Of a DNA stretch of 64,000 nt, positions 1 to 64,000 are shown piece by piece. The notes under the pieces are model-generated. The model saw only the letters and a list, made by a program, of their open reading frames with translations. It did not search any database and was not told the DNA's origin. Positions within the stretch are counted from its first letter, which is position 1, and each line of letters begins with the position of its first letter. A program made the position numbers and the translations under genes. Source of the DNA: Scenedesmus sp. ARA3 (Eukaryota > Chlorophyta > Chlorophyceae > Sphaeropleales > Scenedesmaceae); assembly GCA_004335835.1 (NCBI GenBank), contig RWJK01001970.1, positions 354 through 64,353 on the forward strand, read 5' to 3'.

Positions 1-371
1 TCGCCTGCCACCATAACGACTGGTGCGTTCATGTACAGCCAAGCAACCCAAACGCACACGCATCATCAACTCGACACCACGTGTAGGCGCCCCAGACCGC
101 AAAAAAGGCCTGACCCGCTTAAACGTAATAACATCAGCATGTTTAGGGTGCACATGCGTGATGTAACTCAACAAAGTGGAATGCTCCAGCGATTCACACA
201 TTATCCTATCTGCATGCAACTTCTTGATCTGCCCTGATTGACTGCACGCATGTGCATGCATGCAAGAGGCGTTCTAGATGCTTGCATGCACCACGGCAAT
301 TAGACAGTGCACAAGCTAGAAAAATTGCAATGGTCCCAAAACGGCACCGCTGCAAGAGATCAGCAATGCTT

Positions 372-402
372 GCATTACATTACATTACATTACATTACAT
401 GC
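372..402. repeat. ATTAC pentanucleotide microsatellite
   Basis: Five to six tandem copies of ATTAC. A related GTTAT tract lies at 2095-2118, followed by the same short phrase (atgctccactcaa), so the two sites share more than the repeat unit and may be two copies of one dispersed element. No coding function is seen. Confidence 0.85.
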
Positions 403-599
403 TCCACTCAAATGCTTGCAAATGTGTGGCCACTTTGATTCTATAGCATATTATGTATGTGCTGAGTGGTGGATGGAAAATTTCCCAAGAGATGCAGGCA
501 CCACACCTTGCCATGCAGCTGCAGGCAGGTGGTCACCGTGAATTGATCCAAATTGTGTTACACTTGACACGCTGCTTTATGTACCACCTGCAAAGCACA

Positions 600-1240
600 G
601 AACCATCACTATGACCCAATGTAATGGCTGATCAGCCCTGCCCACGCACCTGTTGGTTCTTTCAGCTGCAATTCGTTACCCTCCCGCGCGCTCCAAAGCT
701 CCAGCGCCTCACTCTGCGAGGCAGCCGCAATGCCTTCCTCGCTTGCCGCATCGCGTGTGTTTGCTGCCACCGTGAGCACAGCGTCCGTGCGCATTGCAGG
801 CACAGAGCCAGCGGCAGCAAGTGCGCGGCGCCGGTTGTGATTGGCTTGTGAAGCTAGCCCTTCATCCATACTCGCCATGGGCAGCTATGCTGACCGTGCA
901 CTGGCGGTTGACCCCTTGCGGGACGTCGCAGTGCCATTCGATGTCTCCTGGAATGCATTTGCTGGCTGGTTTGCAACGACATCAGCGGACGCAAGGCATG
1001 CCGACATGACTTCCGTCGAGGCGTCGCAGAGCCCTCTTGGAGGTCTGACAAGCGCCAGAGTTCCGCGGTGCTGATCTCGGGCCGGTTGCGGGCCATGTAC
1101 ACCGAGAACGCAGCCATGTCGCAGCTCTCACTGCGCCGTTTGCTTAACTCGGCTTCGACAGCTGCATGGTTGTCGTCGAGGCGCGTGAGGTGCACTAGCA
1201 GGCCCCGTGCACGCTTGGCTGCTAATTGCGCAGTCAAGGC
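600..1240 (-). CDS. possible coding exons, unknown protein
   Basis: The minus strand reads open from about 1237 to 1000 with a charged, coiled-coil-like composition (for example RLDDNHAAVEAELSKRR and RPEISTAELWRLSDLQ). A second open stretch at 878-609 is Ala/Glu-rich. No domain is recognised, no clean splice pair joins the two stretches, and a start could not be chosen. This may be the end of a gene, a degraded gene, or chance open sequence. Confidence 0.25.
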
Positions 1241-1431
1241 CTGCAGAAGCAGTCAGACATCAGGAAATCGACCCAGCGCTCAACAAGTTGTCGTACCCGG
1301 TTGATTGGTTTTCAAGGATATAGCATAGACATTGCAACCGCTGGTTCATACAGACATGCACATAAATTCTGTTTCAAATTCCCTGCCCTCTTCCCTCCGT
1401 TGATCCCGCCCTCTGAAAAGACGGCGTAGAC

Positions 1432-1460
1432 ACTTTCAACTTTCAACTTTCAACTTTCAC
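1432..1460. repeat. ACTTTCA heptanucleotide repeat
   Basis: About four tandem copies of ACTTTCA. The surrounding 1241-2400 holds no recognised gene. The 1620-2000 part is made of imperfect short GC-rich motifs (cacggca and relatives) that keep several frames open by composition alone. Confidence 0.8.
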
Positions 1461-2162
1461 ATGTGTTGTCAATTATCTCTTTGATCATCATTATGACCTG
1501 GTGGTTCCGGTAAGAGGGGATATCAGTACGTACCTATATGACTTTGTGGTTCAACTACGGCTCCCAACGTGGGCACATGAGACTGTTGTCATGCTATAGT
1601 CACAATGAATGCTTGTGCATGGAAGCCATGTGAACCATTGGTGTGACATGGCCAGGAGTGGCACGGCACGGCATGGCAAGGGCACACACAACACGGCGCG
1701 ACGCGGTCATGGCCTGATCAGGCAGGAACAACACGGCACGGCTCGCACAACATGGGACAACACGGCGCAGCGCGGCACGACAACGCCAGGCACGACACGG
1801 TACCATGCTGCGCGGCGTGACGCATTTGGCACCGTATGCATCCCATGCTGCGTCCACAGCTGTTTAACGAGAGTATCACCTCGCCCTTACATCCCACCTG
1901 CTTGGACAGATGCACACAGACAGGCACAACACGGTATGAGGCTGCACGGCGTGGCACACATCGGCACAGTATGCATCCCACCTGTGTGAGGCTGGCAAGT
2001 GCCTTCAGCTGCTGCTGCTGGTCGTCACTGCCACTGCTGGCTCTGCGGCTGGACGGAGACCTGCACACCAGACACCAGAATGGCTTTTTTACGTTACGTT
2101 ATGTTATGTTATGTTACATGCTCCACTCAACAAAGGAGTGGGAACCCCAAACTATTTTCACC

Positions 2163-2238
2163 TGAGTGAGTGAGTGAGTGAGTGAGTGAGTGAGTGAGTG
2201 AGTGAGCGAGTGAGCGAGTGAGTGAGTGAGTGAGTGAC
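2163..2238. repeat. (GAGT)n microsatellite
   Basis: A nearly perfect run of about 19 GAGT/GAGC tetranucleotides, downstream of the 3' end of the EGF-domain gene. Confidence 0.95.
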
Positions 2239-2399
2239 TACCCAGGCAGCTCGGCAGCTCCTGCGTAAGTTAAGACTGGAGGGACGTGTGTGGCCTTTTT
2301 ACCTGATACATTAGATCACGCACAAGCTCCACCGCTGTGTGTATGTTTTCATATCATGGTGCCACATGCACAGCCCTCATCTAGCTGCTAGAAGTGACC

Positions 2400-4547
2400 T
2401 CATGTGGCTGCACCTACTGCATCAATGTTTGACGGGTGCAAATGTACCCATGCAAACCCAACATGTTGCTGCTGCCCTGTGAATGGCCACACAGGTATTG
2501 GCAGCACAGCACCGGGCACATAATCTCTGAGGTCGTGGAACAGTCGTAGCAGCACCACGGCAGCTGCATGTGGAGAATATATCCACAGGACGTTCCTAAC
2601 TTTGGAAGGGGGAGCCGGGGAGCAAACAAACCAGGTTTGTTCCAAGGTCCTTGGAAAGGCAGCTGCAGCCGTCAACGCACCTGAGGTAGGAGTCCAAAGC
2701 CGCAAACGCCGCAAACGTGCCAGCATCTGCGGGCGCAGTCATAGTCGCCAGCCCGATCAGCAGTCGGTCGAAGAACACAATGTCGTTGTACCGCAACACT
2801 GTATCGCCAGGCATGTACGCTTCGTCATCTGGCGGTGGCTCTGTTGCCAGTGGCCCACTGCTGGAATTCAGGAAGCTAAAGTCTTCACTGAATGTGGCAG
2901 CCCACTTCAGCTTTCCGGTTGTGGTGTCGATGCTCTGGTGCAAGTCCAGCTGCTGACTGGCGTTGCCAGGATTGGCAAGCAATGACCCCGAAAGGAACGC
3001 GGTGCGGGACTTTGACGTGAGTAGGTGAGGGCAGGCGTGCACAGGGTGGATCATGCTGTCCCCTGCAGCTGGCTTATACAAAGTGTCATTGAGCTGCACC
3101 AGGTTTGCCTGCAGGATACACACAAGAGGCCAGCCTCTTGAGGCCTTCACGAGGAGCTTAGCGGTGTTGCAGTCGTCAGGCGGCGCTGTGCCGGTGAGCA
3201 CCCGAGGGATCTGGAATGTAAGCTTGTCTGTGCCGTCTGCAAGATCCAGCAGCGGCAGCAGCAAACCGTTCAAGGCAAGGGATGCTTGCAGTTGCAGCAG
3301 CAGCTCCTCCTCTATCTGTACAACAGTCAATGCCTCAATGCGGTGGCACCTCATGCAGTAATGGCTGCCGCTGCCATGAAAGCAACAAACGTCTGTTGTC
3401 ACTGCTGCTGCTGCTGCTGTTGATGCAGTAGATGATCTCTATGCTGCCGTGAGCTAGGTTTGAATTGAGGCTATTCTGAATAATATATATCATCCTGCTT
3501 TGTTGGCATGCCTTGCCGCTCTGATGAAGGTTGGCCACTTACAGAAGCGCTGGCACTGCAGGCCGAAGTAGCCTGCTGTGCAGACACACTTGGAGCCCTC
3601 ACAGCGGCCGTTGACACAGGGAGGTGAGCACGTGCCTGCACAGCAGCAGACATGGCAGAATGTTCAGGGCACAGCACTGCTTGTAAAAGGAGGCGGCAGA
3701 AGCAGCTGTGCTCATGGCCAGCACCCATGCGCTGCCTTGCTGCCACAGCATTAGCAAGTGATTCGAAGCAGCACAGAACTACGCTACAGCAAACACGACA
3801 GCTGAATGCTGAAGGACGCAGGTGCTAATCCAGCCGAACTTGCAGATGCAGGCATGTCACTTGTAACCACTGGCTGATGATCAGATGATCAGTGCAATCT
3901 CACCAGGCGGGGGTGTCATGCCGCACATGTTGCTGGGGTCGAGGGCGTCCAGGATGCAGCCCCTGCCGTTGGTGCCATTCAGTATGCGGCATATGCCGGG
4001 GAAAGTCCTGCAGGGCCCCTGCCTGCGCAGTGAGTCCAGGATGAAGTTGAGTGCCTTCCAGGAGCCCCTGTAGCTGACCTGCACAGCCCTGGTGAATTTT
4101 GCGGACAGCTGACCGCCCTGCAGGGAAGCACGGGGCAGCGCAGCAGCACAGATGAATGTTTGTTGCGGACGCAAGCAAACAGAGGCAGTTCCAGGCAGGG
4201 GGGCCCCTGTTGGTCGGGATGTGAACTTCACTGGGCTGTTTCACCATGAAATTCAGATCCAGCTGCAGCAAGAGTCTTGAGGCTGCGCTCACCGATGATG
4301 AGGTGCATGTAGATACGTCAACATTCACAGGATACTTATGGTGTGGCCTCGACGCCCTTGCGGCGACCACGTTGGCAATGATCTCCGACATCGCTTTCAG
4401 CTCTGCAGGAGACGCCTGGCAGCTTGTGACAGATATGTTGATGATGAAGGTGACGTGTAGAGTTGCCGGTTCGGTTGACTGAGGTAACTGGCCTGTAGCG
4501 TAAGCTGCAAGCACAGCGAGCAGCAGAACTTGCTGCCAAGCGGCCAT
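2400..4547 (-). CDS. secreted EGF-like domain protein
   Basis: Unnamed extracellular or cell-surface protein. The ATG at 4547 opens a signal peptide (M-A-A-W-Q then a Leu/Ala core, ending near ATGQ, residues 1-20). Exon 1 (4547-4293) joins in frame to exon 2 (4117-3904), which is Cys-containing and includes SYRGSWKALNFILDSLRRQG. Exon 3 (3635-3543) encodes an EGF-like module with the six-cysteine pattern CSPPCVNGRCEGSKCVC...GLQC, ending at a perfect GTAAGT donor. Further open sequence at 3402-2680 (starting near HYCMRCHRIEAL, then IEEELLLQLQ) is probably part of the same gene and ends at a GTGCGT donor near 2680. The joins after exon 3 and the terminal exon are not resolved. The module suggests adhesion or matrix binding. 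Function is unknown. Confidence 0.72.
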
Positions 4548-5795
4548 TGCTACCGTTTGCTTGATTCAAAGTGGGATACACTCCTCATTGTTTATCGAGA
4601 GGATGTTGATGAAGATCGGATGAGCAGGCTTAAGCAACAGGCCTGTATCTGCCTGATATTTACTGACGTCTACTGGAAGTGACTGTGATCACAGCCATTG
4701 AGCCACCCATGTTATCCCAATATAGACAGGATATCATCACCAGAAACTTGCATGCAAGCGTCGCGGCATCCCGACAGCATGATGATTTGATATCCAGCCA
4801 TATGTTATGGTTTGATAAGCAGCATGACATGACGCGATCAGCACGCTATTCAGCCGAAACGAAGATTTCACTTATAAGTTTAAGCTGGAGGGCGTCAAAT
4901 TGCAAGCACCTTTGATGTTCGAACACATCCCTGTCCGTTCGTACATGGGCCACCACGGCCTCGTCACCAGTTACCAGTCAGCAAGCACTTTACTTTATAT
5001 GGGGCCGGGTGCCCGGTGTAACCTGAATGGGAAGTAACTGGTAAGTTACGTGTGCCTTACGGCGCTAAGTAGGGCCACAGGCCCACCCACTAAGGAGCCA
5101 GACAAGGCTCATGGTGTCCAAAAAGCACCTAAACAGAAACACAGGCACTAAGCGTCAACTTGGAGGGCGTGCTCAAGTACCATGCGATGCAGGTAAGCAG
5201 TTTCCCTGTTTATGGATCATCAACATGTACGCAGTTAGTCGCACAAAACCTAACTGCTCGCTGACCGTCAGCAAAGTTACTTTCATTGCCAATGATGCAA
5301 ACAGTTTGCACGAGGATACCGACCGTACAAATTACTGGCGATGGCAGCTGTTGCGTCAAATGCACACGCAACGCGCGCACTCCAAGAAACAGCCCGTGCA
5401 TTGCACAGCATGCATGTGCTCCACTACAGATGATCACATCACCACAGCACACAGCACGTGTTCCAGCACGCCGCGGCAGACGTCGGCCACACCACATCGC
5501 CACAGCCTGCCTGCTGGGTGCAGTAGGCCAGAGTGGCAAGTTCTCATGTGATTCAATGGTAGCTTCAGAAGGCTTTCCGGCAGCGATGCCTAATGCTGAA
5601 AACGCCTCAGGCCACATTCCCTCTCAGTCTACTCTGGAACAGTGCAATCACAACCCCAGCACCACCAAACCATCACAACACTGATGTCAGCCCTGGTGCT
5701 GCGACAGCACCCACAAGCCATCCATGCAGCAGCAGTCCAAAGAGATCTGGCAGCGGTGCAAATGCTGCGCATGTCTCATCTAGAGGCGGCCTGAG
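4548..5795. other. intergenic stretch, no gene seen
   Basis: Upstream of the EGF-domain gene and downstream of the MYND gene. It is comparatively AT-rich, with only short chance open frames on both strands and no recognisable domain or RNA gene. Confidence 0.5.
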
Positions 5796-5799
5796 AAAG

Positions 5800-5906
5800 C
5801 AACGAGGGGATGCGCTGGCACGCGGCCTTGTGGCAGTGCTTGCAAGGCACACAGTGACCGGAGCGGCAGACACCTCCCACCGCCTGCACCACTGCCAGCG
5901 CTTCAT
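5800..5906 (-). pseudogene. partial copy of a MYND-finger tail
   Basis: The reverse strand reads C-R-S-G-H-C-V-P-C-K-H-C then HKAACQRIPS. The last part closely matches HKAACQRIRS at the true C-terminus of the neighbouring MYND protein. It lies just beyond that gene's stop codon, so it looks like a decayed tandem copy of the zinc-finger tail. It could also be the end of an alternative transcript. Confidence 0.45.
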
Positions 5907-5933
5907 ATGCTGTAGACTTTCACCTCAAGCTTG

Positions 5934-7436
5934 CTACATCGAGCGGATGCGCTGGCATGCCGCTTTATGCGCAGCCCAGTGCGCCGTCTGGCAGTCCTTG
6001 CTGCAATAATGCGCAGCCAGGCAAGACTTGCAGCGCTTGTTCACGCTCAGACTCGCCTGCGCCACACCTTCTAGGTTTGTGCAGCCGGGGTTGTTGCAGC
6101 CCACCGGTAGCGGCACCTCACTCAGCAGCGAGCCAAAAAGGCCCAGCAGATCTGTTAGTAACGCACCCAGCTGCTGCCGCATCTCGCCACGCATCTGCAG
6201 CATCATCTGCGGCACTTCAGCTGCGGCCGCCTCACCCTCTGCTGCTGCGCTGTCACCATCTGCGCTGCTGCTGCTGCTGCTGCTGCTGCGAGGCTCCAGC
6301 CCCACCACTCCCACCGGCAGCAGCTGCTGCAGCAGGTTCAGGTTCGCCACAAAGTCTCCCGGATGGTGATCTTGGAAACCTCGGACCTGCAGCACCACCT
6401 TTGGCGGCACCGACTGCACCAGATGTGCCCAGCCCCTTGCCAGCCCCTGTCCCTTCAGTGCTGCCTTAATCGCCTGCAGCGCTGCTACATCGTCTGCTGT
6501 AGCACCGCCTGCTGCCTTGCCGCCAGTGAGCTTAGCAGGCAAGCCATTCAGCACTTGCGTGAGGTAGCAGCGCGCACAGAGGGCCTGATATGCCGCCCGC
6601 ACAAACATCAGCCCACTCAGCAGGTCCACTGCACCTGACTCCGTCACTAACGCATCTCCACCCGCTTCCACACCTACTGCTGCACTACTGCTGCTATCGC
6701 CAGGCCCAGCTGCAGGTGCCGCAGTTGGTAGCTCCTGCAGGGATAGCTGCAGCTCCTGCAGCACTGGCACTGCAGCACGAGCCAGCAGCGTGATCAGCAC
6801 CAGGCTGCAGGCAGCAGTCTGGCTGGAAGACTTGACCTGCGCAGCAACAGCCTGCGGCGTCCACTGCTGCTGCTGCTGCTCGTCCTGCTGCTGCTTGGCT
6901 GCTTTCTTCGGGCTCTTAGGCCTGTTACTGATGCTGCTGCTGCCTCCATTTCCATTCGCCTCTGCTTCAGCAGCAGCAGCAGCAGGGTCAGCTGCTTCCT
7001 CCTGCCCCTGCAGTGCTGTGATGATGGCATCCTCCAAGCCTACTGCTAGCCACTCTGCAACTTTCTGCAGCGGCGGCAGCACGTAGTGCACTGGCGTGTC
7101 GTGATCAATGTGCCACTGCTGCTGCTGCTGCTGCTGGCTGCTGCCGCCGTTGGCTGCTGCCAATGAGGCTGCATCTGCATCTGCGTCCTGCTGCTGCTGC
7201 TGCTGCTGCTGCGACAGTACAGGCCCGACAACAGATTTGCTATAGCCATGCAGCGCAGCTGCAAACGAGCGGCAGACAGAATAGTCTGACAGGATCACCA
7301 TACTCTTCTTTGTGCGCACTGCGTAGCGGCTGCTCAGCTGCTTGCCGCCATTCAGGGCTGCATCCACCTCTGCTGCTGTCACCGCACCATCAGCACTGCT
7401 GCTGTCTTTGCTGCTGCTGTCACTGCTGTCGCCTAA

Positions 7437-7467
<31 letters not shown>

Positions 7468-7626
7468 TGCGCCTCTTCCTTTGTGAGTGAGCGTGTGAGG
7501 AAGCTGGCTGACATGGGCAACAGCACCTGCAGGTTGGCTGGCTGCACATGCCTCACAAGGTGGTCCATCAGCTGGTAGAAGCGAGCAGGGTCCTGCTCAG
7601 TCAGGCTGCCCAGCAGCTGGTCGTCT

Positions 7627-7673
<47 letters not shown>

Positions 7674-7753
7674 CAAGGCGGTGTCAGCGGTTTTGTCATA
7701 GCAGGAGTCGTGCAGGGTCTTGCTCAGTGAGGCTGCCCAGCAGCTGGTCATCT

Positions 7754-7809
<56 letters not shown>

Positions 7810-10673
7810 TAGGCGCGGGTTGTGATACTGATCGAGGCAGAGCAAGTGACGTGCATGGGAGATTGCATGCCAGCAGCCGCAGGTACAGCAGGGAGAGGTG
7901 ACAGCTGACGTACAGGGAACCAGCAGCAGAGCTGCCTTTTCGCGCCTTTGTTCAACCCTAACAGCTGCCATAGTTCTTTACTTGCAAAGCAGCTGGTGGC
8001 ACGCAATTGCATCTACAAGGCCATGTGGCCCTGCCGGTGTTCATTCCGTTCCAACTTGTATCAAATGCAAAGCATCAGCAAAGCAACCGCGTGTACGCTG
8101 CACACCCCTCACTGTCTTGCGGTCAACTCACCAACCAGGCCGTGGCTCCGCAGCAGCCCAGCCGCCCCTGCAAGCCGCCCAGGGCACATCTGGATCAGCA
8201 CATGAGCCACCAGCACACAGCGCTCCGCATTCTCACTGCCAGCATCCTCCTGCTGCTGCTCAAACCCATCAACCTCCTCCTTCTGCTGCTGCTCTGGCTT
8301 CGACTGCTGCTGCTGCTGGGCCTCAGGTGCATGCATAAGGTACTCTGACAGCACCTGCAGCAGCAGCTTGCCGCGGCTCACCACCAGCTGCTGCATCTCG
8401 CCCCTGCTGCAGCCCCGAGCCGAAGCAGCCAGCTGCTGCAACGGCAGCGCCAGCCAGCTGCACTGCCCGCATCGCTGCAGCAGCGCAATTGACTCCAGCA
8501 GCAGCTTGAAACCTAGCACGCTGTCAACCAGCCCTTCGCTGCCAGCTGCAGCTGTGGCAGTGTCTGCATCAGTACCAGCTGCTGTAGCATCTGCAGCAGC
8601 AGCGGGATCCTTCTTCAGCACAACTAGGTCAAAGAAGCCTTTTGAGAGTGCCTCACAAGCACGTGTGATGTGCTTCAGCGCTGATGCGCCGCTGTCCACG
8701 CCAAGCATGCATGCTGTTGCCAGGGCAACGTCCTTCAGTGGCAGCGCTTCAAGGTGATCCAGCGGAACAGCCTCCGCACTGCTGCTGCTGCTGCTGCTGC
8801 TGCCGGGTACTGCTGCTGCTGGTGCTGATGGTTGGTCCTGCAGCCATGTGTTGGCCACTGCAATGATCTGCAGGAACGCCCTTGCAGGAAGGACCGGCTG
8901 CTCCATCTGCTGCTGCTGCGGTTGCTCCGCAGCGGGTGCACTGCCTTTGCTGCTGCCTGCGCTCTCACCATCTGCTGCTGCTGCTGGCAGCGGTACACTC
9001 AGCATACTAGCTTGCACACAGTGCAGCAGTGCTAGAAGGCTGCTAAATATGCTGCTGCTGGGATCGTCTGCCAACGCTACTGGGTGGCTGTAGCGCCAGC
9101 TGCCATCCTCAGCAGCTGCTACAGCCGCCGCTGCTGCTGCTGCAGCCGCCGCTTCAGCGCTGCTGCTGCTCTTGAGCACAGGGGCGTCTGTGCCTCCGCT
9201 GCTGTTGTCCTTGCCTCCGCTGCTGCCGCCACCTTCCTTGCTCGCTTTCTTTGCGGGAGTGCCAGTGTTGCTAGCCCTGCCGCCGCTGCTCGGGTGCCTG
9301 TGTGTTGCATACCCCTGGTCAACGTATGCTTGCAGGACAGGTCCCAACTGCACTATGCAGCTTGCCAGGTCAGCATGAAGCGGCTGCTCACCAGCCGCCA
9401 CTGCTGCTGCTGGGTTGCTGCTGCTGCTGCCACTGCTGCTGCTGCTTGTGATGAGCTCCTGCAGCAGCAGCCACGCGCCGGCTGTAGCGGTGAGGCTCCT
9501 GCGGGGGGACTCCTGCAGCAGCCACTGCAGTGCAGGAGCAAGCCCTGGCAGCATGCCTGCGGGAAGCGGCAGGAACAGAACAGTATACTCAGAGACATTA
9601 CGCGACATAATCTGCAAGGCTTCATCTTTGACAGCTCTGACATGTACCGTGATGGCCAGATGTGTCATTGCACTGCTGGAGATTTGCCATCTGCTTGCAG
9701 GAAACCAGCTTGCAGGAAACAGCTGAGCTGCCGCATGATGATAAGCACAGCATGCAGGCTGGCGTCACTCACTGATGCGATCATAAGAGCCAAACACATC
9801 ACCCGAGCTGTGTTGCTTGGTGGTTGTTGCATTTAGCTAACAGCAGTAAACAGCTGCCAGTAACGGCTGGCACTAAACAGAGAAAACGCGGTAAGAAAGC
9901 TACCAGCAACAGCAAGCAGGAACCCACCTGAGGCCTGCAGCTGCTCTGTGAAGCATGTTGCCAGTGCTGCATCTGTGTGCGCTACTCGCAGCATGTTGGC
10001 GAGTGTGACCAGCAGCAACTGCCACAGCGACTCCTGCTGCTCGCTGTTCAGCAGCAGCTGCTCCTGCGGCTGCTGCTGCAGCCAGCACACCAGCTTGCCC
10101 AGCAGCTTCACGCAGCGTTCGTTGACCAGCGTGCTGACACATGCTGCGGTCAAACTTGTGTTGACCACTTGGCTGTTGATGTCTGCGCAGACCTGCCTTG
10201 TAACTGACAGGAGCTCTGCCAGCGGCCCGACAGCAGGGAGCGGCACTGCAGCACACGACAGCCCAGCACGGTAAGGGTCAGATATGGATGCAGGTACCGT
10301 TGTATAAGCGGAGTCAGCTGAGTGACGCTGCTGTCAGCACAGCTGTTGCAGTAGTAATGTTCTGCTTTGCAGCAACCCAACTGCAGCCAACTGCGTGGAC
10401 CACATGCTCCTGTATCTGCTGCACTGTCTATTTTCTGGCATTGCCGCAACCACAACATCAATACAACTATCCGGAAGTCAATCTTCGTGACCGATGTGCC
10501 ATGGCAGCGTTGGCTCTCAGTCTGCTGCTTCCATTGCTGCTCTACCACTGCTGCTACCCTCCATTTGCATGCACAGCCGTTCACCTGGACACTCATGCTT
10601 TAGATAAAGGTGATGAGCTATATTAGTCCAGTGCTTGTTCAATTTCTGGGCGAGCTGCGCCGCGCTGGGCATT
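5934..10673 (-). CDS. large MYND-type zinc finger protein
   Basis: Protein of more than 1100 residues with a C-terminal MYND finger. Exons 10245-9928, 9556-8132 and 7624-5934 join in frame. An ATG at 10673 (MPSAAQLAQKLNKHW) is a candidate start, but the first intron is not resolved. The last ~45 residues carry the Zn ligands: CNNPGCTNLEG, then CKSC, HYCSKDCQTAHW and HKAAC. The rest is Leu-rich, probably helical-repeat, interrupted by Gln, Ala and Ser runs encoded by CAG/CTG repeats. MYND fingers bind proline-rich peptides in transcriptional or chromatin partners, and chlorophycean algae have many such proteins. The specific partner is unknown. The intron between 8131 and 7625 contains a duplicate of the start of the last exon. 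Confidence 0.85.
7625..8131 (-). repeat. intron with duplicated acceptor and exon start
   Basis: On the minus strand the intron ends with CTAAC-(CTG)n-CAG followed by DQLLGSLTEQDPAR (copy from 7751). This is followed by a second (CTG)n-CAG and the same peptide again (from 7624). Only the second copy is in frame with the rest of the last exon (...FYQLMDHLV). The first runs into a stop after a few residues, so it is an echo. The two CAG/CTG tracts lie at about 7628-7672 and 7753-7808. Confidence 0.8.
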
Positions 10674-10879
10674 GTCTGCAACGAGGTGTGCAACCTCCTC
10701 TGAGTTCGGCACAACGGCAGCACTGACCAGTGAGTTCTGGCACTTCGATAAAGCGAACAAAACCTGTCTCGGAGAGTCTTACAGACTGCAAAAAGTGCGT
10801 TCAACCCGAGCAAGACGTCAACCTCGCGCAAACAGACTATTCTGGCAGTGCATGCGTGGATCGCTCGGCTTGTAATACC

Positions 10880-11373
10880 TACCTAGACTATCATAGCTTC
10901 ATCTATCGGCGTTGTTACAGCTGAACAAGCGCGTGCACTGGGTAACTGCTTCAAAGCCCTACTGGTGACACAAGGTGACACGCAACCACAGCTGCTGGGG
11001 TGACGTGCAATTCGGTCATCAAGGATGGTTGCAAGAGACTTGCGGGTGAACTGCCAGTGCAGCCAGGGCTAGCTGCCGGATGCCTTAGATGTCTGCAGCT
11101 CTGTAGCATGGTCATGACACAGCTGCTGCTGTTGTATGGTTAGGTCTCAGCACCACGCAACTCGGCGGTTGAACTGTCACAAACCAACTCCAAGCCACAA
11201 GATTGCACAACTGATGCCAATGGCATCCAGGTCACCAACCAGCAGCACACACCTAGCATGCAACATGTACGCACCTCAGCCTGCCGGGCAGCCTGCCGGG
11301 CACCCTTTGGAAGCTGCTGCTCTTGCAGGACACAGCCATCCTGCACAGTGTAAGACCCGATGCAAACCCAAAC
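10880..11373. other. intergenic stretch, no gene seen
   Basis: Between the 5' end of the MYND gene and the 3' end of the CWF19-like gene, both on the minus strand. It contains the MYND promoter and the CWF19-like 3' region, with no open frame resembling protein. Confidence 0.5.
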
Positions 11374-14370
11374 TCATTCCTGAGCTGCAGCCTGCGCAGG
11401 CTCCTCAGTTGCTGCCGCTGCTGCTACATCATCCGCTGCTGCTGGCGCCTCGCCAGCTGCCGCTGCTGCTGGCTCCTCCTCGGCTGCTGCCTGTGCTGGG
11501 TCGTAGAGCTTGAAGTACTGCCTGAAGGCTTCAGCAGCCTCCGCCTCAGCCTCGGATGCTGCACACAGCACGAGCAACAGACAGCAAGTTAACAACAATA
11601 ACAGGCAGCACAAGGAAATTGCCTGCACGGCGGCCCACTCGGAGCATCGGGAGCGGTTGCTCTCCTGGTACAGCATTGCTTGATCGTGCGCAGCTGTGCA
11701 TGCATGTACGTATTTGTCTTTCGGACTTTTGCACACTCTGGTGACGTCAAAAGCACAACAGGGAGCACCCCACAGCCCTGTCACTAGAGTCTGTGCGTCT
11801 GCATGTGGGAGCAGCTGCCCAGTTGCTTTGCCTACCTTATGTTTCCTGCAACACTCTTTTGCACAAAACTGCAAGCTCAATTCGGCACCACCACCCAGAT
11901 AATTCACTTGAAATTCACCAGCTGCTTCACCTGCGGTGCAACCCTTCCAGTCGGCGCGCCCCGGCACGACAGCAAGCTGCGCCAGGATCTGCCGGCCCAG
12001 CTGCACCGGCACACACAACCTGCCACACAATTTGCCACAACACAGCCGCCAGCTAGCGTCTCATCACCTCAACCTACCTGCGGTGCATGCCTTCCAGTCG
12101 GCGCGCTCCGGCACGCCACCAAGCTGTGCCAGGATCCGCCTGCCCAGCTGCATGGGGGCACGCACCTTGCATCAAACCCAACCTGCACATTGCTTACCTG
12201 CAGTGCACTCCTTCCAATCAGCGCGCTCCGGCACGCCGGCAAGCTGCGCCAGGATCTGCCTGCCCAGCTGCATAGGGGCGCGCTGACCTGGCACCAGCGG
12301 CGCTGCCAGGCCGCTGCCGTCAAGCTACTTGCCTTTCTCAGTTTGTCTGGCAAGGCTTTGCTAAACAAACATGCAAACCGTATGCCATATGACACAGCCC
12401 CAATCAGCCACGCACGATTGACGCGAAAACAACACCTGCCGTACCTGCAGTGCACTCCTTCCAGTCAGCGCGCTCCGGCACGCCGGCCAGTTGTGCCAGG
12501 ATCTGCCGGCCCAGCTGCATAGGGGCACGCTGACCTGGCACCAGCGGCGCTGCCAGGCCGCTGCCATCAGGCAGCAATCCCAAAAAGTACTCAGCGTCGC
12601 CTACCAGCTCCCGCAGCGCGGCCCTGCAAGCACAGAAGTAATGCCATTGTGTTATAACTGTGACATCTTTGTGACAGCCAAGCCGCTGCCATCAGGAAGC
12701 AGCCCTGAGAAGTACTTTGCATCACCCACAAGCTCGCGCAGCGCGGCCCTGCAAGCACATAATACCAAATATGTTTGTGTGGCAAGGGCTTGATGATGAC
12801 TGACGACATGTTTCCCTAGCAGTACTCAGCATCACCCACAAGCGCGTGCAGCGCGGCCCTGCAAGCACAACAGACCAGATGTATGTGTGTGACGAAGGAT
12901 TGATACTGGCTAGCGACAGCAGTACCAGGAAGTACTGTGCATTACCGCCGCACAGCCCGGCAAGCACACCATCACATGCGCAATGCATCGTTCGTTTCAG
13001 AGCACAACCAAGCTTTGAGTGATGCGCTACGACTGGTAACAGGCTTTGCGCAGCAGTTCAGTACCACACAACATATTTCGGACACCCACATGAACACCAG
13101 CAGGCACCCACATGTCCATCTGGCCGTCCACAGCCGGCACAGCCGCCAGCGTCAGCCCAGCCTCACTCGCCAGCTCCGTGAAGGATGCTGATGGTTGCAA
13201 TCAGGCTGTAGGTGCGCTCTACCATGCTGCTAAACACAGCATTGGATGATGTCACAAAAGGATCGTTGCAGCGTCTAGATGCTCGGTCATCGCGCGAGCA
13301 GCAGGTTCAACAAAGTCAGAGTTAAAAGAACCAAATGAAACAGAAGTTGGCGCTCACATGTCCATCTGGCCGTCCATAGCTGGCACAGCAGCCAGCGTCA
13401 GCCCAGCCTCACTCGCCAGCTGCGTGAAGACCTCTGCTGCAGTCTCGGCCGCTGCCCTGCTGATGCCGATGGTGTTGAGGTGGCAGTGGTTGCCGCCCTT
13501 GGACCTGTTACAGCAGCAGTTGCAAAAGGTTCAACATAGAGTGTTTTCAGTGCAGCAGGTTGCATGCAGGCATGCCTGCTGATGACGACGGCGATCAGGT
13601 GGCAGTGGTTGCCGCCCTTGGACCTGCATGGCAGCAGCAGTTTGTCATGCACAGTAGGTGCGAATGGGTGATAGGCTGACAGCAGTCTCGCCTGCGCCCA
13701 GCCAATGCAGATGGTATGAAGCAAGCCCGCAGCCGCGCCTGCTGCTCTTTGCTGATGCGCTTCCTCCTCAGTCCTTCTGTCATGACCAGCTCCATACAGA
13801 TCCATACAGCCCATGCCTCAAGCAGAGAGCACCACATTTTGCTATGCCACACCTCTGACAATATGACTGCTACCAGCATTACGCAGTTGAACCTGCAGCA
13901 GCTCAGCAGCTCACCGCAGCTTCAGGTGCCGCTCAAAGCCCACCAGCCGCTGCCCAGCCGCAGCAGCACCGGTGCGCATGATAATGATAATGCTAGTAAT
14001 AATAATGATACTGGTAACGCTAATAACAATACTAACAGTAATAATAATTATCTAATGCATAATCAACAATTATTCAAAGCAGCTCACGGCAGCTTCAGGT
14101 GCCGCTCAAAGCCCACCAGCTGCTGCCCAGCCGCAGCAGCACCGGTGCGCATGATAATGATAATGCTAGTAATAATAATGATACTGGTAACGCTAATAAC
14201 AATACTAACAGTAATAATAATTATCTAATGCATAATCAACAATTATTCAAAGCAGCTCACGGCAGCTTCAGGTGCCGCTCAAAGCCCACCAGCTGCTGCC
14301 CGGCCGCCGCCGCAGCGGTGCGCACAACACAACAACAACCATGTGAATGATAAATTGACAATATAATAAC

Positions 14371-14436
<66 letters not shown>

Positions 14437-17400
14437 GCAGCTCACCGCAGCTTCAGGTGCCGCTCAAAGCCCACCAGCTGCTGCCCAGCCGCAGCAGCAG
14501 CGGTGCGCAGCGCGCTCAGGTAGCGCCCCGCCTCTGCTGCTGCTGCTGCCGGCAGAGCCGCCCAGGAGGGGTAGTGCTCGATGGGGATGACCAGGCAGTG
14601 CTGCGGGCTGATGGGGCCCTTGTCCAGTGCCAGGTACACCTCTTCACCCACGCTCGCCACCAAGTTGACGTCAACCTGCAGGAAAAAGTGCATTGCATTG
14701 TTGTTTGTTTTCATGTGAATGCGGATTCGTAAGCATGGCGGAGAACCAGCCAGGCGGGCGCAGCAGCGAGAGCAGCAGCGGAGGCATGTGAGTCAGCGGT
14801 AGAGATGACCAGGCAGTGCTGCGGGCTGGTGGGGCCCTTGTCCAGTGCCAGGTACACCTCTTCACCCACGCTGGCCACCAGGTTGACATCAACCTGCATG
14901 AAAAATGCATTGAGTTGTTGGCGTAAGATGTCATGTGCTGCTCCATTTGAGTTAACATTCAGCAAGAAGGTCACCACCCAGTTCAACGGCCGTTTAACTA
15001 CCAAAGCCTGCCCACCAGGTCGCTTGACCGCGCGCCAAGAAAGAGTCCTGCAAGATGACCACCGGCACAGCAGCCGCCAAAAGGCGCAATAACCTGAACT
15101 CAAACCCAGCCCACCCACCTGGTCACTTGACAGGCAGAACCACGAGCCCTTCCCGGGTTGAGGCAGAGGCTGCTGCTGCTGCTGCCACTGCTGGTATCCA
15201 TCCTAGCATAACATTTTGCAGACAACTGATGCGCCTGCACAAGCTGATTTGAGGCAAGCTGCCACGACCACACACTGACAAGATCTTTCTAGAGAGTCTT
15301 GCAACACTGGATCATCCAGCACAGCAGCCATCAGAACGAATTCAAACCCCAAACTCAAACCAAACTTGCCCAGCCCACCCACCTGGTCACTGGACAAGCA
15401 GAACCAGCAGCCCTCCGCTGGCTTACCGGGCTCTGGCAGCGGCTGCTGCTGCCGATGCCCATGCTTGAAACCATCCTAGCATGACATTTCGCAGACAATC
15501 CATGTGCCTGCACCAAATGATCTGGTGTAAGCTGCCACAACCGCACGCCAGAAAGAATGTCCTGCAAGATGGTCACCGGCACAGCAGCTGCCAGCATCAT
15601 CCTCCGACTCAAATTCAAATTTAAATGCAAAGTCATGCAGCCTAACCTACCTGGTCACTGGACAGGCAGAACCAGCAGCCCTCCACAGGCTTCCCGGGTT
15701 GTGGCAGAGGCTGCTGCTGCCGCTGCCGCTGCCGGTATCCATCCTAGCATAACACTTTGCAGACAACCGAGGTGCTGGCACCTGCTAATTTGAGGCAAAA
15801 GCTGCCACGACCACACACTGACAAGAGAGTCTTGCAACACTGGATCATCCAGCATACAGCAGCCATAAGAACGAATCTCAAACAAAAAAAATCCAATTCA
15901 ACTGGCCTGGCCTACCCACCTGGTCACTTGACAGGCAGAACCAGCAGCCCTCCACTGGCTTCCCGGGTTCAGGCAGCGGCTGCTGCTGCCGCTGCCCGTG
16001 CCGCTGCTGCTGCTGCCCGCGCCGCTCGCCGCGCCGCTGCTGCTGCTGCCCCTGCTGCCTGCCTTCCCTGTTATCCGCCGCATCTGCTGCATACATGCGC
16101 TCAAACTGCGGCGCCTGGCCCTCTGCCTTAGTCAGTGGCGTAGATGTGGCAATTGTGACTGGCCGGCCCATTAGCAGAGAGCCGTTGAGGGCGCAGGCTG
16201 CCGGCACTGCCCCGATCTCGGTAAACTGCACATGGCACCAGGGGTTGGCGCGGCCGGTGTCGGGCTGCGCACCGCGCCTGATGTCCTCCACCTGCACACG
16301 TGTAAGGACGGGTTTAGCGGACGAGTAAGAGAACACAGTTTAAGGGCAAGCCATGTTGAACTACAAAGGATGCCGGGTTGCGAGCCGCGCCTGATGTCCT
16401 CCACCTGCATGCGTAAAGGAGGCATGTGAAAAAGCAGCAGTGTATTGGTGAGCCAGGATGAAACAGTTTGCAACAGATGAGAGCATCAGCTGTCGGGCTG
16501 CGCTCCGCGCCTGATGTCCGCACTTGTGGTTAAAAGAAGAAGAACAATATTATACTCAATTCAAATTCTACTTGATTGTGCAACAGCCGCCGCACCTCTC
16601 CTGCTTGGGAGAAAAAGGTCGACAAGTCTTCGTATGTGGACTCAAAGGGCAGGTTGCGCACAAACACGCTGCGCGCGCTGTCCTTGAGCACGCCGGGCCG
16701 GCCCCATGGCTGGAAGGGCGTGGCGCCTTGGGGCACACCGCCCCGCATGCGCTTGGGCGGCATCCAGCGCCAGGTGCAGTGGTCAGGCAGGCCGCTGCCC
16801 GCAATGGCTGCTCCTTCCTGCAAGATAAAAGGCAACAAGACAGCTTCGATGTTACTGGCAATGTTTGGGATGCCTTGCATAGTGTCAGGGGCATCGTGGT
16901 GTGCAAATCAGGGGAGAAACTGGTTGAAAAAAGGCATGTAACTGGCATTGCAGGCATATGTCAATGCTGTGCATGCGCTTGGGCGGCATCCAGCGCAAAG
17001 TGCAGTGGTCAGGCAGGCCGCTGCCTGCAATGGCTGCCCCTTCCTGCAAGACATATGTACACCATGAGGTGCAAGTTAGTCATGTGGCAGGCATTGCAGT
17101 GCCAGGTGCAGTGGTGAGGCAAGCCGCTGCCTGCAATGGCTGCCCCTTCCTGCAAGCGTTCAGTTGAAGGACAGCTGGTATGTTGATAAGGGGTGTGCTA
17201 TTGAGGTAGAGGAGGGGCGGCATCCAGCGCCAGGTGCAGTGGTCCGGCAGGCCGCTGCCTGCAATGGCTGCTCCTTCCTGCAAGAGAAACTTGTGTAGCA
17301 CAAGGTGCATGTTTGGGCAATCAAGTAACACATGTTGCAGCGTCTTGGAAGAATGTCTTGGAATGCACTGGTCCGGCAGTGCGGCCGGCACAAGTAGACG

Positions 17401-18397
17401 ACCACAACAGCCAAGCGAATACCAGACTTCAAATATATGCTCTCTAGCAATTGCGCACCTCCTCGGCAGGGTGCTTCTTGCTGCCCTGCCCAGGCGCCTG
17501 ATATTCAGAAGCACCGCACCCGTCCGGCAGCGCCGCCAACACGCATACATCACAAAAACAACCAAGCGCATGCGAATACTCAATCACAACATACTCAACA
17601 GCGCAGACTTTGTGCACCTCCTCGGCAGGCCGCTTCTTGCTACCCTGCCCAGGCGCCTGGTACGGTGAAGCCCCGCACCCATCCGGCAGCGCCGCCAGCA
17701 TATGTTGACAACAACAGCAGCCGCATGCCGAATACAATACAAGTAAGCAAAAGCATTGACGTTGCGCACCTCCTCAGCGGGCCGCTTCTTGCTGCCCTGC
17801 CCAGGCGCTTGGTACGAAGCAGCACCGCAGCCCTCCGGCAGCACCACCAGCACAAGCCAGTCTACACAACAGCCAATGCATGCCATAAACAGAAAAAATG
17901 CGCACCTCCTCGGCAGGCCGCTTCTTGCTAACCTGCCCAGGGGCCTGGTAGGGAAAGGCCCCGCAGCCCTCCGGCAGCGCCGCCAGCACAAATAGATAAC
18001 AAACACAGCCATGCGCCAATAGAAAACCAACTCAAAACCATACATGCATACGCTGCGCACCCTTCGGCAGGCTGCTTCTTGCTGCCCTGCCCAGGGGCCT
18101 AGTAGAGTGAGGCCCCGCAGCCCTCCGGCAGCACCACCAGCACAAGTCTACAAAAACAGCCAATGCATGCCAACAACAGAAAACTGCGCACCTCCTCAGC
18201 AGGTCGCTTCTTGCTGCCCTGCCCAGGCGCCTGATATGGCGAAGCCCCGCAGCCGTCTGGCAGCGCCGCCAGCACATCCGTGCTCAGCGTGGACGCAGGC
18301 GGCAGCCCCAGCGCATGCAGGAACTTCTGCGCCGCCGCGCTTCCTGCAGCCTTTCCTGCAGCCGGCTTTCCTGCAGGCCCGCCGGGGCCCACCACGC

Positions 18398-18438
<41 letters not shown>

Positions 18439-20266
18439 GATCCCACCCCAATGCCGGCCCGCCCGGATCCCCCAGATCCTGCTGCTGCTGCAGCAGGTGC
18501 ATCGCCAGGGGTGGCGGCTGGGTATGGGGTTTTGCCAGTGACTGATCCAAGCCCCACAAAGCGAGTGGCTCTGGGCCCTGCACCCAGGTCTGGGTTGCTG
18601 TAGGGCTGCCGTGCATAGAACAGCGCCTGGCCGCCGGCGATGTGGTAGCGGGGGCGCGCAGTCAGCGCCACATCAGCAGCTACATTGCTGGCATACGCCG
18701 GCTGAAAGCCTGCACGCGAATTGATTGGAAAGCAGGACACAAGCAGGAGTGATGGCTAGTGAGTGCCTGTCTTAGTTTTTGTGACTGTGTTGAGAGGTGT
18801 CAGCGCTCTTTGCTGTGGACTATTGCCAGCAGCAGCGGAGGCACATGCACCCCTGCATAGAACAGCGCCTGGCCGCCGGCGATGTGGTAGCGCGGGCGTG
18901 CTGTGAGCGCCACATCAGCAGCTACATTGCTGGCATACGCGGGCTGGAAGCCTGCATGTAAAATGATGAAATGGTGAATTGATTTGATTCAAGGAGTGAA
19001 AGTGGACAAGAGCAGGATAGCAGCGGGTGACGGGTTTGAGGCTAATGCACCAGCATGGACGGAGTAGCTGCGGCTGGGCTGAATTTATGCAATCCTCTTT
19101 GTGTGGCGCTGATTGCCAGCAGCGGCGGAGGCGCATGCCCAGCGCCAACTCGTGCCAAACCCTAAACACATGCCTGATGCTGCAAGCCGCTGCTGCTGCT
19201 ACTGCTGCTGCTGCTACCAGCTGCACTGCAGCCATCGCTGCTGCGGTTACTCCTCCCTAGCGATGCAGCACTCAAACAAGTCATCAGCAAATGTTCAGCC
19301 AATCCAGACCTCTCTGTGCAAGCACACCGCTGCCTTTCATAAGGCATCCAACACGTGTGCACCCGCCCAACTATCTGCATGTCTTTCTGATGTCCACTCA
19401 TTCTTAGTTCACAAGCCACCCGACTCACCTTCAGGCGCAGCACTCCCAGCAGGCAGCTGCTGCAGCACGCCCGCAGGCCACTCGCATGTCAGCAGCATGT
19501 CAACTTCGCCAGGCAGCACCATCAGCTGATGCCGCAGCTTCGCAACGTCAGACTGGTTGTAGTGCCTGCAGGTGTTGAATGCAGGCGCCTTTCGCCTCGG
19601 CGCTGCTGATGCTGCTGCTGCTTCGCTGTCATCAGCTGCTGCCTCGCCACCTGCCGCTGCTGCTGAGTGTGGTGTGTCATCTGCTGGGACACCCTCGCCA
19701 TCGCCGTCACCAGCTGCAGCTGCTTCTGCTGCTTCTGCCTCCTCTGCTGCTGGTTCTGCTGCTGCATCTGCAGCTGCTGCTTCAGCTCCTGCAGCTGATT
19801 CGCCAGGCGGTGGTTTATTGGGTGCTGGCGGCTTTGCAAAGAACGCCTTGGAATGGAACGTTCCATCCAGGAACGCAACGTTTAGGGACTCCAGCTGCGT
19901 CACGCCTGACCTGCCCAGGTACTGCAGGGACCTGCTGCCAGCTGGTGCTGCTTTGAGAGCTGCCAGGGTGGCAGCAGAGCCCTTGCCTGCAAGCAGCAGC
20001 AGCAGCAGCAGCAGCAGCAAGCAGGGATGGGCATTGAGGATGTGTTCAGTCTCTCCCTTGGTCAGCAGCACCCAGCTGTTGTGCAACAACAGCCATTGGT
20101 GAGTGCAGCTTTGCAGCATGCTCTGAACATCTGCTTTCACCGAGAGTAAGGTGTTCAGAGCTACACCTTCAACCGCTCCTTTCAACTGCTTTGCATGCCA
20201 CAGCAGTCGCAGGCAGCAGGCGCCTCTGTTGGACAGTGCAACAGGCACTACCCTTGATGGGACGGC

Positions 20267-20297
<31 letters not shown>

Positions 20298-20759
20298 CAG
20301 CTGCCACTTTTGCTCACCGTAGCCGCCTAGAAAGTAGGTTTTGACAGGTAGCTGTGCGCTGCCATCCACATACGGCCGCAGCTGCTCTGGAATGTCGCCA
20401 CCATCTCCTGCAAGCAACAGCAGCAACAGCATGCCCATGTAAGCTGCATGCAGTTACAGAACACGTACTACTATAGCTAGCGCTGCTGGAAGTATGAACA
20501 GCACCTCATGCGTAGGTGCAGTAGCAGGAACCCTGCAGTGCTGTGACACTATGCACACAAGTGATGCTGCTGGTGGAAGTGCAGACACGTGAACAGCAAC
20601 GCAACAATGCCAGCACCTACCTCCTGGCTCAAAGAACTGGCCCACACACAGCAGCAGGTCAAACGGTCCGTTCTTGCTGTTGACTGCTGCTACTTTCTTG
20701 AACAAGACATTGAAGCCACCCAGGCAGTCTCCAGCCATCAAGACTTTCACAGCAGACAT
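11374..20759 (-). CDS. CWF19L1-like: CWF19-like protein (Drn1 family) with RRM
   Basis: Ten exons close in frame to 879 aa: 20759-20621, 20407-20318, 19986-19429, 18709-18192, 16817-16596, 16291-15920, 14675-14446, 13504-13358, 12623-12445, 11558-11374. The N-terminal metallophosphoesterase-like domain begins MSAVKVLMAGDCLGG and contains FDLLLCVGQFF, TYFLGGYG, VDMLLTCEWP, ARPRYHIAGG and ATRFVGLGSV. An RRM follows (RSVFVRNLPFESTYEDLSTF, then VEDIRRG...CHVQF). CwfJ domain 1 begins WFCLSSDQVDVNLVASVGEE with the HIT-like histidines in PQHCLVIPIEHYPSW. CwfJ domain 2 has GGNHCHLN, ELVGDAEYFLGLLPDG and EAFRQYFKLYDP. Relatives (human CWF19L1, yeast Drn1, fission yeast Cwf19) act on spliceosomes or with Dbr1 on intron lariats. 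As far as I recall, human CWF19L1 lacks an RRM. Seven of the nine introns contain exon echoes. Confidence 0.94.
11930..12550 (-). repeat. four copies of an exon end (CWF19-like exon 9)
   Basis: The segment encoding QLGRQILAQLAGVPERADW plus the following donor occurs near 12445-12545 (used copy) and again near 12198-12290, 12075-12155 and 11930-12005. The echoes have drifted by point changes and lie in the downstream intron. Confidence 0.85.
12580..12965 (-). repeat. four copies of an exon start (CWF19-like exon 9)
   Basis: The acceptor TTGCAG and the exon start encoding AALRELVGDAEYF are present at 12623 (used) and repeated upstream in the gene near 12751, 12869 and 12960. Each is preceded by a related intron tail. 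Confidence 0.82.
13100..13625 (-). repeat. duplicated start and end of CWF19-like exon 8
   Basis: The exon start encoding SKGGNHCHLNTIGIS is repeated near 13623-13580, upstream of the used copy at 13504. The exon end encoding ASEAGLTLAAVPAVDGQMD (used copy ends 13358) is repeated near 13190-13108, downstream. Both echoes sit in the introns that touch exon 8. Confidence 0.8.
13905..14520 (-). repeat. four copies of CWF19-like exon 7 end with AT-rich spacers
   Basis: The segment encoding GQQLVGFERHLKLR plus a GTGAG donor is present at ~14520-14446 (used) and again near 14330-14265, 14155-14089 and 13975-13913. Two consecutive units (about 13913-14088 and 14089-14264) are almost identical over 176 bp, including an AT-rich intron stretch (gataatgataatgctagtaa and following). 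This makes them the youngest duplication seen here. Confidence 0.9.
14366..14434. repeat. (AAT)n microsatellite
   Basis: About 22 uninterrupted AAT units immediately inside intron 7 of the CWF19-like gene, adjacent to the used donor. Confidence 0.97.
14590..14897 (-). repeat. two copies of CWF19-like exon 7 start
   Basis: The acceptor and VDVNLVASVGEEVYLALDKG are encoded at 14675 (used) and again at about 14895-14800, upstream in the gene. The echo is nearly identical over ~95 bp and then diverges. Confidence 0.88.
15118..16010 (-). repeat. four copies of CWF19-like exon 6 end
   Basis: The segment encoding LPEPGKPVEGCWFCLSSDQ plus donor is used at ~16000-15920. Diverged repeats lie near 15735-15650, 15460-15382 and 15200-15118. 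The intron parts also repeat (gtatccatcctagcataaca and flanks), showing that the unit spans exon and intron. Confidence 0.87.
16250..16530 (-). repeat. three copies of CWF19-like exon 6 start
   Basis: The acceptor and start of exon 6 (VEDIRRGAQPD) are used at 16291. Echoes read VEDIRRGSQP near 16405 and a shorter RTSGAERSPTAD version (frame-shifted) near 16520. Confidence 0.75.
16755..17290 (-). repeat. four copies of CWF19-like exon 5 start
   Basis: TTGCAG followed by EGAAIAGSGLPDHCTWRWMP is used at 16817 and repeated near 17048, 17155 and 17282. The echoes keep the acceptor and 40-70 bp of exon. Confidence 0.88.
17450..18275 (-). repeat. six-copy array of CWF19-like exon 4 end
   Basis: The ~90-bp segment encoding LAALPDGCGASPYQAPGQGS plus KKRPAEE and the donor is used at 18275-18192. 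Five diverged copies lie at about 18146-18054, 17990-17900, 17852-17764, 17702-17612 and 17543-17454, spaced 132-158 bp apart. The copy at 18146-18054 has an in-frame stop (ASLY then TAG). The echoes lack an AG acceptor directly in front, so they would not form standalone exons. Confidence 0.93.
18604..18952 (-). repeat. two copies of CWF19-like exon 4 start
   Basis: GFQPAYASNVAADVALTARP plus RYHIAGGQALFYA is encoded at 18709 (used) and again at ~18951-18855, with its own TGCAG acceptor. Similarity ends after the duplicated ~100 bp. Confidence 0.9.
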
Positions 20760-22950
20760 GTTGCTGCGACTAAAGCTGGTACTTCTGGAGTAGCTAGCAG
20801 CTCAAAAGCAAAGCAACAAAATTGTAGTAGGGTAAATGCTTCGTAGTGATCGTAAGCTATGGAGCGAAGGCCTGTGAGTCTGCTGCTGCCTGCTGCTGCT
20901 GCTCCTGCTGCTGCTCCTGATGGTTCCGAGCGCTGTGATCCGCTTGCGCAACCGTCGCGGCAGCAACTTTTGATTTCCCGTCTCAAACAGCCTGCTTATC
21001 AGAGATAATGAGTTTGGTGTTCGTGTCCTGTACAGTAGTGGCTGCTGTGCGGAACCTGCGTTGTGTTGCATGCACAGGAAGCGACAATAACGACGGAAAA
21101 CCGGCTCGAGAACTTGAACAAATTCATATTGAAGCTGTGCGATAGCACAAGGATACCCGTTGGCAGGGTGCCGTTGAAGCACAGCGCTAGACCCTCTTCA
21201 GCGACAGTGTGTCATGCACTGTCAGACTTGTTTGGCGTCTCATCACTGACCTGGGTGTCGTTGAGGACAGTATTAAGAGTTGCAGGACCTTTGAGCACAG
21301 TAAGGATGCCCTTTAGGCTGCCACTTGGTTGGTAACTGCTGGTGCGTACTGCAGTCACGTGTTTGTGCATGATTCTGATGGCCAGCATGGCGTGCTGCAC
21401 GTGTCGGGGTGCAATGCAGCATGTGCTGCACCAGTTTGCAGTTATGAGAAACAAAGGAAGCGCCAGAAACTCACGCGTGACAGCGATTACAGTCAGATCA
21501 TCACAACTCTGTCCACAGATGATACGACAGACCATGAGTTTCAGAGTGATCACACCCCACGCCTGACATGAAGCGCTTGATGGTCGGGTGTTTACCACCA
21601 ACCACGAGGAAGTTGCACAGCTCAACAGATCAGCTGGCCACATCACAGCACCATGCATAACGCATTTGCGCATTGTATGGACTGCAGCCGCTACATGTGC
21701 TGCACTGCCATCATCAACACTTGCATGCACACCAGGTTGAACAGAGTGATTGGCGCCTACCGAAAGGACTTTGCCGACACCGTGCAAGAGCACCATGCTA
21801 TGGCTCAGCTGGTAGTACTAAGAAACATGATGGTGCTGCGACGCTTGCTGGTTGATCCCTCTAACCTTCCTGCAGGCAACTGTACAGCTGCAAAATGGCT
21901 GGGAATGCTGCGTCAGCTTCAGTGAGAGAATGTCTACTTCAAAATGCACTGCACTGGAACGAGGAGAGCACACCGCTGAATACACACAGGTGAACCTGCA
22001 GCAATTCACACACTTCTACCCACGAAGAAAACCACAAGCTGGAGTCAATTCAAGTGCCTGTAGCAAGTGCTGTGAATCACTGTCAGCGGCCAGGTGTTGC
22101 ATGCGCGGGGTAGTCCAGCACACGGAATGCAGCCTACCCAGCAACAACTTGTTGCTTGTTGAACAAGCACCTACACTCCAGCATTGCTGCTGGCACGGTG
22201 GCATTGGCACAACAGTCTTCTGACATCAAAGCTGAAACCTATTGCAGTGACTTCCAAAGCCATGAGGAAGAAATGGTGACTGGTGTCAGCACCTGGCATC
22301 AAACACGAAGCAGCAAGTATACATGGCTCGCTATCTGGCAGATCAAACATACAACAGCCAGCAAAATGGCTACAGGTGTGCAACACTGCCGTGTAACATG
22401 CTAGAGCATCATCAGAGCAGCGCAATTCAGAACATCTCCACTGTCCAGTGACACCAGCAGCAGCATGCACTTGCCCTCATGTAAGAGTCTGTGACAGCAT
22501 CAACAGCCAGCGTGTTCACAAAACAAAAGGTTGAAGTGGCTAGCAACAGCCGTGAGACGGCTGGCAGCAGCCACGGAAGGTGGCTGTCAAAAAACTGATC
22601 AGACAGTGCAGCAAAGGGCAATGCAAGGCCAAAGTAGCACCTGCTGCTTGGCAAGCTGTGCTGTGCCTACATCACTATAAGTGAGGGTGCACTCCTGCCA
22701 TAAATGAGTAAGTATGTGTGTCACGCACGTTTGGACACAAATACGCAGCAGGCCAGTGTGTGTGCTACACAGATGTGTGATATTCAGGGTGCGCGCAGTG
22801 TGCAACGCACGAGCAGCCCGGCCCAGATAACATCGAATGCACAACAAAGCAAGAGATCAAGATGTGTCGATAAAACATAGCAGAACCAAGCAACCAGCAG
22901 GCTCACTCCGAAATGACAAAACTGGCGCATGTTTACCAAAACAGCGTCTC
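20760..22950. other. 2.2 kb without a recognised gene
   Basis: Between the start of the CWF19-like gene and the end of the chitinase gene. Open frames on either strand are short, have no convincing splice joins and resemble no known family. It holds the CWF19-like promoter. I see no RNA gene or mobile element. Confidence 0.5.
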
Positions 22951-23678
22951 CTAGTAGTGCTGCTGCCTGGAGCAGTCTAGGTTGCTCCCCGTGTCCACGC
23001 CAAACAGAGCAGCATAGCGCTTGAAGTACCCGATCCTGTCAAGCTCCTGACCCTGCACAGAGCCAGTACCACTGCACTCCAGTCCACCATTGATGATATT
23101 TGTGGTCAACCCAAACCCTGACAGCCGCCCAGCCGCCACATCAGCAGGGTTTGGGGTCCAGGAGCCCGTCATAACGGCATGGCAGGAGGGTTTAGCGTCC
23201 CGGGGCGTCATCCAGAACCAGATTGCGGTTTTGAAGGCCAGAACCGCGTCCTGTGTGACTGCATCGGGGTTGTTGAGGCCGTCAAAACCAAGAGCCTGGC
23301 CTGCTGGGATGTACTGTGTGCGTGCAAAGAGCGGGCAGCATAGGATGGCACACAGAGAAAATTGAGTCAGCACACAAGGTCGACAGACAGTTGCAAATCA
23401 TGCAGAGGGTGGTGAGCTACGCAAAGCCTAGGAAAAGGGGACTGCACCCAGACGCATGTCTCTGTTGGTGCCTGTATGCAGATATGACCCAATCGTCTTG
23501 TACTTCCTGCACAAGTACCACATGCGATGAAGCATGATGATACAGGCAGTCCAGATCCACACAATTTTGCTGATGTCATGTGTATCGCAACTGTCACCAA
23601 CCAACTGTGCAGGGGTGGCAGCTTACGTTGTAGTTCCAGCTGAGCTGCATGGGACCGCGGCCAAAGTACTTCTTGCCT

Positions 23679-23720
<42 letters not shown>

Positions 23721-25545
23721 CAACAGGTCAGGCAAGCAGTGTGCTCAGCGAGCATATGGACAGTAGCTATGGCCCATCTGCACAAACAACGCCTGCAGGA
23801 AATGCAGATGCACAAAAAGAAGCCTGCCCCAGCACAACAATGGACCACAGCATGTGTACACACAAACACAAACACAACAAGTTATAACTGTTATGTAACA
23901 CAGCTGCACCCACCTGGGGCGCAAGGGTACTCCGCTGACTCAGCACAGTAGGGCGCCATCTGCTCAGCAGGTGTCTTCATTCCCTCCTGAATCCAGCACA
24001 ACCCCCAGCTGTATGGGCCATCTGGAGCAGTTGCCCAACCGCCAGTTGTCTCGTGACTGATTTGCGCCAGGAAAGCAGCCAATTCGCGCTTGTTGGTTGC
24101 TGCATCGGCCGCAGTGCCAAAGCCTAGGAATGCTGCTGCTGCTGCTACAAATGCGCTGTATGTGTAGAAGCCGTTGCTGGAGCAAGCTGGGTCGTTGCGG
24201 TGCAGGAAGATTTGGTTAAACAGGCTGGAAGAAATGACGTCAGCGACAGTGGCGGAGTTTGTGTTGTCTCCACCAGGGCTTGGTGGGTTTGCAGGACTGG
24301 GGCTGGGTGCCGCAGGTGCAGGAGGGTTTGAAACTGGGCTGGGGCTAGGAACGGGGTTTGAACCGCCGCCTGAGCCGCTGCAGGAGCCGAAGCCTGCCTG
24401 GCAGCCGCTGCCGCAGTGAGCGTCGGAGATGCCGCAGTAGCCGTACTTGCTGCAGCAGCTGCTGCTGGGGCAGCATAGGCCGTTGGCAGAGCCGCATGCG
24501 CCGCCAGGCTGTGTGTAGCTGCCGCTGCTGCAACCAGTATTGCCGGAAGGAGGAGGTGGGGAAGGGCTTGCTGTTGTGGGCGGTGGGTTTGCAGGACTGG
24601 GGCTTGCAGGAAAGTTTGCAGGAGGGTTTACAGGAGAGGGGGATGGAGCAGCAGGGGATGGGTTGCCGCACGCTGACTGTGTAAAAGGCAGCGGGGTGCT
24701 GCAGCTTGCCATGCCAAAGGTGCTGCATACTGCAGAGGTGATCTGCTGTGCGTTCGGGCAGCCGTTCTTGTGCAGGGACCATAGCATAATGCCATATTGG
24801 GCGCTGGTGCTGCTGCTCTTAACGTAGTTTGCGCGCTCGGCCACTTGAGGTAGGGTGATGACATTGCCACCCCTGCAGAAGATAACAGAGCACAATAGGT
24901 CACAGCAAGCAGGCGTGTACATGGCATGTATCAACCCACTTCAACGGAAGACAGGCACACCATGCTACTGCGAGCGTACATGCTGGCACAAGTCAAATTG
25001 CACTGAAATGTGCCGTTGCGTTGCAGCTGCTGCCTGACTCTAGCGTGTTGCCCTTGATGTAACAACATTTTCAAATGTTATTCAGCACATTTTGTGCATG
25101 CTCCTGCCTGTGCTGCTCTGTGCTGGCCTCACCATGCCTCTGGAGGAATCTCCACTCCCACTGCTATTGCTTGGCTTTGCCAGATGGCCCTGTGGGCCCT
25201 GTAGCTCTCAGCCCAGTCGAATCCAGTGCTAGCCGTGTTGCCCGCATCTGCAGCAGCAATAATAGCAGCATGCGTCAGTTGAATGTACCTCTCAGCCCAG
25301 TCAAAGCCATCATTAGCCGTGTTGCCGGCATCTGCAGCAGCATGTACAGCAGCATGTTTCGGAGCAGATACAGGTCTCAGACCAGTCAGAGCCTGTTCTG
25401 GCTGTGTTGCCCGCATCTGCAGCAGCATTGACAACAGCAATTCAATTGCACGACTTGCAGAAGCAACAAAAAGGGTATCTTTCTGCTTTTGTGCCAGCTG
25501 GTCCCTGGCAAGGGCGCGAAATGCCACACAAAGCAGCTGCTGCTG

Positions 25546-25600
<55 letters not shown>

Positions 25601-27888
25601 AAAGAAGGACCTCATGGCACTGCTGGGGAGAGCTGTCTTCTGCAGCAGCAATGTTCTGACTGCAGACAACGTCTGATGCTCGTCAACGGCGTCTCACTGT
25701 ATGCAATAAGGTTGACAAAGTCAAATGCTGATGCTGGTCAAAAGTGTCTCACAGCACGCCATGATGTTGACCTAGTCAAACACCAATACTGGTCAAACTG
25801 TTCTCACCGTATGCCATGATGTTGACCAGGTCAAGGCTCTGCCCAGCAGCGCTCTTTGCCATGGCCAGGTTCACGCCAGTGTAGGCAGATGCTGGCTTGG
25901 AAGCCACAAAGGCGCCCTCGCCATACATGCCCACATGCCTGCAGACAAGCAGCAACAGTAGCACCAGGTTGGGGCTTTGCTTGTGACAAGCGGGTTACAA
26001 TTGCTGCTCCTTGCTCACTGTTGTGGGTACAGTAATGAAGCTTGCAACGGCTGCCGTGCCCACAAAGGCACAGGTGGCCAGCATGTGCCTGTCTTCCTGC
26101 AAGGGTTGACCCACATACCGCCTGCTGCATTGTCTGTGCTTGCTAGCCTACACAGCACACAGACTTACACCGCATGCAGGACTGCAGGTTAAAGCAGGTA
26201 AACGAGTGGCAGGATGGACAGCAACCTGGTCAAACCTGGTCAAACTCACCAGCTGGCAGTTGACATCAGGTACTGTCCCTGTGGCAGGGCAGCGCGCAGC
26301 GCAGCAAGCACCGACACGCCCTCTGCATCGGTCGCGCAGCTGACTCCGCCGCCAGGTTTGACCACACAGTTGCTGTTGACCGGCTCCCAGTCAAAGTCCA
26401 TGCCGTCAAATCCAAAGTCATCAATAATATCTTTGATGCACTGCGGCTTTGTTCCTGCAAAGTTGTAATACGTTGCACCTCCAACCGCCAGCAGCACCCG
26501 TGTGTTAGGGTTTGTTGTTTTGAGAGCTGCTATGGCATCCCTGACGATTGTTCCATCACTAGAGAAGTCAAGGCCAGTGCCGGTGAGCTGGTAGCTGCCT
26601 TTTGTGTAGCTGCAGTCTGGCTTGGCAAACGAGACGATGACAACGTTGACGTATGCTGCAATGGCAGGCAGGTAAGCAGGCAGGTAGACAGGCAGGCAGG
26701 CGGTTGGGTAAGCAGTAAGTGACTGTCACCAAGTACCCAAGTCACGTTGCATGGGTAGACAGTTGAAGAAATTTGGTCGTTCATGCAACACATGCACAGG
26801 CATACACGGCCATGCACAGTACTTGCTAGCAGTTTGCAGTGCGAAGTGATCAACAACAACATGCGCATGCAGAACCAAGAGCATGCAGCTGACACTGGGC
26901 TGCCGCCCTGCGCCAGCAGCAGCTGCAGCTTGCAGGCACAGCAATAGCAGTTGCTGCTGTTGTGCAGATGCTGCACTTACATGGAATCCTTGCCAGATCA
27001 AGGTTTGCGCCTGTGGAGGCCCAGCCTGCACTCCACGTCTGCAGAACACCAACCAACGGCAAGCAACAGCAGGTTCAGACGCAGAAGCCTACGCTGTTTG
27101 TTGGCGCGGCAACAAGGGTCCACGTGCTCAGCTGGGCTATCTTGCAAGAAGTAGCACATCGTGCGTTAGCGTCAGAAATTTTACGCGTACCGGTCCACAC
27201 CATGGATTACTCATGCTAGTGCATATGAGCCACTGCCTGCACACCACACAGCCTGCGGCAAGCTTTGGCACATGAACACGGATGCTGTGCAAAAACACAA
27301 GCGATAGCCCACCTGGTAGTAGCCAACCACCAGGGGACCCACAGGCAGGCTAGCGCGTGTGTTAGGGGGCTGCGGGCTGCTGCTAGGTGGGGCAGGGCTG
27401 GGTGATGGGGTGGCAGGGCTTGGGCTGGGGCTGGGGCTCTTGGGCGTGGGAGATGGACTTGCGGGAACAGGAGAGGGGCTTGCAGGAACCGGACTGGGGC
27501 TGCTGGGGTTTGAACCGCCGCCTGAGCTGCTGCAGGAGCCGAAGTTTGCCTGGCAGCCGCTGCCGCAGTGAGCGTCGGAGATGCCACAGTAGCCGTACTT
27601 GCTGCAGCAGCCGCTGGGGCAGCACAGGCCGTTGGCAGAGCCGCATGCACCGCCCGGCTGTGTATAGCTACTGCCGCTGCTGCAGCCGCCGGAAGGGGCA
27701 GGAGATGGTGAGGGGCTTGTGTTGCTCGGGCTGGGGCTGGGGCTGGGGCTGGGGCTAGGGCTTGGCTGTGGTGTGATTGGGGAGGGGCTAGGGGTTGGGC
27801 TGGAGCTTGGTGGTGCAGCACAGACGACGTTGGAAGCCCAGTCACAAGCCTGCAGGGCAGCAGGGGTTGCGGTTGACAACAGCAGCAG

Positions 27889-27939
<51 letters not shown>

Positions 27940-28309
27940 TACGTGATTGAGTAGAAAGGTTGCAAGTAAATTTTCGGGATCCAGCTGCTGCCCTTAAATC
28001 GGACTTTCAAAGCTGCAAACAGTGCAATCGAATGTGGCTGCAGGCCTTTGCACTCACCTGGATTTTGTCATTGAACAGCAGCCCCGCCTGGCAGGTGACG
28101 TAAGTGCTTTGGCCAGGGCCGTAACACCACGAAGCACCGGAGCAACCGTTTCCTGTGTCTGCGTAGTATTTGTAGGCTGTGCCGACTGTCTTGCAGATGC
28201 AAGCAGCACGCTCAGCACCCGGTGCCGACGGGCAGGCGCCTTGAGCGGCAACCAGCGAGATGAAGCATGCTAAGCTGAACAGGAACGTGAAAACTGTGCT
28301 TCGATTCAT
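22951..28309 (-). CDS. bifunctional chitinase CBM14-CBM18-GH18-CBM18-GH19
   Basis: Nine exons close in frame to 956 aa: 28309-28058, 27849-27313, 27038-26981, 26655-26250, 25938-25808, 25247-25133, 24872-23914, 23676-23627, 23313-22951. A signal peptide ([16 protein letters not shown]...VAAQ) is followed by a peritrophin-A/CBM14 module ([20 protein letters not shown]). After Ser-Pro linkers comes a hevein-type CBM18 ([19 protein letters not shown]). The GH18 domain has VLLAVGG, the catalytic DGMDFDWEP (DxxDxDxE), LVNIMAY and YGIMLWSL. A second CBM18 and a GH19 domain follow, with SHETTGGWA (catalytic-Glu region) and [16 protein letters not shown]. The GH18 end, second CBM18 and GH19 start lie in one uninterrupted exon, so the fusion is not an artefact of exon joining. 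It is predicted to be secreted and to hydrolyse chitin by both retaining and inverting mechanisms, in wall turnover, defence or feeding on fungal or animal chitin. Confidence 0.96.
25205..25445 (-). repeat. three copies of chitinase exon 6 start
   Basis: CTGCAG followed by ATGCGGGCAACACGG ([14 protein letters not shown] in the used copy at 25247) recurs near 25338 and 25420, upstream in the gene. The echoes read [11 protein letters not shown] and a more diverged version. Confidence 0.87.
25534..25602. repeat. (CTG)n tract inside chitinase intron 5
   Basis: About 20 CTG units between the two echo clusters of this intron. A comparable (CAG)n tract at 27876-27935 lies in chitinase intron 1, and another at 23683-23713 lies directly upstream of the exon 8 acceptor. 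Confidence 0.95.
25685..25850 (-). repeat. three copies of chitinase exon 5 end
   Basis: The sequence around [10 protein letters not shown] and its GTGAG donor (used copy ends 25808) recurs degenerately near 25785-25755 and 25720-25690. The same intron therefore holds echoes of both its donor and its acceptor side. Confidence 0.8.
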
Positions 28310-29224
28310 ATTGACCGCCCCAGAGTGATGATCGCGCTGTAGTAAAAACACGAATGACTGTGAAGTGCAGAAGAACTCTCTGATATGTCAACAGACGGGT
28401 TGGATGTGTCTTGGTTGTTGTAGTGGAAATGCTTATTATAGTCGCTATAACAGCTGGTATAGGATTTGTTATGTGTGACGAAAGTGATAAGGAGTTGGAA
28501 GTTCCTCTTTCTTCCCTCCCCCTTCCTGTGGGGTTGACACTCAGTCAGACTGATTTTCACTGTGACGCTTGGCTACCATTTTTTTGTTCACATTGAATCG
28601 TCTCAAGCTGCGGTTGCTTGCATGGCAATACAGGTCACGGCTTCGGTGCAAGGCCGAAGCTGTTGTGCGTGCCTTCCTCGTTTGCGTCAGACAATCACAC
28701 GATGTTTTAGACTTGAACTGCGCCCTGCGAGCTAGAAGATATTTGTCTGGCGATGCTTGTGTTATGCGGACACCTGGAAGCAGCCTGCACTGCCGCAACG
28801 CGGTACACCGCAAGCTGACAACGCACTGCGCCAAGCCTACCAACCATTATTATGAGTTGCAGGAAAGACATTGCAGATCGCGACAGCATCAATGCAACAT
28901 AATGCGTACTCACATCTACAAGGTAGGCCCCCTCGCCACCATGGCTGCTGGCATATGAGATGTACAGATGTGCTGGTTGCAATGGTTGCACCCCAACCAT
29001 CCGTCAGCAGACATCTCCATAGGATGCTAGATGCAGGCAGTGCGCCCTGTGGCCCTCACCATTCACTGTAAACATTCGTCCTCTTACATGCGCATCACCC
29101 GCTGCCGCAACAGCGCCACTGGCGCCACTGGCAGCCACCACAGCCCTACCAGCACGTTGATGCAGTTGGTTCATCTAAAGCGATACCACACCCCATCAGG
29201 GCGCACACCATTCTCCATCCACCA
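28310..29224. other. intergenic stretch, no firm gene
   Basis: Contains the chitinase promoter. A minus-strand fragment near 28980-28915 (LYISYASSHGGEGAYLVDV followed by GTGAG) looks exon-like, but it has no partner exons or known family. Confidence 0.4.
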
Positions 29225-30715
29225 CTACTCAGCCACAGCCATGAGCGGTGTTGCAGGCCGCGTGCTGCGCCTGCTGCCGCCCTCAGCGCCTGCTGCACTG
29301 CCACGGCGCCGCCGCTGCTGCTGCTTGCCGCCGCGCGCCGACCACCAGCGCACCACATTGCTGCCCACTGCCAGCCCCAGGCTGAGCCAGAAAGCCTGCT
29401 GCTTGTGGCGCCGGTGTGCATCCAGCTGCTGCTGCCGCTTCTGGCGCGCCAGGTACTCTGGGGTGTAGGCCTGCAGACATAACAGGCGTGGCGGCAACAG
29501 TTGTGGCGGGAAGGGCGTAAAACAGGTTTACCAATAAGCAAAAAGTCAGAGGTCCCCAAGCGGGACCTAACACGCAAAGCATCATGGTATGTGCACAGCG
29601 GAGTGTGTCAGGGCAGACCGCCACTGCTGTAACCCAAGTTTGTGTGGTCTGATGGCCGCCTGCCTTGCCGAACTCTTTTGCGGCAGCAGCGCCTACAGCT
29701 GATCTACAGCTGATCTACAGCTGATCTACAGCTGAAGCTTCCCAGAGGCAGGCACACAAGCCACCCTGCAGCCACACCAACCAACAAAGCAGCTATGAAA
29801 GCCTTTACTAAATCCCACGCACCTGATACGGAGGGTGCTTTGCCAGCCAAGCCTCCCGAGCAGACTCCACGTCTACTCAAAATTTGAGTCCAGATACATA
29901 GCACCATCGCCACAACCCAAGCAACCCCGGCACAACCCCAAACCGCCCTACACGCCCAACGCAACAGAGTGCGGTGCTCCCGCAACAGCTGAGTTTGCAG
30001 GTGTCAACATATTGCCATGTTTAGTACCTCGTATGGAGAGTGCTTTGCCAGCCACGCATCCCGAGCAGCCTCCAGCTGCGCGCTACACCCTCAACGCAGC
30101 AAATAACAGCTGCCTCAACAGCGGAGATTGCACGTGTCAACACATCACCCACATACCTGATACGGGGAGTGCTTTGCCAGCCAAGCCTCTCTCGCAGCCT
30201 CCAGCTGTGCCTGTCCACATTTTTTCCACAACAAACTACCGTTGAAGTTGAGTTGAAACACTCCAGAGGAAGGCACAGACGCTCTGTTGCCACAGCCATG
30301 GAGCATAAATAGCTTCACTTCTGAAAGCCTCAGCTGGAAACCACGCACCTGATACGGAGAGTGCTTTGCCAGCCAAGCCTCTCTCGCAGCCTCCAGCTGC
30401 GCCGCCTGCGCCTGCTGCTCTGCCTCCTCCGCTGCTGCCGCTGCCGCTACCGCCTCGCGCGCGGCCTGCTGCTGCGGGCTCACATAGTGAAGCCCCAAGC
30501 TCCCCGCAAATGCACTGCGCAGCTGCTGCAGCACCTCTGGATGGTTTGCATATGAGGCTTCATTCCAGCCTGCCTCCCACTCGCTGGGATCACTGATCTC
30601 TTCTAGAAACTCCCCTTCCGAGTACATTGCAAGCCGGTTGCGCGGCTTGCTGCTGCTGCTGCTCTTGCTGGGCTGCGGCTTGGCGGCCTGTGCAGCAGCA
30701 CCTGCTGTACTACCA

Positions 30716-30751
<36 letters not shown>

Positions 30752-32920
30752 TCTTCGGCTTCCTCTGCCTCAAGCTGCTCCAGCTGCTTCTTTGCTGCCC
30801 TGACTTTTGCCACTCCTTTGTAGTAGGCCTTGTGCTTCATCCAGCGCACGTCTTCTGCATGGCGGCCCTCCACCAGCTGCCTGCAAATACATAGTGAGCA
30901 CGTAATAATAGCGAATTAATGGTAGAAGTTGGAGTAGAAGCGAGCCTAGTACTTCATCCTGCGCACGTCTTCTGCATGGCGGCCCTTCACAAGCTGCCTG
31001 CAGATGCACAAAACCACATCAGAGCACAGCAGAAAGTAACATCCCAACCTCCCAACCTCCCAAGAGCCCAACAACCTCTCTGACTTGAGCCTGCATGGCG
31101 GCCCTCACCAAACACGGCAGGTGTCACCTGCACCGCACACCGTCAACCCCAAAACCCCACGGCAGGGCTGCAAAACCTCTCACCTGCGCTGCTCGATCTG
31201 TGCTTTAATGGCAGGGTCCACCGGCCGCTTCATCACCTCCAGGCTGATTCATGATCTCATCCCACACTGCACGAGCCACGAACCCTGACCACACCACCCC
31301 CAAAACCCCATTCCAGCAGTCCCGGGTCCCTCACCTGCGCTGCTCGATCTGCGCTTTAATGGCATGGTCCACCGGCCGCTTCATTAATTTCAGGCTGATG
31401 ATCACCCTACACTGCAGGCGCTGTAACGACCACGACCGCACCACCCCCAAAACCCCATTTCGGGCCTCACCTGCGCTGCTTGATCTGCGCTTTTATGGCA
31501 GGGTCCACCGGCCGCTTCATCAACTCCAGGCTGATGATCTCGTCCCACACTGCAGGTGCAATTCAAAAACCCCACCACATCAGCATCATAACCCTGGCCG
31601 CCACTCCCACCTGCGCTGCTCGATCTGTGCTTTGATGGCAGGGTCCACCGGCCGCTTCATCACCTCCAAGCTACTTCATTATTTCATCCCACACTGCAAG
31701 AGCCACCTCAACCCCGACCACACCACCCTCAAAACCCCATTCCCCCAGTCCCGGGTCCCTCATCTGCGCTGCTCAATCTGTGCTTTGATGGCAGGGTCCA
31801 CCCACAACGCCAGCCCTAAAACCCCATGGCAACACTGCACAACGTCTCACCTGCGCTGCTCGATCTGCGCTTTAATGGCAGGGTCCACCGGCCGCTTTCG
31901 TAGTTTCAAGGCTGATGGTCTCGTCCCACACTGCAAGCGCCACCAAATCCCTCACCGCCAACCCTAAAACCCTACGGCAACACTGCAAAACCTCTCACCT
32001 GCGCTGCTCGATCTGTGCTTTAATGGCAGGGTCCACCGGCCGCTTCATCAGTTCCAGGCTGATGATCTCGTCCCGTGCAGCAGCCACGTAATCGTCATGC
32101 ACTTGCGGCGGTAGCTTGAAATCGTAGTCGTAGTAAACCCCGATGTCGTCCACAGGGTCTAGCGAGGACTCTGTCTGCTCCCATTGCGGCGCGCCATAGC
32201 GACGGACCTGGGCAATGCAATGAGAGACGATCGGTTCAAGAATTGGGGTGTGGTGTTGCACAGGTGCATGGGGTGTGTAGCAGCTGCTGCTGTGCTGGTG
32301 ACCAGACAGGCATGACAGCCAGACGGTTGTTTGCGTAATAGGAAGTGCAATTGCAGTGCATGCACGTACCTGTTGGGTCTGCGATGAGCTCTGCTAAAGC
32401 CGTCACAGTGTACACGTGATGCAGAGTATTGGTGGGCGCCACAAATGTGTGCATGACTGAAGTGCGGTTGCAAAGTGTGCATGCGATGAGCTCTGCCAAT
32501 GCCTGCTGGATGCGACGTCACAGTGTACACAAGATGCAGAGCACGGAGATGATGGTAATCGCTGCGACAGCCGCATGTACTGCTGCCTGCTCCGCCAGCA
32601 GCACAAGTGCACTCAGACTCGCCAATTGCTTCAATCCAACAGAGCAAACAGCCGCAACAGCACGCGATTATGCCATTCTGGTTGCTGCTGCTGCTCACCT
32701 CGTTGACTATCTCCTCGCTGTAGTTTCCTGCAAGCAGCTCCTGCACCGTGTCTGTGTCAGGCTCCTGCTGCTCTTGCTGGTCAATCTTCGGCTGCACTGC
32801 CTGCAGAAGACTGCCATCAGGGCCCTCTCCTGCTAGCTCTGTGCCCGAGTCCTGCTCCTGTTGCTGCTGCTGCTGTTGTTGCTGCTGCTGTGCCTGGGTG
32901 CTGCCGCCTTTGCGTGCCAT
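29225..32920 (-). CDS. conserved hypothetical, C-terminal membrane anchor
   Basis: Four exons close in frame to 402 aa: 32920-32699, 32207-31999, 30880-30349, 29470-29225. The start MARKGGSTQA is followed by a Gln run. The centre is highly charged and likely coiled-coil (KAQIEQRRQLVEGRHAEDV, AKKQLEQLEAEEAEE) with Ala runs and an acidic-aromatic stretch (DIGVYYDYDFKLPP). The last exon has YLARQKRQQQLDAHRRHKQQ, one hydrophobic segment (AFWLSLGLAVGSNVV) and a basic Arg-rich tail. This topology suggests a tail-anchored or organelle inner-membrane protein. I do not recognise the family. The start faces the XDH gene across a ~520-bp divergent promoter. Confidence 0.75.
29695..29737. repeat. tandem 11-bp repeat CAGCTGATCTA
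   Basis: Four tandem units in the last intron of the conserved hypothetical gene. Confidence 0.9.
29818..30405 (-). repeat. four copies of an exon end (AREAWLAKHSPYQ)
   Basis: AQLEAAREAWLAKHSPYQ plus the GTGCGTG donor is used at ~30405-30349. It is echoed downstream near 30215-30155, 30082-30027 and 29872-29820, each with point changes. At least one echo is preceded by a potential acceptor (gacag). Confidence 0.88.
30836..31010 (-). repeat. two copies of an exon start (LVEGRHAEDVR)
   Basis: TGCAG followed by GCAGCTGGTGGAGGGCCGCC is used at 30880 and echoed at ~30999-30951 (LVKGRHAEDVRRMKY). A third, shorter trace lies near 31107-31090. Confidence 0.82.
31181..32080 (-). repeat. seven-copy array of a 79-nt exon-like unit
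   Basis: The segment encoding DEIISLELMKRPVDPAIKAQ plus IEQRR and its GTGAG donor is used at ~32080-31999. It recurs at about 31938-31848, 31800-31760 (truncated), 31698-31608, 31555-31468, 31418-31332 and 31270-31181. Most echoes also carry a TGCAG acceptor-like start (TGCAG|TGTGGGACGAG), so they are bounded by both splice signals. Their length, 79 nt where counted, is not a multiple of three. Confidence 0.92.
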
Positions 32921-33439
32921 CGAGGATCGTATATAGTATTAAAAGCTACGTTTGAGACTTTATGTTTGATACAAATGCAGCCAGTGAGCTGTCGCAGCTG
33001 ACACACAGGGCCGAGACGAGGGGGGCAACCACGCACTCCTGCTAAAGCAAAGTGTAATAGTGTCGCATCAATCAAGCTGCAACGTATTGCAGCTAGATCG
33101 GCCAATGGGTGACCTGGGGTTCGTGTTTCTTGCACATGGCAGACATGTGCTGTTATGTATCCTTCATCAGAAGGCAGTTGGTCTGATTTCTCCTCTATCT
33201 GCTCGTTCAATTGTCTGAGATCGGTGTCTCCTGCAGTTGGAGTGACTTGGCAGTGGTGCTAGAAAGTCTGGGGCTTGTGTCTTCTTCTGTCATGGGCCTC
33301 TTGGCCTGTTTCAAAGCTGCAGACTACTCATTGCAATCACTACAGGCCATTAGCGTCAGCCACCGGAGCTAAAAGGCTCTTCTGCGGAGGTCACACATCA
33401 ACCCTTACCAGCAGTAGGACAACGTAGGAGGAGCCGAAA
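32921..33439. promoter_or_regulatory. divergent promoter region
   Basis: 519 bp separate the start codons of the conserved hypothetical gene (-) and xanthine dehydrogenase (+). No clear TATA element or other motif could be assigned. Confidence 0.5.
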
Positions 33440-34395
33440 ATGGTCAGGCCGAGCAGGCTCAGCCCTTTGGGATTTGCCGATGACGCAAAGCCCATCTGCT
33501 ACGTCAATGGGAAGCGCTACAGCTTGCCCTTGGGTCGTGGCGAGGCAACTCTTCTGCAGTGGTTGCGTGGTGAGTTGGCACTTCCTGTTTGCGGATCCTC
33601 AACTTTGAGCCGCACACACTGTGAACGTTTAGATGAACTTGGTACGACTTCTGCAGCCGGAAGCGTAATCAGGGCAGCGACAACTCCCATGCACCGAGTC
33701 CAAAGCACTGCTGAGCTGAAGATGTCAATGAAGCAGCTGAAGCTGTCATTGAAGTTGTTGCAGATGCCACGAGCTGCTTCATGCTTTCTCTTTGGCCATT
33801 TATATTTACCGAATGTTCCTTGCGGCATGCTGCTGGGCGGGTGTACTCGCTACGCTCATGTCATTGCCTTTCATTCTGCCAATGTTTTGGTTGTTAGGCA
33901 CAACATCAATGCAACTGCTGCTGTGCTGCACACGTAATCACTGTTATAAACAGCGGAGGCTTTGCTGATTTTGTGCTTCATGTGCTCAATCAGCTCATAT
34001 TGAACATACCCATGGCTGGTGACATAGGTATCCTTACACCTCAGAAAAGTTGTTTTTCCCTGTCTTTGCCGTTCTGCCCTGCACACTTCTTCAATTCTCC
34101 GCTTCCTCATACCTTAACCTGTCTTGTTCTACAGAGAGCGGCCTCACTGGCACCAAACTGGGCTGTGGTGAGGGCGGCTGTGGCGCCTGCACGGTCATGC
34201 TGTCGCACTGGGAAGCCGGCGGCGTGCAGCACCGTGCAGTCAACGCCTGCCTGTGCCCGCTGTATGCAGCGGAGGGCATGCACGTGGTCACTGTGGAAGG
34301 TGAGGCTTGTGCAGCAGCAGCAGCAGCATCAGTTACGCTGGAGGGCATGCACGTGGCTACAGTAGAAGGTGCGCCTTGCCTGGTCTGTTGTGTTT

Positions 34396-34457
<62 letters not shown>

Positions 34458-36104
34458 TCATATGCTATGCAACGGAGGGCATGCACGTCGTCACTGTGGA
34501 AGGTGAGCATGTTTTTGCTTTATTGCAGCAGCAGCAGCAGCAGCAGGAGCAGCAGCAGCAGCAGTTGTGACGTTGGAGGGCATGCACGTGGTCGCAGTTG
34601 AAGGTGAGCCTGCATCTGCTGTGTTGGAGTTGAAGGTGAGCCTGCATCTGCTGTGTTGGAGTGGCTGTGGCAGCAGCAGCATCAGCTGGTGTGCAGTGGA
34701 GGGTATGCACGTGGTCACAGTGGAAGGTAAAAGCTTGTTCAGCAGCACCACCAGCAGCAAAGGCAAGCTCTGGCTGCGTTGGAGTGGCAGCAGCAGCAGC
34801 ACGTGGTTACAATGGAAGGTGCGCTTGGCCTGTGTTGTGTTGCAAATGCTGTGGCAGCAGCAGCAGCAGCACTTGTTGACAGCGGAGGGCATGTACGTGC
34901 TCACAGTGCAAGGTGCGCCTGGCTTGGGTGTGTTCAGAGGCTGTGAGCGATAGCATCTGGCGTTGTGCATGCAGAGGTCAGCATGCTGTAGTTGTTGAAA
35001 GAGGATAGCATCATCACCAGCAGCAGCAGCAGCTTGTTATGCAGTGCAGGTCAGGCAGCTGCTTGACCGGCGCAGCGCAGCTGCGCCTGCAGCAGCTCCT
35101 GCAGCAAAAGCATGTGACCGGTAGTTCAACAGTGTGGCAGCTGCAAGCCATCACCTAGGTCAGCGTGCAATGCTTGCTGGAGAACAGCCAAAAACTTTTT
35201 TTATAAAATTTTTATTATTATTATTATTCTTACAAAAAGAAGAGAAAAAAATAAAAAAAGTTTTGGTACGGCTGCTACGTCTGCTCCATAGGAGCGAGAG
35301 GAGCAAGCGGGAATAAACAAATGGAATTGGTCCAAATCTTATTTGTTGGAAAAAAAAATTCTAAAAACAAATTTTCAGAAAATAATAACTTTTTCAAAAA
35401 ATAATAACACCCAGCCTTAGGCCTGGCACATCTGCAGCGCAAACTACAGCTGCAGTGCTAACATGAATCTCCAATACATTGACTTGCTGCAGGCATCGGC
35501 AGTGTGCGTGATGGGCTTCACCCAGTGCAGGCAGCACTGGCCAACAGCCACGGCAGCCAGTGTGGCTTCTGCACCCCTGGCTTTGTCATGAGCATGTACA
35601 GCCTGAAGACACAGCTGTCAACGTCAGGTTTGAGCTGATCACTTGCTGCCCTCCTGCAGGCATGGAATGTGTGTGGCGGGCTGCCCCCCGTACAGGCATT
35701 TGCACGCTCATCACAACTGCAACTGCTGAGTCTATCTTTGCTGCCCTCCCGTGTGTCACGCAGGCATCGGCAGTGTGCGTGACGGGCTGCACCCGGTGCA
35801 GGCAGCACTTGCCAACAGCCATGGCAGCCAGTGTGGCTTCTGCACCCCCGGGTTTGTCATGAGCATGTACAGCTTGCTGCGGGGGGTGGCTGCGGAGGGC
35901 CGGGAGGCGCCCAGCGAGGAGGAGATTGAGGAGTGCCTTGCAGGAAACCTGTGGTGGGTGGGCTGGCTTGCAGGAAACGCGCCGCAGCTTGCAGGACAGC
36001 CTGCTGCGTTTGTTGTTGCACTCAACCTAGGATAACATTGGGGTGGATTGCGCAGCTTGTAGGAGTGACTGAGTAGATCCAGCTTGATCTTTTGCTGAGA
36101 CTGC

Positions 36105-36136
<32 letters not shown>

Positions 36137-37598
36137 TCTGCCGCCGTCTACTGTCTGACAATGAACGATTTAACAGCCGCTGCACAGGCTACAGGCCTAT
36201 CCTGGATGCCTTCAAAGTCTTTGCCAAAGCAGATGCCGCGGCCTACACAGCAGATGCGATTGCAGCCGCCAGAGGCATGGCGGCTGCCACAGCAGCAGAG
36301 AACAGCAGCACACCACCAGCAGCAGCAGCGGGCAATGGAACCCCAGCCACAAATGGCACAGCAGCAGCAGCAGCAAATGGCAAGATGGTGTGTCCCAGCA
36401 GTGGCCTGCCATGTGACTGTGGCGGCGGCGTGACAAAGCCAGCAGATGCTGCAGATGCAAACGGCGCAGCAGCAGCAAAGTCCAGCAGCAGCAGCAGCAG
36501 CAGCAAGGCAGCTGACAGCACGTGCTGTGGGGGCGGCGGCTGTGCAGCTAAAGCAAATGGCGCTGCTGCTGCTGCTGCTGCTGCTGATGTGAAGCCAAGC
36601 TCTGAGGCCATCTTTCCTAAGGAGCTGAAGGGGAGGCGGCCAGCAGCACTGCGGCTGTCAGGTGCGGGGGTACAGCCGCCCCGTAACAGCATACCTGCCC
36701 ACCACCCTGCAGCACCAGCTCAGGCGCATATCATGCATATCACATGCAGCATATGCAGCATATGCAGGAAATGCAGCATATGCGGCATATGCTCTTTGAC
36801 CTGTTGCTGCTGCTGCTGCTGCTGCAATTGCGGCTCATGCTTGCAATCAATGCAGGCAGGCCCCTTCTGCACGTGGTACCGCCCCTCGGCGCTGAAGCAG
36901 TTGCTCACGCCTTCAGATGATGTTCGTTGTCTCAGTGTGTTTGCTGCTGCCACTGCAACAACTGTGTATCAACAGGCCCTCAATGCACCTGGTACCGGCC
37001 CACCACGCTGGAGCAGCTGCTCACGCTCAAGTCAGCACACAACGACCTCAAGCTGGTGGGAGGCAACAGCGAGGTGAGCATGACAGGCCGGGACAGAAAG
37101 AGCGGGACGCTGTGGTGAGGGGGACGGGGACGACAGTGGGGGTGGGACGGAAACACAACGACCTCAAGCTGGTGGGGGGCAACAGCGAGGTGAGGCGGGA
37201 CAGGCTGGGACAGACAGAGCGGGACGCGGTGGTGAGGGGGACGGGGAGGACAGTGGGGATGGGGCGGCACACAACGACCTCAAGCTGGTGGGCGGCAACA
37301 GCGGGGTGAGGTGGGACAGGAAGCGCGGGGCATGCTGGAGTGTTCACATGTTGGCCTGTTGGTTGCGCGTGCACGTGGTTATTGACCTGAAATTGCACCA
37401 TGCGAGGTTGTGCCATATGTGCTGAAGTAATACACTGTGCTGCATAGGCTTGAGTTGTACCGCATGGCATGTTTGCTTGCTGTGTTTGCAGGTGGGCATT
37501 GAGCTGAAGTTCAAGGATGCAGGCTACAGGCACATGGCGGCAGTCACACACGTGCCGGAGCTGTCACAGGTGTGTCACAGGGCTTGCGCGGGTGTAAC

Positions 37599-37639
<41 letters not shown>

Positions 37640-37808
37640 TTCAATAGGTGTGCTGCAAGTGGTACATGGCTGATGCAGCATGGCCTGAAGCTACCTGTCA
37701 GATATTCCCTGGTGTGGCGGACTGCAGTATTCAGTAACAGCGTCACGCCAGTGCAGTGCGCGGCCCCATGTACGCTGCTGACCAGCATGTTCATTGGAGC
37801 TTCCTGCG

Positions 37809-37840
<32 letters not shown>

Positions 37841-40600
37841 AGATCAAGGTGACAGACAGGGGCATTGAGGTGGGCGCAGGCGTGACACTCACACGCCTGC
37901 AGGACCTGCTGCTGCAGCAAGCCGCCAAGCAGCCGCCACACAAAACCCGCGGCTTTGCAGCCACGGCTGAGCAGCTGCGGTGGTTTGCGGGCCGGCAGAT
38001 CCGCAACACGGGCACGCTGGGTGGTAACATTGCGACAGCGAGCCCGATCAGTGACCTGAACCCGCTGTGGATGGCGTTTGGGGCAGTTTTCAGGCTGGCG
38101 AGCCAAGGGCGGCGGGTGCGGGAGGTACCAGCATCAAAGTTCTTCCTGGGATACAGGTGGGAAGTTTACTAAAAAGTTTATCTGTGAGCAGTGTGAAGTT
38201 TTTGTTCCCTGTGGATGGCGTTTGGGGCGGTGTTCAGGCTGGCGAGCCAGGGGCGGCGGGTGCGGGAGGTGCCAGCATCAAAGTTCTTCCTGGGATACAG
38301 GAGGGAAGTTGACTCGGAAGTTCAGTTTTGAGCAGTGTGGAGTTATGTTTACTGTGGGTGGCCTTTGGGGGCGTGTCCAGGCTGGCGATTCAGGGGCGGC
38401 GGGTGCGGGAAGTTCCGGCACCTTCCTTGGCTACAGGTGAGAAGTTTACTAGGAAGTACAGCTGCAGGCAGTGTGAAGTTTGATTCTCTATGGATGCCCT
38501 TTGGGGCGGTGTTCAGGCTGGCGAGCCAGGGGCGGCGGGTGCGGGAAGTTCCGGCGTCAAAGTTCTTCCTGGGCTACAGGTGAGAAGTTGACGAAGAAGT
38601 TCAGCTGCCAGCAGTGTGAAGTTTGACTCTCTGTGGATGCCCTTTGGGGCGGTGTTCAGGCTGGCGAGTCAGGGGCGGCGGGTGCGGGAAGTTGCGGCAT
38701 CAAAGTTCTTCCTGGGCTACAGGTGAAAAGTTGACGAAGAAGTTCAGCTGCCAGCAGTGAGAAGTTACTTCCCTGTGGATGCCCTTTGGGGCGGTGTTCA
38801 GGCTGGCGAGTAAGGGGCGGCGGGTGCGGGAAGTTATGGCATCAAAGTTCTTCCTGGGCTACAGGTGAAAAGTTGACTAGGAAGTTCAGCTGCGGGCAGT
38901 GAGAATTTACTTCCCTGTGGATGGCGTCTGAGGTGGTGTCCAGGCTGGCGAGTCAGGGGCGGCGGGTGCGGGAAGTTATGGCAACAAAGTGTATCCTCCT
39001 GGGCTGCAGGTAGGAAGTTTAGTAAGAAGTCGTACCACATCCTCAAGAATGCAAAATAATTACATCAGGCCCCCTTGGTCTAACATTCTTCCCTACTATG
39101 TTGCTGCTGCTGCCCGCAGGCAGGTGGACATGGCGCCCTGGGAGCTGCTGCTGTCGGTGTGCATCCCATCCACAGAGCACGAAAACATACGTGCAGCAGG
39201 GCTTTGCAGCTCAACAGTATTCCCTGTTGTTTGCTGCTGCTTACCGCCCGCAGGCAGGTGGACATGGCTCCATGGGAGCTGCTGCTACCGGTGCACATCT
39301 TGCCACAAATCTTGGAAAACGTCCTGGCAGTGCTCTGCGGCTCAATAGTCTTTGCTTGTTATCTGCTGCTCCTGCCGCAGGCAGGTAGACATGGCGCCGT
39401 GGGAGCTGCTGCTGTCGGTGCGCATCCCATTCACGGGGCCCACCGAGTTTGCAAAAGAGTTCAAGCAGGCGCCGCGCAGGGACGACGACATCGCTATCGT
39501 CAATGCAGGTGAGAATTGTAACAACAAAGTGACAAAGTGACAGTCAAAGTAACAGACAAGATCCCAGGCATATAATTCAACAGTTCGTACAGGAGTAAGC
39601 AGCAGATTCCGCCAAGGAGTTCAAGCGGGTGCCACGCAGGGACGACGACATTGCCATCGTCAATGCAGGTGACTGGATTACGTGGCAAATTGGCAATTCT
39701 ATTTTGGCAGAAAAAGTAACACATGAGAGGCAGGCATGAGGAAAATTCAAATGACAGCGCAATTGCTGGCTGAGGAACTGCTGCTGCGCGGCGTGTTCCT
39801 TTCCCTGCAATCTTGCAATGTGCAGCTGTTGCTCCTATTTGAATAGGTCACCTGTTTGACTGGTGCGCCTGCAGGCATGCGTGTGCGGCTGGAGCAGCGG
39901 CCTGCTGCACTTTCTATGCCTAATCGTGTGAACTGCAGTTGCTGCTCAGGATCACATGTCCACCTGCTGCTCGTTTTCACGCCTGCAGGCATGCGTGTGC
40001 GGCTGGAGCAGCGGCCTGCTGCTGAGGGCAGCGAGGAGCAGGCCTGGCTGGTGGCAGATGTGGGCATTGCATACGGCGGCGTGGCTCCCAAGACCATCAT
40101 GGCAGAAAAGGTAAAAGATTGCGGCTGTGAGCTGTCAGCTGGTGGACATGGAAATGTGGGCATTGCGTATGGCGGTGTTGCGCCCAAGACCATCATGGCA
40201 GACAGAAAAGGTGCGGCATAACTATAAATAGACCATCGCCAAAACGCTTCTCTCTTGAAACACATGCTTTGTGGCGGATGTGGGCATCGCATACGGCGGC
40301 GTGGCTCCCAAGACCGTCATGGCAGAAAAGGTGTGCGGCTGCGGCTGTGAGCTGTCAGCTATTGGGCAGTGAAAGTCATGTTTTGTGTACCAGTGTGATG
40401 TGGGCACTGCATACGGCGGCGTGGCTGCCAACACCATCATGGCTGAAAAGGTGTGGTAGCAGCTATGAGGCGGTAAGCTGTTGGGATGTGGGTTAAACTA
40501 ATTTAATGTGGGCATTGCTTATGGCGCGTGGCTTTCGAGACAATGGTGGTGCAGGGGGACGCTGGATGCCATGCTGGTTGCGCTGCGTAAGGACGTCAAC
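33440..40600 (+). CDS. XDH: xanthine dehydrogenase, N-terminal half only
   Basis: Purine catabolism: hypoxanthine and xanthine to urate. Nine exons join in frame for 570 codons: 33440-33569, 34135-34299, 35764-35953, 36177-36661, 36976-37073, 37492-37569, 37843-38156, 39381-39508, 39989-40110. The start is [12 protein letters not shown]. Both 2Fe-2S clusters are present ([17 protein letters not shown] with CRCTGYRPI across an intron), as is the FAD domain ([43 protein letters not shown]) and the flavoprotein C-terminal domain ([17 protein letters not shown]). A later fragment at 40559-40599 ([14 protein letters not shown]) fits the next family segment, but its upstream join is missing. The FAD linker has a long Ala/Ser-rich, Cys-containing insertion (exon 36177-36661). 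The whole molybdopterin domain is absent. Sequence breaks into a palindromic GC block and an assembly gap, so this is a truncated gene or an assembly break. Confidence 0.95.
34265..34915 (+). repeat. array of XDH exon 2 ends separated by CAG tracts
   Basis: [11 protein letters not shown] plus a GGTGAG or GGTGCG donor is used at 34299. It recurs near 34343-34370, 34472-34503, 34572-34603, 34697-34729 and 34880-34911, with partial copies near 34623 and 34802. CAG tracts (notably 34398-34455) separate the copies. Confidence 0.92.
35188..35266. repeat. AT-rich inverted repeat in XDH intron
   Basis: The arm ccaaaaactttttttat (35188-35204) pairs with aataaaaaaagttttgg (35250-35265). The following 140 bp remain strongly AT-rich, unlike the GC-rich exon echoes around it. 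It could be a miniature foldback element. Confidence 0.5.
35493..35885 (+). repeat. two copies of XDH exon 3 start
   Basis: GCATCGGCAGTGTGCGTGA and about 110 bp (peptide [20 protein letters not shown], then CGFCTPGF) occur at 35493 and at the used position 35764. The upstream echo includes the cluster II cysteines and a TGCAG acceptor, but diverges after about 110 bp. Confidence 0.9.
36715..36805. repeat. short GCATATGCA-type repeats
   Basis: Several imperfect copies of gcagcatatgca within an XDH intron, partly palindromic. Confidence 0.7.
36855..37310 (+). repeat. echoes of both ends of XDH exon 5
   Basis: The exon start (G-P-x-C-T-W-Y-R-P, LxQLLT) is used at 36976 and echoed upstream at ~36858-36910. 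The exon end ([11 protein letters not shown] plus GTGAG) is used at 37073 and echoed downstream at ~37155-37194 and 37270-37309. Confidence 0.9.
38055..39010 (+). repeat. seven-copy array of XDH exon 7 end
   Basis: The segment for [19 protein letters not shown] plus [14 protein letters not shown] and its GGTG(A/G)GAAG donor is used at 38156. Diverged copies follow at about 38205-38302, 38345-38438, 38485-38581, 38625-38722, 38770-38865 and 38910-39010, spaced 140-147 bp apart. The first ~50 bp of intron (gaagttgacgaagaagttca and following) repeats as well. Several echoes have lost the frame or the exact donor. Confidence 0.95.
39100..39670 (+). repeat. echoes of both ends of XDH exon 8
   Basis: The exon start ([13 protein letters not shown] with CCGCAG acceptor) is used at 39381 and echoed upstream at ~39119-39165 and 39254-39285. 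The exon end ([20 protein letters not shown] plus GGTGA) is used at 39508 and echoed downstream at ~39606-39670. Confidence 0.92.
39870..40530 (+). repeat. echoes of both ends of XDH exon 9
   Basis: The exon start ([12 protein letters not shown]) is used at 39989 and echoed upstream at ~39874-39908. The exon end ([18 protein letters not shown] plus donor) is used at 40110 and echoed downstream at ~40153-40206, 40276-40330, 40396-40450 and, weakly, 40507-40530. Confidence 0.93.
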
Positions 40601-40611
40601 CAGTGCTGTGA

Positions 40612-40973
40612 TAACTGCCGGCGCACCGGCGCAGCGCCGGCCACCGAAGCTCTGCGCCGGCCAAACAAAGCGATTTTATGGGGTTTGCTGGCGCTGTAGC
40701 GTCGGCAGGCCCGCCTGCCTGCCTGCAGTTCGCGGTGAATAACATGTTCCGCAGAGCATCAATACCGCTGCATCTTCATTGCAAATCGTCATTTTTTAAT
40801 GTTTAAATGCTTTTGAATATGCTATGATACCCAATTCGCCGGAGCTCTGGGGCTTCGCCCCAGACACCAGCAAAGGGGGGCTTTTGGCGCCCCCCTCTGC
40901 ACACCCCTGTCACAGCGCCGGCCACCTCGCTTCGCTCGGCGCTATGCTCGGCGCTGCAGCGCCGAGGACTCCC
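40612..40973. repeat. palindrome-rich GC block before assembly gap
   Basis: A dense set of short hairpins: tctggggcttcgccccaga near 40845, a ggggggc...gcccccc pair near 40873-40895, and repeated cgccgg/ccggcg and ggcgctgcagcgcc motifs. It is unlike the flanking XDH echoes. Similar short palindromes are typical of dispersed repeats in chlorophycean organelle genomes, so this may be a transposable or organelle-derived insertion. It ends in the gap. Confidence 0.6.
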
Positions 40974-41335
40974 NNNNNNNNNNNNNNNNNNNNNNNNNNN
41001 NNNNNNNNNNNNNNNNNNNNNNNNNNNNNNNNNNNNNNNNNNNNNNNNNNNNNNNNNNNNNNNNNNNNNNNNNNNNNNNNNNNNNNNNNNNNNNNNNNNN
41101 NNNNNNNNNNNNNNNNNNNNNNNNNNNNNNNNNNNNNNNNNNNNNNNNNNNNNNNNNNNNNNNNNNNNNNNNNNNNNNNNNNNNNNNNNNNNNNNNNNNN
41201 NNNNNNNNNNNNNNNNNNNNNNNNNNNNNNNNNNNNNNNNNNNNNNNNNNNNNNNNNNNNNNNNNNNNNNNNNNNNNNNNNNNNNNNNNNNNNNNNNNNN
41301 NNNNNNNNNNNNNNNNNNNNNNNNNNNNNNNNNNN
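40974..41335. other. assembly gap (362 N)
   Basis: A run of undetermined bases. It falls exactly where the XDH gene stops and the palindromic block begins, suggesting that assembly failed in a repeat. Confidence 1.
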
Positions 41336-42447
41336 CGTGCTGGCTGCCAAATCCCACAATATGTGCGGTATACATGCATGACCATCTACTTGGGGCATCT
41401 CATCCTGGTAGCGTGTCGTATATGAGCATGTATCGTCTCAGCAGCAGCATATGTCCAGTTGCTATCAGGCTGGACATGCGACTGGACGGGCACACACACC
41501 ACCTGGACACGATTTGGTGCAACTGGACATGCCTGGACATGCAACTGGACATCTCGGTGACCATAGTGATCCCCTTGCCTCTGGCACCGCGATGAGTTGA
41601 AGTAGCCCCTTCTGTTCGTCGTGGCAGCTTAGAAAATCAGTTTCAGACACTTAAAAGGGCATGCAGCCGCCCAACTGCAGGCAACACCAGTTTGCTACCT
41701 CAGAAGCTTCAGCAGCTGTGTAGCACAGGCAGCTGCCTGCTGCTGCGGCAGCAGCAATCATCGAGCCTGCAGCATGCAGTACACTTATGGCTTATTATTG
41801 ATCACCAACCTCCGTTTTCTCAATGCTGTATGCTGACTTCCTGCCAACCCGATGCGTGTTGTGCATTGCAGAGTACTCACTGCTCAGCGCGAAGCCTTCG
41901 GAGCCTGCTCAGAGCAGCAGCAGCTGGCAATATGGACAACATGCCTGCTGGTGCAGAAGGTGCGGGGGCAAGCTGCAAGAACTGCTGCAGGGACGCCGCA
42001 TGCTGCCTACTAATTAGCATGATGGTTTATAAACCATGTTCATGCACACAAGGCTGTCTCATGTTCTGCACTGTGCTGCACCCTCCAGAACTCTGTACTC
42101 ATTTGCGACTGGGGACCATCTGCAACTTACATAATTCAAGCTCTCTGATGCATCAGGCACATATGCTGCACCTAACAACAAGAAATGCATGATGATCCTG
42201 CCCCAGCATGCCTTCTGCAGCTACTTGGCTCTCAACAGTATCAGCAGCAGCCAGCAGCATGCGTGACAACCACATGCCATGCAAGCGTTGCAGCTGTTGC
42301 AATTGTTGCGACCGCACATCGTGTGCTTTGCGCCCTGGTCCAGGTATTTGGTGCATGCGCAATAACCACATGCATCAACAACACCCGACACATGCACACC
42401 GCACCAGCGCTCAGCATCAACCAGTCCAGTCCTGCCACCGCCCGCAG
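41336..42447. other. no recognised gene; short ctggacatg repeats
   Basis: 41460-41560 contains about six copies of a ctggacatg-like motif. No XDH molybdopterin-domain sequence is found on either strand. Any 5' exons of the next gene should lie here, but none could be picked. Confidence 0.45.
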
Positions 42448-44650
42448 GCTTTGCCAAGGCCTACAAGCCGCCGCCATATGACCGAGCCGCCGCCAAGCCC
42501 CCGGCCAGCTACACGCACACTGTCTGTGAGCTGATCAGTGGCAAGCCCGCAGAGGTGGAAGTGAGCCTTGAAGGCAAGAAGGGGCCTGGCAGCATCAGGC
42601 CCACCGTGGACCGCCGCTTGCCCATCAGGATCGCGAGTGTGGTGTGCATGTGGTGGTGTGTGGTCAACGGCAAGGCCCAGCCAAAGCTGTCTGTGAGTAT
42701 CTCTTCAGTTGCGCGTTTGTCACGTCACTTACGTAACGCTGCAACCCTGTAGGATGATGAGATGCACTAGCTGGCGGCGTGGCTGGTTGCTGCAAGCTTG
42801 CAGAGGAAAGAGCAACGAGCTGCGCAATATGCACATTTGCCAACTGAATTTTGGACAAGCTATGGCAATCAACAACCCAAAAAGGCAGCCAACTTGCTGA
42901 AGTGCACTGGTGAACTGTCGTGTGAAGCAACAGCCGCACTTCCACGTGCCAGCAGGAGGCAAGCTTCACAATTCGTCCATTTGTCAATTCGTCCATTTGT
43001 CCAGAAGCAAATGACACCTACCTGACGCAACTGCGTGCGCAGCATGCTGTGTGGTCACCACCAGTGCATCACTTGTTTGCAGGCAAATGACACCTACCTG
43101 GCGCAACGGCGTGCTGCATGGTGCATCAGTTGTTTGCAGGATGAGGCGGACCAGGATGCTGCTGCGCCAAGGCCGCATGCAGCTGCCACTGTCTTCATTG
43201 ACGGCAAGACCAATGTGACGTTCAGCATGGCTGACCAGCTGCAGGCCATCTTGGGCGTGATCACAAGTGCAACGCTCAATGGCCAAGGTGCTCTGACAGG
43301 GGCTTTCCTGGAAGTGAGTGCAAATGTACAGAGAGCGCAAGATATCCCTATGTAGCTGCGTAGCTGCCTGTGTGTATTGATGTGCCTCTGTAACATGCGT
43401 ACCCCACCTAATTGAGCGCTAGTCAGGTGCCTGATCAACGTGCCTACAGCAGATAGCCGATTCAGCCGCTGAATGGGTGCCATGCTGACACTGCGGCGAT
43501 CCGTATGTGAGCGGCTATGTGAGCGGCTATAGTTAGCTAACCCCAACAGTCGTTGAAATGGTCAGTGCAGCGTGCCCTCGACTGTCTGCTGCTGCTGCTG
43601 TGCAGTCCATCGTCGGTTACTGGGAATTCACACTCCAGTCAAATTACCGGTTTGATGACCAGGCTGTGCAGCTGATGCTGCCGAGCACTCAGCAGGGTCA
43701 GGTTGCGAAGGTGAGGCCATGGTCATGTGATGCACATGTACAATGCACAGCTTGCATGGCGCAGTTGGTGCTCCGTTGCAGTTACTGTGGCAATACACCT
43801 GCCAACAGCTCAACCTCTGCATTGCTCCCACCTGGGTTGGTGGCATGCTTGCCTGCTGGGTTGCTTCATTCTTGACGTGAGTGCTGCCGTGCACATTTCA
43901 TCCAAAAAGTGAAATTGCAAACAGCAAGTGAAGCGACATTGCCCTGTGCTGCAGACTCTCCTGCAGCAGCTGGAGGCTTTCTCAGGGCGTGGGCAGGGGG
44001 TGGTTCAGGGCCACCCGGCAGCAGCAGCAGCAGTGGCAGCAGCAGCACCAGCAGCACCAACAGCGGCAGCAGCGGCAGCAGCAGCAGCATCAGAAGACAT
44101 GCCTCAGCTGCCACAGCTGCAGACTGCTGTTGCAGCAGCAGCAGGAGCACAGGAAGCGCACGATGCGGCAGACGCAGCTGCGGCTGCAGCAGAGCCCGAC
44201 CAGGAGCAGCTAGCCGCAGCACTGCTGCAGCACCGGGCTGCTGCTGCTGTGGCTACACCAACTGATGCCGCCCAGGGCACAGGCAACCAGCCCGGCACAT
44301 CATCAGGCTCTGCTGCATTTGCCAAGCAGCGCGCCGCTGGTTGCACACCGCGGCCAAACAGCAGCAGCAGCAGCAGGCGACGGCAACACAGCAGGCTGCA
44401 GCTCCGCAGCAGCTGCTGCGACACCCAGCAAGCGCACCAGCAGCGACCCACCAGCAGCAGGCGCAGCTTTTTCATCAAAGAAGACTAAGAAGGCTGACGA
44501 GACAATTGCCACCCCCTACAGGGCGCCATCAGCACTGCAACAGGCCTCAGTTAAAGCACCCTCCCCTGGCCTGCTGGCACTGGGAGATGCTGTGCAGTCT
44601 GCTGGTGCACTGGCAGATGCTGCTGCTGGCGACGATGCAGTGGCCGCCGC

Positions 44651-44692
<42 letters not shown>

Positions 44693-45423
44693 CAGCGATG
44701 CAGCAGCAGCACGCTCTGGCAGCCCAGGCATGCTGGCGCGTGCGGCACAGCCTGCTGCCGCAGCGCCTGCTGCAGGTGCGGCAGCTGGCACCAGCAGCAG
44801 TGCAGCAGCAGCAGCTGCAGGCACGACAGGCAGCGCAGCAGAAGAGGCTGCCACCGCAGCGCTCAACGCTGTGATGCAGACGCCAAACTGGACCAGCGTG
44901 AGTATTGGATTGCAAGTGCATGGGGATGTGATAGTGGAGTGTGGGTTTGCACTGGTGCAGGCGCTGTGGTGTTCCCCTTCCAGTAAAGAAGTGGGAACAA
45001 CAGAAGATCTGGAGCCTACAAGGCTCATAGAGAGAAACACCTTCTCTCAAGTTTGTAGAACACAGCATAAGATGTGCACACTGCGGCAATGCTGCTTGCT
45101 GCGTGTTCCTTGGCTGCACTTTGCCAGCATGGTGAGTAGCTTGCTGGGCTGGATTCGGCTGCTTCACTGCACCGCTGTCAATGCTGCTGCTGCCGCTGCT
45201 GCTGCTGCTACTGCTGCTGGTGCTGCTGCAGCTGCTGCTGCTGCTGGTGCTGGTGCTGCTGCTGCTGGTGCTGCTGCTGCGGCAGAATGCCAGCTTCGTG
45301 GCCCTCGCCAGCCACCTGGCGCAGATGCAGGCCCAGGCGAGCATTGCTGAAACAGCTCGGGCACGGGCAGCGGCGGAAGCAGCCATTACTGAGCGGCAGC
45401 GCATTGGCGCAGCGAGCCACTGA
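42448..45423 (+). CDS. unknown low-complexity protein, probably nuclear
   Basis: Exons 42448-42692, 43140-43313 and 43606-43710 join in frame, with 5' exons missing. They encode a folded-looking segment (YTHTVCELISGKPAEVEVSL; ATVFIDGKTNVTFSMADQLQ; SIVGYWEFTLQSNYRFDDQA). Exon 43955-44897 begins TLLQQLEAF, then becomes Ala/Gln/Ser-rich with a basic patch (FSSKKTKKADET). The last exon, 45286-45423, is helical (SHLAQMQAQASIAETARARA). The frame at the start of the fourth exon and the frame at its end differ by one base, so there is either an indel in the CAG-rich stretch (around 44330-44420) or an unseen intron. No family is recognised. Confidence 0.6.
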
Positions 45424-45889
45424 GCTGCTGAGCGGCGTCCTCAGCAGCGTGCAGCAGCTGCAGGCAAGTGCGGGTGCGGGCAGGGCTGTCTCATGCTGAG
45501 CGGTGGTGTGAGCAGGCTGGTTCTGTATGCGACATGTGACTGCCTACACCGCACATGCCCCTTAGGGAGCGGGTCGTGACCAGAGTGCACCATTGCGCCA
45601 CTGCTGGCAGCTGCATGCCATACCAGCACCGGTTTGTGGGCGTCAATGCAACCTGTCAAGTTTGATCTGCTGCTGCTGCTGCTGCCACTGGTGTGCTGCT
45701 GCTGCAGGGTGGTACTGGTGGTGTGGCTGGCAGTGCTGGCCTGCTGGGTGGTGGCGACGTGCAGTAGGTGGGGCGAGCGCTGCAGGTGTTGCGACATGTG
45801 TTGACAAGCCGCAACAGGCTGACGTCAAAATGGCAAAACTAAAACATTGCCTAGCGCTGAAGAAGGTGCATGAGATGGCTGAAGCGGAA

Positions 45890-46170
45890 GCCACTGCAGA
45901 TTTGCCCAGCCTGAACCACCTCAAGCACTTGGGCATTCGGTGTCCATGCAGGCGCAGGTCCGACAGCTGCGCTGTGGACTTGATCAGCACGGCCTTCGTA
46001 GGTGCAATCGGCCAGCTGCAGCAGCTGAGGGCAATGGGGCGCAGCTGACGCAGCAGGGCCTGACGCAGCTGACAGGGCTGCAGCAGCTGCAGCAGCTGCA
46101 TGTGTACAGGAGTGAGGAGGTGACAGACGAGGTGGTGGATAGGTTCTGGGCAGTAGTGCGGCGGCAGTAG
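45890..46170 (+). pseudogene. leucine-rich repeat C-terminal remnant
   Basis: One frame reads LPSLNHLKHLGIR and FVGAIGQLQQLRAM. After a one-base shift near 46040, another reads GLTQLTGLQQLQQLHVYRSE and ends EVVDRFWAVVRRQ with a stop. The spacing fits plant/algal LRRs. The shift and the lack of an upstream LRR array suggest a degraded gene end, though an intron cannot be excluded. Confidence 0.45.
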
Positions 46171-46791
46171 CTATCATCGGCTGTTGACGGCTGTTGCAGC
46201 ACGTGGTTTTGAAACAGGTGGAGTAGTCTGCTGTCTTAGCTATGGTTGGTGGTAGCCTACCACGTAGCCTACGGCTGAGCCTGCGTCATCAATAATGCCG
46301 TGGATGACGATCTCAGAGTCAGCAGTTGATCGCAGGCATGCAGTGCTGTGCCCTCACACATGGTGATTACCTGCTGAGACGGGTTGTTGTTTCGATGGTC
46401 GTGGCAAAGTGCACCTTGACCAGCAGCCGTGGTGCACAGCATAAAAATGCGCGGATGTTGGTAACTGTTTAGTAGGCTGCTTGGTGCCGCTGATGACAAT
46501 CGGCCAACGCAGCATGCACACTGTGCAGTGCCACGTGGAACACAGTGCAGGCATACGCCTGCTGTATGCATATAGCCCCTTTAAGGGTGTCATGCACACG
46601 CAGGATAACTCAGGTTACATTGTTACATTAGCGATTGTTACATTGTTCAGTCGTTGGCATAAACTTGAGGCAACAGCTGCCGACAGCTGTGCGCTGCAGA
46701 TATCAAATGCATTCCATGTATGTAACACAGTGGAGCTCTTCATGCCAGGAGTTGAGTCTTGTGACCGATGCACGTGGTTGCATGCTGTCAC

Positions 46792-46906
46792 CTGCCAAAT
46801 GCTGCTGCAGCACTGATAGCAGCAGTAGCAGCATCTGCTGGTCTCCCGCCAGCGTCTGCAGCTGCCACAGCAATATCAGTACCTGCTGCTGCATCGCCCG
46901 GCATGC

Positions 46907-46942
<36 letters not shown>

Positions 46943-46986
46943 TTCCGCTCTTCAGGCTGAGCAGCACATACGTGGTGGCACCATCA
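46792..46986 (-). CDS. orphan exon, Gln/Ala-rich
   Basis: Bounded by a CTGCAG acceptor and a GTGAC donor. It reads DGATTYVLLSLKSGRQQQ, then a Gln run and an Ala/Gly-rich stretch (ADAGGRPADAATAAISAAAA). Partner exons were not identified. It could belong to a minus-strand gene together with the PAN-like exon. Confidence 0.35.
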
Positions 46987-47373
46987 CTGCAGCACAGCAG
47001 CCAACACAAATGACATTGTAACAGGCTGATGGCAACATGAACATGGCAGCGTAGTGCTCATGGGCAACCTTTCTAAATACCATGGCAGGTGGTGCCTTCC
47101 CAAGTCACCACAACAACGCAACGTCTGAACCTGCTGTGGTATTTGACAGCGCCGCTGTAGCTTGGAGCTAAAAGCTGCAACCCTGGCGTCACTAGCACCC
47201 TGCCCACCACGCATCACCCTGGACATTGGCACCGGCACTGCAAGGCATGCTGAACAGCCTGCAGGGCTGCACGGCACACATCACTCAATGCTAAATTACT
47301 CTGAAAACTCCATGATGCGACACAACATCACTCAATGATAATAATACATTGCTGTTGCAGCACAAATGCACAG

Positions 47374-47481
47374 TTACGCATCCACCGCCGTCCTCAGGAC
47401 TTGGAGGATGTCTAATACGTTCTTGTACATGGCCAAGCGCAAGTTCACCTGGTGTGGTCCTGCAGCGACAGCAGCCTGCAC
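47374..47481 (-). CDS. terminal exon of an unidentified gene
   Basis: After a CCCGCAG acceptor it reads VQAAVAAGPHQVNLRLAMYK then NVLDILQVLRTAVDA and a stop (35 aa, phase 0). It is helical and protein-like. The nearest upstream candidate exon is the PAN-like module at 48159-47962, but the join is not proven. Confidence 0.4.
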   Translation of the reverse strand: MQAAVAAGPHQVNLRLAMYKNVLDILQVLRTAVDA

Positions 47482-47821
47482 CTGCGGGAGCCCCTGCCGC
47501 TGCAGGAAAGGAAGCGGGGATGTGCAGCACTCTGCAGACGTGGCAGACACACAGCAACACACATTTGTAAGGAGGGTGATGTAGTGCTGGTGTGGTAAAG
47601 CACCATCTTACTGGTCGAGAGGTTGTGTGCTACACAGGTTAAATAGCGCTGGTGTGGTAAAGCACCACCTCACTCATAGTAACAAACTGCACAGCTGCAC
47701 CTTGCAACAGCACCAGCCTGAGGCAGCACCACCAACCACTGCACGCGTGCTGCAAGTTTGTCTGCTGTTGCCTCCTGCGTCACATTTACTTTGTAAGCAA
47801 CATTTTGGTTTCACTGCTGCT

Positions 47822-47862
47822 GCTCTCACCTTGAGCTCAGCACACTGCTGCTGCTGCTCTCA

Positions 47863-47897
<35 letters not shown>

Positions 47898-47920
47898 TGC
47901 TGCTGCTGCTGCTGCTCTCA

Positions 47921-47958
<38 letters not shown>

Positions 47959-47975
47959 CACCTTGAGCTCAGCAC
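47822..47975. repeat. CTG minisatellite carrying repeated donor sites
   Basis: The exon-end/donor phrase ctctcaccttgagctcagca (minus strand: ...GAGCTCAAG|GTGAGAG) occurs at ~47955-47975 (used) and ~47824-47843. Between them are CTG runs interrupted by two further tgctctcacctgctg donors. Confidence 0.8.
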
Positions 47976-48159
47976 AGCCGCTGGCATCATCAAACACAAA
48001 GGCCGCACATGATGGCAGTCCCCTGCACTCTGCCTCAACCGCTGCCAGGTCTCTGCAGCACACCCTGCAGCCAGAGCTGCCTGAAGATGCAGGGCTCTGC
48101 TGCTGGCCGCAGTCAATGTCGTTGCCTATTATGGTGGCTCCTGGGTAGGCTATTAGCAC
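47962..48159 (-). CDS. PAN/apple-like module exon
   Basis: Encodes GATIIGNDIDCGQQQSPAS, then CRVCCRDLAAVEAECRGLPS and CAAFVFDDASGCAELK before a GTGAG donor. The Cys spacing and the CxAFVFD...GCxELK signature fit a PAN-like extracellular carbohydrate- or protein-binding module. The gene's other exons are uncertain. Confidence 0.55.
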
Positions 48160-48249
48160 TGCAGCATACAGCAGCAGCAGCAGCAGCAGCGCTCAGTGGC
48201 AGTGCCACATGTGGCACAGCTGGGTCCTAAAGCTACATGACAGCCACAT

Positions 48250-49441
48250 CTGCTATGCGTGCAACGCACTCAAGGTTAATGTGACGGCATTGTGTGAACG
48301 AGTCAAGCTGGCAATTGGCTGGCACCCGCTCAGGCGGTGCACTATGTAGTATACTCGTGCTGGAAGCAAAGCTTGCAAGGACTGTCCGTGGCCATGAAGC
48401 CAACCAGTCAGGATATGCACCCAGTAGTCAGGATATGCACTTAGCTGTTCATTGCGATTTTGTTTGATTGCCATGTCATGTCGGCTGAACCCAGTTGATG
48501 ACAGTCCACAATCTATGCCAGCCTGTAGGTCAGATGCACTGCATTTCGGCAAGCAGTGTTGCAGCACAGTGTGCACGAACCTGCAGCAGCCCTGGTCAGG
48601 TAGCAGCACAGCATCGACACCATAAGGCAGCAGCTTGACATACCAGCCATAGCTCCTTAACCATCACCACCGCTCTTTCACGTGTATTTCTCACATAGGC
48701 TATGCTCGTCCAATGCTGCTGAGAAGGATACACTTAGTTTAGCCTGCAGGGCAGATCTTTGTCAAGAAAATCATGTGAAAGTTGTTCGTATGAGTGTACA
48801 CCGTGTATCATAGCAGTGCGGGTCAGTCCTGCTTTCAAAGTTAGGCTGCGTCAGCTTTTCGCCGGAAGCTGTTGTAACCAAGCGACGTATACGAATTTGT
48901 GCAGAGTAATGTTCATATGTGCAGAACTATAAGCTATACATCACTATAAAAGCCTCTCAGAGCACGGGGGCGACACAACCAGAGCATGTACGTGTACTGC
49001 TCGAGCAGTACAGCTGCATCTGCTCTTGATCATGACGAGCGTGCTTACTGCCTCCTCAATCGCAACCGAATCAAAACCAATGAGCAGAGCTGTTCATCAC
49101 CTTAAACATGTTGTTTTGACCGGTAGCAAGCACTAACACCAACAGTTTCAAGGGTGAGGGGACACACATGCACCAGCCTCAGGCTGGCAGGCCAGCTGCA
49201 GTACTACTCGGAAATTTGTAGTAGGGCAGCATTCAACCAACCCCATACAATTTTTCGACGGAGTATTACACCATAGCTGCCATCATTGAAGGCCCATCAT
49301 AAACGAAGCCCACCTGCTGGCGAGCCTCAGGCTGACAGAATAGTTGTCACAAATTTTGTCCTAGAAACACTATTCATGAACAAATAGCAGCTGCAGCCAG
49401 CATCAACAGCATAATCTCGCCAGGCACGCAAGCCATTGCTG
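48250..49441. other. 1.2 kb without a recognised gene
   Basis: No domain, splice-bounded exon or RNA gene is recognisable. It is less repetitive than its neighbours. It contains a local direct repeat (cagtcaggatatgcac) near 48408-48440. Confidence 0.5.
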
Positions 49442-51741
49442 CTACTGCTGCCGCACTTGCAGGATGCCTGCCACCCCTATGCCAACAGCAGTAGATATGA
49501 CAGCTGCAGCAACAAAAAGCGCCGCACCCGTTCCTGCAAGGCCCGTGCTGCCCTGCTCTGCTGCTGCTGCCTGCTTGCCTTTGACGAGCTGATCAACGAA
49601 GGCATAACTGCCTTGCAGGAAAGCCTGCTTGCCGCCGCTGCTGATGAAGCTGCCGTGTGCCATGCTGACTTGGACAAATTCCCAGGTGGCCAGCATCTGG
49701 TCGAAGCTGGCCTTGACAGCAGCTGCAGCAGGAGAAGCAAGCAGCAGAGAAAGTACAGGGCTTCAGCAGACAGCGCAACTGGCCATCAGTGCAGCTGGTT
49801 TGGCTTCTAGTGTCAGGCGCCACATGCAGTGGTGCTTGCCACTAGCTCGGCACTGGCACACCTGCTGCGCCACTTTTCCATGTTGCTTCATGAAGCAGCT
49901 AGCAAACTGCACCTGCTATGCACATAACACAGCACGAGGCTGGCACGCAAGACTGCTGTGCAGCCGCTGCCAGCACCACACCCACCTGCATGTTTGACCA
50001 GCCACCTGAAGGGCGTGGTGACGCAGCAGCGCCGCAGCACAGCCCATCCCAGGTAGCTGCGCAACGGCAGGCCTGGACACATGCTATGCCACTCATCCAC
50101 CCACCCCAGCGCACCTTTTCACTACAACGCACTCTGAAACTGACGTCGTACAGCGCAGCACACATACATCACGCAGCCAAGCACAATTAACGCCCTTCCG
50201 CTTTCTGCTCTTTTAACACGCATCACCGCACCCACCTGCATCTTTGACCAGCCACCTGAAGGGCTTCGTAACACAGCACGGCCGCAGCACAGCCCATCCC
50301 AGGTAGCTGCGCAGCGCAAGGCCGGGCTGCAGCTCTTGCAAGCACGCTTCGTCAAAGTTGAAGGCTGTGTCTGTGAGGATGAGTGTGGAGCTGGGCTTGT
50401 GGTGCAGCGCGAGCTCGTCTATGAACGGCATGCCTTGCACCTGCAGGCACATGGTTGCAATATGAGAGGATACTTACATGTGAGTCCTGGCACCATGGGG
50501 CCACAACAGGTTTAACACATGGTCTGAGACCAGAAAAGGAGAGTTGCAATGGATGCAGCATGTGCGTAAGGAACATGCAGGTGAGAGCGGGGCATGCATG
50601 CGACTGTACTGCAGAGCCGGCTCCTCCTGTGAGGGAGTACAGCTCAGTGTTTTGAGCGCTTGTCGAGCCAATGCGACGCATCAGGCTGTGCACTTGGGCC
50701 TGCCAGGCACTGGATGTTGGATGCAGGAATCAGTCGACTATGTTAAAGTATGTTATAGGCACAGCTGTCAAATAGAAGGGATGTAAGAAATGCAAATTCA
50801 CACTGCGTCACCATCAGCCGCACTTCAACTCACTGGTATCACGTCCAGCACTGCTGCTGGCCAGGCGCCTGGCATGTCTTGCACCCCTGCCAGCGGCGTT
50901 ATGCGCACATCAATGGGCAGCCGCTGCTGCTGCCTCTTCTGCTGCTGCTGCTGCGCCAGGCCCAGCGGTGCCACCAGCAGGGCTGCTGGGAAGGCCTCCT
51001 TCATTGCTGCTGCCCACCAGGTGTGGTGCTGCAGGCGCAGCAAGAGTAACGGCAGGCAGGGCAAGGCATGCACGCATGTACGTTCTAGCCTGGTGCGTAC
51101 TTGGCATCTGTGATGTGACAGTAGAGCTTGGGAGCGCCACGCCTTCACACAGTTGTGCAGCTGCTGCTCTGGCGTGCTGCACAGGAAGAGTGCTGACACG
51201 GCAATCATGAAGCTGGCGTTTACGAGCATGTGCTGTCTGTCAAAGCAGAGGTCCTGAACAAATACAACTGAATGGCCTAAAAAAGCAGTATTGTTGATGA
51301 CGACACGTTTTGCATGCGAGGCTGCAGCTTTGATAATGTGCTGTCTGCAGCTGATGGCTGCATGCGCTGACCAATGCTGCCATCACCTCCCACGCTTGCT
51401 GCCAGCAATTGACCTCCTGCTGCTGTCACACATTGAGCGTACCTTGTTTGGTGCCACTATGAAGCAAACCTGCACGCCAGGTAACACGCAAGGGCACAGC
51501 ATACATGGTCGTGTTGGATCGTACCACGAGTGTTCATCAAATTCAAGTCCGGCTAGTCCCCTGCCGACGTTCCAGGGACGCTGCGCTTGCAGAACAGCAA
51601 GACTGCAGCACCAGCAAGTAAGTGGCGCTCCTCATGGCATCCGCCACATGGTGCACTTTGCTTCACATCCACGAGTGCTCTCAGAGGAAAGTTACTGACA
51701 GGCATTAATACGCGCTTATATTTGCACAGCAGGAGCAGCAG

Positions 51742-51791
<50 letters not shown>

Positions 51792-52038
51792 CTGCTGCTG
51801 AGCAGCAGCACCAGCGCACCTGTCCAGTTTCCTGCAGCCACTGCACCACTGCCTCCGTGGGCTCAAGCGGGCTGATCAGCACCAAGCCTATCCTATCTTT
51901 GTCTAATGGATAGCCAGCGATGACCATGCGTGTCGGAAAGCGGCCCAGCACGAATCCTTTTATGATAGTGGCCTCCCAAGTCCACAGCAGCTTGCCTCGC
52001 GGCACTGGCTCGGCGGCAAGTTCTAATTTGGGAGGCAT
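49442..52038 (-). CDS. DUF4336-type protein with C-terminal membrane segment
   Basis: Five exons close in frame to 308 aa: 52038-51820, 51469-51443 (27 nt), 51028-50834, 50440-50236, 49722-49442. The start MPPKLELAAEPVPRG is followed by GFVLGRFPTRMVI, LVLISPLEPTEAVVQWLQE, VCFIVAPNK, HHTWWAAAMKEAFPAA, LHHKPSSTLILTDTAFNF, CVTKPFRWLVKDA and WEFVQVSMAHG. The order matches the DUF4336/metallo-beta-lactamase-like fold, in which HH and the late HG correspond to conserved positions. The enzymatic activity of the family is not established. The last ~30 residues are hydrophobic (ALFVAAAVISTAVGIGVAGI), an apparent membrane anchor. The 27-nt microexon supplies the FIVAPN strand. Confidence 0.75.
49975..50330 (-). 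repeat. two copies of DUF4336 exon 4 end
   Basis: The segment for LRSYLGWAVLRPCCVTKPFR plus WLVKDA and a GTGGGTG donor is used at 50236. It is echoed downstream at ~50080-49981 (LRSYLGWAVLRRCCVTTPFR). Confidence 0.9.
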
Positions 52039-52480
52039 AGCAGCACAGTGCACGCACGTCGCTTGCAGGAAAGCACGGAACAGACAGCGGGGACAGTGAG
52101 AATGCAAGTGTCGTGAAAACTTTCAACAGCTGCTGCTTACTATGTTCGACCGAGAAAAGAGTGTTTTGAAACATGGCTCCGCTGATAAAGTGCCTTAAAA
52201 AGTTCGGGATGCAACCGTCACTTGAACAACCCTAGCCAACTGCCAACCATTCAACTTCCACTTCAAGCCCCAAAACCTCCAGCTACATTTGCGGTTGCAG
52301 ATGTCTCCAGCTACATCTGCAACCGCAACTTAAACTTAAACTCCGACACGCAAGTGCCGCAGAAAACATAGAAGCTTGCAGTTGGGTTCACTGCAATGCA
52401 TATGAACTGGCCTCAGCCATTGTCCACACCTGCTGCTGCCGCTGCTGCTGCTGCCGCTGGATCTGCAGAGACTCCACTGC

Positions 52481-52702
52481 TCAAGCCTCAGCACAACCAT
52501 CTGCTGCATCACCAGCCCTGTCTGCTGCCACAGCTGCTGCTGCCTCTGCTGCTGCCAGTTCCACTGCAGCTGCTGGTTCCACTGCGGCTGCTGGCTCAGC
52601 ATCTGCGCTGAGGCCGCTGCCGTGGCCGCCAGTTGCCCTCAGCCACTCATGGTAGCGGATGAGGTCCTTGTCATCAGGCTCCACGCCCTGCCACTGGCCC
52701 CT

Positions 52703-52735
<33 letters not shown>

Positions 52736-55584
52736 GCCAGCAAGAAGACCCACACGAATCAGACCAAATGCATTTCACATCAAGCACAAGTGCTTGCAAG
52801 GGCATGTTTGTCACATGTCCCCTGACCCTGCAGTGCACCCATACAGCTGCAAGAGCCACAAACGAGTTGCGCATGCAGCACAGGCCAGCAGATAGTGTGC
52901 ACACCCCACAGCGTCACGATGACTGAGCAGCCTGCGCTACTGACAGCCGTAGTGGCACCCGCAGAGTGCGACCGTTGTGGCAGACATTGCAGCAACGGCC
53001 AGCTGACAGTCTGCAAACCGCAGAGAATACAGATACACGCATCCATTCCTGCCCGGCCCACCTGCAGAAGATGTAGTAAGCGTCTGCCGCGTACTTGCCT
53101 ATGCCGTACAGCTCCGTGGGGCAGGACCACTGCACAGCAACACAAGAACACAAAAGCAGAAGGCAAAGTTAAAATGTTGCATTGCAAAGCCACAGGAATC
53201 TGCTTGCCAATGCCGTACAGCTCAGTAGAGAGGACTAATGCGTTGAAGATTACAACTCGCAGAAAACCGACTACACAGATTAGTAAGCAGGAGCTAGGCG
53301 CTGCGAGTGCGATTGCTTGCAAGGCTGCGAGTGCTGGCGCGTGTGCAGCGAGCAGCATGGAGTCAAGAGGCGAGCTCCTGCTGTGCACACATGATGGCAC
53401 AACCAACAGCACAGGCCACACGCACCTGCTTGTGTACAAAGTCCTGTGACAGCCGCTGCACCGCTGTCGCCCGCTTGTTGTGCAGCCCCAGGGGCGTGAT
53501 GATGGCACGAATGGCGGCTGCATCAGCGGCAGCAGCAGCCTCGGGGGTTGGACACAGCTCCAGCAGCCGCCACAGCACAGCCCGCACCTGCAACAGGTTC
53601 CACAAGAGCAGCAACAGTCAATTACTTGTGTGATAGTCGCCATTAACACGCTTGCCAGCTTGCCGCTGCCATGTGCTCAGCACCTGGCCGGCAGTTGGAC
53701 TGCAGCAGTTTGCGCAGCAGTGCCTCCTCACACGCGTAGCGTGGCTCCCGCTGCAGGGCTGCTGTCAGGCAAAAACACAACACCGCACAGCGCACAACAC
53801 GCCTGCGCAAGCAGAACGAAAGAAGAAGTCTCCAGCACCCACCTGCTTGCTGGTGGTCTTGTTGAGCAGCATGCAGCCCAGCAGCAGCCTTTCCATTTCC
53901 ACAGCACTATCACCCAAAAAACCGCACAAGCATGCAGGGTTCCTCTGCAACCCACCTGCTTGCTGGTTGTTTTGTTGAGCAGCATGCAGCCCAACAGCAG
54001 CCGCCAGGGCTGCCGCCACAGCTCCTCCTCCAGCAGGCTATACGGGCTCACCTATGCACACTTGCGCAAATATGAGCAAGCACGCACATGCACACACAGC
54101 GTAGCACAACCTGCCGCGTCTGCGGCCGCAGTGCATTCACACACAAGTCAACAACACATACAAGCCTGCTGCACACGTCCACACCCACCTGCTTGCTTGT
54201 GGTCTTGTTGAGCAGCATACAGCCTAGCAGCAGCCGCCAAGGCTGCTGCCACAGCTCCTCTTCCAGCAAGCCATAGGGGCTCACAGGGGGGGACCAGCCA
54301 GGCAGCGGCAGCCGGGGATCAACCCCCGGGAGCGCCAGGTGCGTGTAGGGTTTTGGTGCCCTGTAGGGTTTACGGGGCGTGGCGGTTTTGGCGCTGCGTG
54401 GGGTTTTGCTGCTCGGGCTGAGTGAAGGTGGTGGGGAGGCTGGCAGTAGGAGTGAGGCGCTGCCATGGGAGATGGAGGAGGAGGGGGTGGAAGGTGCAGC
54501 AGCAGCCTCATCTTGCTGCTGCTGCTGCTGCTGCTGCTGCTGGGTGGCTGCATGAGGTTGCTGCCGCTGCCTCTTCGCAGCAGGTTGCTGAGCCTGCTGT
54601 TTCCGCTTTGGAGTCTGCTGCTGCTGCTGCTGCTGACTGGGCTGTGTGTTAGCTGCATCCTGCTGTATGCCCTGCAGGCTATCAGCAGTGCCAGCAGCAG
54701 CAGCTGCAGCTGCAGCTGCCTGTGACCTTCTGCCTGCAGCTGCTGCTGCTGCTGTGCTAGGCAGCCTGACCCTGCCCTGCTGCAGCTGCTGCTTGATGCG
54801 CTGCTGCAGCAGCTGGCTGAAGGCAGCAGCAGCAGTAGGACTGCTGCCCTCAGCAGCAGCAGCAGCAGCAGCAGGACTGCTGCCCTCAGCCACAGCAGCT
54901 GTGTCAGCTGCAGGTGGGCTGTCGCTGCCATCTACTTGCATGCCTGGCGCCACTGCAGCATCGCTGCACTGTGCTGGCACAGTTACTGCGGGCGCTTCAG
55001 CTTCAGTCAAGGCATCATCTGCCACAACTGCTGCGGCATCTGCTGCTGCGACCTCTGCTGCTGCTGCTTCCGCTGCACTGCTGCCAGCCACAGCAGCTGG
55101 GGCATCAGCACCTTGACTAGTTGCTGCTGGTAGGCCTGCAGCTGCGTCTGCTGTCCCTGCTGCTGCCGTGTCTGCACTGCCTGTTGCTGCGTCTGCTGTC
55201 ATTGGTGCTGCTGCTGCAGCACTGTCTGCTGCCACTGCTGCTGCTGCTGCATCAGCAGGAGGTGGCGCCCGCAAAGCTGTGCGCAGCCTCTTTGCCAGGC
55301 TGCTGACCCTGCTGGGAAACCTGTGTGATTTCTGCTGCACTGGCTGTGTTGACTGCAGTTGATGCTGCTGTGGTGAATGCACGCATGCAGGGCCACAACT
55401 GCTGGTGTGCTGTGTGTCGCGTGCTGTCAACTGTGCAGCACCAGCATCAGCAACTGCCATGCTTTGAGGCGCCACGCTGCATTCCTGCAAGGACTGGAGC
55501 TGACTGTTTACTGAAGAATCTGCATCTGCAAGCCTGGTAGCTGGATGCTTCAAGCGTGTGGCCTTACATTGCCTGGCTTGGCGC

Positions 55585-55630
<46 letters not shown>

Positions 55631-55784
55631 ATCCTGCTGCTGTGGCCTGCTCAGCTGTTGCGGGATGAGGTTCAGCATGTGAACGCGGCTGCCGAGGCTG
55701 GAAGGCTGGGTTCCTGCACCTGCTGCATCCGCCCTTGCTGTATCGGCACTTGCTGCACCCGAGAGGCCGATGCAACTCCGGCAT
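52481..55784 (-). CDS. MBD4L: MBD4-like HhH-GPD DNA glycosylase
   Basis: Four exons close in frame to 681 aa: 55784-54189, 53587-53426, 53129-53062, 52700-52481. The C-terminal catalytic domain matches plant MBD4-like and human MBD4: PWRLLLGCMLLNKTTSKQ, AVLWRLLELCPTPEA, IITPLGLHNKRA, the helix-hairpin-helix ELYGIGKYAADAYYIFC with the catalytic Asp, and EPDDKDLIRYHEWLRATGG. Family members remove T or U from G:T and G:U mispairs arising from deaminated (methyl)cytosine. The long N-terminus is Ala/Gln/Ser-rich and shows no MBD. It starts MPELHRPLGCSKCRYSKGG with a CxxC...CxxC cluster. An in-frame ATG further upstream exists (55943), but 55784 gives the Cys cluster at the very start. Confidence 0.93.
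53195..53240 (-). repeat. partial echo of MBD4-like exon 3 start
   Basis: Reads STELYGIGK, matching the used exon at 53129, and lies upstream of it in the intron. Confidence 0.75.
53838..54295 (-). repeat. three copies of MBD4-like exon 1 end
   Basis: The segment for LLEEELWQQPWRLLLGCMLL plus NKTTSKQ and a GTGGGTG donor is used at 54189. It is echoed downstream at ~54053-53955 (full length, one residue changed) and ~53890-53841 (shortened). Confidence 0.92.
55586..55628. repeat. (CTG)n tract coding for poly-Gln
   Basis: About 14 CTG units that encode a Gln run on the minus strand within exon 1 of the MBD4-like gene. A related coding tract lies at 54508-54542. Confidence 0.95.
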
Positions 55785-55943
55785 GGCTCCTGCATGCGCG
55801 CCACGCCAGCAATAGGCCAATGCAGTCAAAACAAACAAACCCTTCTGTAGAAAATCTGAATCAACGGGTGGTGCACAGCGACAGGAACGGAGCAGCTGGC
55901 AGTGAGTGGTGACTATGGACCACAGGGCACATGTGACCTCCAC

Positions 55944-56942
55944 ACAATGAGAATTTGGAAGTTCGCTGACGCAGTCAGTAAACAGATGAAGCTAACAGCA
56001 AGGCAAATGTGTGTAGCACCGTTCCCGTCCTGCAGCTCCACAGCTGTAGTTTTGAGCAAATTGAATGACCGACGTTATGACGTCATCACCATCACCAGGA
56101 GACATATCAGGGTGACGTGCACATTGCACAGCCGCCTCCAGGCAGTTGTGCTGGCATGACTTGCTACAAGGCTGACAGCAGCAGGCTTAGCGCGCATTTA
56201 GTCAGCCGTGGTGGGATGAACAGCGAGTTGCTGTTGCCCACCATTGTGCGCCTTTGAAACTGCCACTGTCATTGCTTCACGGTGCGAACTTGAGAGGGCA
56301 CTAGTGTGTTCTGCATCATTGTACCAGTCGCACACGTGTCCTTGGGCAGAATTGGTCAAATCAGGTTCCACAACGCCTGTCAAATCCTGCAGCTAAAAGG
56401 CAACATAAATGTATGACCGTCCAGCTGTATGGCTTGCAAGCACCATGGCTCAAGCAGTTGCTCTTCAGTATCATACTGAATGATTCACCAAGGGATGCAG
56501 TGTGTTGGTTTAAATATGGGAATGATGGATCAAAGATCGCATGAGCTAGCATTCGTGTACAGAGCACGTCGCACTGCATGCTTACACAAGTTGTTGGGCA
56601 GCAGTGGCAGTTGGTGGCAACCGCAAGTGCCGTAGTGCATGACATCCACAGTGACAGTCACATGCCACAATAACAGCACCAGGCTCCAGGCCGTGCTGAC
56701 AGGGTACCCACAGGCCAGCAAGGTGGTTTCGGCTACTTATTGTTTTGCATTGTCAAGTCAGCAGCCCATTTGTTATTGATGCTTTCCTGGCTGGCAGTAG
56801 CAGCAGCAGCAGCAACAGCAGCAAACGCAGCAGCAACGGTTTGGCAAAGATGGATGCAAGCTGGTTTGTTCGCCACAAGCTGCAGTAGCAGCAGGTACTG
56901 AGCAAAGCAGCAGCAGCCAGGCGTCGACTCGGGAGGGCGACC
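55944..56942. other. 1 kb intergenic, divergent promoters
   Basis: Separates the MBD4-like gene (-) from the subtilase (+). No exon-like stretch is supported. A CAG/CAA run near 56795-56830 precedes the subtilase start. Confidence 0.5.
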
Positions 56943-58597
56943 ATGGCGAATCCTACGTGGATGTGGCTGGTTCTGGCCCTCGTGATTGCACAGGTAGCGT
57001 GACGTCATGCAACGTATGTGTTTAATCTCAATGAGCGTCGCACGGGCGCATCAACGTATCGACTCGTCACTCTATTGCCAGCTATTGCTGCTGCTGCTGT
57101 TCCCTCTTCTTCCCGCCTGCTTCCCTGTCTCCTGCAGGCTAGCTGTTTCCTGTCTGACGTGCGACCCGCTGTCATCGGAGCAGACGGCCTTGATTTTACG
57201 CAGGTGATTGCAGTGCAGCGTGGCTGTAGCAGGCTTGCAGAGCAGCTGCCTGGCTAGGGCACTAGTGTGTGGCGAGGGATTGGTTGGTCACAACTGTTTT
57301 GGCTGCAACGGCAGCAGAGCCTGTGAACACAAGCTTTTTGATCGTCAGTGTAGACAACAAGAACATATTGTCAGTTCTCATACATGTGACCAGCAGGGTG
57401 CAGCACACTCAGTAACCACGCAGTGTTGCCAGGCCAGCGTCACCTGCCAGCAGTGATGCTGCGCAATGCAGCAGTGCTGTGAAGCAGAAGGCCAGCTGGC
57501 ACCAGGTCTGCAGGAGCAAGCGTGCAAGTCCAACATTATTGTAGTAGTACTAATAGCAGGGCACTTGGATTACATAATTGTCACGTGATTCAGTCTGTTA
57601 CTGCCCTTCTGCATGCTTTCCTTGCATGCTCAGCACGTCTAGCATGTTGAGTGCGATCAGCACCCACGCCTTCCTCACACGCCACCAGGATGTAACCCCA
57701 AAACACCACCCCAAACATGACACTCCCTTCCACCTCTGTCACCCCATGACTTGCCAGGTCAACTATGTGCAAGATGAATTGGGCCAGGCCGGCCAAGGCA
57801 TGCGTATCGCCGTCCTGGACGATGGCGTAAACTGGCAGCGCTGATTCCTGTGTATGTACCTGCCCAAACACCACCCCTTCACTCTGCTTCCCCAGGTCAG
57901 TTACGTGCAGAACGAATTGGGCTTGGCCGGCCAAGGCATGCGTATTGCCATCCTGGACGATGGCGTAACCAGCGGCGCTGATGCCTGTGTGTGTCCTGCC
58001 CAAACACCACCCCTTCCACTCTGCTTCCCCAGGTCAACTATGTGCAGAACGAGCTGGGCTTGGCCGGTCAAGGCATGCGTATCGCCATCCTGGACGATGG
58101 CGTGGACTGGCGGCGCAGCGCAAACTGGGGGCGCTGCAGCACACTGGCCAGCCCCAGCAGCAGCAGCAGCAGCAGCAGCTGCAGGGTGGTGGCCTCGTAC
58201 AACCCCTTCTCCGAGACAGGCGAACAGTGAGCTTGCTGTGGATTGATACGCTTGATGCAGCACAGCAGCACGATGGATTTGCCAACGTGGCGCATGGCGT
58301 AGAAAAGTAATGCAGGCTTACTTGCAGCTGGAAGGCGCTGCAGCAGTGCAGAGCACCATGCGGGGCACTGGCTGTTGTGCATTGCTGCGAGGTTGCTGCG
58401 GTGTGGCGTGTCTAGCTGTCCAGGACTGCACAAGTGCATTGAGCACCCGTGACCAGGCTCTCCTTTGCCATGCCAAAACGTGTGCTGCATTGTTACGGTG
58501 CCTGAACAGCATCATGCACAGCATCAGGTTCCCTTGCAACTGCTGCTACTGTTCGACGATGCGCACTGTGCTCCTCTTGCTGCTGGTGTTGTGCACC

Positions 58598-58644
<47 letters not shown>

Positions 58645-60183
58645 CTTTTGCAGGTGGTGCTGGGCAGTCGTGATGCACATGGCACCCACGTGGCTGGTGA
58701 GCGTTGAAAGCTGCTGTCTTTTATCACCGCTTCTGCACAAGCATGTCTGATTTGCACATGCAGCTCGTGATCTTCTTGCTCTGCTGCTGCAAGTTGCTGG
58801 AGAGCGTTGCTGGTGTGCCCAGCAGCTGCTGCCTGTCATGCAGCAGCTGCTGCTGCACTAGTATGTCTGACTTGCACATGCAGCTGACGTTTTTGCTCGG
58901 CTGCTGCTAGTTCAGCATCATGCAGTTGGCTTGTGAGCAGGGAAGAGGACATCCATGTGAGCTGCTCTTTGCGGGTGCTCCGCAGGCATTGCTGCTGGGT
59001 CGTTTCCTTACAAGCTGATGGATGCCAACAACACACCCTTTGACTACCAGCGAGGTGTGGCATACAACGGTGAGGCCCTGCCTTGATGCGCAGCCCAGCT
59101 CAGCTGCTGCTGCGAGGCTGTACGGCCTTGGTGCGCTGGCCAGATCAGCTGCTGCTGCATAGCTGCAGTTCCTGTGCAGAGGCTTGCACGCCAGTTGGGC
59201 AGCAAGCACTGCACAGCGTGTACTGCTGATAGTACTGCAGCATGCAACAGCCAGCTGCTGCATACGGAAGTTGCTAGTGCCTCACGTGCTGACCATGTTG
59301 GTTCTACTGTGTGCTGTTCCTGCGCGTCTGCACTGCAGCGTTCATAGGGGATTACAAGGTCATACCAGGATTCTATGTGAGTAGAACCAGCATAGCATGT
59401 GCCTCTGTTGTGCCTGTGCCGCTGTTGCCTTGCTTGGCAAGCAGCTGCTGCCTCTGCCATCTTGCATGCTGCACAGCAACACCAAGCGCTGCTGTTGGCC
59501 ATGACACTGGCGTGTGTGTGTTCACACACACATTTGCTTTGGCTGCTAGAGCATACATTCAGTGTGACAGCCGCTGCATGCAACGCAGCGTGGCCTGCTA
59601 TTTGCACCTGCCTGCTGCCGATATACACGTTGACGCCCTTGTTTGCTGTCCTTCATTTTTCGCTTGCTGTGCATGCCCTCTAGGCCAACACGGCAACATA
59701 TGCAGCCATACAAGCTGTCTGACGTGTGCTGCATACACAGCAGCAGAGCTTGGTAGCGGCACCTTGCAGATGGCTGCTTGTAGCTGACGTGCGTGCCTGC
59801 TGCATGTTTTCTCCTACTCCTGCCAGGCCAACACGGCAACATATGAAGCCGTCCGCACAGCCATCAGCAACTGCATCACCCGGGCCACCCAGGACGGCAT
59901 GGACGTCCTAAACCTCAGCTACAGCCAGTACAGCCTAAACCCCAGCCCAGAAGATGCAGCCGCACTCGCTGCTGCAACAAAAGCCGGCGTGCTGGCGGCT
60001 GCTGCTGCAGGCAATGCTGGCCCTCAGGCTGGGCTTTTTGGCACTGCTTATCCCAGCTGGGATGCTGGCGTGCTGTCTGTGGCAATGCTTGGCAATACGG
60101 TGACAATGGGGGCGCTATTGAGCCTGAGCAGCAGCATAGCAAGCGGCCCAAATGGCATGAAGACCAGCCAGCTTGGTGAGTTG

Positions 60184-60218
<35 letters not shown>

Positions 60219-63200
60219 GGTTTGTGATCTTGCTGACATAACGCGTCGTGTTACTGTGGTGACGTGACGTCGGCTGACAGGTTCTGAGCAGGAGCGCATG
60301 CCGCCTGTGTGGTCCTACTTGTGCAACGACGGCTTCTGTGCATTGAACGTGCTCCGCCCTGGGTTGCTGCTGCGTGACGCCTCACTCATTCTCTGCTGCA
60401 TGCCTGTCTCCATGTCTGAGCAGCGGCCGTGCAGCGCGCCGACACGATGCACTCGGTGTGGGCTGCCAGTGCCGAGCAGCTAACCCATGTTATCCATGCG
60501 ATCTTGCTTAAAGGCTGCTACGCTGCACATGAAATATACCGTTCTGGGGTTATTTGTCCCGCCTGTCTGATGCTTCAGCTGTTCTTTGCTGCTCGTTATC
60601 CACATGCTTGCTCGCAGCGGCCGTGCAGCGCGCAGACACAATGCGCTCCCTGTGCTGCCCTCGCTGCAACGCGCTGGGCCTGCCTCTACGCCTCGCATAT
60701 GGTCGCTTCAGCAGCACATGCTACGACGTAGAGATGATAACTGGCAATCCACGGGCAGCAGCGCTGCTGATTGAAGTGCCCGCTAGCTGTGGCGTCTTCC
60801 AGCCGACCAGCGACTGGTACACTATGCTTCAAATTTATGACCTGCGGCCCAGGCTGGTGCTGTTGTATTTGCCAGCATATCAAGATGATGCGTACCTCGG
60901 ATCTGCAAACTACGAGATTAATAATGCAAGTGTTCCTGCATTCTGGCTAGCCAGCAGTGACGGCACTGCGCTGGCGGCTGCACTAGCGGCTGCAGCAGAT
61001 GCTCGAGCAGCAGCGAATGCAACGCTGCGCCTGACTGGCATTGTCAATGTGGGGCTGCCTGCGGCGCAAGGAGTGGTGATGCAGCCGTTGCTCATGAGCA
61101 GCAGGGGGCCCGGTGAGTGAAGTATAGCAGGGAAATGATTTGCACCTTGTCTCGCATCGTTGTGCACCTTGTGTTGAGAGTGCCTGAGTGAAAGAAGGCA
61201 CTGAGTGCAGTTGGTGCTGGAGGCGTGCTGGCTTAGGTGTGCTGGTGTGTGCAAGTTGTCAGCTGCAGCCTGCTTTGCAAATACGTGCACTGATTGTAAC
61301 ACAGCCCATTAGGGGCCCACTCCCTCGAGTGCTGCAGCCATGCCCATGCTGTATTGCTTGGCGTATAGGCCTATGCTGTGTGATTGCGCTGCCAACACTT
61401 ATGAACAACAAGCACGTGTTGCAAGACCTGCCTGAACATCTGTGCTGCTGCTGTGCTGCGCTCACAGGGCCTGAACCTGCAGGTGAAGCCGGACATTGCT
61501 GCGCCTGGCTTCATGCTGTACAGCAGCACGCCAGCCAACAACTACCAGACGCTTAGCGGCACCTCAATGTGAGATGCATGTGGAAAAAATTGCGCTGCAC
61601 AGCATGCACAGCATGCACAGCATACACATTGTTGCACACATGTTGCACACATGTTGCAGACTGAACAAGCAGTCTTCACATGCAGCGATGCACTCGTGAG
61701 CGCAGCGCACATGGCAAGAGGCCGCCAGCGGCTGTGTCACTCGGCTCTTACATGGTCCTGCACTTGTTGCAGAGGGGGCTCATGATGTGCAGCCTGCAGC
61801 CTTCAACTTGCTGCCTGCTGCTACATGTTTCCTGCAGGGCGGCACCCTACATCTCTGGTGTGCTGGCACTCTGGAAGCAGAGCAGGCATGGATATTTCAC
61901 TCCCAAGGAAGGCTGGCCAGCTGCTGCTGCAGCAGCAATTAAAAACACCGCCAAACCAGCACCGTACAGCCAGCCAGGCATCATCAGTAGCCTGATGTGG
62001 CCTCCTGCCTTTGTTGGTGCCGGCACAGTGCAAGCTGCTGCAGCCATCACAAATTGCGTCAGCATCAGCCCACCGGAGCTACTGCTGCAATCCGGGCTAC
62101 CCATTCAAAATGTTGTTGTAACACTTACTAACAACTGTGTGAAGCGTCGCGGCGCTGAGCTGGTGCTGTCTCACAAGCCGGCGTTTGCGCTTGATATTGT
62201 TGGGGACTGGAGCCGCAGGTCTTATGACCCGGGTAACCCAGGAGCTGTGCCAACTGCAGCTGTTACCTTTTCAAAAAGTGACGTGACACTGGATGTGGGA
62301 CAGTCACAGACGTTTGAGGTGAGCGACAACAGTGGCGCCTGGTTGGCTTGCTGCCATGGACGCCGCTTTGCGGCGCATGCAGTGCAACATATGGCGCATT
62401 TCTGCAGTCCTGGGTTGTACTGCAGTATGCTGCTGCTGCTGCTGCTGCTCACAGATGCACTCCGCTTGCACCTGTGCTCATTTCACCACTCCGGCTGCCC
62501 CCACTGCTCTGCAGGTGACCTTCAGCGTGCCACGGGCCCTGCAGGCTGGCCCCTACATCTACAGCGGCTACATAACCCTGAACCCTAGGCTGTATGACCT
62601 GAAGGCAGGCTCTGTGCCCCTGTCTATACCCTACCAAGGCTGCAGCAGAAACTACAGCGACCCAAAAAGCGTCAGGCTCATACCACCACTGAATGAAGAT
62701 CTCAAGCCTGTTGCAGGAGCACTCTGTGCAGGCTACTTAGACGAAGGCTTCATTATTTGCAGCAATGATTTGGCTGCTCCAGGCGTAGTCAAAGTTCCCT
62801 GGTCAAACATATCGAATCCAGATCAGAATGTGGGTTTAGGGTTCACGCATGTGTTGGCGCGGCCGCTACAGCAGTTGATTGTTGAGGTTTATGGAGTAGG
62901 CAGGCGCAACGGCACACTGTTAGGTTCTCAGAGCTTCGGTCCATGTCAGAAGACCTTAGCCAATCAGCTGTCACTTTTACCAATGTACAGCTCTATGACA
63001 AGCTTTGCTTATTCCTCCAAGTTCTCAGCGTGCGGAGCATTCTTTGATGGCAGCTACACACCAGTAGGCAGCAATGGCACCACAGCGCAGTTGCAGATAG
63101 GCAGGCAGTACAGATTCAAGTTGGTGCTTGTGGCGCCAGTGGCAGCAGCAGATGCTGCTGCAGGGCAGCAGCAGGGCGGGCAGCTACGTGTAGATATCAG

Positions 63201-63225
63201 GGGTGTGCTTGAAGTGACTGAGTGA
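56943..63225 (+). CDS. secreted subtilisin-like serine protease (S8)
   Basis: A signal peptide is encoded at 56943-56993 (MANPTWMWLVLALVIAQ). Further exons: 57138-57203, 58033-58226, 58654-58696, 58986-59069, 59339-59376, 59827-60175, 60281-60373, 60618-61112, 61468-61568, 61838-62318, 62515-63225. The catalytic triad is complete: Asp in MRIAILDDGVDW, His in RDAHGTHVAG, Ser in SGTSMAAPYISG. An insertion between His and Ser (YDVEMITGNPRAAALLIEVP) resembles the PA region of plant subtilases, and the C-terminal part is beta-rich. Predicted role: extracellular or vacuolar endopeptidase, for example in wall remodelling. Two joins are imperfect. The phase between the Asp and His exons does not match (a small exon may be missed in 58227-58653). 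The exon ending at 61112 is one base out of phase with the next and contains a GGGGG run. Confidence 0.92.
57755..58125 (+). repeat. three copies of the catalytic-Asp exon start
   Basis: The ~85-bp segment for VNYVQNELGLAGQGMRIAIL plus DDGV, with its CCCCAG or GCCAG acceptor, occurs at 57759, 57896 and 58033 (used), exactly 137 bp apart. The first two run into stops soon after (cgctga), and their intron parts (cccaaacaccacccctt and flanks) repeat too. Confidence 0.95.
58597..58643 (+). repeat. (CTG)n tract before the His exon acceptor
   Basis: About 15 CTG units followed by gcttttgCAG and the exon encoding VVLGSRDAHGTHVAG. Confidence 0.92.
59680..59850 (+). repeat. echo of a subtilase exon start (ANTATYEA)
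   Basis: AGGCCAACACGGCAACATAT occurs at ~59682 (echo) and 59826 (used acceptor and exon). Confidence 0.85.
60418..60655 (+). repeat. echo of a subtilase exon start (AVQRADTM)
   Basis: GCAGCGGCCGTGCAGCGCGC and the next ~15 bp occur at ~60420 (echo) and at the used exon 60618. Confidence 0.85.
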
Positions 63226-64000
63226 GCAGCAGGCTCAGGCAGATATTTGCAGATAATTGCAGATATTTGCTGAAGGCCAGTGGCGCGATTTGTTCATCTG
63301 TTGAGGGGCCAGGATAGACACAGGTCAGAATTAGGTGGGCGGTGGTGCCTAGGAGAGTTGAGTTGGGAGCGTGCGTAGGGAGGTGTGCAAGAGATGCTTG
63401 CTAGTCTCAAGCTGATGAGGTGATGCTGACTCTGTGTGATGGTTAAGTTCAGCATCAGAGTGAACAATTATTGATATATCAGCATAGCATAGCATAGCAC
63501 GGGTGATGCAGTAGGGGTGCCTGGCTGGCAGCTGCTGCTGTAGCTCAAGCAGTGCCACTTCTGCAATGTACATAGACACGCTGTTGTTATCTGACTGGTT
63601 TACTGCATTCCCATTGGAGTGTGGTGGGCAGCACACAAGCCACTGGGTAGCAGGCTATCTAGCTGGCAATGCTCTGTTGCATCCTACCGGCGTTGCGTAC
63701 GAATGAAGCAGTGTGGAAGCTGCATGCGGCTGCCAGACATTGGCTGCATCGGTGTGCCAGCCAGCTTACTTTGGTGCTGCAAGTTTACCATGATCGTTTC
63801 TGTTGGTGGTGGGTGGCTAGTGGCTCTACTTCGGCCAGACGCTTTCTCTGACAAGGGTTGCAAAGGACAAGAGTTGCTGTGATGGCTGCTGCAGCAGCTG
63901 CGGTGTCATCTCATGCAACTTGGAAGCAGTGGCCCCACGTAGATTGTTCAGTGCATTATGCCTTCGAAGGAATTCCTGGGCCTGCTCTTGCCTGGAGTGT
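63226..64000. other. no gene seen; subtilase 3' region
   Basis: Starts with three gcagatatttgc-like repeats (63239-63272) and has a short catag tandem near 63481-63500. No exon is recognised up to the window end. Confidence 0.5.

What the first reader, a model, noticed from the sequence alone, without database searches (positions are those of the whole stretch)
7600..60655. Genome-wide 'exon echo' system: tandem copies of splice junctions fill introns of unrelated genes
In nine genes of different function I count about thirty exon ends or starts that are tandemly repeated 2-7 times together with the adjoining splice site and some intron. The geometry is strict. Exon-end (donor) echoes lie only downstream of their exon and exon-start (acceptor) echoes only upstream, all inside the touching intron. 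In every model I could close, the frame is restored only by the first donor and last acceptor, so the longest possible intron is removed. Echoes are diverged, truncated or stop-containing, so they are not assembly copies. Known ideas (intron gain by tandem duplication of AGGT sites, exon duplication) do not describe recurrent echoing at most junctions of a gene. It may be an ongoing mechanism of intron growth, or a store of alternative exons.
Basis: partly seen in the sequence, partly recalled or inferred. Interest (0 to 1): 0.95.

Follow-up and report, generated by a model that had tools for sequence, protein, structure and literature searches.

The report
Exon-edge copies filling algal introns
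In a green alga close to Tetradesmus obliquus, many genes carry rows of decayed copies of exon ends inside the touching intron, spaced about 130 bases apart, and the copies match the exon but mostly not the intron next to it.

Summary
In two window genes (CWF19L1-like, xanthine dehydrogenase) and two chaperonin genes elsewhere in the genome, exons were placed by spliced alignment to homologous proteins. 48 of 76 exon edges carry copies (108), in sense and in the touching intron. These genes were chosen because copies were visible; in random stretches about 9% of predicted edges carry one, and one chaperonin gene has none of 22. Plain junction-spanning tandem duplication with neutral decay fails: copies at least 93% identical on the exon side share the intron flank in only 8 of 31 cases. 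Homology usually stops at the splice site; the spacers tested are unique. Changes specific to the used exon are 35 synonymous to 2 replacement; changes private to copies are 89 to 115. So the outermost splice sites are the coding ones and copies decay. A T. obliquus gene record contains one CCT5 copy as an extra exon, sharing three replacement changes with a copy here. Best reading: recurrent, partly tandem duplications of exon edges with unrelated filler, tolerated because splicing uses the outermost sites, sometimes multiplied as whole units. Why breaks fall at splice sites is unexplained. Closest known: a potato junction-crossing duplication.

The parts
11374..20759 (-). CWF19L1-like gene, 10 exons: 20621-20759, 20318-20407, 19429-19986, 18192-18709, 16596-16817, 15920-16291, 14446-14675, 13358-13504, 12445-12623, 11374-11558
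   Evidence: Spliced alignment of T. obliquus protein P0001; last exon extended to the stop by the gene finder. Two zero-length 'exons' of the raw alignment were merged into introns 5 and 6.
18851..18956 (-). acceptor copy of exon 4 start (intron 3)
   Evidence: 6 synonymous, 1 replacement difference
17449..18144 (-). five donor copies of exon 4 end (intron 4)
16971..17289 (-). three acceptor copies of exon 5 start (intron 4)
16371..16526 (-). two acceptor copies of exon 6 start (intron 5)
15109..15734 (-). three donor copies of exon 6 end (intron 6)
14769..14905 (-). acceptor copy of exon 7 start (intron 6)
13906..14324 (-). three donor copies of exon 7 end (intron 7), with AT-rich spacers
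13575..13637 (-). acceptor copy of exon 8 start (intron 7)
13103..13183 (-). donor copy of exon 8 end (intron 8)
12677..12869 (-). two acceptor copies of exon 9 start (intron 8)
11919..12325 (-). three donor copies of exon 9 end (intron 9)
33440..40110 (+). xanthine dehydrogenase gene, N-terminal 9 exons: 33440-33569, 34135-34299, 35764-35953, 36177-36661, 36976-37073, 37492-37569, 37843-38156, 39381-39508, 39989-40110; no convincing further exon was placed before or after the run of N near 41 kb
   Evidence: spliced alignment of T. obliquus P0024
34340..34920 (+). five donor copies of exon 2 end (intron 2), separated by CAG runs
35489..35746 (+). two acceptor copies of exon 3 start (intron 2): one 93% identical with 8 synonymous and 0 replacement differences, one decayed
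36857..36910 (+). acceptor copy of exon 5 start (intron 4)
37153..37310 (+). two donor copies of exon 5 end (intron 5), full unit incl. intron part
38209..39021 (+). six donor copies of exon 7 end (intron 7), unit about 143 bp
39107..39299 (+). two acceptor copies of exon 8 start (intron 7)
39611..39672 (+). donor copy of exon 8 end (intron 8)
39866..39908 (+). acceptor copy of exon 9 start (intron 8), 34 exon bases and 9 intron bases identical, flanks unrelated
31172..31949 (-). six donor copies downstream of the exon ending at 31999 in the 31-33 kb gene
   Evidence: exon from the gene finder
57754..57978 (+). two acceptor copies upstream of the exon starting at 58033 in the subtilisin-like gene
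   Evidence: exon from the gene finder

Best explanation
Each array grows from recurrent local duplication events that copy an exon edge: a block running from 30-130 bp inside the exon to a few bases past the splice site is doubled, and the two blocks become separated by several tens to about 110 bp of sequence unrelated to the flanking intron (a 'partly tandem' duplication with filler, as break repair with offset nicks is thought to produce). Events across an exon edge survive because the spliceosome keeps using the copy joined to the exon body (first donor, last acceptor), so the protein does not change and the other copy lies in the intron. Copies then lose coding constraint. Some whole units (block plus spacer) multiply further by unequal exchange or slippage, giving regular arrays such as XDH intron 7 and CCT5 intron 11. 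The excess of synonymous differences is explained by different functional alleles of the exon passing through the locus in a diverse species. Shown: arrays, geometry, block boundaries, spacing, constraint on the used exon, decay of copies, and lack of other genome matches for the spacers tested. Inferred: the repair mechanism, filler origin, allele replacement, splicing itself (no transcripts were seen). Not explained: why one break lies at the splice site and why some genes have many arrays and others none.
For: Fresh cases: TCP1 intron 6 donor copy, 68 exon bases and 5 intron bases identical, then unrelated, blocks about 100 bp apart; XDH intron 8 acceptor copy, 34 exon and 9 intron bases identical, flanks unrelated. 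Of 31 copies with at least 93% exon-edge identity (not independent; several share an array) 8 have an alignable intron flank; a simulated tandem duplication of that age gives nearly all. Identity profile falls from about 0.9 to near background past +5 and before -5 (20 donor, 24 acceptor arrays). Exon-side block ends are often shared inside arrays, e.g. 85,85,85,86,84 and 64,64,64, but not always, e.g. 128,99,97. Two spacer queries and three whole-intron queries hit nothing outside their own locus. Spacing: 87 of 102 gaps at 90-190 bp, 13 at 210-270; folded mean 134, sd 22. Whole-unit multiplication: CCT5 intron 11 spacing 107-108, CWF19L1 intron 7 units 98% alike. Used exon 35 synonymous, 2 replacement changes; copy-private 89:115. 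Arrays fill about 59% of intron length in the four genes (my sums over rows); published mean intron length is 462 bp in T. obliquus against 230, 302 and 284 in three other Sphaeropleales (passages of PMC5966456).
Against: No direct evidence of breaks or filler; no second genome at DNA level. The synonymous excess (159:71 where 101 synonymous are expected) needs the added assumption of deep allelic diversity (ps about 0.2), which I could not measure; third-rank copies alone show no excess (48:49). 26 of 97 copies do have an alignable flank, so plain tandem duplication happens too. A break preference at splice sites has no known cause; acceptor boundaries are compatible with homology ending exactly at the exon. 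Strong gene-to-gene differences (0 of 22 to 16 of 18 edges) are not predicted. Synonymous distance does not rise with distance from the junction, as serial budding would predict.
Confidence: 0.4

Rival explanations
1. Ordinary junction-spanning tandem duplications (unit about 90-190 bp, intron part included) anywhere in genes; intron parts and purely intronic arrays decay, while the exon blocks are refreshed by gene conversion from the conserved exon, so only exon blocks stay visible.
For: Full-unit arrays exist: XDH introns 5 and 7, CCT5 intron 11, TCP1 introns 2 and 8. Spacing within arrays is more alike than between arrays (within variance 222, total 505, none of 5000 shuffles as low). Explains shared exon-side ends and the visible edge bias without a special break site. 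A 114-bp identical pair with period 108 lies just behind a predicted exon in L009 without touching it.
Against: Conversion must stop exactly at the ends of blocks as short as 40-70 bp; blocks with 0 differences lie beside unrelated flanks. In the 18 arrays that I set apart as having no alignable flanks the spacing is not more alike than chance (P 0.16). Young intronic arrays should be about as frequent as young edge arrays; only 2 intronic candidates were found in the four genes.
Confidence: 0.3
2. The copies come from diverged homologues (other haplotype, strain or species): one end of an exon break copies the edge and part of the foreign intron and is then end-joined, pushing the old edge into the intron.
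For: Divergence of copy and exon is synonymous-rich in all four genes (ps 0.20-0.21, pn 0.033-0.039 for the most similar copy); copy-copy pairs 165:156, pn/ps 0.31 instead of about 1. Explains the rarity of intronic arrays, because only exons offer homology.
Against: Alignable flanks at ps 0.2-0.4 in several arrays (XDH i7 donor, TCP1 i2 acceptor, CCT5 i6 acceptor) show that foreign introns of that age should still align; most do not. The stretches searched gave no second copy at another locus.
Confidence: 0.15
3. Copies are functional alternative exon ends kept by selection on their protein sequence and splice sites.
For: GT or GC kept in 48 of 49 scored donor copies and AG in 41 of 46 acceptor copies (copies whose alignment does not cross the junction are not in these counts); pn/ps 0.17 for the most similar copies; T. 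obliquus P0145 carries one copy as 15 extra residues.
Against: 44 frame-shifting gaps (some lie in the intron end of the alignment) and 3 stops in 97 copies; private changes nearer to neutral (89:115). With function and time enough to erase flanks, synonymous sites should differ, yet several arrays have a copy with none (TCP1 i6 donor, TCP1 i9 donor, XDH i8 acceptor, CWF19L1 i7 donor, CCT5 i11 donor). P0147, P0183 and P0217 lack the extra residues.
Confidence: 0.07
4. Neutral tandem duplication alone: the strict geometry is only what purifying selection leaves, since introns are short compared with the unit.
For: Selection does explain why no copies lie inside exons and why the outer sites are used. 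Edge placements are common by geometry (0.35-0.56 for units of 100-180 bp).
Against: 48 edge arrays against 2 intronic candidates where about 60 intronic are expected (naive probability 2e-18; with a twofold detection handicap 2e-11; original intron lengths are estimated); missing flank homology; synonymous excess P 8e-15.
Confidence: 0.03
5. Assembly artefact: pieces of reads or haplotypes wrongly joined at conserved exons.
For: Spacing is near short-read length; flanks differ while exons match; strong differences between genes.
Against: The 15 extra residues of T. obliquus P0145 (DNMVRVEQYAMRAFA) share three replacement changes with one copy of the array here (DNMVRVEQYAMQAFA; the exon reads DKVVGVEQYAMRAFA); P0145 is 97% identical to the gene here and comes from UniRef, strain and assembly not shown. 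Up to six copies at one edge would need as many haplotypes. Only this one array has such outside support.
Confidence: 0.05

Closest known systems
Potato RdRp case: tandem duplication crossing an intron-exon boundary (PMC4974935, abstract and passages seen)
   Same: A duplicated block crosses an exon-intron boundary.
   Different: One event in one gene that made a new intron, with the intronic segment duplicated too. Here many edges of one gene, up to six copies, existing introns grow, intron segment mostly not shared.
Intron gain by duplication of an AGGT-containing exon segment (Rogers; Hellsten et al., as described in passages of PMC4974935)
   Same: Tandem duplication supplies extra splice sites and the peptide is unchanged.
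   Different: There the new intron consists of exon sequence. Here introns pre-exist and spacers are unrelated.
Partly tandem duplications with filler, patch-mediated break repair in rice (recalled: Vaughn and Bennetzen 2014; not seen here)
   Same: Two direct copies separated by filler DNA.
   Different: No tie to splice sites and no recurrent arrays that I recall.
Introner elements in algae (recalled: Huff et al. 2016; not seen here)
   Same: Intron growth or gain in green algae with a regular size.
   Different: Introners are multi-copy families; the spacers tested here have no other match.
Minisatellite or satellite arrays (recalled)
   Same: Unequal exchange multiplies units.
   Different: The repeat is a gene's own exon edge and spacers are often unrelated.

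Membership tests
AGGT-type intron gain | intron made of a duplicated exon segment, downstream-exon sequence after the new donor | tested here: not met
   In the copies printed the sequence after the copied donor does not match an exon; edge queries never matched inside other exons
Junction-crossing tandem duplication (potato type) | block contains both exon edge and splice site | tested here: met
Junction-crossing tandem duplication (potato type) | intron part of the unit is duplicated as well | tested here: not met
   8 of 31 young copies, 26 of 97 overall have an alignable flank: met only in a minority
Introner or other mobile element | spacer belongs to a family with many copies in the genome | tested here: not met
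   5 queries, no hit outside their own locus; the search skips simple repeats and very common words
Alternative or mutually exclusive exons | inner copies present in mature mRNA | not testable with these tools
   no transcripts held; one copy is in a T. obliquus protein record
Alternative or mutually exclusive exons | copy kept by coding selection now | tested here: inconclusive
   private changes 89:115 (ratio per site about 0.5), 3 stops, 44 frame-shifting gaps in 97 copies
Partly tandem duplication by patch-type repair | identical direct blocks separated by unrelated filler in a fresh event | tested here: met
   TCP1 intron 6, XDH intron 8
Partly tandem duplication by patch-type repair | empty pre-event site in a sister genome | not testable with these tools
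   no DNA of a relative was found in the collections on hand

The most novel reading that the evidence does not exclude
Splice junctions in this alga are preferred sites of a recurrent insertion process: unique DNA of several tens to about 110 bp is inserted at the splice site with a 30-130 bp duplication of the neighbouring exon edge, building repeat-spacer arrays (repeat = exon edge, spacer = unique) that make introns grow in steps of about 130 bp, possibly because exon-bound RNA hybrids or splicing-linked structures set the nick positions.
Probability: 0.25. Interest if true: 0.9.

Novelty: new variant of a known kind. Interest (0 to 1): 0.72.

Why it matters
How introns lengthen, apart from transposon insertion, is poorly known. 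Here the growth steps are visible and anchored to a conserved reference (the exon). It is a natural test of how a spliceosome chooses among near-identical splice sites and keeps the outermost pair. It also warns annotators: copies look like exons and enter gene models (the T. obliquus CCT5 record).

Tried and rejected
An unsupervised gene finder collapsed into tiny exons and was retuned; it still calls copies as exons, so it was used for junction statistics only in random stretches and two further genes and for two window genes. Spliced alignment first failed in traceback for CWF19L1 and was fixed; it made two zero-length exons at AG/GT sites of copies, which I merged. The first change counts used wrong frames for TCP1 exons 5-10; corrected, where copies with score below 28, with more than four alignment blocks, TCP1 intron 4 donor and 5 bases at the block end were dropped (97 of 108 copies kept). 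The TCP1 exon 4/5 boundary is not closed in frame. The 440-pair control for the copy search has a long tail (95% at 18, 99% at 47, maximum 72; I think from neighbouring introns of one exon), so a few of the 48 edges may be false. In the random stretches some of the 26 edges with copies may be coding repeats (L014, L015). Age rising with distance from the junction was looked for and not found for synonymous sites (rank 1 to 4: 0.244, 0.249, 0.204, 0.264). A telomere-like motif is enriched in the introns of the four genes but tied to nothing. Ten paper searches listed no title that describes this pattern; they cover only open PMC papers, and I read only passages of three papers.
Full report
WHERE IT IS. 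The window lies in an 87.27-Mb assembly of 1567 contigs. The best-matching proteins with a named green-algal source are Tetradesmus obliquus: CWF19L1-like P0001 (91% identity over 78% of the query), xanthine dehydrogenase P0024-P0026 (94-95%), and for a gene elsewhere in the genome CCT5 P0145 (97%; one tick protein scored higher in bits at 66% identity). So it is a green alga of or near T. obliquus; no tool names the species.

CHECK. A local self-comparison finds 21 clusters of direct repeats in the window and no inverted one; in 17 random stretches (155.7 kb) 26 clusters cover 7.6% of the sequence, with one inverted match (clusters summed from its rows). Spliced alignment of the T. obliquus proteins places 10 CWF19L1 and 9 XDH exons. 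The repeat pairs in their introns belong to arrays that touch an exon edge, apart from a weak 45-bp pair in CWF19L1 intron 3. To go beyond the window I took two chaperonin genes, CCT5 (L023) and TCP1 (L022), found through Pfam PF00118. I picked them because their match rows already hinted at copies, so they are not a random sample. CCT5 exons agree between the T. obliquus and Raphidocelis proteins except one extra exon in the former; TCP1 exons rest on T-complex protein 1 alpha from a solved structure. In the four genes 48 of 76 edges carry 108 copies: 11 of 18, 8 of 16, 13 of 24 and 16 of 18.

HOW COMMON. In random stretches 26 of 286 edges of predicted exons have a copy on the intron side and 13 of 286 on the far side of the exon; 6 of the 16 stretches with testable edges have none. 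Two more chaperonin genes, taken because their rows showed no overlap, have 0 of 22 (L024) and 3 of 24 (L025). The phenomenon is widespread but very uneven between genes, and neither pair of chaperonin genes is a random draw.

GEOMETRY. Searching each edge against its whole locus on both strands gave 99 of 124 matches in the touching intron, 22 in the other intron beside the same exon, 3 outside the modelled gene (two of them behind the truncated XDH model), none in exons and none antisense. Only 2 candidate arrays inside introns were found against 48 at edges. Given unit lengths and estimated original intron lengths about 43% of tolerated placements would be at edges, so about 60 intronic arrays are expected; even with a twofold detection handicap the chance is about 2e-11. 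Selection against exon damage therefore explains why copies are not in exons, but not why intron interiors are spared.

WHAT IS COPIED. Anchored at the junction, copies match the true exon at about 0.9 and fall to near background beyond +5 at donors and before -5 at acceptors (20 donor and 24 acceptor arrays). For 31 copies with exon-edge identity of at least 0.93 only 8 have an alignable intron flank, while simulated tandem duplicates of that divergence nearly all would. The flanks tested are not a mobile family: two spacer and three intron queries found no other locus. Exon-side ends are often shared within an array, not always. Fresh examples have identical blocks of 68 exon plus 5 intron bases (TCP1 intron 6) and 34 plus 9 (XDH intron 8) with unrelated sequence on both sides. 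A minority of arrays repeat whole units including the spacer (XDH introns 5 and 7, CCT5 intron 11, TCP1 introns 2 and 8). In copies without alignable flanks the matching run past the junction averages 5.1 bases at donors (3.5 for random donors, P 3e-5) and 4.8 at acceptors (4.4 for random acceptors, P 0.08).

SPACING. Of 102 spacings between neighbouring copies 87 are 90-190 bp and 13 are 210-270 bp, about twice as long; folded mean 134, sd 22. Repeat clusters in random stretches that are not clearly at a predicted edge have similar periods, e.g. 108, 113, 118, 149 (read from the rows), so the size may belong to a general duplication process. Spacings are more alike within arrays overall, but not in the arrays without alignable flanks (P 0.16).

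WHICH COPY IS USED. In arrays with at least two copies, changes that set the true exon apart from all copies are 35 synonymous and 2 replacement; changes private to one copy are 89 and 115 (the first two genes alone gave 14:0 and 33:58, the latter with 2 stops). The copy joined to the exon body is the coding one and the others have lost most constraint. This does not depend on any transcript and supports first donor and last acceptor use.

A SURPRISE. The difference between true exon and copy is much richer in synonymous changes than expected for a copy that was free from birth: 159:71 for the most similar copy of 46 arrays, 101 synonymous expected, P 8e-15, alike in all four genes. Third-rank copies alone show no excess (48:49, P 0.17). 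Copy-copy pairs give 165:156, pn/ps 0.31. Synonymous differences show no direction in base composition (66 against 63). So copies and exon diverged largely while both were coding. I read this as replacement of exon alleles within a diverse species, or as copying from a diverged homologue; I could not test it without a second genome.

REAL OR ARTEFACT. T. obliquus P0145 contains 15 extra residues, DNMVRVEQYAMRAFA, where the exon end here reads DKVVGVEQYAMRAFA; one of the six copies of the CCT5 array here reads DNMVRVEQYAMQAFA, sharing three replacement changes. At least this array exists in another record of the species, predates the split of the two and has entered its gene model. No such outside support is at hand for the other arrays. 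Published tables give T. obliquus UTEX 393 a mean intron length of 462 bp against 230 in Raphidocelis, 302 in Monoraphidium and 284 in Chromochloris (passages of PMC5966456). In the four genes arrays fill 16.3 of 27.7 kb of intron (my sums over the rows).

READING. Best: recurrent partly tandem duplication of exon edges with unrelated filler, tolerated by splicing, decaying afterwards and sometimes multiplied as whole units (0.4). Main rival: ordinary tandem duplication with refreshment of exon blocks by gene conversion (0.3). Foreign or allelic templates (0.15), functional alternative exons (0.07), assembly error (0.05) and pure neutral duplication (0.03) follow. The closest printed case, of which I saw abstract and passages, is a single potato gene (PMC4974935).

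Noticed in passing
L022, L023 introns; window spacers near 31.4-32.0 kb: Telomere-like CCCTAAA motifs are enriched in introns of the four genes (0.72 per kb against 0.03 in random stretches); similar CCCCAAAACCCC stretches are seen by eye in the 31 kb spacers.
   Followed up: partly
L023:6539-6718: A stretch of about 180 bp in CCT5 intron 9 matches itself on the minus strand at 79% identity, an inverted repeat.
   Followed up: no
window 40900-41400: Run of N; the rest of XDH was not convincingly placed after it, so the scaffold may be broken or misjoined there.
   Followed up: no
window, whole: Very many CAG/CTG runs in exons and introns; some array spacers consist of them (XDH intron 2).
   Followed up: no
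window 16405 and 14894: AG/GT sites at acceptor copies look like recursive splice points: the alignment inserted zero-length exons there.
   Followed up: no
T. obliquus P0145; Scenedesmus sp. P0217: CCT5 protein records contain a copy as an exon (P0145) or a non-homologous stretch where exon 7 ends and copies lie (P0217).
   Followed up: partly
L024 against L022: Chaperonin genes of one family differ from 0 of 22 to 16 of 18 edges with copies; no cause was found.
   Followed up: no
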